Source: Henricia sp. BOLD:AAB3569 (taxonomy: Eukaryota; Echinodermata; Asteroidea; Spinulosida; Echinasteridae). From it: a DNA stretch of 64,000 nucleotides. Below are positions 1 through 64,000 of the stretch, piece after piece. The first letter of the stretch is position 1, and every line of letters starts with the position of its first letter. The position numbers and the translations under genes were made by a program. The notes beneath the pieces were generated by a model. It was not told the origin of the DNA, searched no databases, and saw nothing but the letters and a program-made list of their open reading frames with translations. The stretch is from positions 248,001 to 312,000 of the forward strand of contig JBBELK010000453.1 in assembly GCA_037783545.1 (NCBI GenBank), written 5' to 3'.

Positions 1-19
1 CTTATATACGATAAAAAAA

Positions 20-410
20 CAACGCAAATTATACTTAGAAAGAGAGATCGAGGAGGATATGTTATCGGTCAGTAACGTGTATGACCACCTCTTTTGGCAA
101 GGCTGACTGCACCAGCCCCTGTAAGAGTCGCTGAGGCAGGGTGCGCCACTCTGCCTGAAGTGCCTCCGTGAGCTCCTGCACTTCTATAGGGCTGTTTTGG
201 AAACGCGCAGCCGGTTCCAGTGGTCAGACCATCCCACGCAAATTCAATCAGTTCAAAACCCAACAAAATGGGTTTCCTGCGTGAGAGAATTTAACTACAC
301 GATTTTCCCAGAAAAATCATATTGCTGTGCTGGGAATCACTTTGTTTAAACATGAAGCGGAACAGTCTTGAAAGCGATTTCAAAGTGATTGATCGATCAG
401 TTATGCCATT
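20..410 (+). repeat. dispersed repeat R1, copy 1
   Basis: It matches 57085-57525 in the same orientation, with shared runs such as TTATCGGTCAG, GCCACTCTGC, TGAAGTGCCTCC and GCACTTCTA. Divergence is moderate with small indels. The family was not recognised; there is no terminal repeat and no clear protein. Confidence 0.6.
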
Positions 411-504
411 ACATTAATGCCTAATTAGTTTTTCATCGTGTGTGACGCCTGGTATTAATTGACACGACAATATTTGCATGTCTCAACACGTTACAGATTA
501 CATG

Positions 505-582
505 ACACTTTTAGTCGGGTTTTTCCTGTCAACTCGTGAAGTAAATTTTGGGTAACTGCAAATGATGTATTGGGGCTTTAAT
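505..582 (+). repeat. dispersed repeat R2, 3' end fragment
   Basis: It carries the R2 signature: TTTTTC.TGTCAACTCGTGAAG, then AACTGCAAATGATGTA and GGGGCTTTAA. Fuller copies are at 19945-20208, 30540-30657, 39190-39435 (minus) and 55940-56233; 46135-46315 is partial. Confidence 0.55.
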
Positions 583-884
583 AGCTCATCACGCAGCAGT
601 AATCACATTGTTAAATCATTCTATAAAAAGTAGTTGGGCAATAATTTTAGAAAAGGTAATGATGTACTAAATGTCATTCCTTGTTTTTGCCATGGATTAA
701 AATCGATTACAACCTTTGCGGTGGCACGTATAGGCGGCCTATATATACGAGGATGTAGAAGAGCCGTCTGTATTGCTCCAATGCAGTATCGAAATCTAAA
801 GCCGGGGGAGCGTGTGCCCATGGCCACGATTTGAAGTCAGATTACAGGTTTGGGAAACTGCTTCAAACGGTGTGGGAATATAAT

Positions 885-1030
885 GATTGAGAATGAAAAC
901 CAACCTGTGTAGTCAGCTCAGTACCTTATCCACTTTCCAAGAAAACAGTGGTAAATGTGTCCACGTGTTCACGAAATGTTGCTAAACTATCATCCTATGT
1001 GGGCTGGTTCCTTCCCTGGCTACAATGAAG
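885..1030 (+). repeat. dispersed repeat R8, copy 1
   Basis: It matches the reverse strand of 33535-33690 (AAAACCAACCTGTGT, GTCAGCTCAGTACCT, GGCTGGTTCC) and partly 26190-26250. Family unknown. Confidence 0.5.
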
Positions 1031-1081
1031 ATAATATCACATTATACAAAAATTATTGACTGCAATAAGGGGCATGGTTAA

Positions 1082-1138
1082 GATTATAGGCCCAATGTGA
1101 TCTCGAAGCCGAGGGGTTATCACGGAGGGCCTATAATC
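1082..1138. mobile_element. 57-bp TTAA-flanked MITE, GATTATAGGCCC ends
   Basis: GATTATAGGCCC and its reverse complement end the element, and TTAA lies on both sides (1078-1081, 1139-1142). A relative with the same GATTATA ends and TTAA flanks is at 29270-29375. The right-hand TTAA is also the left flank of the next element. Confidence 0.65.
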
Positions 1139-1142
1139 TTAA

Positions 1143-1681
1143 AGATAGTATAGGACATGATTGGTAAACTGTTACAAATAGTTTTATCCCCCTGTGTGAT
1201 TGAAGATATTCAAGGTAAAAAACCAACCTGAGCAAAAACCAGCTCCGTATACGTCGTCTAACTATTGAGAAAACAGTCAAAAAAGGGTGTACAGTCATTT
1301 CGCCCCCAGACCACTTCGCCCTGAACCACTTCGCCCTGAACCACTTCGCCCTGAACCACCGCCTATGCACGAAGTTGTTTTGGGGTGAAGTGGCTTTTGG
1401 GCGAAGTAGTATTTGGACGAAGTGGTTTGGGGGCGAAATGGCACTTGGGCGATAGTGGTTCAGGACGAAGTGGTCCAGGGCGAAATGGTTTTGGGGCAAA
1501 TTGATTTTACGTCTCGCGAGACGAAAAATAATTGTTTTGCTCATTTCTCAAAGACTATAGCACTTCAGACAAAATCATTTCAGGGGAGGTTTTCTGCCGC
1601 CATCATGTTTATATCGTGTAAGTTATGTGTAAATCTGTGAACATTTCTGATTCTTCGAGATACCAATCATGTATACTGCTT
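1143..1681. mobile_element. TTAA-flanked element with CTTCGCCC minisatellite core, copy 1
   Basis: The ends are imperfect inverted repeats (AGATAGTATAGGACATGATT against AAGCAGTATACATGATT) flanked by TTAA at 1139-1142 and 1682-1685. The centre (about 1305-1500) is a run of 12-16-bp words of the type ACTTCGCCCTGAACC, first on one strand then the other, so it can fold. Open frames across the core are by-products of this repeat. Copies 2 and 3 are at 56238-56726 and 59945-60438. Confidence 0.75.
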
Positions 1682-1685
1682 TTAA

Positions 1686-1818
1686 AGGCACAGGCTCGTC
1701 AGCAATGCGCGCGCGCCATATTCGTGCTACGATATACGCAGCTCCATAGCAAAGGCATGGAGCTGCGTATTTCGTGGCACGAATTTGGCGCGCGCGCATT
1801 GCTGACGAGCCTGTACCT
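1686..1818. mobile_element. palindromic CGCGCG hairpin MITE, copy 1
   Basis: Nearly the whole 133 bp is one inverted repeat: AGGCACAGGCTCGTCAGCAA leads in and its complement leads out, around GCAGCTCCATAGCAAAGGCA. TTAA flanks at 1682-1685 and 1819-1822. TTAAAGG ends resemble the T2/Kolobok group of TTAA elements (inference). Related copies: 2080-2213, 48803-48921, 49536-49664. Confidence 0.8.
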
Positions 1819-2079
1819 TTAACCAATGTTTGTTTTATATACCGAATGCGTAGATTTTTGTCAATAGTAACCGTCGAGTTTCGATTTCGGAAGCTGGAAA
1901 TTAAGGTTGATATTTACATCAAAATATTGGTAGCATAATCACCTGACACTTTGGTAACACATTTCACCTGACACTCTTTTCACTGTTGGCCACTTCTTTT
2001 ATTTTCTTAAGGACTTCATCATCTACGGAGATCAAAATGACTTCGAGATTCCGTAAACAAATGTTACCGGCCTGATTAA

Positions 2080-2213
2080 AGGCACAGGCTCGTCAGCAAT
2101 GCGCGCGCGCCAAATTCGTGCCACGAAATACGCAGCTCCATGCCTTTGCATATGGAGTTGCGTAATTCGTGGCACGAATTTGGCGCGCCCGCATTGCTGA
2201 CGAGCCTGTGTTT
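2080..2213. mobile_element. palindromic CGCGCG hairpin MITE, copy 2
   Basis: Same family as 1686-1818, only about 260 bp away, with TTAA at 2076-2079 and 2214-2217. One end has changed from GTGCCT to GTGTTT. Confidence 0.8.
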
Positions 2214-2399
2214 TTAATGTTTACATGAAGCACGTAGTAGCTGTACTTGGTGCACGGTAGAGATTTCTCAACAGAAACGACTGTGATATTGAATGGCACA
2301 TCACCGAACCGGTTGTGTTCGAACATAACACGCGCGACCGTCACAACAAAATAACATTGAGAAAGTGCGCATGCGGGAGGTTTTACGTTCAATGGGGAA

Positions 2400-2486
2400 G
2401 TGCCCAAAACCATGCAAATGAGGTGCCCAAAATTATGCAAATGTTCCCAAAACTATGCAAATGTGCCCAAAACTATGCAAATGAGA
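2400..2486 (+). promoter_or_regulatory. tandem array of four ATGCAAAT octamers
   Basis: Four near-identical units of about 20 bp (GCCCAAAACTATGCAAATG-like) stand in a row. Each carries ATGCAAAT, the canonical binding site of POU/Oct homeodomain factors, at 2412, 2435, 2455 and 2475, spaced 23, 20 and 20 bases. The array lies about 3 kb upstream of the PDE2A-like start. The motif matches exactly; its activity is inferred. Confidence 0.55.
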
Positions 2487-2600
2487 AGGCGCGGTTTTGC
2501 GCGTCGCGGCTCCATTTCCGTTCTAGTTTTTAATGGAGTTCTGTGGTGCACAAAAAGCCATTCCACACACGTGGCGCGCGCGTCCGGCCGGATCCCGCTA

Positions 2601-2647
2601 AACTGAATATGCCCGGGGCATGTCACAGAGTATGCCCGGGGCATAGT
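2601..2647. repeat. two tandem copies of a near-palindromic ATGCCCGGGGCAT motif
   Basis: ATGCCCGGGGCAT occurs twice, 24 bases apart, between the octamer array and the CCAAT/TATA-like segment. It contains the perfect palindrome CCCGGG. No known factor is assigned. Confidence 0.4.
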
Positions 2648-2689
2648 CAGAATTCTGCATGCACGGGGTCTATGCTATAATTCAATGCC

Positions 2690-2770
2690 CCCACTTTTAA
2701 CCAATCAGATGACAGGAATCTTCGCACGAGGTATATAATTTCGTTTACATGAGGGCTCCCTTAATTGTGC
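2690..2770 (+). promoter_or_regulatory. candidate core promoter with CCAAT and TATA-like boxes
   Basis: AACCAATCAG (2698-2707) is followed about 30 bases later by GTATATAATTT (2732-2742), in the order and spacing of a TATA promoter reading +. The octamer array lies 220 bases upstream. A transcript from here could reach the PDE2A-like exons through a non-coding exon, but no clear donor was found nearby. Confidence 0.3.
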
Positions 2771-3269
2771 ACACGCATAAAAAGATATCAGTTCGGGCGG
2801 AATCATTGCAAATGCATTGGGCAGTTGGAACCCGGCCACTTCCATTGTCCATCTGAGCAAGGTTTTCCGGTAATGTAAATAACTGATTTAATATTGCAAA
2901 GACTGTTAACGGGCTTTAGCATTAATACAAATCAGCTTAGGGCGATGTACAAAGCCAAGGAACAATATTGAGACAGGAAGAGACTTAGCCAAGGTCACGG
3001 AGCCATCTCAATATCAGCTGCTTGTCTCATCCTGCACAAGACGTATCCGGGTTAAATAAATAGAAATTCGAAGAAGAAAAATATGTATACTGGACAAGCA
3101 CAATCGTTTGTTTTTGGACGTCTTCGTCGCGGAAACTGAACCCCGCGGGCAATGCATGAGCGTAGGCGTTCACATTTTGCGTCAGAATTGGGGCCGGTTT
3201 CAAGTTCTCCGGATAAGTGTTTCGAATATATATGTCGATATCTGAGATGTACGGGCGGGTGGCGATTTT

Positions 3270-3480
3270 GGCCGTGGTACATGTGCCCTTGAGCAAGGCA
3301 CTCAACCGCAATTACTCCATCCTTCGAAAGGGATGTAAAGCCGTTAGTCCCGTGTGTTGTATATAAACGCACTTAAAAGATCCCAGAGCATTCTTCGTGA
3401 AGAGTAAAGGGATTCCCCTGTGTTTCTCGCCATTGGCTGCCAATGGCGCCACCCACCTATTATGCATCTCAATGTTAAAA
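3270..3480 (+). mobile_element. SINE body fragment, tRNA head mostly missing
   Basis: It contains GTGCCCTTGAGCAAGGCACT, GGGATGTAAAGCCGTTAGTC, GATCCCAGAGCATTCTTCG and AGGGATTCCCC, shared with the full SINE copies at 19327, 53466 and 59382. Only a trace of the head (GGCCGTGGTAC) remains. Confidence 0.65.
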
Positions 3481-5430
3481 TCCTTTTCTTTTTCCTGTAG
3501 CCATACTGAATTGGCGCAAGTCGTTTTCCACCTGACACCATTATTTGCCTTATGTGCGGTCATGCATGAAACATAATTTAATTAAACTGCTACCAAAAGA
3601 CACAGGATAACTTATTCAAAGTACATGTCAAAACATCTCATATTGGTACACTAAAACACGTAATTAAAAAAGTGTATAGCTTTTACTCGCACTGTAGTTG
3701 TATATCAAGCAGAAGGATTGGAGTTCAATTCTTGTCATCTTTTTCATGCTTTTTAAGATGACACGTCGCGCGACTGCCGATGCCTTGCATGTGCTGAAGG
3801 TGGGTCAATTGCCGCATGCAGTTTCATCCATTTTCGCCAGAATATGAATGTGCCTCCGGCCCTAGACACAAAAGCAAAATTTCACCACTACCAAAAAAGG
3901 CAAAATATATTACTTTCCCCTGCGTGAATAAAGTAGTTTTACCCCGAATAAAGTAATTATGCGAACTAAAAAAAAAACGTGCCAGCAATCTTTACGGTAT
4001 ATATTTAGTCACGAGCCGGATTTTGTTTTGTTTTTGGTAGACTGATGGTTTTTCTGAAACACCGAAAAATCCTATAAGTCCGTCCCGTGGCTTTGCCGTG
4101 CACCGTCAAACGTTTCGTCATGCTCGCCGCGATTCCCGGCTTTATTGGTATACTCCAAATAATTATTGACTGTCAAATTACTTCTGTAAAATATATAATA
4201 AATCATTTGTACCCGAAGGGGGATTCTGCCGTTGCATTAAGTTGTTTACTGTATACATCTTGACCATGACATTCATAATTTTGCTGAGGAATCAAAGAAT
4301 TTACTATGGGGAAATTGGGTTGGTGTAACGTTAATGCTTTCCTTGAGTTCCCGGTTTCCTCTGTGGCCCTGGTTCGAAGCCGGTCCGGGTTGGTATGTGT
4401 GAATTGGGTTTCAGTTGTTTGCTTGATTCCTGTTCCATACCTAGTATAACTTCATCGCAGACGCGAGCACCACTTATATTATATGGATTGTGGTTCTTTT
4501 TAGCAAACGTTTTTTTTACTTCGTGCCAAAAACCTTTATACACATATTTTGTGACTTTTTCTCCTATCACCAACATACTGAAATTGCATCACATAATATA
4601 ACGTCAGAACAGTTCACTGACGTCTGTCGCATCGAATTATCTCGTTCAGTATCATTTCCTATCGTTTGTTTTCGTATTTATCGCGGTATTTTTCAAGTTC
4701 AATGTTCAACAGTCAAGTGCACACATCGTAAATTTGTGTCGTTCATTCTTGCGCTCCGTGTTTACTCAAGGCAGACGCCATAGGGCACTCTGCGACATTG
4801 TTCCGTGTGAAAAGGATGACCTGTTTTCATGAGGATTCCCCAAAAAGGCTTTGTAAAGTACTAACTGAAAGAAATGACCCCTTTTGCAAATACACTCGAC
4901 CCCACCAAATAAGAGAATGAAAACTATTATCTTCGAACTTCGATCAGCAGCCAACTGGCGCTACAAGCCAGACACGAGGCACAGTCCGCTGTGTACATTT
5001 TCCAGTGGCTTTGGCCGTTTGAGCTAGATGGAGCAAATTTTTAAAGCTTCTTAATCACATCCTTTTCGCCGTCTTGAAAGCAGAACTTGCGTTGCCAAGG
5101 AATCAGGTATGCAAATAACTTTCCTTTTTTAGTGGGAAAGTACCCAATCAGCGATCGCTGCACGACCTGCACGTTTAGTTTGTGTTTTGATAGAGGACTG
5201 GCTTGCGCCGCGTTGTGTCGTGCACGTATTTATGGACAGTAGTCTGTACACATGTAATCCAATGCGCGTTCGTTGACTCTCGCTTTTACAAACGTAACGT
5301 AAACATATACTATACACACGAGATCTGTCAGCGTAAACTATGGGATCCAAAGTGTCGATTTTAGAAGAATTTTTCTGCTCAAAACTACCGTGACAGCATC
5401 TAACAGATTAACAGACACAAGTCCTACACC
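3481..5430 (+). promoter_or_regulatory. 5' flank and probable 5' untranslated region
   Basis: This stretch before the start codon is poor in recognisable repeats. An ATGCAAAT octamer lies at 5109-5116, and an AT-rich run (acatatactatacac) near 5303 could act as a weak TATA region. The transcription start cannot be fixed from sequence. A GGTATGC donor-like site near 5105 could end a non-coding exon. No coding signal was seen. Confidence 0.3.
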
Positions 5431-5553
5431 ATGGCGTCGGCTTCACTGGGTCAAATGATCGCCTCGGTGTTTTCCTATTTCAGGGACAAGAGCTGGTTTT
5501 TGAGGTGGCGTGGAGGAGGGGACAAACGATCGGACATGGACGACGAAATGCAG
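5431..5553 (+). CDS. PDE2A: coding exon 1 with start codon, PDE2A-like
   Basis: It encodes 41 residues beginning MASASLGQMIASVF and ending MDDEMQ, then a gtaagg donor at 5554. The start sits in CACCATGG, a very strong Kozak context, and an in-frame TAA at 5401-5403 lies 30 bases upstream, so the start is well bounded. The first 26 residues are hydrophobic and aromatic with a few basic residues (SWFLRWR). The next part is charged (GGGDKRSDMDDE). Known PDE2A isoforms differ in their N termini, which control membrane attachment; whether this end binds membrane is not shown. No classical signal-peptide cleavage site is obvious. The donor leads into a 38.9-kb intron. Confidence 0.7.
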
Positions 5554-7013
5554 GTAAGGAGAGCTACGGTAGTAACACGTTGCTAACAACTGCACCGCCA
5601 ACGGCGAGTTTCGTTTGGCGCCGTTTACAAAAAACATGAAACAAAGTCAAGAAATTAAGACCGTTTTCGTGTGTTTATAGTTGGTTTGAAAAAGCAGTAA
5701 ACATGTTGACCCGTGCTTCATGTTTTCATGCATGCACGGGAGTCAAAATGTTGACTTTAAGATGCAAAATTCATAATAATAGCCCGACTTGAGTGTCACT
5801 TGAAACTTATTGAATTTGTTAGGATTGCCCATGGTACCGGCGCGCCGCCCTGACCGTGTGTATGCAGGCTATGGCGACCGGGACGTGCAGGCCAATAGGC
5901 CCTAGATAATTTTCCGTTTCCTGGTTTGTTTAGTTTCCGGTAATTATAATGGCTGCAAAATTGACCTAAATTTCTGCACCACCAAAACATTTCATCGTTT
6001 GTAATACTGTTGTCAATTTTGAATTGAAGGCTAAAGTTTAACCAAACTGGTGAGAATAAATATTGAGATGTTTATTATTTCTTTAAAATGACTCTAGGAC
6101 TAGGTAGGGACTTGGAAATCTGTGACGTCATCGCGTGCGCACTAGGTACACTAATACTGGTCAGTTTCACAGTGGATTTCTGCCGTGAGAAATGTGCTGT
6201 AAATAAACATCACAGCACTGTTCAATTCCAACTTTTTAAATAGATACTAAGATAAAGCATACTTTCTGACGATATTTATCTTAAAAACGATTGTTTTAAA
6301 TATTTAAATTGGAACACAGCAAGATGTTTGTTTGACGGTGAGATTTCTGGTCCAAATAGGGTAGTTTGTGTTGCGAAACAGACTTGTGAAACCAGCAAAC
6401 AGTATGGGGAGATTGTTGTCTGTGTTTGTGCAAAATGTCAGTGTAAAAAACATGCACTTTGTTTGTTTGTTTTAACACACAAAAATGATTACAGTTCCTC
6501 TTTGTGAGCGTCGCCGAGTGCGTAGTTTTCATTCCAAGCGTAAATGTGTGCTAATACACATTGACAATGATGTTGCGCTCCCCCACGTGTGCTACATACT
6601 CCTGCTGCATTTATAGGTTTTCGTGACAAAGCTTTAGTTTAGCAGAAAACGAGACAGCGTGTTGAACTAAGACTGATCAGACTTGAAGTAGAGGAATTCT
6701 AAGCTGGCTTGGCGCAATATGTCACTGTGGGAGCGCTTCCTACTGCATCGCATTTTTCCAGCTCTCTCCTAATCGGTTTACACACATGATTTCGCGGAAA
6801 AACGGCCGATTTCTAAGATGTATATCTCGGCTACCGCTTGCTCAATTTATGCGATAAATGTTGTTTTGGAATTTACAGAAAATAATCTGTAATGTGAGAT
6901 GATATTTTCAATCAAAATCGAAAAAGTCCCTACTCTAGGCCTAGTTCCATGACTGGCCTACCATGGTCTGGAGGAAGGAAAACATGGGCCTACCAAGGCA
7001 AAGCATTCACTAA

Positions 7014-7572
7014 GGGGTCGTCCATAAAGTACGTACGCATGAAATGCTGACTTTTTAGACCCTCGCTCGCCCCCTGTACGCATGGCATACACAGTGGCTC
7101 CAACCTCCCCTCTCCCCCTGTACGCATACGCATTAGCATTGGTAAGTATTGGTAAATGGTTTAGTACTACATGTATATAGTGCTACATACTACATACTAC
7201 TAGTACGATTCGCATGTCGCCTCCAAAGTCTTAAATAAATGAGATTTCTTTTTCTTTTCTTTTCTTTTTTTTACACATAAAATGACACCAAGCATCAGAA
7301 AGTACAGATTTAATGGGAAAAACCTAAATTGAGGAGTGAGAAAAATGTGAGATGTGTGAGAAAAATGTGTGGCCCGTCTAATATGTTGTGTACATAAGGT
7401 CTGAAGCCGTGGTCAATTTGTCCATCCTTTCCAATTTAGTAAAAGCAAATTTTTGGGTTGCGTACATACGCATTGGCTTGGACAACCCCCTCCCCCCTGT
7501 ACGCATGGTGTACGCAATGTCAACAACACCCCCTTCGCCCCCTCCGTGAGTACGTACTTTATGGACGGCCCC
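7014..7572. mobile_element. PIF/Harbinger-like MITE with GGGGTCGTCCATAAAGTACG ends
   Basis: Inverted ends (GGGGTCGTCCATAAAGTACG against GGGGCCGTCCATAAAGTACG) are flanked by TAA on both sides (7011-7013, 7573-7575). A 3-bp TWA duplication is typical of PIF/Harbinger. Internally, CTGTACGCATGG words repeat. No transposase. A shorter relative is at 15488-15632. Confidence 0.7.
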
Positions 7573-7745
7573 TAAGTACAGATTTGATGGAAAATCCCAA
7601 TTTTAAAGTGCAAAAATGGAAGGTTTCCCAAATTTACACTTTTTAGAGTACCGGTACCCACGTTTTCACCCAGTCTCTTAATCTTTGTACGCAAGGTTCT
7701 AAAGCAATGGTCAACTCCTAAATTCTCCCTATTCTGTTTAATACT
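7305..7745 (+). repeat. divergent direct duplication around the 7014-7572 element
   Basis: AGTACAGATTTAATGGGAAA with about 140 following bases (from 7309) recurs in diverged form from 7575 (AGTACAGATTTGATGGAAAA, then GGTTCTAAAGCAATGGTCAA against GGTCTGAAGCCGTGGTCAAT). The copies lie inside and outside the Harbinger-like element, so part of its body is probably captured flank. Confidence 0.4.
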
Positions 7746-8181
7746 AGGCCTACATATTTTGTACAGCTTTCTAAAATTTCACAAGGTTTGACAGTACCGG
7801 TATGAATAGCCCTTGCTCAAAAAGTTACAATTGATCTCACCCCCCTCTATAAAAGCAGAGCCAGTGATTGTACTTTCCCTGTGAAGCGTGAAGTATATAT
7901 TTTTAGTCCATGTACCCTGGGATGCAATGTATTTTGTAGCCCAAAATATGAGTGTTTGTAGATTCAGGAGAAACAATCATGCTGCAGTGTAAATTATTTG
8001 TAAAATGTTGATAAATTGATGTGCATGTGTGTGCTTGGTGTACCTGCAGCCTGGGAAAAAGTTGCCAGTATGTACTGTATGGTGGCCATAGGGTTCAAAT
8101 ACCGGTACCTTGAGTTGTACTACAATTAAATTTCACACCAAGTAAAAAGCTACAGTACTTTAGAGCTACAGATGAATCATG

Positions 8182-8396
8182 TATGGGCGAGGGCGGAGGG
8201 ACGTCAGTCAGCCCGTAAAAGAATCCATTGTTTTTCACCCGGCGTGCGAATTGCGTGCATATTGCAACCGATAAAAAAGAATGGCGCGCCAAGTCTGCGC
8301 TCTAAACTTGTAGAGTATTCACTTTTTAAGTGAATGACGCTGTGGACAGCAAGAGCACTATTGAGAGTTCGCAGACACCCGCCCTCGCCCATACAA
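8182..8396. repeat. inverted repeat CATGTATGGGCGAGGGCGG
   Basis: GTATGGGCGAGGGCGG near 8183 and its complement CCGCCCTCGCCCATAC near 8379 face each other about 180 bases apart. This could be a decayed inverted-repeat element; no target duplication was seen. Confidence 0.35.
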
Positions 8397-8547
8397 TGTC
8401 CCACATATGTGGTGAACTTGAGTTTTTGGCAGAGAGGGTGCAATCGCACAATCCATATGATTGATGATGCAAGGAGTCTATTCTGTACAGAGTCATTGAA
8501 AAGCTACACATTGAAAAGCTGGCGCTCTGAATTGTTCACATGGAGAC

Positions 8548-8793
8548 CTGGGGCCAATTTCATAAAGCTGTTTAGCAGAAAAATTTGCTTAATCAAAAGT
8601 TTGTTTGCTTTATAAAAATGAGTTAATAGCCAAAATTTTTATGTTAACTTGTTTTCTTAGCAAGAATAGCAGATATTCTTGTGAAAAACTCAAATTTACA
8701 TGCAATTTTGTCTATTGACCAATTTTTATAAAGCAAATTTTTTTTTGATTAAGCAAAACAATTTGCTAAACAGCTTTATGAAATTGGCCCCAG
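8548..8793. mobile_element. inverted-repeat element, CTGGGGCCAATTTCATAAAG ends
   Basis: The 246-bp element has long arms: about 30 bases at each end pair (…AATTTCATAAAGCTGTTTAGCA), then AAATTTGCTTAATCAAAA pairs with TTTTGATTAAGCAAA. No flanking duplication is clear. The same kind of end is seen at 51878-52146. Confidence 0.7.
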
Positions 8794-8799
8794 TTCAGT

Positions 8800-11030
8800 T
8801 CGAAAAGTCACAAGCTACATGTATGTACGCTTATGTTGCTACATGTATGTGGTGCATGCCGGTATTTATTCTGTACTTCACGCCTGCTGCATGCACCACA
8901 TAACAACAAAAATTACTCTGGTCAAGTGGATACTATGGAAGTGAAAGGAAGTACATCAGTACACCAGACGTTATTCCTGTGGAATTGATCACGTTCACAG
9001 ACGCCATCTTCGTAGGAAAAAATGCTAAAAAGTACTGCGTATTAAACGCCATCAAGTACGCGCACGCACACGCTGTACCGGTAACATGTTCCAAACACGC
9101 GCGTGTTGCTCAAAATTTGTTTGAAATACGGCGCAGCCAATGCGCGTCACAAAAAAATACGCTCAAAATTCTGATGCATGTAGCGATTTGTAGGCAGTGA
9201 CGTCATTTGAACGTGATCAATGTATACAGAAAAGGCTAATTTGAATTGAAATGTGACTTTTAAGTCCCCTCCTTCCTCCTTCCCCACCTCCCCCTCCCCC
9301 TCCCCCTCCACCCCCCCCCCCCCCCCCCTCCCCCTAAAAAAAAAACCTATTTATTTTCCCTTGACACTTCAGGTGTATGGACCCTGGAGAACAAAGTCCA
9401 AGGCATATTGCACATGTACACTGTATGAATATCAGCATTATTACAGGAAATTTTATATCAAAATGGAGATTAATGGCCCTTATGTGTGAAACAGCCTGTA
9501 CCTAGTGTATCACACATGTATTGTACATCAGTTTTGGCATACCGGTAATTTACGTATTCATGTAGGGATTTGCTGTGGTTTCAGCCATAAAGTACATAAA
9601 CTGCACATTTTGTGTTACTGCTGAGCCATTTCATTTTTTTGTGCATTTTTTGGTAATGACGTGTGGTTGTGTTGTCATGGATACACAGTGTTCATTTTGG
9701 TTATAAAACAACGTTTCTACCCCCAACTGTGATGGCAGGTATAAAGAAAGAAATAGGTCCCTCGCAGTTACAATGTACCAGAATGATGAAGTACAAAGCT
9801 AGAAATGTGCCATAAATTTGGGCACTAGCTGCAAATGTTGCCTTCAATGACCCCAATTTTAAAGGGGCACCAAGGAATTTGGAAGAATTTTAATTTCTGA
9901 AATGGCACAAAAGCAATTATTCAGCTTGTGCAGGTCACCACACACATGCATTTTCTGTGTTTTTTGGGGAGTCAAATGAACCACGTCACAATGCATTAAG
10001 CGCGTGTTGCACCTTTTGAAGCGCAGACGCACAGCAAAACATCAATAAGCTAGATGACTTTTACTCCCAAAATGGCAGTCGTTGTTCATTGCTTTCATTC
10101 CTAATAACGAAAGGTTCCTGTTACAACAAGGTAATGTTCAAAATTCCAGGGACCTGGTTCGATTGTAGTTACGTACGTGGAAGGTTTAGACTTGGTACGG
10201 TACACTGTATATATTCTTAATCACATGTGGAGATACATGTACATGTACGTACATGTAACACCATTTTTCACTCATGTAGGCCTACTCGTCTTCAAACCGA
10301 GTAAATGCAAAACATAGCAATCGCATGCAGAATTCTCCTACAGTACGTGTATGTGAATATGTACTGTTACATGGTACCGGTACACATAAACGATTGTACA
10401 AATGTACTCACAAGTGGTAATGAAAGTCACTTAATTCACTCACTTGGCATTAACAACGTTTAAAGTGTGTGTACGGACCATTTCTATTACTTTTCATGGC
10501 ATAGGCCCATATGATTTCTCTCTCATCCCAAGTTTTATTGGGATATATGGGTTTTTGACCTACATGTAACTGGACATACCGGTATTCAGTAAAATTGAGA
10601 AATGTTCCATTATAAAGGAATATTAGCATGCTAGCTGAACAAAATAAAAGGCCTTTTACAGGCGTACAAAAATAGTCAATGTTAAATTGTATCACAGTGT
10701 CCCTGGCCTCCAACTCGGATAGGCTTTATTACAACCGCACATCCTGTCTACTTTGGTTAACAATTCAGTCATATTGCCTTCAATTTCTACTGGAAACTAG
10801 CCCAAGATTACAGCATGCAAAGTGTACAGGTCACGTAGACTTCCAAAAAAGGAATGTGAATTGGGATATCAATTACAAACGAGATGAAAGATCTCCAATT
10901 AAAGTTTGAAGTTTGAAGTTCAGTATGGATATTGATGTGGAGAGATAATTTGTGGGAAGCCCTCTGGATCACATGCACACTATACGTATGCAATTACCAG
11001 GTAAGTACCATTGGTGTGTCCTGAACCTTA
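8800..11030. other. intron 1 stretch without recognised elements
   Basis: Apart from the pyrimidine tract at 9262 and many TACATGTA/TACCGGTA octamers, nothing was identified. Frames are short and unsupported. Confidence 0.4.
9262..9336 (+). repeat. pyrimidine tract with an 18-base C run
   Basis: Nearly pure C/T on the + strand (CCTCC/CCCCT words), then a C run at 9311-9328 and an A run. The other strand is G-rich and could form a triplex or G-quadruplex. Confidence 0.7.
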
Positions 11031-11034
11031 TACA

Positions 11035-11180
11035 CTGCATACAATGTAAGTCCACTTGCGCAACATTTTATTGTGTACAAGTACCGTAAGTTGGGCAACA
11101 ATCCCGAAATAATTGCATGCAAGCTGTAGCATTTTCAAAAGTTGCACAAGCTTTTTCATGTAAACGGATGATGATGCATT
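11035..11180 (+). repeat. dispersed repeat R9, copy 1
   Basis: Shares CCACTTGC.CAAC.TTTTATTG, CATTTTCAAAAGTTGC.CA and CTTTTTCATG with 12345-12480. Family unknown. Confidence 0.5.
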
Positions 11181-11201
11181 AAAATACGGTACGGGAATAC
11201 A

Positions 11202-11353
11202 CAGGGGTCGATTTAGACAAAAAAATCTGCATGCACAAATGTGATTTTGTCTTGAAAATTGGCTGAATTTTGCATGCACAGATAAAATTTTACATGCACA
11301 GATGAAATTTTACATGCACTGGTGCATGTAAATACCCTCTAAATCGACCCCTG
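11202..11353. mobile_element. hAT-type MITE with perfect 8-bp target duplication
   Basis: Inverted ends CAGGGGTCGATTTAGA and TCTAAATCGACCCCTG enclose 152 bp. GGAATACA is repeated exactly on both sides (11194-11201 and 11354-11361). CAGGGG ends with an 8-bp duplication are the hAT hallmark. Inside, TTTTACATGCACAGAT-like words repeat. It has no coding capacity. Confidence 0.88.
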
Positions 11354-11902
11354 GGAATACAATGCACTGTTGCGTCATCCAGCACAGCTTTTTAGTCCTG
11401 TATTTTTAATTAATAAACTTTGAAAAGCCACAGGTACCGGTACATGTGTAAGTACAGCGAAATCTGGATTCATGTCAAACTTGGCTATATATGTAACTCA
11501 AAGGTCCTATTAACATTGCGCCGCACAACAAGCGGAACAACAATCACAGTGGCTTAAGAAACATCTACATGTACGTACTTTCAGCCGAAAAACAACTCCC
11601 AGCGACTCACTAGCAACATTTAAACCTAGCGCGTTTAATTACGTCGCAGACCTTGCAAAAAAAAAGGCATATTCTTTTGAGGTTTCATTTATTATCAAGA
11701 TTTCAGTGCAATCCCTGCAGAAATGTAAACTGTAATTCTAGCGTAAAAGTCACACATTCCTGGTTTTGCGTCCCCGTGGTGCTACAATTGGACTTAGTAG
11801 TTAATTGTAATAAATCCTACATGTAGTCAGATTGTACTCAAACCAAGTGACCCATTGTCAATCCTTATCAACCGTCTTCAATCGGCAACGTGTCCAGGAT
11901 AA

Positions 11903-12077
11903 TAAAAAAATTATCTCGCCCCGGGGCGAGTTCAACCCCGAGATGAACCGTTTTCAACCCGGGGCGAGCTTTCAACCCGGGGCGAAAAATTTTAACCCTG
12001 GTCCCGAGCAGGGTTGAGTTCAACCCGGGTTGAAAGCAATTTCGGGGTTGGCGCGGGGTTGAAATTTCTCAAGTGTG
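11903..12077. repeat. self-similar element built of CCCGGGGCGAG / GGGTTGA words
   Basis: Words such as CCCGGGGCGAGTTCAACCCC repeat in direct and inverted form over 175 bp, ending near CTCAAGTGTGAATAAT. The architecture is like 42386-42798 and the other word elements, though the words differ. No clean target duplication. Confidence 0.5.
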
Positions 12078-12344
12078 AATAATATAATCCCATTGAAGCT
12101 GCGACACTGCAGTTGCTTCTTTGGGGCATTGGACTTGCTCTTAGACTTCCCGGCAATCCTTGGTAGAATCGTGAGATCAGAAATTCATGCCGGTTTGGAG
12201 CCAAAACCGTGGTCGACTGTAGCAGAGGGACGGATGCATCGGGGCCGGCCAACTGGGATGCAAAACCAGGAATGTGTGACAGGGGCCTTACAGAGCTGCC
12301 AACCCTCCCAGATTCCCTGGAAAATGACCGCAACCAATTTCACG

Positions 12345-12480
12345 AAACCGTACGCACTGCGTAAGCCCACTTGCCCAACGTTTTATTGCATAAGTTGTGC
12401 TACATTTCTGCGATAATATTTCGCCATTTTCAAAAGTTGCGCAGGATACGCACTTTTTCATGAAATCGGCTGCTGATCTC
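12345..12480 (+). repeat. dispersed repeat R9, copy 2
   Basis: Second copy of the repeat at 11035-11180, same orientation. Confidence 0.5.
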
Positions 12481-12539
12481 ACAACTCCCAACACATAAAA
12501 ACCCTCCTGGATTGTCAACAATCTCAGAGAATTTTCAGA

Positions 12540-13640
12540 TGATTCTGAGGTCAGGAGATCAACCTACATGTACACTATTTTCCAGTCTGTCTTCTCTAAA
12601 GTCTGCTTACACAGGAAAAGTACCTAGTATGTTATAACATTCACAGTATGTATAGTATTTTCACATGGGTTAACTTAATCCAACAGATCTACAGTGCGTT
12701 AACCTTTATACCCACTCATACATGTACACTGTGTGTGGCATGCTGTCCTGTAATTTGTAAGTGTGTGCTGTATGCACACTTTACATTCCTTCTCACACAA
12801 GTCTATGCACCCAGTCGCGCCTTACGTATGCACTGTGGACGTTTCTTTGTATTCGTGCACTTAAGAGAATTGGTTGGAAAATCGTTGTTTTCTCCAAATT
12901 CTTCCCTCATCCACCCCAATTTTTTCCTAATCCATGTTTCTAAACTTTACTCCTGAACCCTATAACCTTTTTTTTTTTAACCCTCCACCCCCAACCTAAC
13001 CCCTTTTCCAAAGTTTGGACAACATGACTGTGGACTTGAGCGATCGAGTGCAAGTCCACAATCCGTCACTTTTCCCCGCAAATTGTGGACTTGAATGGGT
13101 TTCGAGTCCACACCACGTACGCAAGGTGCGTACAGTAGGACACACCTTTGAACAAGGTGCGAGAGTTGATTTGACAAATTGTTCATACTGATGAATGTAC
13201 AAAAGAAAATTGAGAGATGATCATGTATTTGTGTTGAGCACTGAAATTTATACATGTACCGGTAGCTTGGCCATTAGTGTTGAGAATACGCACATTAATT
13301 TACGGTACTGTACCAGTAGTTGTCATTTAATTGTTGAGAGGCCGGCCACAAGGGAAACGTTTCATACAGTGCATTAAAATGCAGTGTGAAGAGACCGGAA
13401 CAATAGGGCTCACTTTATTCCTGCTGGCAAACCTAGTGCATGTTTTATGTCATTCACAATATACTGAAACAGGAAGTTGTGTGTATAATATCGGGCCTTG
13501 ACATTACTGAGCTCACTGAGGCCAATGGCCTTTTAATATGCCCTGCTGATTTGGCTTTGCTGATTTGGCCATGCCCCCTTATAAGATCATATATGTACAC
13601 TTTCTGAGGCCAACTTGGGCAGTTCAGTCTTCAGAGGTTT
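12540..13640. other. intron 1 stretch without recognised elements
   Basis: AT-rich with TACATGTA words; a C-rich patch at 12985-13015. No coding or repeat signal was placed. Confidence 0.35.
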
Positions 13641-13645
13641 TTATA

Positions 13646-14000
13646 ACATGTATGATCTGGTGGGTATACATGCCGTGCTCGTGATCAAGGAGTTGTAGGT
13701 TAATTCTGGCCCCACTTGTGCCAATGTGTTTGTGTCCGTGGGCAAGACACTTAATCTCAATTGCCTCGTCAAAGCGATATTTGGGGAGCTGTTAGGAGAA
13801 ATGTGACAATCTAAGTGCTGATAGAGTTGTGCGCCTTGGCCAGGTAGCCACCTAGTCGAAGCGAAACTGTTCTGGTGATTCCCTGATGGCAGCGATAATA
13901 GTGGCAACAGCGGCAGTATTACCCTGTAGGGTAGATATGTGCGCTATACAAGAATCCACCATTATTATTTTTGTCTTGGGTTCAAATCCCGATGAGGCCC
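13646..14000 (+). mobile_element. decayed SINE-like repeat
   Basis: GTGGGCAAGACACTTAATCTCAA resembles the body of tRNA-derived SINEs, and TGTGCGCTATACAAGAATCC followed by ACCATTATTATT looks like a SINE or LINE 3' tail. The same tail recurs alone at 58660-58715. GGTTCAAATCCC (13980) is a B-box-like sequence. Confidence 0.5.
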
Positions 14001-15487
14001 AGTGATATTTCTCATGTATGTTTGATTTTTTACGTACTTTAATGGTGATTAAGAACTGCATTCGTTAAATATGTAATGGGTCATACAAACAATGTAGAAT
14101 AGAACCATTAATCATTTTAGAAGAAGAGGGGCGGAGGTGTAATAATGTACGGTACAGGCATAGAGACGTTCGTGTATTATTTTCTTTTATAATATTGACA
14201 AAAAATCCTTAATCAGTAAACCATTTCGTGCAAGAAAAACATTTACTCTGTGATATTTGTCACCAGACCTATACACACACTGTACTCAAACCATTCCTAT
14301 GATGAAAGTACATGCAGATGTACTGCACAGCCTAGCAACCATTCTCGTTCAAATTGACATAATGTTACATGTGGGCTGAAGTCATTTAATCTTAATTTGT
14401 ATGCTGCCAATTTATGATTGACACGTACAGTGTAGTGCTTGAAATAATTTACTAGATACACCGCAGATGCAATTAAGCACTTTGAAGAGGGATACGAAGT
14501 TCATATTTAATTTAAATAATCGATGCATGGTGTCCATTAAACGAATAGAGTGGGGAAAGGTATTTGGACTACTAATAACGTAGTGTATTTCAAGTTACAA
14601 TTTGGCTTTTACATTTGGCTTCATCTGATAAATGTGCATGAGTGGTACATACGGTACACTGTTGATTCTCTCTCGTTTTACTGCTGATTTTATGCAGTTT
14701 TTGTTTTTGACTAGTTTTGTTAGTTTGTTTAACGTTTGGCAGATATACCATACCGGTACATTAGACAGGGAATGTTGCTGACATCTGGGAACAAATTCCT
14801 TACCAAATAATTTCTTCACCAATGTGTTAATTAAGGTGTCTATTAATTTAACTCCCCTAGGAAAGCCCGTGACAGCCTCTGAAAGTTAACCCACGGATGA
14901 AACTTAAAAAATGCAGTACACACAACAGCCGTTGGCAAAGCGCCTACATGTATTTGTTATGAATGGCGTGCGTTTAGGCTGTTTGGTGTATTATCTGGTG
15001 CAGATGCGGGCGGTGCTGTGATTGGATCCTGAGAGCGGTTCTCCAGTAGGCCTACTGGGATGGCTAAAACATTTCTATTGTTACATCATTTGAATAAGAA
15101 AACCTCGTCCCTGACATGGCTGCTGGTTGAAAGAATCTATCTTTAACATAATTACTCCGAAATTTGGACTTATCAGCAGTTTGTTTTAATATTCTTCTCG
15201 TATGTCCATTCGTTTTACATAGAACTCACAAAGGGAACATTTTCTGTGCATTTTGTCTGTTATAACATCACAAAATAACAGGCAAGACGGTAATCACTAG
15301 AGTAGGCATTGATAAACCGGCCATTTTAAGGCTAATACTGTAGGCCTATATAAGCAATAGAATATACATGTACCGTACACAAACAAATGGGTGTAAAATG
15401 TAGCGTGGACCATTAACCATGCATAGCTACGGTCCAATAACCCCGATGTGATGTTACGACTCTGCCCGCAAATTGTCTCATATACCG
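14001..15487. other. intron 1 stretch without recognised elements
   Basis: Only scattered palindromic octamers. Nothing else seen. Confidence 0.35.
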
Positions 15488-15632
15488 GTAGGGGCCATCT
15501 ATATAGTACGTACATTGTACGCACAGAGGGGATTGGAGTGTCAGAGCCAATGCGTACATGTACGCTAATGTTAAAGACAATTGATGTCGGAAATTTTCCT
15601 AAAAATTGCGTACTTTATGGACGGCCTCTAGA
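15488..15632. mobile_element. small Harbinger-like MITE
   Basis: GGGGCCATCTATATAGTACG at the left end pairs with GCGTACTTTATGGACGGCCTC at the right end, the same ends as the larger element at 7014-7572. TA-containing flanks are present but no exact duplication. Confidence 0.55.
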
Positions 15633-15850
15633 CGTTATTCCTTCTTCCGAGGAGAAAACTTTTGTGCTAAAAGTAGAAAAAGGCCCAAATTGTTCAAAAG
15701 CACATACTGTACGTACGTACAAATTTTCCTTAAAGGCCCATTGTACCATTTGCAATGGTTTAGAGTTTACTCAAAGTGTTTATAAGAAATGGTGACAAAC
15801 TACACTACCCGTATACCCAGCACCATATGTGACAAAGCCCCCTACTGCCA

Positions 15851-15890
15851 CTATAGACTGTATCGAATAGCCGCCATCTTGTGGGGCAGT
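15851..15890. mobile_element. solitary end of the ATAGACCG inverted-repeat family
   Basis: CTATAGACTGTATCGAATAG followed by CCGCCATCTTGTGGGGCA matches one terminal repeat of the element at 26424-26590. No partner was found, and it abuts the LINE fragment. It contains GCCGCCATCTTG, a YY1-type sequence. Confidence 0.55.
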
Positions 15891-15899
15891 TTTAGATTG

Positions 15900-16358
15900 T
15901 TCACCTTTTGTGCCTTTTGTCGAGCGCCTGGAACATGACAGATAGTTATTTTCCGTTGTTTCCTTCTGTCACCCCGTACGCCCCTATGAGTCTGGGTTTT
16001 TCGATTTATTCCAAGGTGAAGTAAATCGTGCCATAATTGAACTGGAACCATTTGGGTAATTGTTTGAAGAGGAATTAGCGATATCATATCAATGACATCT
16101 GCTGTACCTGACATCATTGGGATTATCAATTTCCCTCTTACCATGTAGATCGGGTCCGGGGTTTGGGGAAATATCCCCACAAGAGAGTAACTTTATATGT
16201 ACAATGAAAGTCGCTGATGTGTTGCTATAATAAGGCATCCGAATCGCCAGGAACCCATGGAAGCGGAACTTACAAAGGACAGGGGCATTGTCTGGCTTCA
16301 CGACCAGTGTGTCCATGTATGTAGTTGAAAGCCAACACAAAGAACTAGCAGGAAACAA
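15900..16358 (-). mobile_element. LINE fragment: 5' end of the second ORF
   Basis: On the minus strand a frame contains LLSCGDISPNPGP (GDISPNPGP at 16152-16178), the GDxxPNPGP signature at the start of ORF2 in CR1/L2/Jockey-type non-LTR retrotransposons; it is related to 2A-like peptides but has S where 2A has E. In another minus frame follows LRHLG-like LLHLGINRKTQTHRGVRGDR and RKQRKI, also typical of the segment before the endonuclease. The two parts are in different frames, so the copy is broken. Endonuclease and reverse transcriptase are missing: the fragment ends near the solitary MITE end at 15890. Confidence 0.6.
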
Positions 16359-17764
16359 AGCATATTGATCACCATTGTTCCCTAGAGTGTACTGGTATGT
16401 TGTTCACACTGTAGATTTGAAGGTTCAGAGGTATTAATTGTTAAACAGATTCTCGTCGAAATACTGCCATAGCGGACATATTTATAGGGATTCAATCCTA
16501 CCGGTACCATTTGGTAATGAAGAAATCTTGATATCCTCAGCACAATTGAAAATCGGAAGGGTACAGAATTTAAGCACAAACATCCAGTAAAGTTAATACA
16601 ATTGGCCAGTTGAAGAAATTCAGCGAAACAAAGTTGTCTTCCTGATAAAAGAGACAAGTAAGCACAGAGCAAGGTTCCAGCGTGGCAGCCTGTGAGGCGC
16701 TCAACATTTAAGAAGCAGTGCAGTAGCTACGGTACATGTACATCACACCTAGAAATTTTTAAATGCCTATTTTTTCTCAAAATGCGTGCTAGATTCTTTA
16801 CTTGTCTGTGTATTTCAGTAGTCAACCACGAAGAAAGAAGCACATTTATAAATGAAATTTTTCGCACAAAACCTTTGATCTCGACCACATTTGGGAAGAT
16901 CCACCTCGCACTCTCTTCCTTCGCCAAGCTCGTAAAAATTTGTGAACTCATGCATGTAAACTATTAGACGGGTTCCCGTATCCTAACTCCCAGCGGTCGA
17001 GTTGGTCGAGTCAAGTTGGTAGCCGTGACCGAATACTCAGAAACTTTAGGTCTGGGAACTAGACAAGGGCAGTGTGCTACCTAACGTCTGCGAAGGGACC
17101 CTAGTTGGCACCGTACGTACACTCTATATTGTTGATTTGAAAGTTTCTATACGAATGTTCGTATAGTAAACATGCATTGCATCGTATACTGTACATCCCA
17201 TAGAATGGGCACTACGCGATAAATACGGTAGCAACACTGCGAGGCCAAATTTTCATACGATGTCCATCATCACTCACATCAGTAGGTCATTAGTAGGTCA
17301 TGAGTAGGTTATTGTCTGTCTCGCATGTTAAAAACAAAAACAATAACAACGTCTTGGGCCTAGACTATATACATGTGTAAGTGGAAGATTAAAAATGGAA
17401 GAATTACCTTGATTAAAACATTTTACCATTTTGGAATGTTAAAATATTAAAAGCAGCTTTTGGTTTCTGGTATGTTTGTGGAATTGTGGTCCATTCTTGA
17501 GCAATTACATGTACCGGTAGGACTATAAAGCATATATGCAGGATACCATTACCAAACAAACAAATACATGTAGAACTGTGTTTTAATATCAATGGTCAGA
17601 TATCCGGGCACCCGGATACTCAGCCCTGGCTTATTAATTAGGACACTTCAGTGAGTTAATTGCCCTTGATAGTCCTTGTACCAGTACATGTAAATGCCTG
17701 TACAAGTAGAGTGGACAGACAGAAGGCCTTGTATTGAGGGCATTGCATTGACAATTAATGCTAC
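16359..17764. other. intron 1 stretch without recognised elements
   Basis: GGTCATTAGTAGGTCATGAG near 17285 is a small tandem repeat (three AGTAGGT units). Otherwise nothing seen. Confidence 0.35.
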
Positions 17765-18115
17765 CTTGTCCTAAGCTCGGGATCAAGATTGATTTCCTTG
17801 ATAAGAATGTGTCAGTGTTAACCGCAATGATCCTGAGTGCCGCATTTACATTCTGTAGTTGATCTCAAACGCAGTGCCAGAAGTTGCAGTCAAAGGTCGT
17901 GCTCTATGTGTGTATGTACTGATCAAGGCAACTTAATTGAATTTTGCTGGCTTCCCCCTCCCCCCCCCCCCCCCCCCCCCCCCAACCCCCTATGGCTGTG
18001 GAGCGGATGCGGTAAAAGATTAACTGCAAACTGATTCCGAGCTCGGGATCGAATCTTTTGCCGGGGTGAATCCCGAGCTCGGTGTTCGACCCCGAGCTCA
18101 GGATCAAGCATAAAC
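17765..18115. repeat. GAGCTCGGGATC word element, copy 2 (decayed)
   Basis: It shares with 42386-42798 the words CTCGGGATCAAGATTGAT, GCAGTCAAAGGTC.TGCTCTA, CTATGGCTG, AACTGCAAACTGAT and CCGAGCTCGG. The left end is worn; the right side ends AGGATCAAGCATAAACA. A long C run (17961-17983) has expanded inside it. Confidence 0.6.
17953..17990 (+). repeat. C homopolymer of about 23 bases
   Basis: CCCCCTC followed by an unbroken C run. A minus-strand open frame through it (a poly-glycine stretch) is an artefact. Confidence 0.8.
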
Positions 18116-18119
18116 AGGG

Positions 18120-19326
18120 TGTAAATGCACCCTCTGTTGAAAATTGATTGTCGTTATATGCACATGCATCCTGTTTTGCATACGGTAAATTTGGTTTGGT
18201 AATGATGCCAAAGGTCACATAATTCAAATAGATGGTTTGACATGCGACCTCATTCCTATTAACCAAACTTATGCAAAACATGATGCGTACACATAATGCC
18301 GGGCATGTTTTGGTTTGCTGTGACGCCAGAGCTAGGGTGCATCGTCTAAGGCAATTATAATTCACCCATATCGCCATCCTGTTTACTTGCACACTAAGCT
18401 ACCGTAGCTCAATATCCCTGAAGGAGAAATCAATACTGTGTGATGAGATGCAGTGCACGGATATAATAACGGGTAAAAAACAAATTAATATTTAATTGTG
18501 CGGCACCTGTGTAACAGCCCTTTGCAAAGTCAATAAACGCTGTGGGAATTTATATGAGTCGGCATGAAGGGTGGCCGGGATATAGTCCCAGGATTAATAA
18601 CAAACTTGTTATATTTTAATTAACTGTTGCATTGCATAAAGTCCTCCAGGTGCTTTATAGTTTAATATATCTGTAATGCTTGCTTGCACATCCACTAAGG
18701 GATAACCGTTAGTGTTGACTAATTACTGTATTGAGGTGACTGTGGCTATATTTTGCACCCTTGTGATTGTATTACGAGCGTGCACTGGATATTTCTGCTG
18801 AAGTGGTGCTGTAATCTGGTCAAATATATTGTAAGTACATGTACGTGTATAGACCAATCGGGTATCTGCATCTGTTGAGTACTGTGCAACCTCCCTCAAG
18901 GGATATCCCGCACAGGGATCTCCTTCCCTGTATATCCGCCATAGCTGGGGCCCGTCCAGTGCATGGGCTGTGCGTTTTGTGTTGCTGTTAGAACAAAAAG
19001 CACTCATCCATTACATGCACGAACGCGCCCCCCTCCGCGTGCACGCGATGCGCCTCCTTCGTGTACACGCGACGCGCCCGCCTTCGCGTACACAACCCTA
19101 CAAAGACGCGCAACTTGTTCGAAGTAAACAAATGCAGCTTCAGCAACAGAAAAAACATGCAGTTCATTCAGTGGAAGCCCCCCAGCTATGGCGGATATAC
19201 AGGGAAGGAGACCTTAGTTAACGGATTGGTGTATATAGCTTTTTACAGATATTGGTTATGGTTACAAGTATTGTAAGAATAGAACATGTACATGTACCGG
19301 TACTTGTAAAAAAATTTAATGCATTG
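18120..19326. other. intron 1 stretch with one inverted repeat
   Basis: GGGATCTCCTTCCCTGTATA TCCGCCATAGCTGGG (18915-18950) faces its complement CCCAGCTATGGCGGATATAC AGGGAAGGAGA (19180-19212), possibly the ends of a 300-bp element. Between them is a CGCG-rich run (GTGCACGCGATGCGCC words). Confidence 0.45.
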
Positions 19327-19640
19327 TGGGGTACCGTGGCCAAGTGGTGTACCGTGGCCGAGTGGTTTAGGTCGTTGACTCGCAGCATGAAAGAAAACAT
19401 GATGTTGTGGGTTCGAAACTTCACCAATAGTACCTGCATGTGCCCTTGAGCAAGGCACTGGACCACAATTGCTCTATCCTTCAGAAGGGATGTAAAGCTG
19501 TTAGTCCAGTTTGTTGTGTAATGCGCTTACAAGATCCCAGAGCACTCGTCCATGAAGAGTAAGGGGATTCCCCGATGTCTCTTTCTTGGCTGTCAAAGGC
19601 ACTGCCCGCCTATATATCTCAAATTAGGCAGAATATAATT
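19327..19640 (+). mobile_element. tRNA-derived SINE, nearly full length
   Basis: The head has A-box-like GTGGCCGAGTGG and B-box-like GGGTTCGAAAC, the layout of a Leu/Ser-type tRNA. The start of the A-box region is duplicated (GTACCGTGGCCAAGTGGT, then GTACCGTGGCCGAGTGG). The body GAGCAAGGCACT, GGGATGTAAAGC, GATCCCAGAGCACTC is shared with the other copies. Confidence 0.75.
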
Positions 19641-19944
19641 TTTTTATAAATGTAAATCTTTGGCCCCCTAAACAAATTTGATATTGGAAACATGTACAAG
19701 GTTTTATACCGTAGGTGGCCGGTTTGTGAGAAATGTATCCATATGAAACATCCATTAACTTCCCAACCTTGTACTACCGTAACTTCCCATTTCTAACGAC
19801 ATTTCATGATATTTTCATTTTGTTGCTAAAGATCTAAAATGGTTTTGTTAAGTCTTTATGATTGGGTTTTACATGTATTTAATCGTTTGGGAAAATTTGT
19901 AATCACTTTTTATAGGCCCAGTCAGATGAATCTTCGACAAATTT

Positions 19945-20208
19945 CAGGAACAACAGCATTACATTAAGTAACTAAAGAATAGTGTTGATAAAATGCCTTG
20001 TGTTGAATGAATGGTAAAAAAAACCTGTTGGCAAGCAATTTCTTCTGCAGAAGAACCATTTTACACAGGGAAAAAAATCCTGTGGTGCTGGTTACCATCA
20101 ACACTTTTTGTCAGGTTTTTCTTGTCAGGTTTTTCTTGTCAGGTTTTTCTTGCCAGCTCATATGAAGCAAAATTTTGGGCGACTGCAAATGGAGTTTTGG
20201 GCTTTAAT
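19945..20208 (+). repeat. dispersed repeat R2, near-complete copy
   Basis: Runs from CAGGAACAACAGCATTACAT through AATAGTGTTGATAAAATGCC to the GGGCTTTAA end. GTCAGGTTTTTCTT is tandemly repeated three times inside, unlike the other copies. Confidence 0.6.
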
Positions 20209-20790
20209 TTAAATGCCTCATCCTAGCAAATTTTCCTTGTCGGGAGTTAAGAAACGGACCATTAGTTACAGAGAAATTCAGATGGCCAAAAATATGTATT
20301 TTTCCTAAAATTTGATTTCATGCCAAAATCTTGAAAATTAATTAATCAATCTGTTGAAAACAAATTGAGCTTAAATACACCCCCCATAATTGCAGCATAC
20401 ATACGTACACATACACTATTTACAATAAATTAGGAATATTGTGGAGTTATATATGCAGATATCTTATTGAGGGGAAAAACATGCATTCCGCTTGAATGAT
20501 TTTGTGTATGATTAGACAATTGTATCTGCATGGCACCTTGTCACAGGAATACATGTGTACATGTAGCTGAATAAAGTCCAAAATTGACAACATACATCCA
20601 ATTTCCCTAACTTATACTCTACTGTTTGTGTACAGTATTCCACAGAGGTGGATCACAAATGTAAATCTACGGTACATGGGAGTGACGTTGGAGTAAAAAA
20701 ATTGCAGGAAATTTATTTCCCCAGAATCGTCCTTGTTGTACCATACAATGTATGTGAAGCCTGACTGACTGTAATTGTCTGCCATCTCTT

Positions 20791-21215
20791 TGAGTGCATT
20801 TAGAAATTGCTTTGCCTATTGTCACCGCTAGTCGTCATGACAACCGCATACATGCCATTCTCTTCATCTTCCTTGTTCATTGTGGTCTTATAACTCAATT
20901 GCAGCCGCGGTTCGGTAAAAACCGTGGCACGGTGAATTGTTTTTTTTTTTTTTTTTTTGATGTTTCTATTCAGTACAAACTTTCCTGGGGTCGCCACGAG
21001 ATTTGTCCCACCGTCGCGGCATTGCAGCCGGCGATCGATATTTCAGATTGAATCGCCAGCGGTTGATCCCGAGTCACTCGGTCCACAAAGACACACTGCG
21101 CCTTTTCATCTTCCGTTTCTCATTAAGATCCGGCCGAACAGCCCATGCAAATTGGGCGAATTGTTGTCCCCGTTGTACCGCGTGCATGTCTAAATGAGAT
21201 CGCGGAGGTTATAAC
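20791..21215. other. repeat-poor, CpG-bearing intronic segment
   Basis: More GC-rich than its surroundings, free of the listed repeats, with ATGCAAAT at 21145. It could be a conserved regulatory element. No splice-bounded exon could be defended. Confidence 0.3.
20940..20958 (+). repeat. T homopolymer
   Basis: An unbroken run of 19 T in otherwise mixed sequence. Confidence 0.9.
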
Positions 21216-21498
21216 AGTACAGCCCTGATCGGATTTCTGAAAAGCCAACTGTGGTTTGGAGGCAAAGTTTGACCTGGAATTGAGGGCTGTATCAAACAAC
21301 TAGAATGCAGGGTAGTTTTGCCGATTTGTTTGCCTTGCGTTAAACCCTAGTGCACACACGCTGCTTTTGTGTGTATACACAAAACCAGCGTCGACATCAG
21401 TGCGTTCGTTTATTGCACAAACATTTCAGATTTGATTTGAAAACAAATACCTTATTTAGATGTTGAAGCTTAGATTATTTAAACATGGTTAATAACGG

Positions 21499-22245
21499 TG
21501 TGCCTAACGAGTCAAATATTTGAATATTCAATCAAGCATTTTACCAAATTGAATATTCGGTATGTGCTTTTTCCACTCCAAACCAAACATGTCTTTCAGC
21601 TAGGAAGAAGTGAAAACCCTTTTTCCTTTGTCAAAAAGGCCACTTTGATATGTCATATTTGCATCCAAACATGCATGAGTCCAGTGTACAAGGGCTGTCG
21701 ATAATCTTTGCAAAAACTCTTCGGGAGAGAGACTGCTATGCAAGTTATAACATGAAGTCTATAGTTTGAGCACAGATTATTTTTTGAGGCGGCAAGTTCG
21801 GCAATAAAAAGGCTAAGGCCAAAATAAAAAATAGTTCTGCTTCCGATTACATGGCATTTCAAAATAGGGTAGGTATATAGGTAGGGAATTTTTTTTTTTT
21901 GCCAATTTGTTTTGTGCACAATCATATGGAGGCATCTGCGTGTAGTCAAGGCTTAAGGGTAACAGTAAAACAATGGAAACAAGACTACCAAATATTCGTT
22001 TATACATGTATCAATACACTAAAATTTTTTATTTTAATTTTTTTATTTTGTTTAAATTTTATTTTTTTAAATTTTTTTTCCAATAAAAAAAATAGGGTCG
22101 CAGCCTAAAAATAGGGTCGGTCGGGAAACCGGAAGCAGAACTATTATTTTTTTTGGCCTAATGTAACTTCTTGTGAGCTGTGAGTTTGGATATGCCAAAA
22201 TCAATTAATTTCACGGCAAACTTTTTTGTCAAAATTTTAGAAAAA
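21499..22245 (+). repeat. dispersed repeat R5, copy 1, split by a Harbinger-like MITE
   Basis: Homologous to 49107-49500 (GTGCCTAACGA, AAACATGTCTTTCAGCTAGG, AGTCCAGTGTACAAGGGCTG, CAAAATCAATTAATTTCACG). The 49-kb copy runs straight across the point where 21817-22159 is inserted here, so it serves as the empty site. Confidence 0.7.
21817..22159. mobile_element. PIF/Harbinger-like MITE inside R5
   Basis: Inverted ends GGCCAAAATAAAAAATAGTT and AACTATTATTTTTTTTGGCC extend to CTGCTTCCG/CGGAAGCAG. TAA lies on both sides (21814-21816, 22160-22162). 343 bp, very AT-rich inside, with AATAGGGTCG repeated. No coding capacity. Confidence 0.78.
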
Positions 22246-23744
22246 ATGTACGTTTCGAATATTCAATCAAAAACAACCAATTTTTCGAATGGTAAATTAT
22301 TTAAAAATGCACAGGCCTAATGGTTAACAATGTTTGCGGAAAAAAAATTCAATCTACATACATGTGGTATGCTCTTTTCTCAAGAATAGACAACATAATC
22401 ATATGCTTTATCACAGGTCTACCGGTAGCTATGCTCGTGTCAACTTTTTTCCCCCATGACGCACAGCGAATGTAGCCTTTCCGCGTCAATCTCCGCATCA
22501 TTAACAATTTTGATTCCTAGAGTGTTTACCGGTACATGAGTAAAGTTTGTGATCGGAAGCTTGGGATCAAATGTTAACACGCTGTTGGTGCTATACATAA
22601 AAATATTGCATTTCTGTGATATATACAATGTACACAGGTCGACACCTCCTGAAGGGTAATTGCTGAGGAAAAAAAACATTTAAAGTTTTCCGAAGGATTT
22701 TAAATGTGCATAAGAAATGTATCCAGTGACACTATAAACAGCTTCTTCATTACACATTACCATACAATTTAAATGTAGATGTCCAGTTTATACAATATAT
22801 TTTGACAATTCCTGCTGAAAATTGATAAACATTGTCTTGCAAATGATACGCATTAATTGCTTCATAAATTGCTTTTAAGTGCATTACAGAGTGAAATTTG
22901 TGACTGACTCGGTGGATGCAATAATCGGATACACTGACTTGGCCATTATGGAGTTCATAATATCTTAATGAAGTGGATGTGACACACCATACACTTCAGC
23001 AGATTGGTTTATATTGTAATATGGCTACCACATTGTTGACATTGTAACAATTGAGTGTATACATGTACACTGTGGGCATTATGTGTACAGTATGGATACA
23101 TGTAGTAATTCATGAATCAATTGTACTCTGGGGTATCAATACTGCCAGTGTTCAATGTACCGTACATCTCAAGGGTGAACTGTGATTTGATGTAGTTTAA
23201 AGGAATTAGGACAACACTTGCAAAGGGTTGCCTATTATAACTCTGTACGCTTCATGCAAGTCGCCATCTTTTGCAGTTTGGCTCTCGGACTTAAGTTGAG
23301 AGGGCGTGAGTCAGGACACAACAATTTGTACATACTTCACGGCCTATGGGAGTCGGGACACATGGCATCAATCTTGACATCCCTTTCAAAATTTTTAATA
23401 AAATTGGCGCAGCACATAGTTGCATTAGTTGCAGAGTGTACCGGTATCATCAAAATTAATTGTGTTGCCGACGTTAAAAACAAGATTCTCTGATTCTCAT
23501 GATTTATGCACCGGGCAATACATTGGTAATATTTTGATTAAATTCGTTGATATAACTTCAAACAAGTGTTGCCCCTTCCTTTAATGAACTATCCTGCATG
23601 GGATACTCATGGCGCTTTACAGCAATATCACCCTGGTGATTGTGGGCACAACTCCTGGGGGAGTATGCAGCCTCGGCAGCCTGACACAAGCACCTAGCCT
23701 AAAGGCTATACAACCATTGCAGGCTCCCATTTACTCCTGGGTGG

Positions 23745-23893
23745 AGAAAGGCATTTAACATATGGCAAAGTGCATTGCTCAAGGACACACGTACCATAGA
23801 CGTGGCCGGGAATCAAACCCACGACAGTAGATATAGATACTGCTTTGAGTTCAGTGCACCAAACCACTCGGCCGTGGTACTTCATGCCCAACA
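23745..23893 (-). mobile_element. tRNA-derived SINE, head and start of body
   Basis: Read on the minus strand: GTACCACGGCCGAGTGGTTTG, then GTGGGTTTGATTCCCGG, then a body with TCCTTGAGCAATGCAC. The following CTCCCATTTACTCCTGGGTGG differs from the other copies, suggesting a sister family. Confidence 0.6.
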
Positions 23894-25830
23894 CGGCTTC
23901 AGATCCGTTGCAGCATTATGCATAACGTCACACATGCTCAGTGCAAGGTGTGGTGATTTAGTTCATGAAACAGCCACCTCCTTGTCTTGTTCTCAGTGGT
24001 GCATGAGACTTGGAGAAATCGAAATCAAATTGTGATTGATTCACCAGCCATCTTGAATGAAACCGCCACCGAGTGGGACCCCACAGAGAACCATGTAACC
24101 GTTATAATTTTGCTAATTATGTTAGTGTCCTTGTTATGTGGGAGTAGCATTAAAGTGCACCAGAAATAAGATATTTTTTTATCACTTTAAAGTACAGTAG
24201 CGTCTCTAGATCACATTTTTTTTACCTCTCTCATTTTCCCCATGGGTGCTGAGATTTTGATACCGTATCATTTGTCATATTTTTCTCAATGTTACCAATC
24301 TGAAATTTTGCACTCCCAATCTGTATATTTTCAAGAATACCGTAAAAAAAAAGCCACCAATAACTAATTTATCCGGTTCCATAACCCCTTCAGTCACATG
24401 AATTTGGACAGAAAAAGAAATCCTTTTCAACAAATGTACACATGTGATCGAAGGGGAGATAGCAGTGCAGTGATTACACCAACCTTTTTGCTTCCACATC
24501 CAAATTGGAGAATTGCAAATTTTCCCGTTTTCTTCCCATAGATATAGTATTTTGGGGAGATATTTTATATGATTGTTAAATTAGAACGAAATCCATTTAT
24601 TTTTTGAAAAATTTGATCACACTCCTTTAATAAATTTTGGAAATTTTCTAATGACATGGAAAAGAAATTACTATTACGCTGTGTACAATGTATGTGTATT
24701 TGTTGAACATTCATTCTAATTAGCAAAGTAAATGCCACACGTTTACAACTTCATGCAAAGATCAACTAATTAATTTGATTTAACTTTGCTCATTTGTTAT
24801 TGGGTTTTATAATTGTACGACGCAGTAAGTAAATGTAACCAAGAATTTAGTAGCCTACATACAGATGATAAATTTAATTTTCTCATGAGCTCAGGTGACA
24901 AAACTGTTTTGAAATTGGTTGCAAAGCTTGTATTTGATGCTTTTCAAATGAAAGAACATTCAACTACAAGTGGTGCTAGTATGTAAATTTAGTTAACCTC
25001 TCCACATTGTGTTTTTCTAATACATGTACAGTAACAATTATTACTAGTGTAACCCTTCCCCGGGGTAATGGGGTTTGTTCCTGAATGGAATAAAACAGTC
25101 AATCAAACAGTATAGTACATGTACATGTATGAAACCTAAAAGACCTTTGTTGGCATCAGAATATAAATTGTAGATAGAACTGTTTGTGGTTGAATCTAAT
25201 TTATAACTGAACACCAGCTCTCCGGCATATGATGAAAGATGCTCCAAAACAACCTTATAAAATGATACCCGTGCAATTAGCTTCATAGTACCCTTCAAAA
25301 ACAAATAAATTGCAGTAATTTGTTTAGTAAATGAAATATAGGGATCTGCCATGTGTCCCCAACTAATTTATAATTCAGAATATATAAACTCTTTTCAAAT
25401 TGCCTGGAGACATTCTCAAATGGCCAAAGGGTAGCACGTACTTCATAAAAAAAGTGCATCCTTTGCAAATAGTAGCTCCTTCAAAAGGCAAGCATCTCAA
25501 GTTACGCAGGACACAATAGGGGTGTTGCATTCAACAGCGCCCTGTGCTCCGGTCCCATGCTATGCACTAGAAACTAGATCCTACTTTAGTGTTGATCAGA
25601 TAAAGATCTTGCGCTGGGACGAGAGGCATCGATCGTTGTTGCGACACTGTCATCCGTTTGACGCAAACACCAGCATATGAATGTACTGTGAACATCTTTT
25701 TACAAGTACTCCGGTACGTATGCACAGCTAGCTGTCGTGTGTACTATGCGAGTCTCTTTCTGAGTGATGGATTTGGTCCCAGAGCGCGCATTTTGTGGAT
25801 GCTCCAGGATTGTATGAGTAGCTTATAATT

Positions 25831-25842
25831 GCCCCCTGGTGG
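25831..25842 (-). promoter_or_regulatory. CTCF consensus match
   Basis: On the minus strand CCACCAGGGGGC fits CCASYAGRKGGC at all twelve positions. It lies in a repeat-poor part of intron 1. Occupancy is not known. Confidence 0.45.
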
Positions 25843-26189
25843 ATAAGATGACGACCTTTTGAGAGCCTCGGATTTAATGTACAAGCAAATGCGTTCCATG
25901 TACCGGTAGGTATAATGGATTTAATTTTCTTTGAATGGTGTGGTTGTGATATTTGTAATGATTTATTAACTTGAGTTGACCCGAGTCATCTGGTCAAGTG
26001 ATTTGAATCTAGTTGATTCAGTAGATTTTGAAGCTCGAGTTCAGTCTTTTGATGGGAGATTTGAGTCGGAGTAATTTGAGGAGTGCGTGTAACAATCTGG
26101 CAAGCCTACGTGTAATTTTTCCTAAAGACAGATTGCATGATTTGAAAATTGTTAAAACAGCGTTATCTCCACCCGAGATTAAGGATGCA

Positions 26190-26250
26190 TGTGTATGTTG
26201 TAAAAACCAACCTGTGCATGCTCAGTACATGTACCTCATCTGCATTCTGA
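26190..26250 (+). repeat. dispersed repeat R8, fragment
   Basis: AAAAACCAACCTGTGCATGC, then TCAGTACATGTACCTCATCT, matches copies at 885 and 33535. Confidence 0.4.
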
Positions 26251-26423
26251 GAAACAATCAAAAACTTTCCACATTTACCGGATAATGGCGGAAAAAGACA
26301 TAAAATGTGTTTAGTAGAAACGGGTCTTACCCGCTATTTTCCGGAAAAATGGCAGAAAGAATTTTCCCCGGCAATTTTCCTTCTCGAGGCAGGAAAATGC
26401 TGGAGAATTTATCCGGTAAGCGC

Positions 26424-26590
26424 CTATAGACCGTGTCGAATAGCCGCCATTTCGTGGGGCAGTATCTTTGTTCCTTGAGGACATGCATGGTGATATGCAT
26501 GGTTGCACATATTGTGCCTTAATTATTGTTGAACGGTTTAAGTAACAAAAGGTGCCCCACGAAATGGCGGCTATTCGATACGGTCTATAG
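26424..26590. mobile_element. MITE with 38-bp near-perfect inverted ends, ATAGACCG family
   Basis: CTATAGACCGTGTCGAATAG, continuing through GCCGCCATTTCGTGGGGCA, is mirrored at the right end with one mismatch in 38. The 167-bp copy looks young. TA at the ends would fit a TA target. A diverged copy is at 35186-35326 in reverse and a lone end at 15851. Confidence 0.8.
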
Positions 26591-27769
26591 AAACATGCAC
26601 CCTTCCACCCGAGTGTGCAGACAGAGGAGAAAGCGTAAACATGTGACCGCACAATGAGTGATTCAATGCATGTCCTTTATCCAGCAAACTATAAACAAAG
26701 CTTGACGAAGCCCACTGCAGCAAGCTTGGCTTATTTCTGGATAGATCGGCTCAGTAGAAACTTTGCGTTACCCGCTATTTACCGGTAAATGGGTTCACTG
26801 TTAAAATTTTTGATCTTCAATAGAAACTCGCTAAGTGGCATAGTTTCCTTTATCACATGATAAGAAACAAAATGTGCGTACATACAAATTTATATAAATT
26901 TATCTTCAATTATATGTATTGTTTTCTTGTCATCTCGAGGAATCATTTCATTGAACAGTTGAACTACCGGTACTTCTATATCCTATTTGAGTAAGATTTT
27001 TCCAGTCAAATAGTTGATTAAAATTTGGGGACATTGCGAATCCTATGGGCTTTAAAGTGCTACAAATAGTACTTTTCCAAATTCATAACAAATGTTTATA
27101 ATATTTGTTAATAGTTTATGCGCAGGTTTATGTACCGGTATCTATAGCCTTCATGCCTGGTAGGCCTATCTGTATTATTGCTTTGTCAATTTATAATTCT
27201 GTGTATATTTCCATAATCTCTTTTTGTACCTTTTATCTAATCACCAAGACGTGGAGAAGTGGAAGGTTGTGCAACATACTGAAGATGTTGTGTGTTGTGT
27301 ACAAGTGCTACATGTATACGTGTACGGCCGGTATATTGACATTAAAAAAACACTGCATATGTTAAGAGTTCAGTCTATTTGGTTAGGTGCGATTCACATA
27401 TCATCGATCTCTCCTTCCCTGATTCATTGAATCATTAGAAACGCAAAACCTGCGAGTCCAAACAACCAGAATGCCGCGACGTCATTGCTCCCGGGCATCT
27501 CTCTCACAAAGCCAAGGGCCGAGGCGCAACTTAACTAGCAGTAACAAGATCTTAATGGGGTGTTTAGTATTCATGGCCTGAGGCTCCAAAATAGTTAAGC
27601 GCTTCCCCGGAGAGATCATGGCTGGAATCCTTCACCCACTCTGACTGGTTGTTAAGAAGTTGGTTTGTGGAGATTCGGGTGGAACTTGTTTGGCGCAGCA
27701 AATTTATCCAAACTGGTTGGACTTCTTTGGAATTTAACGGGTTTAATGAACTTCAAATCGCAGCCTAAA

Positions 27770-27883
27770 CATCGAGTGCCTTGCTCAAGGGCACAGGTAC
27801 CACTGCCGGGTATCGAACCTGCAACATCACGTTTTCACCCCTGTTGCGAGTCAACAACCTAAACCACTCGGCCACGGTACCCC
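27770..27883 (-). mobile_element. tRNA-derived SINE, head only
   Basis: On the minus strand GGTACCGTGGCCGAGTGGTT, then GACTCGCAACAGG and CAGGTTCGATACC, then the first body words CCTTGAGCAAGGCACTCG. It ends there. Confidence 0.65.
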
Positions 27884-28381
27884 ACAATAGGGATAGAGAG
27901 AGGCTTCTCGTGAATTGGCGTGTCTGTAACCAGCATAAAAGTTTTCCACAGTTTCCAGGTACAGGTACATGTACATGTAGCTGGTAGCAACAGATTTGAG
28001 GTGCAGAAGTACCGTATGGCAATGACATTTGTCAAAGCAACTATGGACACCTACACAATGTATTTGTAATAGTAAAGGATTTTTCTTTTTCTTTGATAGA
28101 GTTGAAAAACATGTGCATTGTCAATGTAGTGCGATAAATATTTACCAGTACTTGTGAATTATTTCTACAGTGTTCATATTAACAAAGAGTCCGACCCGTT
28201 AACATTGATAACCAAGAATAATACCGGTACAGGTGGGCAGTTTATAAAAAAGTACACCTGTTAAACGACAACTCATTTATTTAATTTACCAATTACATTG
28301 TTTTTCAATTACATTGTACAGAATGTATTGTAATTGCTGGGCACCTTTGAAAAACAGTGTTCCACTGAAAGGTTTCCCCAG

Positions 28382-28422
28382 GGTAAATAATAAATAAATA
28401 ATAAATAAATAATTAAATAAAC
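28382..28422 (+). repeat. TAAA-rich microsatellite
   Basis: AATAAATAAATAATAAATAA type repetition of about 40 bp. Confidence 0.8.
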
Positions 28423-28784
28423 AGACACTTTGGAGCCTGTTACAATGTAAGTACAGTATAGTTATTAGTGGCTTGTGCACAGACCCTCATCCATGCCTCG
28501 CTAATCGTCAGTATACCAGAGGCTGGTCTCATCCAAGGTCTCTCCTGATTGGATAGTCAATAGATCTGGGGACTGACTTTAATAATTGCCCAGGGTTCAA
28601 ATTCATGGCACTGTTTAGCAGAAAATATTACCCAATTTGCCATAGAATAGCTTCCAAATTCAGAACTCGAGTAGAAAATGTCAGGCCTACTTTTAACTAT
28701 CAGATAGTAAAAATCTATACATTGGGTATATTAAACAAATATTGACTTTTTTATTCTGGTCATGATTAAAGGTCTACTGTATAA

Positions 28785-28900
28785 TTGGCAATGACCCCAA
28801 AATTTCATCAACGAGTTGATAGGGAAACCTTCCTCAAAGTAATTGAATGAAATGTTTCCGCCCGAGATGATATCATTTTACCAGAAAATAATCCATGAAG
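28785..28900 (+). repeat. dispersed repeat R6, partial copy
   Basis: CCCAAAATTTCATCAAC, GGGAAACCTTCCTCAAA and TTCCGCCCGAGATG align with 33255-33490 and 52975-53087. Confidence 0.5.
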
Positions 28901-29186
28901 ATGAAATTATTTAGATCGTTTGCAAACGATTTACTTCTCATCTGGGCGGTCCGAAATGGGCGCTGTGTTACTGCGTGTGTGCTGTTTTAACGCGATGCAT
29001 TTTCTATGGGTTGCCCGCACACGCAGTACAACGCGCGCCACAGAGTGAATGACGCAAGCCACAGAGTACGCGACCGACTTAGAACGAATATTTGAAACGC
29101 CCCGCCAAGACCGGCAAAACGCATATATATGGATTTTGATGTTTTTGGAAAACGTGGTACATTGTGCAGAACTGAAATTTCTTCGG

Positions 29187-29265
29187 ATGAGTTTGTTGAT
29201 GTCCTTCTTTTGATTTATAATGGTTTTATTCCCAAAATCGCTCAAAAACATTATCTATATGGCCA
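29187..29265 (+). repeat. dispersed repeat R7, copy 1
   Basis: About 80 bases nearly identical to 42882-42968: TCGGATGAGTTTGTTGATGT, CCTTCTTTTGATTTATAATG, GTTTTATTCCCA. It lies directly against the TTAA element at 29270. Confidence 0.65.
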
Positions 29266-29269
29266 TTAA

Positions 29270-29375
29270 GATTATAAGCCCTTGGTAATTTCAAAGCCAT
29301 GACTATGATCCTTGGCTGAGCCTTGGTGCATAGTGATGGCTTGGAGATCACCTTGGGTCTAGTACATGTATAATC
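29270..29375. mobile_element. TTAA-flanked MITE, GATTATA ends
   Basis: GATTATAAGCC at the left and TATAATC at the right, with TTAA at 29266-29269 and 29376-29379. Relative of the 57-bp element at 1082-1138. Confidence 0.65.
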
Positions 29376-29541
29376 TTAACCATGACTCTCATTGCAATAA
29401 ATATCTGAATACTTATGTACTAGCCATTTGTACAGTAAGTTGTAGGCCTATACAAAATTATATGAATTCAAATTCATATTTTTTTGCCAAATGAAAAGCG
29501 AAAGTTGGTTCTTTCCAAAACTGTAATATTAAGCCATTTAA

Positions 29542-30114
29542 AGGGCCTGTGACATGCTAAACAACTTTGTGCCTAAGCTTTGCTTCATAATGACGGATTA
29601 CTTGTTCAGCAAAACATACTATTGTTCGTTTGGATGTAAAATCAATAAAAGGTGGCCTTTTTCAACTTTGAAGATTTCATTGCAATAAATCACAGACAGA
29701 GGGCGCTGTTTTGAGTGCATCACATAAGGAAGACAGAAGGGAAAAGTTAAGAAAAAACATAAGACTTCAAGTTGGACTTGTGGCAAATTGCTGCAGTTTC
29801 TACCCCCAGTTTTGTCATGGCTTACAGCAGGCAACATGTAAAACAAACTCAAACAGCCATGGATTACAAAAGTTTCAGGAAAATTGAGAAAAAAGTGGAA
29901 TCTTTTGTGCACAGTTAAATGTGATTTTCCTGTGTTTGCCTCTTGTGACATCGTGACCTTGGTCATGAATATGCATATTCGCATTAGCATAAAAACTAAA
30001 AACCTTTGTTTTAACCCCCAAAGCAAGCTCCAAATAGGATTTTTATGACTTTAACTGAATAGAGTGGTTTTAAAGCATAGATTTCATTGATAAAAATCCT
30101 AAATAAGGGGCCCT
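29542..30114. mobile_element. TTAA-flanked element R3, copy 1
   Basis: TTAAAGGGCC and GGCCCTTTAA end a 573-bp element (TTAA at 29538-29541 and 30115-30118). Internal landmarks shared with 55350-55916 (reverse) and 31835-32358: GAGGGCGCT, GTTTTACATGTTGCCTG in reverse, GATGTCA and CATGAGCAAAG/CATGAATATGCATA. TTAAAGG ends fit the T2/Kolobok type. The 135-residue minus-strand frame inside is not recognisable as protein. Confidence 0.72.
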
Positions 30115-30539
30115 TTAATGCCTAAGAGATGGCTTACATACCGGTACAGGTACTTTAGTTGTAGTTACTGTAGACTAACGGTTTCAAAAGTGACCTAGAC
30201 AAAAGTTGATTACAATATGACATGCCCTAAAAGTCAATGTGGTGTGGTCAGTTTTTACCTTTTTCTTTCATTTTCTAAATTTGTTCAGAATAATATGTTT
30301 GCAAGTGGAATACATGTAACAATATGAAACATCCTGTTGATTTGTTTGGGTTGGGTTTGTCAGTTTGTTTTGCTTTCTAATAAAATGAGATTAATTTTTT
30401 TGTTAGGAGAGGGAACTAGAAAATTATTTAATCATTAAAATTTAATCACACTTTTAGTGAAAGTGTCCAGTAGTGTTAAAGCGATACAGAGCGCCCTCAG
30501 GTGGTAAAAATAAGATATGCCTCCCTGCCAAAAATGAGC

Positions 30540-30657
30540 CGCGGAGATTCTACACAGGATTTTACATGGGAAAAAATCATGTGGCGTTTGTCGGGTTTTT
30601 CTTGTCAACCCGTGAAGTAAAATTTTGGGTCACTGCAAATGATGTAATGGGGCTTTA
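30540..30657 (+). repeat. dispersed repeat R2, 3' part
   Basis: TTTTACATGGGAAAAAATCA, TGTCGGGTTTTTCTTGTCAA and TGCAAATGATGTAATGGGGC match the other R2 copies. Just upstream, 30484-30497 holds a near match to the CTCF core (one mismatch). Confidence 0.6.
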
Positions 30658-31834
30658 ATATGACTTCAGCTTTTATTTTATGCCATATCGTGTAAACTTT
30701 TGATTTTTATGACAATTCAAAGATCGGGTCAAAAAGACATACTGGTACTCTAGTTTTTCGGTTCGGATATAAATGAGTATTTCTGAGAAATATACTTACT
30801 GTGTAGCAACAAGCATGTTAGAAACATTTAGTACAGTGTCATGCATATTACAGCGTCAAATTATTTTTACAATTACAACACGATTTTTGTCAGATTTCTT
30901 TAAAGCAAATCACAAATACGCACAGTATCCTTTTACATCCCTGGTGACGTCCTGCGTACTTCAATATATCCGTTCTCTTCACGAATTGTTTGCGTGTTTG
31001 CGGATCATGTTTTTCTCTCCGTCTCGTATTGAACCACCTGCTTGCTCCGTAGTAACGACAGTTTAGTTTGTTGCCGTCGTCGTTGGCGCACCACGGGGGC
31101 GCGAACGACGGCCGTTACCGCATTGCTTCGTAATTTTACAGGTGCTTGCAATGGAGGGAGCAAACGGAGGCTTTTGTTCAGGTACATGTACATGTACATG
31201 CAGTCTCTCCCCCTCCCCTCTTTCACATCGCCCTCCTCCTTGTTGACTTAGACGTGATATGCTTCTCAAGCTAGCCAGCCAGAAGGCTCTCCGATCTATT
31301 TGCAGCTGGCAAGATCACGATCGGGGAGCAGAAGCAAAGTCCGCGTAAAACCCACTAAATTCTACCCCTTCTGACATTTAATAGCTCCGCTCATCTCGCG
31401 CGCACTCCCCCTCCTGCTAATTGCCAGTGGCTGCAAAGTGTTTTGTTTTGCGTGGAATGTGTAATTTGTGCACCGCTCGTGAGGAAACCGTGATAGGTAC
31501 GTTCAGCTGTCATTTGAGAAGGGTAGCACTGAACTGCTGTACTTTGTGCTAATGCTAATGCACGTGTTTCTGAGGAAGAAAGGATTATCGAGAACATTGA
31601 TTTCTCTCATGTTCAACTAAATAGTTTCTGATACATGTATGTGCACATGTGGTATTGTACCTGTTTACCTCAGTTTGTGATATACATGTAAGGGACTGCA
31701 GTGTTTGACAATTGTGGTTTCTTTTTCAGGGCATCAAAACATGACATAATGTTAAACTCTTTAAACAGGCTCCGTAGCTTTAAAATATGCAACATTCCTC
31801 CTGTAAGATGGGTTTCCTTAACTCGTCCATTTAA

Positions 31835-32358
31835 AGGAACACACCGGCTTTGTTGGGCTATTTTGGGCTCGAAATAGACCAAAAACACATTTCAGAGAAT
31901 TTACTAGATGTGTTTTGGTGTAATTGCAAGTTTTCTATTTTTATGCTAATGAGAATTTCCATATTCATGAGCAAAGCGGTGATGTCATCTCAGGACAACA
32001 GAGGAATCATCTATAGACTTGTGTACAAAAGTTGGTGTCATTTTCAGTGGCTTGATCTTGATATCATGAACTGTAACAATTCACTGAGTTTGTTTAGTAT
32101 GTCATTTGCATCAATCCCAACAAGTTTGTTTGAGTCAAGAATGGATCAGTTGGCTACTGTTTCAATTTGAAATGTAATGTTCTTTCTTTGTTTTTCAACT
32201 GTGGGTTCCCTCCATGACCAGCGATAAACAGCGCCCTCGACTATGAAGAACATTTTTGAGTGTAGACAAGTTTGAGTTTGCCCTTTTGTCTACAGCAGTT
32301 TGATCTTTTGATTTGTGTATAAAACCAACTGACTGATAATTTTCATTTCACTAAACCT
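31835..32358. mobile_element. TTAA-flanked element R3, diverged copy
   Basis: TTAA at 31831-31834 and 32359-32362; ends AGGAAC… and …AAACCT. Internal TTTTTATGCTAATGAGAAT, CATGAGCAAAGCGGTGATGT and CAGCGCCCTCGA are shared with the reverse of copy 1 and with copy 55350. Confidence 0.65.
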
Positions 32359-33254
32359 TTAAGTTTTAAAACCATAGTATGGTGTTTAGACAGTTTCACA
32401 TCTAATCTACATGTATGTCACCTCTGTGACCTGCGTATGTTAAGGCCGTATTCAACCGCCGAACGTGCATAGAACAAACTTGTGCGTCATTTATGTAAAT
32501 TAACAGAAGTCAGGATACAGCACTGGGACTTGTGACCTGTTTCTAGAAATTACGAATGCATCAAAGTACTTTGAACTCAACTCCGCATCTTATGACACCT
32601 TTGCAGATCATATTAAATTATTTAAGTGCCTCTGTAATATTATGGGCCTACACTAAAAGCTTTCGGGGAGAAAAAGTAACTTACAATTTGCATTTTAGAA
32701 GACCTGATCAAAGGTTATCCCACATGGGGCTTACCAAGCATTAACTTGGATAGACTTAGGGTAAAAATAAAAGGGTTTCTAGCCTACATGCAAGTGTATT
32801 TTTAAAAGCAATACACAATTTATCACACTTTCCCCTCGCTACATGTATGGGTATACTGTATATTTTTAGGCTTGTTTAAAGGCTGTTTGTATATATTCTT
32901 TTATAGACATTTCTTGTAATATGAAGTGGTGCCTTGAATGCATTTAATAAAGGCCTTCCACACTCACCAGTTCTAACCCGGTTAACTTTTCTACCCAGAT
33001 AAGGATTTCTTTTCACACTGCAAGTTTTGCCCTGGAAAAACGCCTGCCCGGGTCGTTTCTTACATGAGTACAGTTCATGAACTGTATGGTACAGCTTAGT
33101 GGTCCTTCATGTTGTTTATTATTATTATAACAATAATAAAAATAATAAAACTGTTTACAATTCAAATTTGCCATCTTTTTTCTGGAAAATACTTTGGGGC
33201 ATTTGATGATGGATAATTCCCATGCAAATAGCCATTGAAGAGGTTAAAGTCTGT

Positions 33255-33490
33255 AACCAATGTCCCAAAATTTTATTCAACTAATTGACCGGGAAAACCT
33301 TACTCAAATGAGATTTTCAAAAAAGGTTTGGAAGAAAAAAGTACATACAGTATGTAGTTCCAACTGTCCAATGCAGTGATTCCGCCCAAGACGGTATCTT
33401 TTATTTAAAAGAAAATGATAATTAAAGCTGAATTCATAATATAAATGTGTGCACACATTTTTACAAGGCTGCCCTCATGTAAAGGAAACT
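33255..33490 (+). repeat. dispersed repeat R6, long uninterrupted copy
   Basis: Contains both halves that are separated at 52975-53087 and 53905-54005: TTCCAACTGTCCAATGCAGT, GATTCCGCCCAAGA, then AATGTGTGCACACATTTTTA and GGCTGCCCTCAT. Confidence 0.6.
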
Positions 33491-33534
33491 AGGCTCCTAC
33501 GGTACTACTGTGGTATTGTGGCTTCGTTGTCTGT

Positions 33535-33690
33535 GTTGTATAACCATGGAACCAGCCTAAATAGGATGGCAGCTTCTCACAGTTTCTTGAATGGATGTAC
33601 ACAATATTTGTCATTGTTTACTTGAAACATAGATGAGGTACTGAGCTGACGTACACACAGGTTGGTTTTTATCATACACATCTAGTCTTG
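33535..33690 (-). repeat. dispersed repeat R8, copy 2
   Basis: Reverse-strand match of 885-1030, including ATAAAAACCAACCTGTGTGT and the GGCTGGTTCCATGG end. Confidence 0.5.
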
Positions 33691-34560
33691 TTCCTACCTC
33701 CCACTTTTGTTTGGACTTAGTTTTTTTGGCGAGCTGCTCTAATTTGTTTTGTACAGTTCCAAATCATGGAACCTATTGTTCCTATTGTTAAACCCTCACA
33801 TCCTCAATCACATGTGGGGATAATGCCATTTCTAACAGTTTTCCAATCATGCAATCTGTCTTTGATAATTGACACGTGAACAAGGCAACTAACAATTTCT
33901 GTAAATTCTCCTGAAACTTCAACTCATGCGATAAGTTGCCCAGTCTGGATAATTTCAAGCACACGCCCAGAGAGTCAGTACGTGTCCATTCCCACGTCTA
34001 CACACTTGCACACTTTATACATTGCCTCCCACGATTAGAAGAGCATCTTTTCTTCAAAGAGTCCAGTGAGCTGTTAGCTTCAGGCAGACAGCACTTGAAT
34101 CGCAGCTCTCGAAATTGATCCAAGTTCTGGATTCCGGGGCCTGCTTTGCGTCATCTTAATGGCGAAACACTTAACTGAGAAACAGATATTTCTAAGTATG
34201 TTAGAATTTTAATGAGGGCTTAAGCTTGTTTTGATAAGAGATAATAATACTTATAGTAATGCTCCTTGGCAAGTGATAGGAGAATGACATAAAATAACTA
34301 ATGTATGAGCAGTTGGGGTATGAAGGTTTAACCAATAAAAAGATATTTTCACATTTTACAACAGGAATCACAGTTTGGAACTCTAAAAAAAAAACGTCTC
34401 CTCTTTACGATTCATTAGGATAAACTGCTTGCTTTATTATTGAAAGCCAGCATCATATGCCTCTAAAGATAAATGTTGGGGATTTTAGCAAAAATGAATC
34501 TTGGTGTACACGTAGGCCTATGTCCTGCATGTTTAAATTTCAACTTGCAATGTTTCTTAA

Positions 34561-35037
34561 CTCTTTCAGTGCCAGCGTTTTTTCAACATTTGACTCTAAA
34601 GTGCCAGACTTTTCGCGTTTTTGGTAATTCTTTGAAATTCTGTAAAAAAATTAATAAATAAGTTGTTCTTTTATAGATTCTAGAATCGATAGTATTTTTT
34701 TATTGAGTGATAAATACAATTGTTTTTCACTATCTGAATCCGAAAAATACTCAAAAACTTCCTCCGCGGAGAAGCGAGTGCATTTTACTATGGGCGCCGC
34801 CATCTTGGCTGCTCAGAACTGCTCAGACTCTTCGCCCTCTCGAGGAACTCCGACGTCGTACCTCGATGATATTGCATATTATGATAGATCAATGCACCCT
34901 CTAGCGATATTTTTAGGTCGTACGTGTACGACAGGCGGAGTTTTTGAAGAAAAAAATTGTTAAAAACGAGATCGTACTATTTGTAGAGTGGCACTTTCAG
35001 AGTACAAAGTACTTGTACGGCCTTGGCACTGAAAGAG
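34561..35037. mobile_element. TTAA-flanked piggyBac-like MITE
   Basis: CTCTTTCAGTGCCA and its exact complement end the 477-bp element, with TTAA at 34557-34560 and 35038-35041. TTAA plus a C-rich short end resembles piggyBac-derived MITEs (inference). GTGCCA words recur below the ends. It carries GCCGCCATCTTG at 34796-34807, a perfect YY1-type sequence. No transposase. Confidence 0.78.
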
Positions 35038-35185
35038 TTAATTATGTCCCTCACTTTACTTCCAGTAATGCTGGCATGGAAGTTGTACATGTATAGACTC
35101 CAGTCATTTTCCCTAAACCATTTTGATGAAACTGCACAGGCAGGTATACATACGTGTACAGTACACTGAGTTCGAGTAATACATG

Positions 35186-35326
35186 TAGATTGTATCGAAG
35201 AGCTGACATCTTGTAGGGCAACTTTTGTTGTTTATATTGTGATCACAAAATGTGCAACATGCATGTCCTCACGGAACAAAGAAACTGGCCTACAAGATGG
35301 CAGCTACGGTATTTGAAACGTTCTAT
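35186..35326. mobile_element. ATAGACCG-family MITE, old copy
   Basis: Both ends (TAGATTGTATCGAAGAGC… and …GGCAGCTACGGTATTTGAAA) are decayed versions of the 26424 ends. The interior TGCAACATGCATGTCCTCAC GGAACAAAG matches the reverse strand of that element. Confidence 0.6.
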
Positions 35327-35329
35327 TTC

Positions 35330-36176
35330 AACATTTTTGAAGTGGATTCCACTTGGGAATCGCGGTTTCATTTAAAAAAATAAAAGTTTGCACAGAAATT
35401 CGAACAATATCTAATAAACCTGACACAAAATGCTGTTGTAATTTTTGCATCCTTCAGAATTGCCGGGTACCGGTACTTCCTAGAATCACCAAGATAAATG
35501 GGAATTGATTTCTCCAAAAGACAGAATCATGATTCCGATTCTCAACCTTGAATCAATCCTAATCGACACCAGAAAAAAAATTCGCCCAAGCCTACATGTA
35601 ATGTGCACTGTATGTCACACACACACAAACCAACATGACAGTTCACAAAATGCCCCATTAATGAATTCGTGCCAGCCTGTCTCATCTTACAGCTCTTCAA
35701 GTCAAGAAATGACGACAGTCGCATCCAATACAGTATTTGCCTTCTAGCGCCATCCGTCCTTCTTTAATCCCAGTCACAGTCTGTCCCACGTTCCCCTCCC
35801 CGGGCTGCAAGCCGACAAACGGCCGACTTCATTATTGCGACTTGTCTTCTTTTTCTCTCTCTGTGGCCTTGGGGAGCCACCAAAGCGTGACATGACGCGG
35901 CGTCTCTGTGCAGTAATATTATCGGGTACTTCATAGTTTAAGCATATTGGAATTTTGTTTTTGTATTTGGGTGAAATTGACAAGGCATGAAGACGAGGGA
36001 GGATTAGTCTTTAGATACATGTACACTGTAAAATGCAAATGTGAATGCAAAATGCTTTGAGCACTCGGTCGTTACCAAGTGCATCTCGCATTCACATTTT
36101 GAACTTTGACCCTGCTCAAAAGTTTTGCGCGTCGTGACAGGCCGCTCACAAGCGGCAAACCAGTTTCTGTACAAAC
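35330..36176. other. repeat-poor intronic segment
   Basis: 35780-35940 is GC-balanced and free of known repeats (candidate conserved element). TGCAAATGTGAATGCAAAATG and its mirror GCATTCACATTTTGAACTT form a small inverted repeat at 36035-36105. Confidence 0.3.
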
Positions 36177-36779
36177 CAATAGACCGATCCAGTAAGCTCC
36201 GCCCATTTTGGAATTGACCAATCACAGCCTCAGGTTGAGGTAACCAAAAAGTGGATCTCCATTTTGGTTACCCGAGTCCTCAAAATTTTGTGCACAGAGC
36301 TACGGCGAAATGCAGCACGAGTGATGCAAAAACACCATAAACATCATTTTTATCAGCGCAGAGGACCCTAGCCGGTTTAAAACGGATTGTATAAGACTAT
36401 CCTAACCTACTTTTAATCCCTTCATAAATGTGTTTTTGTGTAAACGGGAAAAACTCACCAAAATTAGCTTGTCGTTTTGCTATGTTGTGCATTCACTGCG
36501 TTCTAGATGTGTGTCGAGATGTTTTTGTCCGATCGCGCGCGTTTCGCGTAATGCAGGCGTGTTGTACGTGCACGCACACGACTGTATACTTAAGTGCACA
36601 TTTTGCTTTCGAGCGTGCAGTTTGTGTGTGCGTGTGCGTGTTTCAATACGCGCTGACCAGGGCGCGGATGCTGACGCACGGCGCGGCCACGCGACTACGC
36701 GACTCTACTGCACACGTGCCATGTGTGGCATGTTGCTAGGCAATTTGTAAATGGGCGGACTTACTGGATCGGTCTATTG
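36177..36779. mobile_element. 603-bp inverted-repeat element, CAATAGACCGATCCAGTAAG ends
   Basis: CAATAGACCGATCCAGTAAG followed by CTCCGCCCATTT pairs with AAATGGGCGGAC and TTACTGGATCGGTCTATTG at the other end, about 30 bases with one or two mismatches. The outer ATAGACCG is shared with the 26424 family. TA at the ends fits a TA target. Overlapping open frames of about 100 codons show no recognisable domain. Confidence 0.72.
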
Positions 36780-37036
36780 CACAGGTGCGCTCAAAGCCAT
36801 TTTTCCGCGATAGTGTGAACACCCCTTTACTCTTTTAGGGCTTAAGTTATCTTCTCGGAACATGTTAAAGACATTTCTTCTATTTTGACAGAACATAAAA
36901 CTACTTATCATACATGTAGATCACCAAAAGGGGCTCTAGACATGAGAAAGACTAAACACATTGCACAAGCACCAGAAACATACTCAGCCACTTGAATGCA
37001 TGGTAAAACCAAGCGCCAGTCACTCATCGATCCAAC

Positions 37037-37147
37037 ATGGATTACCTCTGTTCTGTCTCCCGGAATCCGTCCATCCTCCCCCTTCCCCTCTTCCCCTCTT
37101 CCCCAGGTGCCAAAAGCCCTCATCACCATCCCCACCCTCCCCACCTT
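37037..37147 (+). repeat. pyrimidine-rich tract
   Basis: CTCCCCCTTCCCCTCTTCCC type sequence, then CACCATCCCCACCCTCCCC. Confidence 0.65.
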
Positions 37148-37529
37148 AAAGCCAATCTATCATTGATCCGCCATCACCCAAGGAAAAAAAGTTATAGTGG
37201 TACATACTCGCAATCAATTATTCTTGTTTCCTGTTCATGCTGTTCAGTGTTGCAGTGGTGTCTTGTGTGAGGTACAGCAAAATGCGTCATGAATGTATAG
37301 TGATGACTTCAGGCTAGAATAGTGGATTTACATTGCAAATCAGGCACGGAGTGTGGTTGCTAGAAATTCAGCTTTACATGTTCGTTCTAAACTTTGTACT
37401 TTGTGTTAGCACGCTAAGCTTGTAGGATCATGCATTCTTTATTGCAGGATCATTCATCATTCTGCGGCCACAAGCATTAGTTATGATGATCTGGGGTGTT
37501 TCAAAATAAAGTGAAATTTCAAGTTTATG

Positions 37530-38321
37530 CCCTTTAAAGCCCTTTTCACACGAGGCCAAGAAAACTCGCAAGGCCTAAGATATTTTCTCATGCTTGAGAA
37601 AATCTTATAAAAGTGCCATCGTGTAAAAGAACACCCATGCTTGAGAGTGACGTACAAGCATTCCTTGAAACATTTTCTCAATCCTTGAGATATTTTGGCA
37701 GAGGTCCAGACCTTCGACAAAATCTTCCGCTAGCGGAAGATTTCTCAAGGTATCCTTAAGAACGATCGTGTGAAAGGATTTGTACAATGTCCTTTGCGAC
37801 GGCCAACGCAATGCGCATGCGTGGATACATTTGCAAACCATATATGTGATGTGACAGTGCAGCGTGCACATGCCCTGGTTCCGCGAAATTTGAAGCGAAT
37901 GTATTCAGAAATTACATCCACTGGTCATAGCTCTACTCACTGTTCCGATTCTCGGTATTTAAGGCGATTTTGACCAAGTCATCAATTTCTAACTGGATGA
38001 TGGATGACTCCAATGTAGCCCACTGTCTTGTTTTTCGAATAGAATTCGACTCCCTGGCTGTTGCAGTTTTTGTATGGAGGAAGGTTTTTTTGGCTGCTGT
38101 AAGCCGAGTTTTAATACTTTAATATTTGCATATGGTCTGACAACAACCAGCAGATAATTAAAGCATTCTGGTCTCAAGGAACCCAGTGATGGTTTCGCTG
38201 TGTCGTGTGAAGTACGTCAAATCACCCGACCGTGTAATCACAAAGTAAACAATTCCTGCTCGTAAATTCTGTCTTAAACCTTGCTATTTTGTTTAATGTT
38301 GTGTGAAAAGGCCTTTACAGG
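37530..38321. mobile_element. inverted-repeat element, CCCTTTTCACACGA ends
   Basis: CCCTTTAAAGCCCTTTTCAC at the left is mirrored by GTGTGAAAAGGCCTTTACAG at the right. The first 250 bases hold TTGAGAAAATCTT and CTCAAG words in both orientations, with GTGTGAAAGG and CGTGTAAAAG inside. Non-autonomous. Confidence 0.6.
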
Positions 38322-38431
38322 CTGTTTAGCAATAACTGTCGGTTATTTCACCAGTTTTTAAAAAAATATCTTGCATGTTGGGCTTTGCCAAGCTTCTGTA
38401 CGTGTACCCACAAATTTTATTCTAGAATTTG

Positions 38432-38652
38432 AGAAAAAGTGATGTGGAGGGAATGTTAAATGAAACGATGCACTGAAAAATCACTGAATTATGAAAAGAC
38501 TTCAACATGTCCAAGCTAATTTTGTGGCTTTCGGTGCGTTGTTTTACCCCAAATTCCATCCACAGAATTAGCCTGGACGGAAAGTGTTTTCATAAATCAG
38601 TGATTTTCACTGCATCGTTTCACTCAAAATTCCTTCCACACCGCTTTTTCTA
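38432..38652. mobile_element. foldback element of about 220 bp
   Basis: Arms of about 95 bases pair: AGAAAAAGTGATGTGGAGGG with CCTTCCACACCGCTTTTTCT; ACGATGCACTGAAAAATCAC with GTGATTTTCACTGCATCGT; CAAGCTAATTTTGTGG with CCACAGAATTAGCCTGG. The short loop is near 38530-38565. Confidence 0.7.
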
Positions 38653-39189
38653 AAAGCGACACGCGTGGCAATCACGCTCGGTGTGATTTTGTGTGTGCGA
38701 AGAACGCGTTCCGTGCGTCGTGGATGCATGCTGTTCAATTTAACAACGACGCAAAATGCACAGTCCATGCACTGGAAAAAGCTCTGTCCCAGCTACCAGG
38801 GTATGGCAAACGTGTACACGAAGGCGTCCTGGGAAAAGTCTATAGCTTGACCATTTCTGGGATATAATTTCCACTGTTGGTCCATCACTAAAAAACCCTG
38901 CGTCATGTAAAAAACAATTTGTTGCATCCACAGTGGAAGTAAAAGTGAAAGCCCGAACCATTAATGAAATGCAATAAATCCAGTCAAAAAGCAATCGGCA
39001 GTCGTAACGAAAATTGCAGATGAGTCTGTAAGTTCAACGTACGCTGAAGACCCTCTGTGCAGTGACCGTAATGAAATTTGCAAATTAAGTTTTAACATAC
39101 CGGGTAGACTTGCGTCTGATGATTAATTCATTCTTGGTGGATAATGCAAAAAGTCATTATTACAATGTACATGTAATGTACAATGTTCA

Positions 39190-39435
39190 TGAGTTGACAA
39201 GAAAAACCAGACTAAAAGTGTTGATAGCAATGGTAATTACAAACACTACATGATTTTTTCCCCGTGTAAAATATGTTACCTTCGTGAGAGAAATTGACAT
39301 CTGAAGGTGCTTTTTAAAGAAAACATTTTTACAATTCATTCACACACAAAAAACATGCATGGATTTTCAGGTTTTCTGAAGTATTACTGCATCTATGTGG
39401 CTGAAATTTCTACAAGGCAGTTTATCAACATTTGC
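39190..39435 (-). repeat. dispersed repeat R2, reverse copy
   Basis: Reverse complement of the R2 body, GAGTTGACAAGAAAAACCAG at one end and AAGGCAGTTTATCAACATTT at the other. Confidence 0.6.
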
Positions 39436-39525
39436 AAATGATATAAGGTTCATCTGCAAATGATATAATGGGCGTTTAAAAACTGAATGTAATTCAGGCC
39501 ACAGCTCTGAGAGTCGTTTAAAGGC

Positions 39526-39832
39526 CTGTCCGCATTGGACTTTTTTAGGTGGGGGGTGGGGGAAACTTGTGTACTGCGGACAGCCTAGGACGTTTTCCTC
39601 TCAGTAACTTTTCCCGAGTCCAGCGGTTACTTTTCCTGGCCAACTGCTGCCCAGGAAAATTGACCAGGGAACTTACCCCTGAGACGATAAGTCCAGTGCG
39701 GACACAGCAAGTCGGTAAAAGCGCTCTGGCGTACGTCCGGGCATTGAAGGTCATATTGCGAAGGGACACTGCGCATACTCTCCTACGGGCTTGGTAAACA
39801 TTTTCCCGTGTCAAAAGTCCATATGTGGACAG
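39526..39832. mobile_element. inverted-repeat element with CTGTCCGCATTGGAC ends
   Basis: CTGTCCGCATTGGACTTTT pairs with AAAAGTCCATATGTGGACAG, 17 of 20 positions. Variants of the end word (GTCCAGTGCGGACAC, TACTGCGGACAG) recur inside. Confidence 0.6.
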
Positions 39833-40484
39833 CAGTAAAATTTAACCATTTTACCATTGTCTTCGGTAACACCTACTGAAAAATAAGTCTAATTCTGACA
39901 CGGCTTAATATAAAATTAGCCATGAACAATAATTAGCTGACCATCGATCTCCCTTTCGAAAAACACAACGTCGACAACGAGTCCGAAATCACCCATGCAT
40001 ATATGCAATGCATTGATCTCGGCTTACGTATATGATGAAAGTTTAATGGGAGTTCCGGCCATCCTAGCCTTGGCCAAGGTCAATGCCGTCTAATATATGG
40101 ATGGCCTAGACTAGCGTGCTATTATCTGCATTATATCCGACTGAATGGAAGATGTCCTGATGGCCTTGGCAGAATACTACGCATGTACGCGCAGCTGGAC
40201 GACAAATGTGTTTGTTTGTTTTTCAAGGAACCAGGTGCAATCCTAACTAAGTAAGATGCATACATGTACATGTACAGCTGCAAAAGCCTGCAAGTATACT
40301 TGGGAATTGACCGTTAGACCATGGTTAGACAAGGCTAGCCCAATTAACAAAGTACCTGTCATAACGTTTTAACTATTTGAATAATGATTTACATATAAGT
40401 ATACGAATATTTGCACATTCAGTTGGTGAATAAATGCGCCTAGACAAAATTAGTCTTTGCAACATACAGTAAAATGTGTTTTAG

Positions 40485-40880
40485 TGCGGGGTCACACGGA
40501 AACATTTTTTAAATTACTCGATTGTGATACAATTATGATACGATTGTAATATTTCCAACGACGACCGGGGTTACACGATGTACATGTACTTGCTGTAATC
40601 GGATTGTAATAAAGTGGGGTCACACGAACAAACCGAGGAGGTCGTAATCGACTTGTGGTCTGGACAAACATGCGCGTCAAGTATCTGACGCTCTGAAAGC
40701 TTCGTGTGGTTTGAGTGGCGTGTCAAAAACAATGCTTGTCGCACAACATTCAAGGCGTATGTCATTTTCAAGCAGGGGCTATATAGGATGGATTGTAATA
40801 CATGTATGATGACGACGAGATGGGGTCACACATGTTTTTTGCCAATTTATTGGCAATTACAATCAGATTACAATCGGACA
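40485..40880. repeat. element with repeated GGGGTCACACG and CGATTGTAAT words
   Basis: GGGGTCACAC occurs at about 40493, 40616 and 40821; GATTGTAAT/ATTACAATC words occur in both orientations. Right boundary uncertain. Confidence 0.45.
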
Positions 40881-41090
40881 ATAAGAATTCTTGTCGTTGA
40901 CCGATTGACCATTCCTTTCCAGGATATTAGATACAGTGTAACAGCTGTTTTAGTTTTGAAATATGGTATTGCACCTAATGCAGTACAGTAAAGATACAGC
41001 AAATTAGTTTTTATAGACAGTGATGAATTGAAGTACAGTAGTCTCATTTTTTGCTTTGGCATATAATACATTGTCAAGCTCTTAATACTG

Positions 41091-41587
41091 AATAAGTGAT
41101 TTTTTTTTCTAGGGATTATATGACCCAGGGACCGCCGGGGTGAATGAATTCGATACAAATGTGGACAAATGTCCATGTGAGTTAGGAAAATCTGGATGCA
41201 GTGAAAAGCAACTTGGCTCCACCGGGATTCGAACCGCGGACCTTCTGCTTAACGTGCAGACGCCCTACCAATTGAGCTATTAAGCCAACTGGTGGTCTCG
41301 AATCACGATAGTGCAGCTGTTCTTCACTGATTGGGATTGGCTATCACGTGAGCTTAGCAAGCCCTACAGAGAAATAACCATCCCTCCTAGAGATCACTTA
41401 AGATACACCCCAAACCTCTGCCCGGCTTGCCCCAATGATTAAGTATGAATAAGTGATTATTTTTAGGGATTTATGACCCAGGGACCGCCGGGGTGAATGA
41501 ATTCGATACAAATGTGGACAAATGTCCATATGAGTTTGGGAAATCTTGATGCAGTGAAAAGCAACTTGGCTCCACCGGGAGCTCCAC
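41091..41587. mobile_element. retroposed unit with two 130-bp modules around a tRNA-like sequence
   Basis: CAAGCTCTTAATACTG stands on both sides (41075-41090 and 41588-41603), an exact 16-bp direct repeat as left by target-primed insertion. Inside, the module AATAAGTGAT…GACCCAGGGACCGCCGGGGT…GCAACTTGGCTCCACCGGGA occurs at 41091-41227 and again at 41448-41580. The tRNA-like sequence lies at the edge of the first module. Confidence 0.6.
41214..41286 (-). tRNA. tRNA-Asn(GTT)-like sequence, probably a pseudogene
   Basis: On the minus strand the sequence starts GGCTTAATAGCTCAATTGGT and ends GGTGGAGCC A. The anticodon stem TCTGC/GCAGA is perfect around loop ACGTTAA, giving anticodon GTT. The acceptor stem has one mismatch. 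The T arm (CGCGG TTCGAAT CCCGG) has two mismatches, and the loop has C where U33 is nearly universal. These defects and the setting in a duplicated, retroposed unit argue against a working gene. Confidence 0.5.
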
Positions 41588-42385
41588 CAAGCTCTTAATA
41601 CTGTGAAACAGTCAGTTTGATACGGTAGTTCATTATCTGTATTAGGTTTTAATTTGCTTATTCTGTGTCATTCTAAATGTCACACGTTGATTGGATGCCG
41701 TAGGCAAGATAAGCCATACAGTTGATTTTGTGCACATGTGTAAAACTGACACTCTCGAGGCACCGTACCGTACTATCATGTGCTCACCAAATTAAAATAT
41801 ATTCGTTCCAGTATATTCTCTCAGAAGTTTATCTCAATTTTGGTCTTTTTTACTTTATTAAAAGATCTCGAAGCAAGATTCTTCAGTTCACAAACAACCC
41901 TCTGGTCCCCAAAGGTTATTTATCTCCAGAAATTCATTGATTTCCTTCGTGCTGCAAAAGATTAAAGTTGGACCTTTGTGATTCTACCTGCCCCCTGGGT
42001 GTGTTAAATTAATAAAGTCTGCAATATTCTCACAATGCAATTCATTTTTTTCTCTCTCGTATTTATCAAGAGTTCACTGCACAGGATGAAGCTCGGATGA
42101 CAGAATTAAAATCCTTCTCTGAAAATTAGACTGAGGGGGTAGATTGACTGTGGGTTTCTTACACTAAATAAACAGCTTAAATAAGGATATCGCTTTCAGA
42201 CTATTAGTTTTAATGCTCAGTTTTAGAGGTGGGAGGAAAACAAATGCGTGCAAGGATCTCCCTTTGGCTTCAATGTTATGAAAATTACTGGCAGGTCACT
42301 TTGGCCTTGATTTTGTCCAAATTTCAAAGGGCACCAAATAACTTGAAGGGCACTTTATGGCCAACTTTGTGTACTGATACATTGT

Positions 42386-42798
42386 GTTTACACTGGTCCC
42401 GAGATCGGGATCAAGATTGATCCTCTGATAAGCGTGCCGCGTTTACATCTGTGGGTTTATCTTGAGCACGGCACTAGAAGGTGCAGTCAAAGGTCATGCT
42501 CTATGTGTGCATTGGACAATGTGTGCATGTACTTGCAGTGTACGTTGTAATATGGCAGTGTGTAAGCCCGCTTGAATTTTGCGCGCTTTCTCCCGCTATG
42601 GCTGGGCAGCAGATGTGGTGGGGATTAATTGCTTATCTAACTGCAAACTGATCCCGAGCTCGGGGTTCGACCCTCTGCCAATGCGAGACCAAATCTCGGG
42701 GGTCTGATCCGGGGCCAATTTTAGTCCCAAGAGCGTTTGCACTCCGGAGCTGATCCCAAGCTCAGTGTTCGATCTCGAGCTCGGGATCAAGTGTAAAC
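42386..42798. mobile_element. GTTTACACT-ended element of GAGCTCGGGATC words, copy 1
   Basis: GTTTACACTGGTCCCGAG at the left matches the reverse complement of the right end, GTTTACACTTGATCCCGAG. CCGAGCTCGGG-type words fill the inner flanks in both orientations. 413 bp. The second, decayed copy is 17765-18115. Confidence 0.68.
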
Positions 42799-42881
42799 AT
42801 GCTGATAGTGCTTGCTGGCTAAGTTGGTCTAAGAAAGTTTACATCTTGATCTAGGTCATTGGTCAACCCAGGGCCAATTCG

Positions 42882-42968
42882 GATGAGTTTGTTGATGTCC
42901 TTCTTTTGATTTATAATGGTTTTATTCCCAGAATCGATCCAAAACAGATCATCTATAGGGCCTTTAAT
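42882..42968 (+). repeat. dispersed repeat R7, copy 2
   Basis: Near-identical to 29187-29265, ending ATAGGGCCTTTAA, which looks like the end of a TTAA element. Confidence 0.65.
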
Positions 42969-43891
42969 GTCAACCTGTCCCCAATTTTCCCCTTGTCATC
43001 TTGGACTTCCAAGTGATTGCCAAGAATCATCACCCACGAAGTCAAGCATTTTAATCCTGTAAAATGAAGACATACTTCCACATTGGGTGGCCCTGACAAG
43101 GCCACGCATCAAAGCGACTTAATTACCGGCAGTTTCTGAAGCATAGATTGGATGATGAAGGCGGAGTCACTCACTTATGAAGACAACGTAATGAATGTAA
43201 ATGCAAAATGCTTGAAATTGGTCATGAACTGATTGCAATTTAGGTGTAGTTCAGCGGATTGAATGACTTGGAGGAAGTGCACAGCAGTGCACAGCAGATG
43301 TACCATGCAGTGTATTTATTAAGGATTTTGGGAGCCTTCAACTCGTACTTTATAAGGTTGCTTAAAGGGACTGTGTCACGGTTTGCGCATGCGACAAATC
43401 CTTTCAATTTTTGACATACATGGGCGCTCAGATGAATGTTGTGCAATTTTGTTACACAATGCCATTGGTTCGTGTGCGTAAATGTACATCGTGTACTTAG
43501 CACATGCTGCATGGGCAGTATACAGTGTTCACGAGTGTTTACAATACGCAGAATTCAACTACATATACTGTAGTACATCGTTTTGCGCGCCTTCGTTCGA
43601 TTTTGCATCCCGCTCGCACGATCAATGTCTGGAAAAATAGTTACAGCGACGGCGGCCACGGTGTCTTTCCATCGACAGAAGATGTGCTGTAAAATTGTTG
43701 TCAGGACCAAATAAGCATACCGGTTTGGGTAGAAATCAAGGTTGAACAAATTGCTGTATCCAACCATGTCATTCATATCATTGGATGTCATTTCTGTCGT
43801 GTTTTGTCTGGTTTTTTTATGGGATGAAAATACTCTCTTTCGAACGACGGCTGCACACCCGGTGATATTGATGTTTGACGGCTTAAAAATA

Positions 43892-44290
43892 GGCCTGCCG
43901 ACTTTCGCGGAACGCCTGCCGACTTTCGCGGAACGCCTGCCGACTTTCGCTGAACGCCTGCCGACTTTCGCGGAACGCCTGCCGACTTTCGCGGAACGCC
44001 TGCAGACTTTTGCGGAATGCCTGCCGACTTTCGCGGAACGCCTGCCGACTTTCGCAGAACGCCTGACGACTTGCGCGTTTTCCGCCTGCCGACTTTCGCG
44101 GAATGCCTGCCGACTTTCGCAAAACGCCTGCCGACTGTCTTATGATACACCTGCCGCGGAATGCCTGCTGACTTCTGTGAAATACCTGCCAACATTTGCA
44201 AACTTTTGCAAAGGCCTGCTGCCTTTTGCAAACGCTTCCAGGCTTTGGCGAACACCTGTCGGATTTGGCAAATACCTGTTGGCTTACATA
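43892..44290 (+). repeat. 21-bp minisatellite next to exon 2
   Basis: Units of CCTGCCGACTTTCGCGGAAC G repeat about a dozen times at 43892-44140 with few changes, then decay to 44290. As 21 is a multiple of three and the unit lacks stops, one + frame (LPTFAER repeats, 185 codons) and two minus frames stay open. No start context, splice signal or known protein supports translation. It ends about 150 bases before exon 2. Confidence 0.85.
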
Positions 44291-44443
44291 CATGAATGAA
44301 TCTATTCACAAATCCTGATTATACCTACGGTAGCTGTCCATGTACATACTGTATATTTGCTCCTTTATCCTGACTTTCATTGTTAACCATCTCAGAATAT
44401 TGCTGACAATCTCATGTAAGAATTTCTTTCCTTCTTTCTTCAG

Positions 44444-44533
44444 GAAATCTTGCTCAGGTTTGGAGGCATAACTGATCGGGAGCAATTACTGGAAACCATA
44501 AGGGATGCAGTAGGCATATCATTGGACAATACA
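44444..44533 (+). CDS. PDE2A: coding exon 2, PDE2A-like
   Basis: Thirty codons, phase 0 at both ends, follow the acceptor cttctttcttcag and precede the donor gtaagt. The peptide begins EILLRFGGITDREQLL and ends AVGISLDNT, and it reads as amphipathic helices. It matches in spacing the remembered human PDE2A stretch around LLSLGSVIDISGLQ: the LL, G, D and L positions agree, followed by a helix with an alanine and a leucine. A 21-bp minisatellite (43892-44290) lies in the intron about 150 bases upstream. A downstream frame runs open through the donor for a while, but the exon 3 join argues for splicing here. Confidence 0.7.
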
Positions 44534-45010
44534 GTAAGTTGGTGTGTCATTCATTCATTTTGCTGGGATATTGTTTCCAAGGTATACACATATCCAGTAA
44601 CTATGGATGCAGTCCGTCAAGCATGTAACACTGACGCCAAACATGTAACTGTGACGTGAATTGTATGTTTTGTGCTGCTGTTGATGAAAGCAGAACGTGC
44701 GCATATATATAGCAACGATTCTGTGTCTGCCGCCCTCTCTTGGTGGTTGTTGATTATAGGGCGACGGTTAGTGAACAATTCACAGAGAATCGTCTTGCAT
44801 CATGCAAGACTACAAACATCCACGAAAACCAGTGTCGAAATCATTCATCTGGAAGTAAAGTGAACAATTGTACTAAGTCTTACTGGTGATGCCGCGAATG
44901 CATTGACGGTGCACACGTAATTTGACTCATGTAAGGTTTCTAAAAAGTGACATAAATCGCATGTTTTCAGTTGTACAAACATTCATTCATTTAACAGCAA
45001 AAACTAACCT

Positions 45011-45420
45011 AAGCCCCTTTTACACTCGATTCGGCAAAGGCGAATCGAACGCTGCAATTTCCAAAAAGGGGAGTTGAAGCCGGGTAGGCACTAAGTGTAA
45101 ACGCAAAAGATGAATTGAAAAAGGCAGATCAGACCCGGGTCTGATTCGCCTTTTCAAGTCACCTTTGAACTCCGCAATTGCGGGGTTGAATCCAGCAATT
45201 GTCAAGGTCGCTTGTAGTGTAAACGCTACCCGAATACAGATTCAGCAATTTGAGTGTCCTTGGGGCGGTGCCCGCCGTGTAGTACATTAAATTGACCAAT
45301 CTGGCACAAGTACAGCAACACCTAACAGCTCACGCATGCGCTGCAGTTACAATTAATGGTGACTTTTGCGGTTTCTGAAGGCGAGTTAAAGCCGGATCGA
45401 GATGTAGTTTAAACGCGGCA
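45011..45420. repeat. GTGTAAACG-marked word element
   Basis: TTTTACACTCGATTCGGCAA opens the element; AGTGTAAACGCAAAAG and AGTGTAAACGCTACCC lie inside; GATGTAGTTTAAACGCGGCA is near the right end. Words CGAATCGAA, GCAATTGCGG and GGGTCTGATTCGCC recur in both orientations. Confidence 0.5.
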
Positions 45421-46134
45421 AATGTTCAGTTTTGCGGTCGCAATACAAATTTTGGGTCTGTATCCACCTTTTCCTGGTTCGAGTGTTAACACAGTGATAC
45501 CCGGTAGTTGCAAAACACCCTCTGTTTACCCCTAACTACATGTACCGGGTACTTCAATATACACATTGCTCCGTTGCTTAGGAGTGTGGTTTAAGTATGT
45601 TGATCCGTGGTACATTTACATTAAAGCATGAACGTCACCAATACCGCAAGAAGACCACTTGCCACTGAAATCAAAGCTCTGTGACATTTCAATTACGAAG
45701 TATTACGTACACTCTCCCTGGAGAAATCCCTGTAAGATCCCACAGGGATACCTAACCACTTCAAGGTTTTTATCGTCGTCTTGAAATTGATTCAACATCT
45801 TCTTAACTCTTACGAGCCATTTCATCCCGAGTAATTGCTGTAAATGGACTGGGATAATATTCTTTTCTTATACCCGGTAAATGGTTGTTGTCTCAAGTGG
45901 AGGAATAGAAATTTATAGAATCCTCTTGTCGTGTCACTAACCTTTTCGGGACTTGGTGAAATGTTTGTGCTTGGGAAATGCAAGCCAAGCCGTGCCCATG
46001 ATGAAACAAAAGCACATCGTTTATGCAGCTTTATTATTATCTACCGGTAATTTGACAAGAATTGTTAAAGATAGAGTACCAATTGGTAAACTGTTAAAAC
46101 AGGCATTATTTCCACTCGTAATTAAAATCCTGTC

Positions 46135-46315
46135 AGGAAAACTGCCTTGTAATATTTCAACCACAATCATGCATGTTTTTTTTGCGTGTGAATTAACGGT
46201 AATATAAGGTGTCTGTACTTATTTTATTTTAAAAACCCACCTTCAATTGGCAATTTCTCCCACAAAAGTGTCATTTTACACGGGAAAAAAAAATTCATGT
46301 GGTGTTTGTTACATG
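46135..46315 (+). repeat. dispersed repeat R2, partial copy
   Basis: AAAACTGCCTTGTAATATTTC, ACCTTCAATTGGCAATTTCT and CCCACAAAAGTG match 55940-56233. Confidence 0.55.
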
Positions 46316-46358
46316 TGAGTCTTTCCACAGTAAAGGGGGCATTTTGGCTACACAGACC

Positions 46359-46641
46359 ATATTTTTGAGGAAATACCTTTGTCTGGTCTCAAAATAAATA
46401 AAATAAGTTTAAGTTGTTCTGAAGAGATAACTTAGGCCCAAAAAGGGTTACAAATAGTGTGACAACAGGCATTTCTAAAACCCTGTGTAAAAATCCGTCC
46501 CGGTTACGAGCATACCCGGTATATTGGAAATTTGTACACCGGGTTTTTAGAAAGGCATGTTGTCACACTATTTGTTATCTCTTCAGAACTTATTTCTTTT
46601 ATTTTGAGACCAGACAAAAGTATTTCCTTAAAAATATTTTT
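46359..46641. mobile_element. foldback element F1, copy 1
   Basis: Arms: GGAAATACCTTTGTCTGGTC TCAAAATAAA pairs with TTTATTTTGAGACCAGACAA; CTGAAGAGATAAC pairs with GTTATCTCTTCAG; AGTGTGACAACAGGCATTTC pairs with GAAAGGCATGTTGTCACACT. Same family as 50421-50848. Confidence 0.68.
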
Positions 46642-46879
46642 CCTTCTTCAAATGACTGTTTTCACCTATTCCTGTGACAAGGTGTGTCTGTCATACAGAT
46701 ACAATAGTCTAAATATATACAAAATCATTCAGGAATGCTGATCCTCAATAAAATATCTGCGTACACCCCACAATATCCCTAACTTATTGTGAGTAATTAA
46801 AAGATGAAATTGTAAAAAGTGCTGAGATTGTGATACAGTTGGCTTTAGATTTGAATTGATTCTTTGTGTCTTTCTCCAG

Positions 46880-46983
46880 TCTGATTTGCTGATATACCTG
46901 ATTGACAGTGCAACGGGATCATTAGTCAGCCAGGATGGTCTAGCAGGAGTTGTGCACACGTTACCCAGATCAGGCCTGGCAGG
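46880..46983 (+). CDS. PDE2A: coding exon 3, PDE2A-like
   Basis: 34 codons plus two bases, after acceptor tttctccag and before donor gtgagt. The peptide starts SDLLIYLIDSATGSLVSQDG and continues through GVVHTLPRSGLAG. The pattern YLIDS...LVSQD corresponds to YLLDGESQLVCED in human PDE2A as I remember it; this hydrophobic strand, turn, strand layout is typical of a GAF-like fold. An in-frame stop directly follows the donor (TGA within gtgag), so reading into the intron is not possible. The two spare bases GG are completed by the A that opens exon 4, giving glycine. Confidence 0.7.
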
Positions 46984-47065
46984 GTGAGTTATATTCCATA
47001 ATCTGTTCAGACAGTTGTATGTTTAACTACGCATTTTAATAAATTTATATACTCGGGGACGTGTT

Positions 47066-47180
47066 CTCCACTGGTTGCCATCTTAACCGGGTGTTGGATG
47101 AGCACTCTCACATGGCAAGCAGTGACCAATGCAACGCTCGCCATAAAACGGATGCGTGTCTGTGGATGAATGCAGGTTGC
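47066..47180 (+). repeat. dispersed repeat R10, copy 1
   Basis: GTTCTCCACTGGTTG, then GGCAAGCAGTGACCAA, matches 50985-51125 and the reverse of 51588-51690. Confidence 0.5.
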
Positions 47181-47712
47181 GATCGCCGGTACAATGGGTA
47201 TGCATGGTAAGTGAACGATAATGATGCTAGTGGCTGTTTGTCACCTTTACACCTAAATGTGGCAGAGGGTATCCCCCCTACCATTGTTCCCCTATTGTGT
47301 CTCAAACATACAAGGAATTTCTTTCAGTTTTTAGGGGGCGTTGGTGCGTTAACAAAAAGGAAGTGTGTTGAGGTATAGGGGCATTAGGGGGAGTCCCTTT
47401 GCCACATATCGTGCTGGGTATAAATTTTAGAATGCCTCGGCCTTACTCTAGTGTTTCTTGGGGGAAAAATAATTATTTTTGCCTGGGCGTCCATTTTTGT
47501 TTTTGATTGGTGTCTAATTTTGTCTGGGTGGCATGCCTGGACAAAACAGCGAGTAGAGAACACTGCTTCCAACCCCTTCCCCCGCCCCCAACCCCTGAAA
47601 AGTCTGGCAACACCACTGCACATGCTGCATGGCAGAACTGTCATCATGGCCATTTTATTCTTGCTTGAGATAGACTTGATACCGGTAGCTGTATCTCTGC
47701 TGAAGACGTAGG

Positions 47713-47734
47713 TGTATTGTATTGTATTGTATTA
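47713..47734 (+). repeat. GTATT microsatellite
   Basis: About four GTATT units. Confidence 0.7.
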
Positions 47735-47803
47735 ATTAGAAGAAACTGGGATGTGTCCAGAGGCATTAGTTCACTTCTACATGTACATCAGCACATCTCT
47801 TAA

Positions 47804-47916
47804 CACGTTGACTGCCGAGCATAGTTTCACAGGGCGTTCTTACAGAGGGTGTTCCCATTTTTCTACGAGTACAATGTATACTCGTAGTGGCAGAATCCGG
47901 TACACCTGTCAACGTG
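47804..47916. mobile_element. TTAA-flanked MITE, CACGTTGAC ends
   Basis: CACGTTGAC and GTCAACGTG end the 113-bp element, with TTAA at 47800-47803 and 47917-47920. An inner palindrome CTACGAGTACAATGTATACT CGTAG lies at its centre. TTAACACGTTGAC ends fit piggyBac-like MITEs (inference). Confidence 0.72.
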
Positions 47917-48340
47917 TTAACCCTAACGGTACCAAATCCTTCAATTTGTACACGATTTTCCATTCGCCCGATTCTGAGTCAAATGTTATTCCATCCTGTT
48001 GGAAACAATATCCTTGTCATTTTAAGTCTGCTATTTCTTTTTTTTATAATAGGACGCTGAACATTTCCTGAAAATCAATAATGCCTGAAAACATTGCCTC
48101 TCAAATTTCCTCTAAAATATACACAATTATTACTATACATGTACATGTACATGTACCTAGAAATGATACGTACATGTACATGTAGGCCTATTCTTCCTTT
48201 AGAGCACAGATGTGTTTTTTCTGAGGGAAAACAACTGTCGATTATGAGCACGAGTTCCAATTTCCAGGAATTTCCTCTCAGAAGTGAATTTGCACTGCAC
48301 TGGCAAATCGTCTTTTTGCCTTTAGTAAGAACGACAACAT

Positions 48341-48432
48341 GCTTCTTCTCCCCCTCCCCCCCAGGCCCTCACCACACTCCGCCCCCCTTCCCCTTGCACC
48401 CCCCTTCCCCCCCCCCCCCCTTTCCCCTTGCT
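48341..48432 (+). repeat. pyrimidine/C-rich tract
   Basis: CCCCCTCCCCCCCAGG and later a C run of about 13, all on the + strand. Confidence 0.7.
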
Positions 48433-48802
48433 GCACACACCTAATCAGTACTGGCTACCCAATTATGCCATTGCGCTCACACCGCACACACCAATTCTCC
48501 TCTGGCGTGAACGCTTTAATGAACCGTGAATTCCCCAATTTTTGGCAAGTAATCCCTCTGGATTCTGGGTTTGTGCCTTGTGTTTCATGGGCCGCCGACT
48601 AGCTCAGATTTGATTTGCAGTGCGGCTGTTTTGGAAGGCTAATGTCATTATATGTAGACGGATGCACTATGTGGTGTAGAGGACGAATTAAGGTGAGGAG
48701 ATGGTTTTAAAGGTATATTGTGCCTGGATATTCGTGGAACTTTTGTACATTTATCAAATTTTACTTTCTTTGTAACCGGTAACATGGCCATTGTTTCATT
48801 AA

Positions 48803-48921
48803 AGGCACAGGCTCGTCAGCAATGCGCGGCAAAAAATATGCAGCTCCATGCCTTTGCTATGGAGCTGCGTACTTTTTTTCCACGAATTTGGCGTGCGCGC
48901 ATTGCTGACCAGCCCGTGCCT
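48803..48921. mobile_element. palindromic CGCGCG hairpin MITE, copy 3
   Basis: TTAA at 48799-48802 and 48922-48925; AGGCACAGGCTCGTCAGCAA at the left and its complement, lightly decayed, at the right. 119 bp, shortened in one arm. Confidence 0.78.
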
Positions 48922-49106
48922 TTAAATGAGTACAGTTAGTCTTAAAAATAAGAGCACTGTTAATACAAGATTCTTTTTGTAGCAAGGACAATTTTCAGTC
49001 CGAATTCTTTGTTCTTTTTGTTTTAATTCCTGATAATATAAAGTTTTATATAATAAAGTAATCTGCAAAGTCCCAAAGACCTACAATGTATTTTATAGAC
49101 ATACAG

Positions 49107-49500
49107 GTTAAGGCTGTGCCTAACGAATTGAATATTCGAATATTTCATCGTCCATCGAATATTCGAATAGCATTTTACCAAATCGAATATTCGGTATAAT
49201 GTGCTTTTTCCACTTCAAACTAAACATGTCTTTCAGCTAGGAATAAGTGAAAATCCTTTTTCCTTTGCCGAAACGGCCGCTTCGATGTCATATTTGAATT
49301 CAACCACAAGTCCAGTGTACAAGGGCTGACGATAATATCTGCAAAAGCTCTTCGGGGCGAGAGACTGCTGTACATGTACATGCAGGTTACAACATGAGGT
49401 AGCAAATTCGGCAATAAAAAGGCTGCTGTTACTTCCTGTGAGCTGTGAGTTCGGATGTGCCAAAATCAATTAATTTCACGGCAATCCTTTCTGTCAAAAA
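49107..49500 (+). repeat. dispersed repeat R5, uninterrupted copy
   Basis: Aligns with 21499-22245 across the MITE insertion there. It begins with GAATATTCGAATA words that form small palindromes. Confidence 0.65.
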
Positions 49501-49535
49501 CAAAAGTTTCATTTATTTATTACTTCAAATTTTAC

Positions 49536-49664
49536 AGGCACAGGCTCGTCAGCAAAATTCGCCAAATTCGTACCACAAAATACGCAGCTCCATAGCAAAG
49601 GCATGGAGCTGCATATTTCAGGGCACGAATTTAGCGTGCGCGCATTGCTGACGAGCCTGTGCCT
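49536..49664. mobile_element. palindromic CGCGCG hairpin MITE, copy 4
   Basis: AGGCACAGGCTCGTCAGCAA at the left and TTGCTGACGAGCCTGTGCCT at the right. The TTAA flanks are lost. It lies 0.6 kb from copy 3. Confidence 0.75.
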
Positions 49665-50420
49665 TGGAATAAATGGCCAAAATGAACCCTGCTTTAAATC
49701 CCAAATTTTCTTTAGTCTATTTGAAATAAGAAACGCAATGCAACAAACCGCTCTGACATATTGCATCTGATCTTTCCGAAGAGCTTGCCATATTTCCCCT
49801 CATATTCAATCTAACATTTCACTTACAGTAGCAGTGTGCAGATTTTGTTCCCGTCATTTTGATTGAGTGGCTATTTTGTTTAGACAAACCTTTGCCCAAT
49901 TGTCATATTGCCCTTACGTGAACTCCAACGACAGCAAACAAACTGTCGGAGTCAGTAGCAATTAAGAATAACATTTATCACAGCCCGTACCTAGCCGTAA
50001 ACAAAAACCCGGGGTTCATTTCGGGACGAATGCGTTCAACGAATGCCATTCTACCGTCCGGTTCCGACATTCGCCTCGGAATTCAATCAATTTATTTTTT
50101 TTGGAGACAGAATATTTTTATAAATTTGTCGAGGACGAATATTAAATGAATTCATCTGGAGTAGAGCATGCATCAAATACAATGTTATATTTTCCCCCTT
50201 TTCATCTATTGGATCTATATTTGTCTGACACCGCACCATCTGCGGTTTCAAAACTTGACCGCACATGAATTGCATTTGAAATAATAAACACCGGGTGATA
50301 TTCTTTTTTTTTTCCAATTACATTTTGAGGAATTATTTATACAGAGATGTCATAAATATTTAATTTAGTTGAAGCTGTCATCTACACTTTGGGGTGAACT
50401 TTTTGTATGCATGTATATGT

Positions 50421-50848
50421 GTCTGTTTTCAATACAAGAGAGACCTTTTCCTCCATGATTATATCTCTGTACAATGTCATTCATCTTCTCTCAAAACAAA
50501 AGAAATATATTAAGATAGATCTAAGTAGATAACTTCAGCTAAAGAACTGCAACGAATAGTGCCACAACATACCTTCCTGAAAGCCCTGTGTGCAAATTTC
50601 CAATATACCGTATACATGTACATAAGGGCACCAACAAATGTCACAAAGTATGTGTCCTATGTTACATACGTTAAATAGGAAATTTGTACACAGGGTTTTC
50701 AGAAAGGTATGTTGTTGCACTATTTGTTGCTTAAGTTATCTCCTTATAGATCTGTCTTAAGATATTTCTTTTGTTTTGAGAGAAGATAACTGGTATTGCA
50801 CAGAGTTATGATCCTGGTGAAAAAGTCTCTCCAGTATTGAAAACAGAC
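50421..50848. mobile_element. foldback element F1, copy 2 (long hairpin)
   Basis: Arms of nearly 200 bases pair: GTCTGTTTTCAATACAAGAG with CCAGTATTGAAAACAGAC; CTTCTCTCAAAACAAAAGAA with TTCTTTTGTTTTGAGAGAAG; GTGCCACAACATACCTTCCT with AGAAAGGTATGTTGTTGCAC; CCCTGTGTGCAAATTTCC with GGAAATTTGTACACAGGG. Confidence 0.78.
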
Positions 50849-50984
50849 TTATATATATATATCCATACGTTGTTAAAAAAGAGAGCTGCAGAAATGTTTG
50901 GTGTCCGAAGCAAAAAAAGCATCAAGGCAAAAAATGGGGATCTTTTCACAAAATTAAAGCTGCTGTTTCGTCATACCAGAGGTG

Positions 50985-51125
50985 TCGGATGAGGGCAGGG
51001 TTCTCCACTGGTTGACAATCTGTCCAGGCGAGCTGAGCAGCAGCCTCGTTTGGCAAACACTGACCAACCCCATGTTTGTCGCGTGAGCAGGGTTGTTCAC
51101 AAAATCATCAGAGGTACCATTTAGC
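50985..51125 (+). repeat. dispersed repeat R10, copy 2
   Basis: GTTCTCCACTGGTTGACAAT, GGCAAACACTGACCAACCCC. It lies just left of the TTAAAA satellite and faces copy 3 in reverse. Confidence 0.55.
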
Positions 51126-51161
51126 GCCTGGGCAAAAATTTGCCGCTCGGACAAACAAACA

Positions 51162-51374
51162 AAATTAAATTAAATTAAAATTAAAATTAAAATTAAAATT
51201 AAAATTAAAATTAAAATTAAAATTAAAATTAAAATTAAAATTAAAATTAAAATTAAAATTAAAATTAAAATTAAAATTAAAATTAAAATTAAAATTAAAA
51301 TTAAAATTAAAATTAAAATTAAAATTAAAATTAAATTAAAATTAAATTAAATTAAAATTAAATTAAATTAAATA
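51162..51374 (+). repeat. (TTAAAA)n satellite, about 210 bp
   Basis: An almost perfect AAAATT hexamer array, about 26 uniform units at 51173-51333, with 5-bp AAATT variants at both edges. Confidence 0.95.
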
Positions 51375-51587
51375 AAAATCTATTTTCCCCTTCTGAAAAC
51401 ACTTCAGAAAGTACATGTACGGCGAGTCATTGCAAACTTAGGTGTAAGTCGTCAAACATGATTCCCTGGCCGCTGGAATCATTATCGTTTCTTTGCCACG
51501 CATATCTATCGCATCGGCGACTCAATCCACGGCCGATAATGGCCGTGACAGTTGCATGCATCTGTTTTGAACAGCGCTCTTACACAG

Positions 51588-51690
51588 CGAACACGGGGTT
51601 GGTCAGTGTTTGTCGTGCGAGGGCGCTGCTCAACGCGCCCAGACAAGTTGTCGACCAGTGGAGAATACTGTCACTGTGGGACTCATTGGC
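51588..51690 (-). repeat. dispersed repeat R10, copy 3 (reverse)
   Basis: Reverse complement reads ATTCTCCACTGGTCGACAAC, then GACAAACACTGACCAACCCC, matching copy 2 closely. Confidence 0.55.
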
Positions 51691-51877
51691 AAAATGACGA
51701 AGAACAAAGAATTGGGACCTAAGAATTTCCTTGTTATAAGCAGAATGTTGTAACAGTGTACTTATTATCATCAAGATTGGACGATCCTGAAGCAAGTTGC
51801 ACCCCTTTCGCAGTGGTTTCCTCGCCCCACTATAGTTCGTCCACTCCAAGCGTGCCTGACGTCACTTAAGACCTACA

Positions 51878-52146
51878 CCCAATTTCATAGAGCTGTTTAA
51901 CAGCCCATTTTTCGTTAACCGAGCGCCAGGCTATTTCATAGACACCGTTAACGGTAAGCAACTGAAAACCTGCCTTAACAGCAGAGCCAAATTTTGCTTA
52001 AGATAGTGACGCAACAATGGCGGTTTCCAAGCGCGCGCATGCTTAAGCACGCCACGGCCGTGAAATAGCCTTAACGTTAGCACAACTTTTCTGCTACAGT
52101 AAGCACACGTTTTCAGCTAGCGCTTAAGCAGCTCTATGAAATTGGG
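51878..52146. mobile_element. inverted-repeat element, CCCAATTTCATAGAGCTG ends
   Basis: CCCAATTTCATAGAGCTG pairs with CAGCTCTATGAAATTGGG exactly (18 of 18). Inside, CTTAAGCA/TGCTTAAG and GTTAACG words repeat. The right half recurs at 63435-63583. The ends resemble those of 8548-8793. Confidence 0.75.
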
Positions 52147-52796
52147 CCCAGGCCTGGATGACACTTGCCATGATTGACCAGATTCTGTCACCTGACACAG
52201 TAAACATGGCTGCGCCCACGTACAACACTCAGCACGTTGTTTTGCCCACTGTCGCGTCGACTGCAGTATCATTTCGTCCTGGTTCTTGTCAGTGTGACTT
52301 TACAAAATAAGTAATCCCTCCTCATGATCACTCTACATCCCTCAGAATGTGTAAATCAGATGGAATAACAGCAATCTCCTGACGACTTGTAAGCGGTGTG
52401 CTGTGGCTTTGCAGAAAACCCTGGCAAGTTGAGCAGTGGTTGGAGCTGACGAACTACATGGGTGCGGAAACCACTGTGAAAGGAGTGTAGAAGAAAGTTG
52501 GCACTGTCAAAAGCAATACTAATATTTCCTTCCCCGTAGTGCTGCATGCTCAAATAATCAGAATCATTATTAGTTGATAAATTCTTAATTTGACGAATCA
52601 TGCTGTGAGTGTTCTTGGGCAAACGTTTTGAAGATATTAATTGTACCATCTGTTTACGAGTTTTTATGATGGGCCTGCTTCTGGTTTGTGAAATGAGTTT
52701 AAATTTTTAATTTTCACAGGTCTGTCACATACATGTAGATATTGCATCATGGAAAGAACATCGTCAACAAAAGTGTTAATTTTGAGTACAAGTAAA

Positions 52797-52945
52797 GCGG
52801 GCCTCCCACTGTGTGATTTTTGCCACGAATTTCCAACGATTAGGTACGACTTGGTGAGATTACCAGAGACTCTCTATAGATACACAATCGTACCTAATTG
52901 TTGGAAATTCGTTGCAAAAATCGTATAGTGGGAGGCCTGCTTAAG
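52797..52945. mobile_element. MITE with about 55-bp inverted arms
   Basis: AAGCGGGCCTCCCACTGTGT, GATTTTTGCCACGAATTTCC and AACGATTAGGTACGA pair with the mirrored right arm with few mismatches. The central spacer is about 40 bases. The right flank is TTAA, the left flank GTAA, so an eroded TTAA site is possible. Confidence 0.75.
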
Positions 52946-52974
52946 GGCAATGCTCATTGTTGAAGCCCATACAG

Positions 52975-53087
52975 GATTTGCAGCATCCCAAAATTGTAAT
53001 CAACCATTTTATAGAAATAAAATCTTACTCCAATGACAGATCAGAGTGGTTCCAACTGTCCAATGCACTGATTCCGCCCGAGATATT
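52975..53087 (+). repeat. dispersed repeat R6, left half
   Basis: GGTTCCAACTGTCCAATGCA CTGATTCCGCCCGAGAT aligns with 33255-33490 and stops where the next element begins. Confidence 0.55.
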
Positions 53088-53904
53088 GGTTATTCCCAAA
53101 ATTACCGTAGGAGTCAAAAATTGTTGGTGTCCCAGTTATGTACGACACTCTCTGCTTCAAAAATCACCCCTCCTGATCACAAATTCTCAGTAATGGACTG
53201 TGGCCTGTGATCATAGGGGGCAGCATCATTTTCTTCAATATTTTGTTCTCTGATTCCTGAAAAATATTTAAAACAAAAGACCATAACGGCTTATAATTTG
53301 TTCCATGGTATTGAATAGGAGTTTGGTGTCCCGGGTTACCTACGCCAATGAAAATTGGCTGTAGAATGAGTTTGCATTAACCTTGGTGCCATATTTACAC
53401 CCAAACATTACATTTAAGTGGCATTTGTTGAAATAAAAATAATTATTATCTACTGGGAAACCACTTTTTTTTAATTATTATTTCTTTCTGGTATTCATAC
53501 CAAGGATTCCTCAATAGTGCTCATGGCACTGTCACTCGCAAGCGTGAGGAAACCCATGAAGAATTAGAATTAGAATTGGAAATGGCCAGAGACACCGGGG
53601 ATGATCCCCCTTGCTCCTCACGAAAGAATGCTCTGGGATCTTTAGAGTGCGTTTTCATTACCTAACACACTGGACCAACGGCTTTACATCCCTTCCGAAG
53701 GATGGAGCAAGTGTGGTTGAGTGCCTTGCCCAAGGGCACAGGTACCGTAGCCGTAGGGAGGTTCTAACCCGCAACCCCAAGTTTTCACCTGTAATAGCGA
53801 GTCAATGACCTAAACCGCTCGGCCACGGTACCCCACTTTTAATCACTAAAAACACTTGGAAATCTTAAAAAGCATGTCACACTTTTGGACCCCTAATTTT
53901 GGGA
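53088..53904. mobile_element. inverted-repeat element inserted in R6 and itself holding a SINE
   Basis: ATTCCCAAAATTA near the left boundary pairs with TAATTTTGGGAAT near the right; the next bases (GGAGTCAAAAA against TTTTGGACCCC) continue the pairing imperfectly. R6 resumes right after it. No clean target duplication was visible. Confidence 0.45.
53466..53837 (-). mobile_element. full-length tRNA-derived SINE, young copy A
   Basis: On the minus strand: head GGTACCGTGGCCGAGCGGTT, GTCATTGACTCGC, GGGTTAGAACC, then body CCTTGGGCAAGGCACTCAAC, GGGATGTAAAGCCGTTGGTC, GATCCCAGAGCATTCTTTCG, then TTCATGGGTTTCCTCACGCT, ending with ATACCAGAAAGAAATAATAA. A Leu/Ser-type tRNA origin fits the head. Copy B at 59382 is nearly identical. 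Confidence 0.85.
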
Positions 53905-54005
53905 ATGACCCATATTTTTTTATAAGAAAAATGGTAATTGAAGATGAATTTATATAAATGTGTGTGCACATGCATTTTTATAAGGGCGCCCTTATTTCAA
54001 CAAAA
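53905..54005 (+). repeat. dispersed repeat R6, right half
   Basis: TAAGAAAAATGGTAATTGAA, AATGTGTGTGCACATGCATT and GGGCGCCCTTATTTC continue the R6 alignment broken at 53087. Confidence 0.5.
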
Positions 54006-54174
54006 ATTTTATATTTGCCAGGGTAACTACACGTAGGTCTAAACATTCGTGGGTAATCTAAAACGTCCATTGCTAAAGGGAAACAGCTCACTGGTTTTAA
54101 TGTAGACCCAGTAACCTTGGCAACATGCTAAAGATGACGTTTTCACTTCAGTAAGTGTATTGCTTCATTTGCAG

Positions 54175-54284
54175 ACGATGTGTTGAGGAGAAGCATCTTA
54201 TCATTGCTAAGGAGTTAGAAATCGACGACCCACTGAGTGGTCTGTTGCTGAGCACGACACCCGTACTCCCAACAAACAGAAGAG
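54175..54284 (+). CDS. PDE2A: coding exon 4, PDE2A-like
   Basis: One base completing a glycine codon, 36 codons, and one spare G, between acceptor ttcatttgcag and donor gtaagc. The peptide begins RCVEEKHLIIAKELEIDDPL and ends VLPTNRR. A helix, then an acidic DD-P-L turn and a short hydrophobic strand, fit the remembered PDE2A segment that ends PLAPDTQVLVMPL. A continuing exon should encode that hydrophobic strand, and none was found between 54285 and 64000. Frame continuity with exon 3 is exact. Confidence 0.68.
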
Positions 54285-54660
54285 GTAAGCTTTAATTACG
54301 CTTCCATCCGCTTGATATTTTTGCTGTTAAAGACAAAAATCTGTCACTATTGCTTACAAAATTTTACCCACTGAAAAGCTGATACGAACTACATAAAGAT
54401 TGTCAATTTCAGCATTGTTTTGTACTATTGGCACCGCTATTTATGATTTTGTCTGAATGGCAATACACTAAAAAGTTGTACTGCAAAACTGTCAATTTAT
54501 AGTGATTGCATTCCAGTCGTTGCAGAGAATTAATTGCTGATGAGTTCTTTGCGATGGTCAGTGCTTTCGCAAAGTGTATGTAAAATCGGAATAAAAAATT
54601 AATCGCTAATTTGCGAAAAATTTACAATTTATCAAAAAATATGAAACTTTTAGAGATTAA

Positions 54661-54999
54661 TGCTATGTTTACACCGAAGCACGACCAAGTTAGGGTCGAC
54701 TTACGAGTTGTAAAATTCTGTATTTCTTGGACTTGTGAGTGGTCATGAAACCTTTGTCAAGGGGGCGACCGAGAAAGTTTCCTGACCGTTTTGAACCGTT
54801 CTATACGGTCGGGGAACTTGTGCCGAGCGATGGCGATTTCCCCCGAGTTATTGCGAGTGTTAAGAACTAACTTACGACCTTCTAACATAGGAGGAACTTA
54901 AGATCTTGCTGACCAACTCCTGAGGAAATGCCATTTTGACCAATTTTTGTTTGTAAATCACTCTCAAGTCCCTCGGGATTTTGGTGTAAACAGGGTATT
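54661..54999. mobile_element. word element with TGTTTACACC ends
   Basis: GCTATGTTTACACCGAAGC at the left and TTTTGGTGTAAACAGGGTA at the right pair imperfectly. ACTTACGA, GGTCG and CCCCGAGT words repeat inside. Confidence 0.55.
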
Positions 55000-55349
55000 A
55001 GTGAAATTAGCCCCAGAATTTATGAGTTAAAAAAAATAAAGAGCCTTTTTAACACCGATCCTTTTCTGAAAGTCATACGAATTGATGACCATTTCTTATG
55101 GTACTTTGTCAACCGAGTTACTCGGCCTAAACATGCATATCCTGTCCGCGAGTGCGACCCACTTACGGTCAAAAGAACAGGGGAAACAAATTGTGTGTTA
55201 CGTACGTGTTGACGGCCTGGAGCACTCACCGTCCAGCACCTGACAAAATGTAATCACTCGTGGTACAAGGGAAAATAAGAAGGATTCTGCACCTTATAAG
55301 TTGTTAGGCAAAAACAGAAAGAAGATATTTTTGACACAAGTCGCTTTAA

Positions 55350-55916
55350 AGGGCCCTTGAAATGGTGTTTTTATCAATGAAATCTGTGCTATGGAACTAG
55401 TCCATTAATTTACAATCATAAAAACCCTACTTGGAAGTTGTTTGGGGGGTTAAAATCAAGGTTTTTGATTTTTATGCTAAAGAAAATTTACATATGCATG
55501 AGCAAAGTGGTGATGTCACATTAGGAAAACACAGGAAAATCTCATTCAACTGTGCACAAAAGTTTCCACAATTTTCTCCAACTTGCTGAAACTTGTGTAA
55601 CCCATGACGGTTTAGGTTTGTTTTACATGTTGCCTGTTGCAAACCATTAAAAAAACTAAGGCTGGAAACTTCATCATTTTTCCACAATTCCAGTTTGAAG
55701 TCTTATGTTTTTTCTTTGCCTTTCTGCTGTGTGTTCCTAAAGTGACATGCCGCAAAGAGCGCCCTCTTTCTGTGAGGTTATGTGAAGAAATTTTAAAAAA
55801 TGTTAAAAAATGCTTTTTATTCACGGGGCATCAAAATGAACAGTGGTATTGTCTTTCTACACAAGTAATCCTTCATATGCAGCAAAAACTGTGCATAAAG
55901 TTATTGAGCTAGAATA
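55350..55916. mobile_element. TTAA element R3, reverse copy with one end lost
   Basis: TTAAAGGGCCCTTGAAATGG at the left (TTAA 55346-55349). Body is the reverse of 29542-30114: TTTTTATGCTAAAG, CATGAGCAAAGTGGTGATGT, GTTTTACATGTTGCCTG, GAGCGCCCTC, CAAGTAATCCTTCATATGCA. The far terminal repeat is missing. Confidence 0.65.
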
Positions 55917-55939
55917 CATGATTGGAAAACTTTTAAAAA

Positions 55940-56233
55940 CAGGAACAACAGCATTACATTATAACTAAAGAATAATGTTGATAAACTGCCTTGTAGAAAT
56001 TTCAGCCACGTAGATGCAGTAAATTCTTCAGAAAACCTGAAAAATCCATGCATTTGTTTGTGTTAAGTGAATGGTAAAACATTTTTTAAAGCACCTTCAG
56101 TTGGCAATTTCTCCCACAAAGGTACCACTTTACCAAGGGGAAAAATCGCATGATGTTTGTTACCATTGCTTTGAAAACTTTGTCAGAATTTTCTTGTCAA
56201 CTTTTGGGTAACTGCAAATGATGTAATGGGGCT
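55940..56233 (+). repeat. dispersed repeat R2, most complete copy
   Basis: Runs from CAGGAACAACAGCATTACAT to GATGTAATGGGGCTTTAA, directly against the TTAA element that starts at 56238. Confidence 0.65.
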
Positions 56234-56237
56234 TTAA

Positions 56238-56726
56238 AGGTAGAACACATGATTGGTATCTCGAAAATTAGAGAATGTTCACAGATTTACACATAACTTA
56301 CACAATATAAACATGTTGACGGTAGAAAACTTCCTCTGAAATGGTTTTGTCTGAAGTGCTACAGTCTTTGAGAAATGAGTAAAACAATTAATTTTCGTCT
56401 CATGAGACCAAAATTATTTTCGCCCCAAAAACCACTATGACCAAACGCCACTTCGCCCAAAAAATACTTCGCCCAAAAAATACTTCGCCCAAACACCACT
56501 TTGCCCAAATGCCACTTCGCCCCAAAACCACTTTGTGCACAGGTCGTGGTTCAGGGCGAAGTGGTTTTGAGGCGAAGTGACTGTAACACAGTTTTTGACT
56601 GTTTTCTGAAAAGTTAAACGAAGTACGGAGCTGATTTTTGCTCAGGTTGGTTTTAATCATGCATATCTTCAATCACACAGGAAGATGAAACTATTTGTAA
56701 CGGTTTACCAATCATGTGTTCTACCT
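56238..56726. mobile_element. TTAA-flanked CTTCGCCC-core element, copy 2
   Basis: AGGTAGAACACATGATTGGT A is repeated exactly in inverse at the right end (21 bp), with TTAA at 56234-56237 and 56727-56730. The core (about 56420-56580) holds AAAACACTTCGCCC-type words changing orientation at a GTGCACAGGTCG centre. It lies in reverse relative to copies 1 and 3. Confidence 0.82.
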
Positions 56727-57084
56727 TTAACCTACTCATATTGTTTTTCCGGTTAGTTTTTTTCTGAGTACTTGTGGAGAGCATTTGCACAACAGATGGT
56801 GTTGCCTTGATCCAATAAAACCGAATAAATGAATAAGAAATTGACTCAATAGTGCAGGTTAAAATGGTAACATGGTACAGTGCTGTAAGTAAAATGAACT
56901 TTGTAGATAAAATGGTTTAGAGTGTAACTCTTGCCACAGCTTTTGCTTCGACTAAATAAAATTTATTTTTAAATGTTTCTGCAGTGGAAAATTATAATAT
57001 TGGTGCCTAGAATTACATGTATGTATTTCTTTCTGAAAAAAATTAACATATTTTAACATCAAGAATATTGTTCTAAAAAAAAAA

Positions 57085-57525
57085 AAAATTACACAAGAAG
57101 GCTGAGAGATGTAACATACATGTATTTTATCGGTCAGTATTCAGTGATGTGTATGAAGCCCTGTTGTGGCAACAGGAACCAGCCTCCGTGAGCCACTGAA
57201 GCAGGGTGTGCCACTCTGCTTGAAGTGCCTCCATGAGCTCTGCACTTCTAGGGCTGTTTTGGAGATCCATGGCTCCAGAGGTACACATACCACATGTACA
57301 AATGTAAGCTCATCCCACGCAGGTTTAAACAGGTTCAATGCACAAACAAAAAAAGGTTTTCTGAGTGACCTCAAATGTAGGATTTCCCAGAAACGGGAAA
57401 CATTTCATCGCTGTGGAAATTACTTTGTTCAAACAGGTACACTTGGACCTGGCCAAAATCACTAAAAGCAGAACAGTTTTGAAAGCGACTCAAGTGATGA
57501 GTCGATCAGTGCCATGTTATCTACA
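57085..57525 (+). repeat. dispersed repeat R1, copy 2
   Basis: Second copy of R1, in intron 4. The two copies bracket the gene fragment 57 kb apart. No terminal inverted repeat or target duplication was seen. Confidence 0.6.
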
Positions 57526-57559
57526 CATGTATCCACAAGTTCACTGTATTAAATAAGCA

Positions 57560-58429
57560 TTGCTCTGATCAAGAATGGATAACAAAATTGTATTTTTTGG
57601 GGAGGGCATATATTGGGGGTGGGGCATTTTTATTGTATAAATTGCTCCAGAATAAGGTCAGTAAATTTCAGTTGAAATCAATTTGAATATCGTTCTACTA
57701 ATAGTGCAATAAATCGTAGTGCACTAATTGCGCATAGATTAATAGGATTTTCGGTATGACTTGAATTGTGAGGGTTTTTATAAGTGGCTCATCCAGTTAT
57801 AAATTTCCCCGAGTAAGAAGTTAATAAACCTGATTGCTACAGCATTCATTATTCCTGCAAGGCATATAACCCCCTGTTGGTCCCCCTGCCGTTTCTCCCA
57901 TACTCCCTGCCTGTATTTCATCTCGCCGTCTTAATTACATCCATCCGAATACTCTTCTCTCTCTGCTAGTCCCAATATCCGTGACAGCTTCTTTAAATTA
58001 TCCCATCTTTTCGTCACGTCCCCGGTTTTGTGTGTGTGTGTGTGCGTGTTGCATGCTATCGGTGGTTCCGTCACGTTTAATTGGTGAGAAATTGCCGCTC
58101 TGATAGCGATCAGGGAACAGTGCGCGGTGGTTACCGCAGTTTGTCAGTAGGGAGGTTCTTATCGGTTCGTAATATCAGGGCCGTGTGCGTCTGGCAGCCC
58201 CGGGGTGTCAAACATTGGAGAAATCTTGAAAGATAATTTGCCGTTGCTGTTGGCGGGAATTTTTATGCGTGAATATCAAAATTTGGTACATTGGGGATGT
58301 TTGGCTGCAAAACAAAGTATTGTTTGTCCTATAGCTCGTGAGAAAAAACTCATATTTCAGTATATTGTAGCTATTTTTACCAAACACTAAAATAATAATT
58401 AACCTTTTGTGCTTAAAAGCAACGGAAAA
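57560..58429. other. intron 4 stretch, repeat-poor
   Basis: 57840-58020 is C/T-biased and mixed, with no recognised repeat. No exon could be placed. Confidence 0.3.
58025..58050 (+). repeat. short GT microsatellite
   Basis: About nine GT units with one GC step. Confidence 0.75.
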
Positions 58430-58635
58430 TAACGGGTAACGCGAAGTTTCTATCCGGAAAATAGTAGAGCATGCTGGTAGAAATTACCCATGTTAGAATT
58501 TACCCGGGTTAAGTGGGGTTTTAAGGCAGTTAACCCAGATAATTTCTAACCCCGAGAAGTGTAGTGTGAACGCTCCAAATTACCCGGTTAATCTGAGGGT
58601 TAAATTTTCTGTTAACCCCGAGATAACCCGGGTAA
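58430..58635. repeat. word element of ACCCGGGTAA / TAACCC words
   Basis: TTACCCGGGTTA, AACCCCGAGA and ATTACCCGGTTAAT repeat in both orientations around AGTGTGAACGCTCC. AACGGGTAACGCGAAGTTTC at its left also occurs in reverse near 26760 and, in part, near 26320. Confidence 0.5.
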
Positions 58636-58659
58636 CGGCATAGTCTATAAGAGTATTCT

Positions 58660-58715
58660 TACATGTGCGCTATACAAGAATCCACCATTATCATTATTAT
58701 TACTAATAAATGCTC
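58660..58715 (+). repeat. isolated SINE/LINE-type 3' tail
   Basis: TGTGCGCTATACAAGAATCC ACCATTATCATTATTATTAC matches the tail near 13940. Confidence 0.5.
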
Positions 58716-59381
58716 TACTATTATATTACGACGGATAGACAGACAAAGAGATAACAAAAGATCTTTTCATGTCCTCGAGCATTGTCTCTTTTGTTTGAGC
58801 CGGTCGTCGATCATACATTCATGTGCTTTCTCTACGGGGGAGAGTTAGAGTTCAGGAACAAAAGGGAAGCAGAAAGGATATTCCTCGATCGTTATAGAGT
58901 AAAACATGACTGTATAGTAAAACAAGCCTGTGCTTTCAGGTAACCTTTGCGAAGGTACCAGTTTTAATTTACCGAATCATCACTTCATCAGTTGCACCAT
59001 ACAGAAGCCCGATAAATTTGTCTAGCGTCGTGACACTTCTCTGATGCCGGACCTAATATCCGGGTTTAGTGTCAGCGCCTCGTAATTGATGATCCCAACT
59101 GAACTTCCGCAATATATTGGACTTGTAAACCTCGCAATCACGGCTGTCCATGCTACATGTAACACGTACTCTTCATCACGCCGCCTTCATTCAGTCGTGC
59201 TGTTTTAGTGGAATGCTGGTTTATCATTGGTTTCATTGCGATACTTGGATAAGATTCAGAGATGGTTTTTTTCCCAGTGAGTTGTGAAACTAAAGAGGCA
59301 TTCCCATTTAAAGCCTTTTTTGTTAAGCTACAGTATAGTGGTTGTGCGGTAGTACTTTAAAATTAAATCCAGTGGGGATTA

Positions 59382-59757
59382 TTATTATTATTATTATTAT
59401 TATTTCTTTCTGGTATTCATACCAAGGATTCCTCAATAGTGCTCATTGCACTGTCACTCGCAAGCGTGAGGAAACCCATGAAGAATTCTAATTAGAATTA
59501 GAAATGGCCAGAGACACCGGGGATGATCCCCCTTGCTCTTTACGAAAGAATGCTCTGGGATCTTTAGAGTGCGTTTCCATTACCTAACACACTGGACCAA
59601 CGGCTTTACATCCCTTCCGAAGGATGGAGCAAGTGTGGTTGAGTGCCTTGCCCAAGGGCACAGGTACCATAGCCGTGGGGAGGTTCGAACCTGCAACCCC
59701 AAGTTTTCACCTATGATTGCGAGTCAATGACCTAAACCGCTCGGCCACAGTACCCCA
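59382..59757 (-). mobile_element. full-length tRNA-derived SINE, young copy B
   Basis: Nearly identical to 53466-53837 from head (A-box GTGGCCGAGCGG, intact B-box GGTTCGAACC) to the ATT-repeat tail (59382-59404). Same orientation as copy A, 5.9 kb away. Confidence 0.88.
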
Positions 59758-59944
59758 CAATTATTTCTACATGCATGGAGAAATAATTTACCTGTACATG
59801 TAACATGTCAAGTTACCGTGATGTCAAATTTACAGGCCAAGATAGGACACACAAACTTTATGCTCAGCCATAGTACATATGGGCCTTTTTCCAAATCTCG
59901 ACTTAGGCTCAGGCTGCTCAGTAATAGCAGCAATGCACACTTAA

Positions 59945-60438
59945 AAGATAGTATAGATGCGTAAACTGTTACAAATAGTTGTATCCCCGGCCCCCCTGTG
60001 TGATTGAAGATATGCATGATAAAAACCAACCTGAGCAAAAACCAGCTCCGTACTTCGTCTAACTTTAAGAAAATAGCCTAAAAGGGGTTTGCAGTCATTT
60101 CGCCTTAAAAACCACTTCGACCTGAACCATTTCGCCATGAACCTCGGCCTGTGCACGAAGTGGTTTTGGGGCGATGTAGTGTTTGGTTGAAGTCATTTGG
60201 GGTGAAATGGCACTCGGGCGAAGTGGTTTGGGGGCGAAATGGCACTTGGGCGAAATGGTTTTGGGACGATTTGAATTTTCGTCTCATGAGACGAAAACTA
60301 ATTGTTTTACTCATTTCTCAAAGACTATAGCACTTCAGACAAAACTATTTCAGGGGAAGTTTTTTACGGTCATCATGTTTATATTGTGTAAGTTAGGCGT
60401 AAATCTGTGATTTATGCAGTATATAATGTATACTGCCT
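59945..60438. mobile_element. TTAA-flanked CTTCGCCC-core element, copy 3
   Basis: TTAA at 59941-59944 and 60439-60442; ends AAGATAGTATAGATGCGTAA and ATGTATACTGCCT. Flanks of the core (AAAACCAACCTGAGCAAAAA CCAGCTCCGTA; GAGACGAAAACTAATTGTTT TACTCATTTCTCAAAGACTA) match copies 1 and 2. The core has fewer words. Confidence 0.78.
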
Positions 60439-60442
60439 TTAA

Positions 60443-63144
60443 AAATGGCATACTCGGAGAAATGATTGATAGGCCTACGATCATGCTTTTACAAACCAAG
60501 TTAGTTTTCCCATCAGGGACTACCGGTATACAGAAGAACATGGTTGGTTTCTGTAAAGTTAACCCAAAACGTACAATACAATGTGAAAAGAAATTAATGC
60601 ACAGCCATATCCCCAAAGAAATGATACATTGTGCATGATATTAAAACCTGTTAGTGAAAGTAGAGTGTTAGAGCATACTAGGTTGTGTTGACAGATACCG
60701 CATGTTACACTTGTACATTCGAGGGTTTCAAGTGTTCCTTACACAGATCAGCAAGTGCACTAGCATGTTTCATGGGCAGGCCTGAGTACAGGCACTTAAA
60801 GCGAGGGTTTTGTTAGTGTGCGTATTGGCGTAATTTACGCAACTAAAATTTAAAAAAATTGAATGGAAATCGGCTATATAAATGTAAATAATACATTCAC
60901 ATTGACCCTTTCGGAATATCCCAGCTAAAGTGGACACAACTGCCAAAATTTCAAATTGATCACACAATTTTTTTCCTCCACGATTGTAGGTGAGGGGTGT
61001 GCATAAACAAACAGGTCAGATTAACAATTGTAACTGATAGAGCAGTCATTCTTCATTTGCATATACATATTTTCAGGATTGTAACATCCGTAACAACATT
61101 AACGTAATTAGACAATGTAACAAGATTTTCTTTTGTTAATTTGCTAAAAACTTAAGTTAGGTCTATTTCAACGAAGTCAGTAATAAAAACTCATGAAAGT
61201 AGTTTTTCTGATGTAGTATACCAAATGTCAAAAGGTCGTGCCAAAATGTGTAATGCCCGTAACACTCATTTGTCACGCCTGTAACTAATTAACTGATTAT
61301 ACAAACACGAAGTTACTGTATAATGTTCAACACTCGAGTGTAGACTTCAAGTACAAGAGAAAATAAATTATTTTTTCAACTGCAAGTTTATTTAATTGAA
61401 AGTTGAAAGTACTGTAACATGCAAGTGTAATGTCCGTATCTGTGGAATTGTCCTCTTTGTCATTCCAGAAAGGTTTTCAAATTACTTCTAGAGAGCAATT
61501 GCTGGCGTGTTTGACTTTTAAACCCAGCACTGCTGCTCACGCTGGTGGCTTTTGATCAACCAACGCCCCCCAACCACTCCTCCATCCTACACCCCTCACC
61601 ACCCCATCCCCTTTCCCACCTCCCACCTCCCACCCCTCCCCCTTTCCCACCCCACCCCTTGTCTGTACTCAAAACTTATCTTTCAGGGTTTACCCATTAC
61701 AAATTGAGCTGCACTTAAGAACAAATTCCCAATCATCTTGGAATAACTGGCAGCCACTTCTTTATTGCCAATCTCTCGTGCTCAAGTTATTCCAACTCGC
61801 TCTAAGGAAATGAAGAGACTTGGGTCTCGGTAAATACTCTTTGCCCACCAACCAATCAAGAGGCCAGTGTGGATGGCGGACGGTTGTCTTATTAAACTGT
61901 GGAGGAGATCAAATATCGGCCTGCGTGGGCTCGGTTCCATAATTAGCCATTTTGTTTCAAGTTTTAAAGGGCTGATAAAACAATTTCTGCTCAAAATTGA
62001 GAATGCTGGGGTCGATTTCACCAACGCTTACGATCCTTCATAACTCGAGATGCGATGGGTTACCGCCCCGCAACTCGTGTTGTATCCTAAGAACGATTTG
62101 AAGAAACTTGAGATGAGTGTAACGATGCATATACATGCCATGGGAACACACTGTAAGCTACATGTACTATGAGTCAATGGGTCATCGTAGCATACATTTT
62201 GACCCACGATGGTCAATGGTTTTTGCCGTTTTTAAAAGATGAGATGAACTCTGGCTCCCCAAAAAAACTGATTGCCACTCTTGATAGATTTTATATTAAT
62301 GTCCAAACTGCAGTACCATTTTATGGGAAATTAACATCTAATGATGGGTGTAAAATATGAATTTATTTTTATTATTCAATGTATTTTAGCCATGCATGGA
62401 TTTTAAAGTACAAGTATGTCTCAAGCACTGTATCTGTACCTTCTGCAGGCTGCAGGTAGTTTACCAACATTATTCATCAAATATAATGTTGTCTCATGGC
62501 ATTGACTTGTGCTTTAAAGCCTACCACAAGATTTATCTTCTGTAAAAAGCCCTATAAATGCAGCTTTCCAAGTATCGGCACAGCAAATTCCCTGCCAATA
62601 AAACATGAATGCATTTCCCCTAATTGGCAAAAAAAATATGCAGGCCAATCGCCCAGTTTACATCAACACATTAAGCTCCGCTTTCCCACAAAAAATTGTC
62701 TGGTCATGGCAGAAAACTACTATGCCGTTGTAAGACTTAAGAAGCAATTTCCTATAACCTCCCATCACCTCATCTCCATTTTTGCCCCTCCTAACCCCCT
62801 TCCCTGTCTCCGTTGAAATTGCTATCAACTCCATCCGCAGCCTAAAGGCTCGTAAGAAACACAAACCACAATTTATCCAGAGGCTGGGAAATCTTCTCCA
62901 AAGCTTTCTATCTTTTGTTTTGGCCAGGACTGCCCTATATGTGTATAATCTGACCCAATTTCAACGCTTGCTCGCAGTTGTGCATGTGTAGATTGGCACT
63001 GCATAGTGGGGCAAGATTGAAATAATCCCCTGCACTCCCAATTTTAAAGGTATACATGTTTCACATTGATACAATAATGAACGTACATTGTAACATCTGG
63101 TATGAAATGAAACAACCACACTTGGGATGAGAGAAAATCGTAAG
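60443..63144. other. intron 4 stretch, mostly unassigned
   Basis: Apart from the pyrimidine tract at 61556 nothing was identified. 61740-62060 is repeat-poor and could be conserved regulatory DNA. Short frames at 62169-62360 and 62496-62816 lack splice signals or family features. Confidence 0.35.
61556..61670 (+). repeat. pyrimidine-rich CCCACC/CCCCTTTCCCACC tract
   Basis: About 115 bases of C/T/A with imperfect CCCACCTCC repeats on the + strand. Confidence 0.65.
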
Positions 63145-63216
63145 GGCCTTATCGGGATTTGAACCCGAGACCTCTGACTCACCGGGCAGATGCTCTACCA
63201 GCTGAGCTATAAGGCA
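63145..63216 (-). tRNA. tRNA-like sequence, probably a pseudogene
   Basis: Minus strand begins TGCCTTATAGCTCAGCTGGT AGAGC and ends TCGGGTTCAAATCCCGATAA GGCC. The D stem GCTC/GAGC and T stem TCGGG/CCCGA are perfect; the acceptor stem pairs at six of seven. The anticodon arm pairs only TCTG/CAGA with a ten-base loop, so no anticodon can be assigned safely. It could be a tRNA-derived repeat head. Confidence 0.45.
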
Positions 63217-63252
63217 CAGTTGGTATACTCCCTCAGGTTTTCCCTATGGACC

Positions 63253-63434
63253 CAATTTTTCTCTCGGTGTTACATGGTACATACGTACATGTATAGCACA
63301 GCTATATGTAGGCAAATTAACAAACATACATGTAACATCTGGTACGGTGCCTAATCACCATTGAAATAATGAAACAACCAAACGTTCGTTACTTTGCCTA
63401 GTTGTGCTACCATGCAACACCGAGAGAAAAATTG
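63253..63434. mobile_element. inverted-repeat MITE, CAATTTTTCTCTCGGTGTTA ends
   Basis: CAATTTTTCTCTCGGTGTTA CATGGTA pairs with TACCATGCAACACCGAGAGA AAAATTG, about 27 bases with two mismatches. It contains ACATGTAACATCTGGTA, also found just left of the element (63090). Confidence 0.7.
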
Positions 63435-63583
63435 CTTAACACTGGTGATGCAACAATACCTGTTTCCATGCACGCGTATGCTTAAGCACGCCGCGGCCGT
63501 GAAAAAGCCTTAACGTTAGCACAACTTTTCTGCTACAGTAAGCACACGTTTTCAGCTAGCGCTTAATGCAGCGCCATGAAATT
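63435..63583. mobile_element. right half of the 51878-type element
   Basis: TATGCTTAAGCACGCCGCGG CCGTGAAA, CCTTAACGTTAGCACAACTT and CGTTTTCAGCTAGCGCTTAA match 52040-52135 almost base for base. The left half is missing, replaced by the MITE that ends at 63434. Confidence 0.65.
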
Positions 63584-64000
63584 TAATCAAAATGTAATCA
63601 AATGCATTTTTTTCTTTCTAAACTACCAAGCAGGAGACAATAGGTTTTCCCTGTCTCCATATGGGTCAAATTCACTGCTGAAATATAAAAATTTAACCCT
63701 TTTCTGCACAAATGTTTTTAATGCCTTTGTAATATTTATAAAAACATGAATATATAAAGACATGAAACGCACAGCTCATAAAAAATAAGACAACCAAAAT
63801 TTTCCCAAAATGTCAAAATTTAGCGAATTCACGTATTTGTGAGCCAAAATCAGTCAATCCATAGACAAGATTTCATTTTTTTTTTCATGTTATGAAAATT
63901 TTTCTGTGACTCTTGGTTAGTAGTTGCATCACAAGTCCTCTGTTTTCACTAAAGAGGAAAATGGGATAGGTACCGTAGACACTGCAGTAGTTTTCCCAAA

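Follow-up and report, generated by a model that had tools for sequence, protein, structure and literature searches.

Short repeats with TTAA at both flanks occur along a 64-kb stretch of the Henricia sp. genome (the window). Are they elements that insert at TTAA, and which transposases move them? An earlier note listed twelve such elements. The window very probably contains about a dozen short non-autonomous MITE-like DNA transposons of two kinds, both TTAA-inserting, with the partners proposed below. The elements end at TTAA, with copies differing in their flanks; TTAA duplication is observed for families C, F and R; ends of C, B, P1 and P2 are present in high copy number. The pairing of a transposase with each family is what we infer.

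All twelve listed positions are preceded by an intact TTAA, the listed coordinate being the first base after it. TTAA is cheap: 501 sites were counted in the window (about 504 expected from base composition), that is, one per 128 bp. A scan for inverted ends gave 25 TTAA pairs vs 39 AATT pairs (13.5 per 1000 TTAA sites; control tetramers, 1.7 to 25.7); it is unspecific for TTAA and was dropped as proof of TTAA elements. The flanks of 22 candidate intervals were joined and searched, and no empty site was found within the window alone. The main test was therefore whether other copies, found in the window or in fetched loci of the same genome (L-numbers), end at TTAA. Some of the comparisons with fetched loci (including those for the ends of R, D3 and E) and the list of filled and empty sites were read by eye.

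Most of the twelve are real. Both ends are fixed by other copies for six elements (B1, B3, C1, C2, C3, D3). Two (P1, P2) are single copies in the window whose ends are dispersed genome-wide. A single end is confirmed for two (D1, right end, by one copy; B2, left end). The last two (A1, A2) are wrong. The number of families, given as about seven unrelated ones, is six among the twelve, or five if the elements listed at 29538 and 31831 (common core of about 105 bp) are grouped. Further candidate TTAA ends of repeated families, absent from the list, are found at 578, 15730, 23581, 24627, 30655, 39476, 42964 and 43362.

Table 1. Elements, rejected members and empty sites of the window
Feature	Coordinates	Strand	Description
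A1	1078..1142		Not TTAA-ended; hairpin core of a longer palindromic repeat, A*; B1 and C1 sit in its right TTAA
B1	1139..1685	+	AGG-type, B family, inside A*; aligns with 59941-60442 and 56234-56730, matches ending at TTAA; TTAA 1682-1685 in common with C1
C1	1682..1822		C-family hairpin MITE, ends AGGCACAGGCTCGTCA; C copies end at TTAA
C2	2076..2217		C-family hairpin MITE; both ends by copies
Empty TTAA site	8589..8592		Counterpart of the C insertion in L020
R	28766..29269	+	504-bp TTAA-AGG element, absent from the earlier list; inserted at a TTAA of A*
A2	29266..29379		Not TTAA-ended; second copy of the A* hairpin, left TTAA interrupted by R
D1	29538..30118	+	AGGG-ended; right end confirmed vs 55346; left end, TTAA + AGGG only
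D3	31831..32362	-	AGG-ended, core common with D1; left end by L049, right end by L042 (one copy each)
P1	34557..35041		piggyBac-like, non-autonomous; both ends open with the same 14 bases, CTCTTTCAGTGCCA; single copy in the window
P2	47800..47920		121-bp piggyBac-like MITE, ends CACGTTGAC (TTAA-CACGTTGACTGCC); single copy in the window
C3	48799..48925		C-family hairpin MITE; both ends by copies
C4	49532..49668		C-family copy; flanking TTAAs decayed (TTAC / TGGA)
Empty TTAA site	53414..53417		Counterpart of the 945-bp F insertion in L016
D2+E1	55346..56237	+	892-bp TTAA-bounded mosaic of D-like and E-like parts
B3	56234..56730	-	B family; inverted ends, 16/16 bases; TTAA 56234-56237 common to E1
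B2	59941..60442	+	B family; left end confirmed; right end, TTAA only, matches ending 32 bp inside

The positions 1082 and 29270 (A1 and A2) fail on the earlier note's own ground for refutation, homology extending beyond the TTAA. On the uninterrupted side, likeness to other copies runs 24 to 35 bp past it; the two are rejected because their TTAAs are internal to A*. For A1, likeness extends beyond the left TTAA by 35 bp to L003 and by 24 bp to 29403, and the arm resumes at 1824-2053. The repeat at 42878 was not found to continue beyond A2.

Genome-wide, ends of B (TTAA plus 10 bases) number 6307 (reversed control, 4) and ends of C (exact TTAA plus 13 bases) 13181 (reversed control, 0). The partner end was found in 19 of 28 C loci chosen by one end; its flank, which was no part of the selection criterion, is TTAA in 17 of the 19 and TTAT in 2. 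These 28 loci are L001-L008 and 20 taken non-randomly, in list order from a single contig, and L002, L008 and L053 duplicate L001, L007 and L051. A full copy of R lies in L010 (2409-2947), TTAA to TTAA, with unrelated flanks. The outer ends of D2+E1 are matched on the left only by 30118 and on the right by 581, 30658 and L011. The TTAA at 55933 was rejected as a boundary between two elements; it is internal to E, likeness to which begins up to 22 bp to its left.

Comparison of filled and empty sites bears out the claimed TTAA target duplication for three families. A 4-bp TTAA distinguishes C in L048 from the empty L020 and L015, and C in L020 from the empty site in the window and L011. F, filled in L016, is compared with its empty site in the window and L028; R, filled in the window, with L003 (2967-2970). 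The window contains a third copy of the L048 target site, with TCAA in place of TTAA. Empty sites thus show the duplication that characterises T2-type/Kolobok elements for R and, at two loci, for C, and also for F.

Both kinds of ends that had been claimed are present, TTAA-AGG (Kolobok/T2-like) and piggyBac-like. TTAA|AGG occurs 24 times in the window vs 7.6 expected (3.2-fold, P 1.4e-6), well above 15 control tetramers, and 20 times vs 8.3 expected in 70 kb elsewhere (2.4-fold, P 4e-4). The two counts cover the window and, for the 70 kb, 7 of 15 10-kb stretches, those with little tandem repeat; when satellite stretches are included, AGG is enriched beside AATT, GCGC, GGCC and TCGA as well. 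The density being similar in the stretches sampled elsewhere, the window is not special, and the emphasis laid on so many elements in one window adds little. As in 5′-RR...YY-3′ termini, B, C, D, D3, R (L010), E, G, K, Q and H begin with AG or AA; the exceptions are the right end of R in the window (TG), the J end at 39476 (AC) and family F (AC). The AC ends of F are neither RR nor typical of piggyBac. Apart from D3 at its left end, only G, K and Q have the strict T2-MITE motif, AGGRR; it is lacking in B, C, D and R, so the families of the earlier note are not filed as T2. Among ten AG-starting ends, likeness beyond the first three bases is not significant (P 0.08-0.16), even though the E and R ends in this set are alike and can only inflate it.

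Some elements adjoin through one shared TTAA, which raises a testable point: whether unlike TTAA elements preferentially land side by side. B-C junctions number 25 genome-wide vs 8.6 expected, about three times a simple null. Abutting chains (B1-C1 in A*, E1-B3) could accordingly be compound elements moved as units instead of separate insertions. This is unlikely: B also adjoins E, C also adjoins H, F, G and D3, and the C-side flanks of B-C pairs differ (window, L015, L036; C side alone compared). C-C junctions show no excess either (4 vs 9.0 expected), and a self-insertion preference of C was rejected on this count. It is quite unlikely that unlike TTAA elements in general adjoin above chance, an element end being a preferred landing site or pairs travelling together, so that chains build up. 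In a random sample of 15 10-kb stretches (L014 and L023 left out), all junctions number 3 vs 0.86 expected (P 0.056), and an overall excess was rejected. With L014, L018, L021 and L023 left out, 5 of 48 C outer flanks begin with AGG vs 1.2 expected, which like the B-C junctions speaks for such a preference; against it, AGG faces AGG across all sampled TTAAs once vs 0.8 expected, and C-C junctions show no excess.

P1 and P2 have TTAA flanks and inverted ends beginning with C. Their most likely movers would be the piggyBac transposases of the same genome, which are numerous and seemingly recently active. Ends of P1 (exact TTAA plus 14 bases) number 311 genome-wide and those of P2 (exact TTAA plus 13 bases) 299 (reversed control, 0 for each). 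In this genome (740.7 Mb), the piggyBac profile PF13843 has at least 116 matches, 105 of which lack stops inside the match. L027 and L028 are TTAA-bounded, have the ends CCCTTTCAATACC and are 98.7% identical over 2951 bp. This near-identical pair suggests recent activity, in agreement with the earlier proposal that the genome has or had an active TTAA transposase. Convincing TTAA-bounded inverted ends surround the transposase in four of the eight piggyBac loci read (L027, L028, L030, L031) and were not found in the other four (L024, L025, L026, L029). The P1 terminus and one end of L027 and L031 have 11 of 14 bases the same and differ in 3; the P2 terminus is unmatched among the ends of the eight loci. 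A P2-ended 2.27-kb element was rejected as autonomous, as no transposase was recognised on reading this one element.

The AGG...CCT-ended elements (B, C, D, D3, R; E with AGC) would most likely be moved, now or formerly, by transposases of the Kolobok superfamily, a mover that is favoured with some reserve. Movement, for both kinds of elements, would be by cut-and-paste. PF20700 profile matches are found at five places in the genome. The two loci read have no TTAA-bounded inverted ends and were rejected as partner of the AGG families; the stronger one is KolobokP-like. THAP matches are found at 101 places; the two multi-copy loci read encode DDE_Tnp_4 proteins and were rejected as Kolobok. Open frames of at least 331 aa occur among the other THAP matches, in C616, C329 (4120249), C430 (222880), C1249 (43317), C431, C636 and C175. 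Hence no TTAA-type Kolobok transposase was identified with the PF20700 and THAP models, which may miss it, two loci being read for each. A 1.8-kb interval bounded by two C ends was rejected as an autonomous element: the 701 bases read include a stretch that resembles a Tc1/mariner transposase.

piggyBac transposases are generally selective for their ends. piggyBac being the sole TTAA transposase actually found, it could cross-mobilise all families, those of AGG type included, without Kolobok. This is very unlikely, since the readable piggyBac ends here begin with CCC, as do the left ends of coral piggyBac MITE families (PMC2872659), and since AGG ends fit the Kolobok/T2 type (PMC6004289). That one or two transposases serve all families, as had been suggested, is unproven. 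A single transposase for all AGG families is unsupported: past AG(G) their ends have no significant likeness, ten AG-starting ends being compared. Kolobok for the AGG families and piggyBac for P1 and P2 remain the proposed partners. That the flanks are due to chance, arbitrary repeats having TTAA near their edges, is extremely improbable: TTAA is frequent and A1 and A2 proved exactly such cases, but the filled and empty sites, the flanks of C partner ends and the excess of AGG beside TTAA refute it for B, C, R, F, D3 and the right end of E, a refutation that does not extend to D1 at its left end or to B2 at its right end.

Kolobok elements are described as having TTAA duplications and 5′-RR ends (PMC6004289; PMC9587614). 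The T2-MITEs of Xenopus, attributed to Kolobok and including 16 subfamilies in X. tropicalis, resemble the AGG families in their TTAA target, terminal AGG, multiple subfamilies per genome and non-autonomy (PMC6004289). They differ in that only some families here fit AGGRR (G, K and Q, and D3 at its left end), and a matching Kolobok transposase was not found. KolobokP is likened to C871, a PF20700 transposase locus of this genome with a His-Me endonuclease-like ORF nearby and repeated copies; the duplications of KolobokP are described as 3-5 bp, without strong target preference (PMC9587614), which makes it unlikely to be what moves the AGG families. Autonomous piggyBac elements (PF13843) occur in the same genome, are TTAA-bounded in four loci and have an end, CCCTTTCAATACC, that resembles that of P1; unlike them, P1 and P2 lack a transposase, and the exact terminal bases differ. 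Coral CMITEs and piggyBac MITEs resemble P1 and P2 in TTAA duplication (flanking TTAA for P1/P2), in tandem arrays and in small size (P2, 121 bp; coral CMITE, about 100 bp), and the left end of CMITE VI, CCCTTTCACTGCCA, is close to that of P1, CTCTTTCAGTGCCA (PMC2872659). The differences are that P1-type end pairs are 111 to 805 bp apart among the matches listed and that P2 has the ends CACGTTGAC. Multiple TTAA MITE families in a single genome are thus an already known phenomenon (Xenopus T2, coral CMITE). The present result aids repeat annotation, adding TTAA-inserting miniature families of a 740-Mb genome and correcting two false members.

The genome (740.7 Mb, 2104 contigs) was sampled through the 64-kb window (G000 C453:248001-312000) and 15 stretches of 10 kb, one each from 15 contigs (20 requested). 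Loci around C ends, loci around transposases and two more pieces were also read. All twelve TTAAs named by the earlier note, which took them for flanks of non-autonomous elements from about seven families, are present (12/12). The window holds 501 TTAAs, about what base composition predicts, so that a TTAA at each end is weak evidence alone. Inverted-end scans gave no excess of TTAA pairs over those of certain other palindromic tetramers; the many GCGC and CGCG sites of the C hairpin probably explain part of this. Elements were therefore judged on two features: further copies that stop at TTAA while their flanks are unrelated, and empty sites that carry a single TTAA.

Four insertions have empty counterparts, with one TTAA where the filled copy has two. 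The duplicated flanks that the earlier note asked for in empty-site comparisons are thus found in filled/empty pairs of families C, F and R. A third copy of the target of the C insertion in locus L048, located in the window, reads TCAA. The filled/empty comparisons gave 15 cases with TTAA near both insert edges and 262 without; among the 15 listed of these 262, 11 are C copies differing by internal deletions. When the flanks of 22 candidate intervals were joined and sought in the window alone, no empty site turned up.

Features of the window and of related loci. Positions are those of the window unless a locus (L) or contig (C plus number) of the same genome assembly (G000) is given.
Feature	Location	Characteristics
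B family	1139-1685 (B1), 59941-60442 (B2), reversed 56234-56730 (B3)	Three copies, aligned over most of length
C family	1682-1822 (C1), 2076-2217, 48799-48925	Near-palindrome, 119-134 bp in window; ends AGGCACAGGCTCGTCA
C family, decayed copy	49532-49668	
D1	29538-30118	Right end matched by 55346
D2+E1 mosaic	55346-56237	Left end matched by 30118; right end by 581, 30658 and L011
D3	31831-32362	A copy in L049 matches the left end, one in L042 the right
R	28766-29269	Absent from the earlier note; matches L010 2409-2947, TTAA to TTAA
P1	34557-35041	First 14 bases identical at both ends
P2	47800-47920	299 exact TTAA+13 ends in genome; reversed control 0
C insertion	L048	Empty in L020 and L015
C insertion	L020	Empty at 8589-8592 and in L011
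F insertion, 945 bp	L016	Empty at 53414-53417 and in L028
R insertion	Window	Empty at L003 2967-2970
piggyBac array	G000 C153:664409-682593	Transposase matches 8524 bp apart
piggyBac array	G000 C296:357984-376206	Transposase matches 8537-8549 apart
piggyBac array	G000 C1249:1304-82721	Eight copies, several about 7994 apart

The ends of the B copies coincide with TTAA and their flanks differ, except at the right end of B2, where matches to other copies stop 32 bp inside. Genome-wide, TTAA followed by 13 C end bases occurs 13181 times and by 24 bases 8605 times (reversed patterns, 0). At loci picked by one C end, the partner end was located in 19 of 28, its flank being TTAA in 17 and TTAT in 2; in the other nine, none was found within 450 bp. 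The left end of D1 has no match in another copy. The TTAA at 55933 was rejected as an element end: it is internal to E, whose similarity begins as much as 22 bp to the left of it. In L001 (G000 C1, around 53.7-54.4 kb), 512 bp separate two C copies with identical 10-base flanks; this element therefore seems to be part of a tandem duplication. A 371-bp repeat (53466-53836 and 59388-59758, 95% identical) looks like an insertion at 53468-53832, since the flanks that it separates are contiguous in L016 and L028. Its end, which we take to look tRNA-derived, has no match in Rfam.

Two of the proposed elements, 1078-1142 and 29266-29379, are refuted. Their hairpin forms the middle of a longer palindromic repeat (A*): likeness to L003 and between both copies runs 24-35 bp past the TTAA. 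An arm of A* recurs at 1824-2053, beyond C1. Other elements landed in TTAAs of A*: the left TTAA of the second copy took up R, and the right TTAA of the first copy holds B1, then C1, in succession.

One TTAA is common to B1 and C1 and another to E1 and B3. In L003, L015, L035, L036, L042 and L051, C lies directly beside ends of different TTAA families. Three junctions were seen in the sample vs 0.86 predicted by random insertion (P 0.056). Exact B-C junctions number 25 genome-wide vs 8.6 expected (P 4e-6). The expectation uses the counts of B ends (6307) and C ends (13181) and a TTAA total of about 4.84 million, extrapolated from the sample; a 10% error in that total would shift it to 7.8-9.4. 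The B-C excess is firm under this simple null. It may come from clustered insertions, from descent of some loci from a shared ancestor or from joint movement of pairs. C-C junctions number 4 vs 9.0 expected.

Nearby positions predict 7.6 AGGs adjoining TTAA in the window, where 24 were counted (P 1.4e-6); in 70 kb from other places the count is 20 vs 8.3 predicted (P 4e-4). None of the 15 control tetramers comes below P 0.045 (GTAC) in the window or 0.027 (CCGG, 4 vs 1.1) in the sample, where ATAT has 0.034. Satellite-rich stretches were excluded because they give an AGG excess at control tetramers too (AATT, GCGC, GGCC, TCGA). Stretches L014 (period 297 bp), L018 and L021, 3 of the 15, consist nearly entirely of satellite (95-96% of their 16-mers recur 4 times or more), and L023 does so in part (61%). 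The window carries a tandem array at 43872-44199 (21-bp unit GCCTGCCGACTTTCGCGGAAC). The excess is about 16 ends in the 64-kb window vs 12 in the 70 kb with little tandem repeat; by this measure the window is not special. C outer flanks start with AGG in 5/48 cases vs 1.2 expected (P 0.007), and AGG faces AGG across TTAA once in the sample vs 0.8.

Ten AG-starting ends show no significant likeness beyond the first three bases, hence no evidence that a single transposase moves all these families. Hallmarks described for Kolobok are TTAA duplication and 5'-RR ends (PMC9587614; PMC6004289). On balance, Kolobok would be the favoured mover of the AGG families, a reading drawn from ends and target only, since the PF20700 and THAP loci read gave no partner. 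PF20700 matches five places; two of them were read, and both lack good inverted ends bounded by TTAA. THAP matches 101 places; two multi-copy THAP loci were rejected as Kolobok partner, both encoding DDE_Tnp_4 proteins.

PF13843 piggyBac transposase matches number at least 116 (116 of 422 candidates scored); 105 of them are free of stops over the matched part. L027 and L028 share 98.7% identity across 2951 bp, one side ending at TTAA-CCCTTTCAATACC. From these two observations, a TTAA transposase was probably active recently in this genome, in agreement with the earlier note. L030 and L031 are additional TTAA-bounded elements; L024, L025, L026 and L029 have no convincing TTAA-bounded end pair around the transposase. 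The TTAA+14 end of P1 occurs 311 times genome-wide (reversed control, 0), with inward-facing pairs 111 to 805 bp apart among 100 places listed. It agrees with the CCCTTTCAATACCA end at 11/14 bases. No transposase-bearing element with exact P1 or P2 ends was found, and no transposase was recognised in the only P2-ended stretch read (2.27 kb). Twelve P1-type ends, nine on the minus strand and none closely paired, lie within about 340 kb on G000 C79:21280-362860, a density far above that of the other contigs listed. At G000 C23:5029810-5029953, P2 end matches stand back to back on a shared TTAA at each of two places, with about 114 bp between these, which looks like a chain of P2 elements. Transposase matches, mostly open frames, are arrayed on C153, C296 and C1249, and also on C424 and C215.

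The strongest PF20700 locus has a nearby His-Me endonuclease-like ORF (PF05551), as does KolobokP. A cluster of PF20700 matches with a nearby His-Me homing endonuclease-like ORF (G000 C871:239306-249085, L032 in part) resembles a KolobokP multimer. The T2-MITE ends described are AGGRR (PMC6004289), matched by only some families here. The same source describes 16 T2 subfamilies, TTAA MITEs assigned to Kolobok, within the Xenopus genome. The piggyBac-related MITEs described from corals are flanked by TTAA, have several types of end and occur in tandem arrays (PMC2872659). That paper also mentions large piggyBac arrays as known. The families of this genome look like further members of these two kinds.
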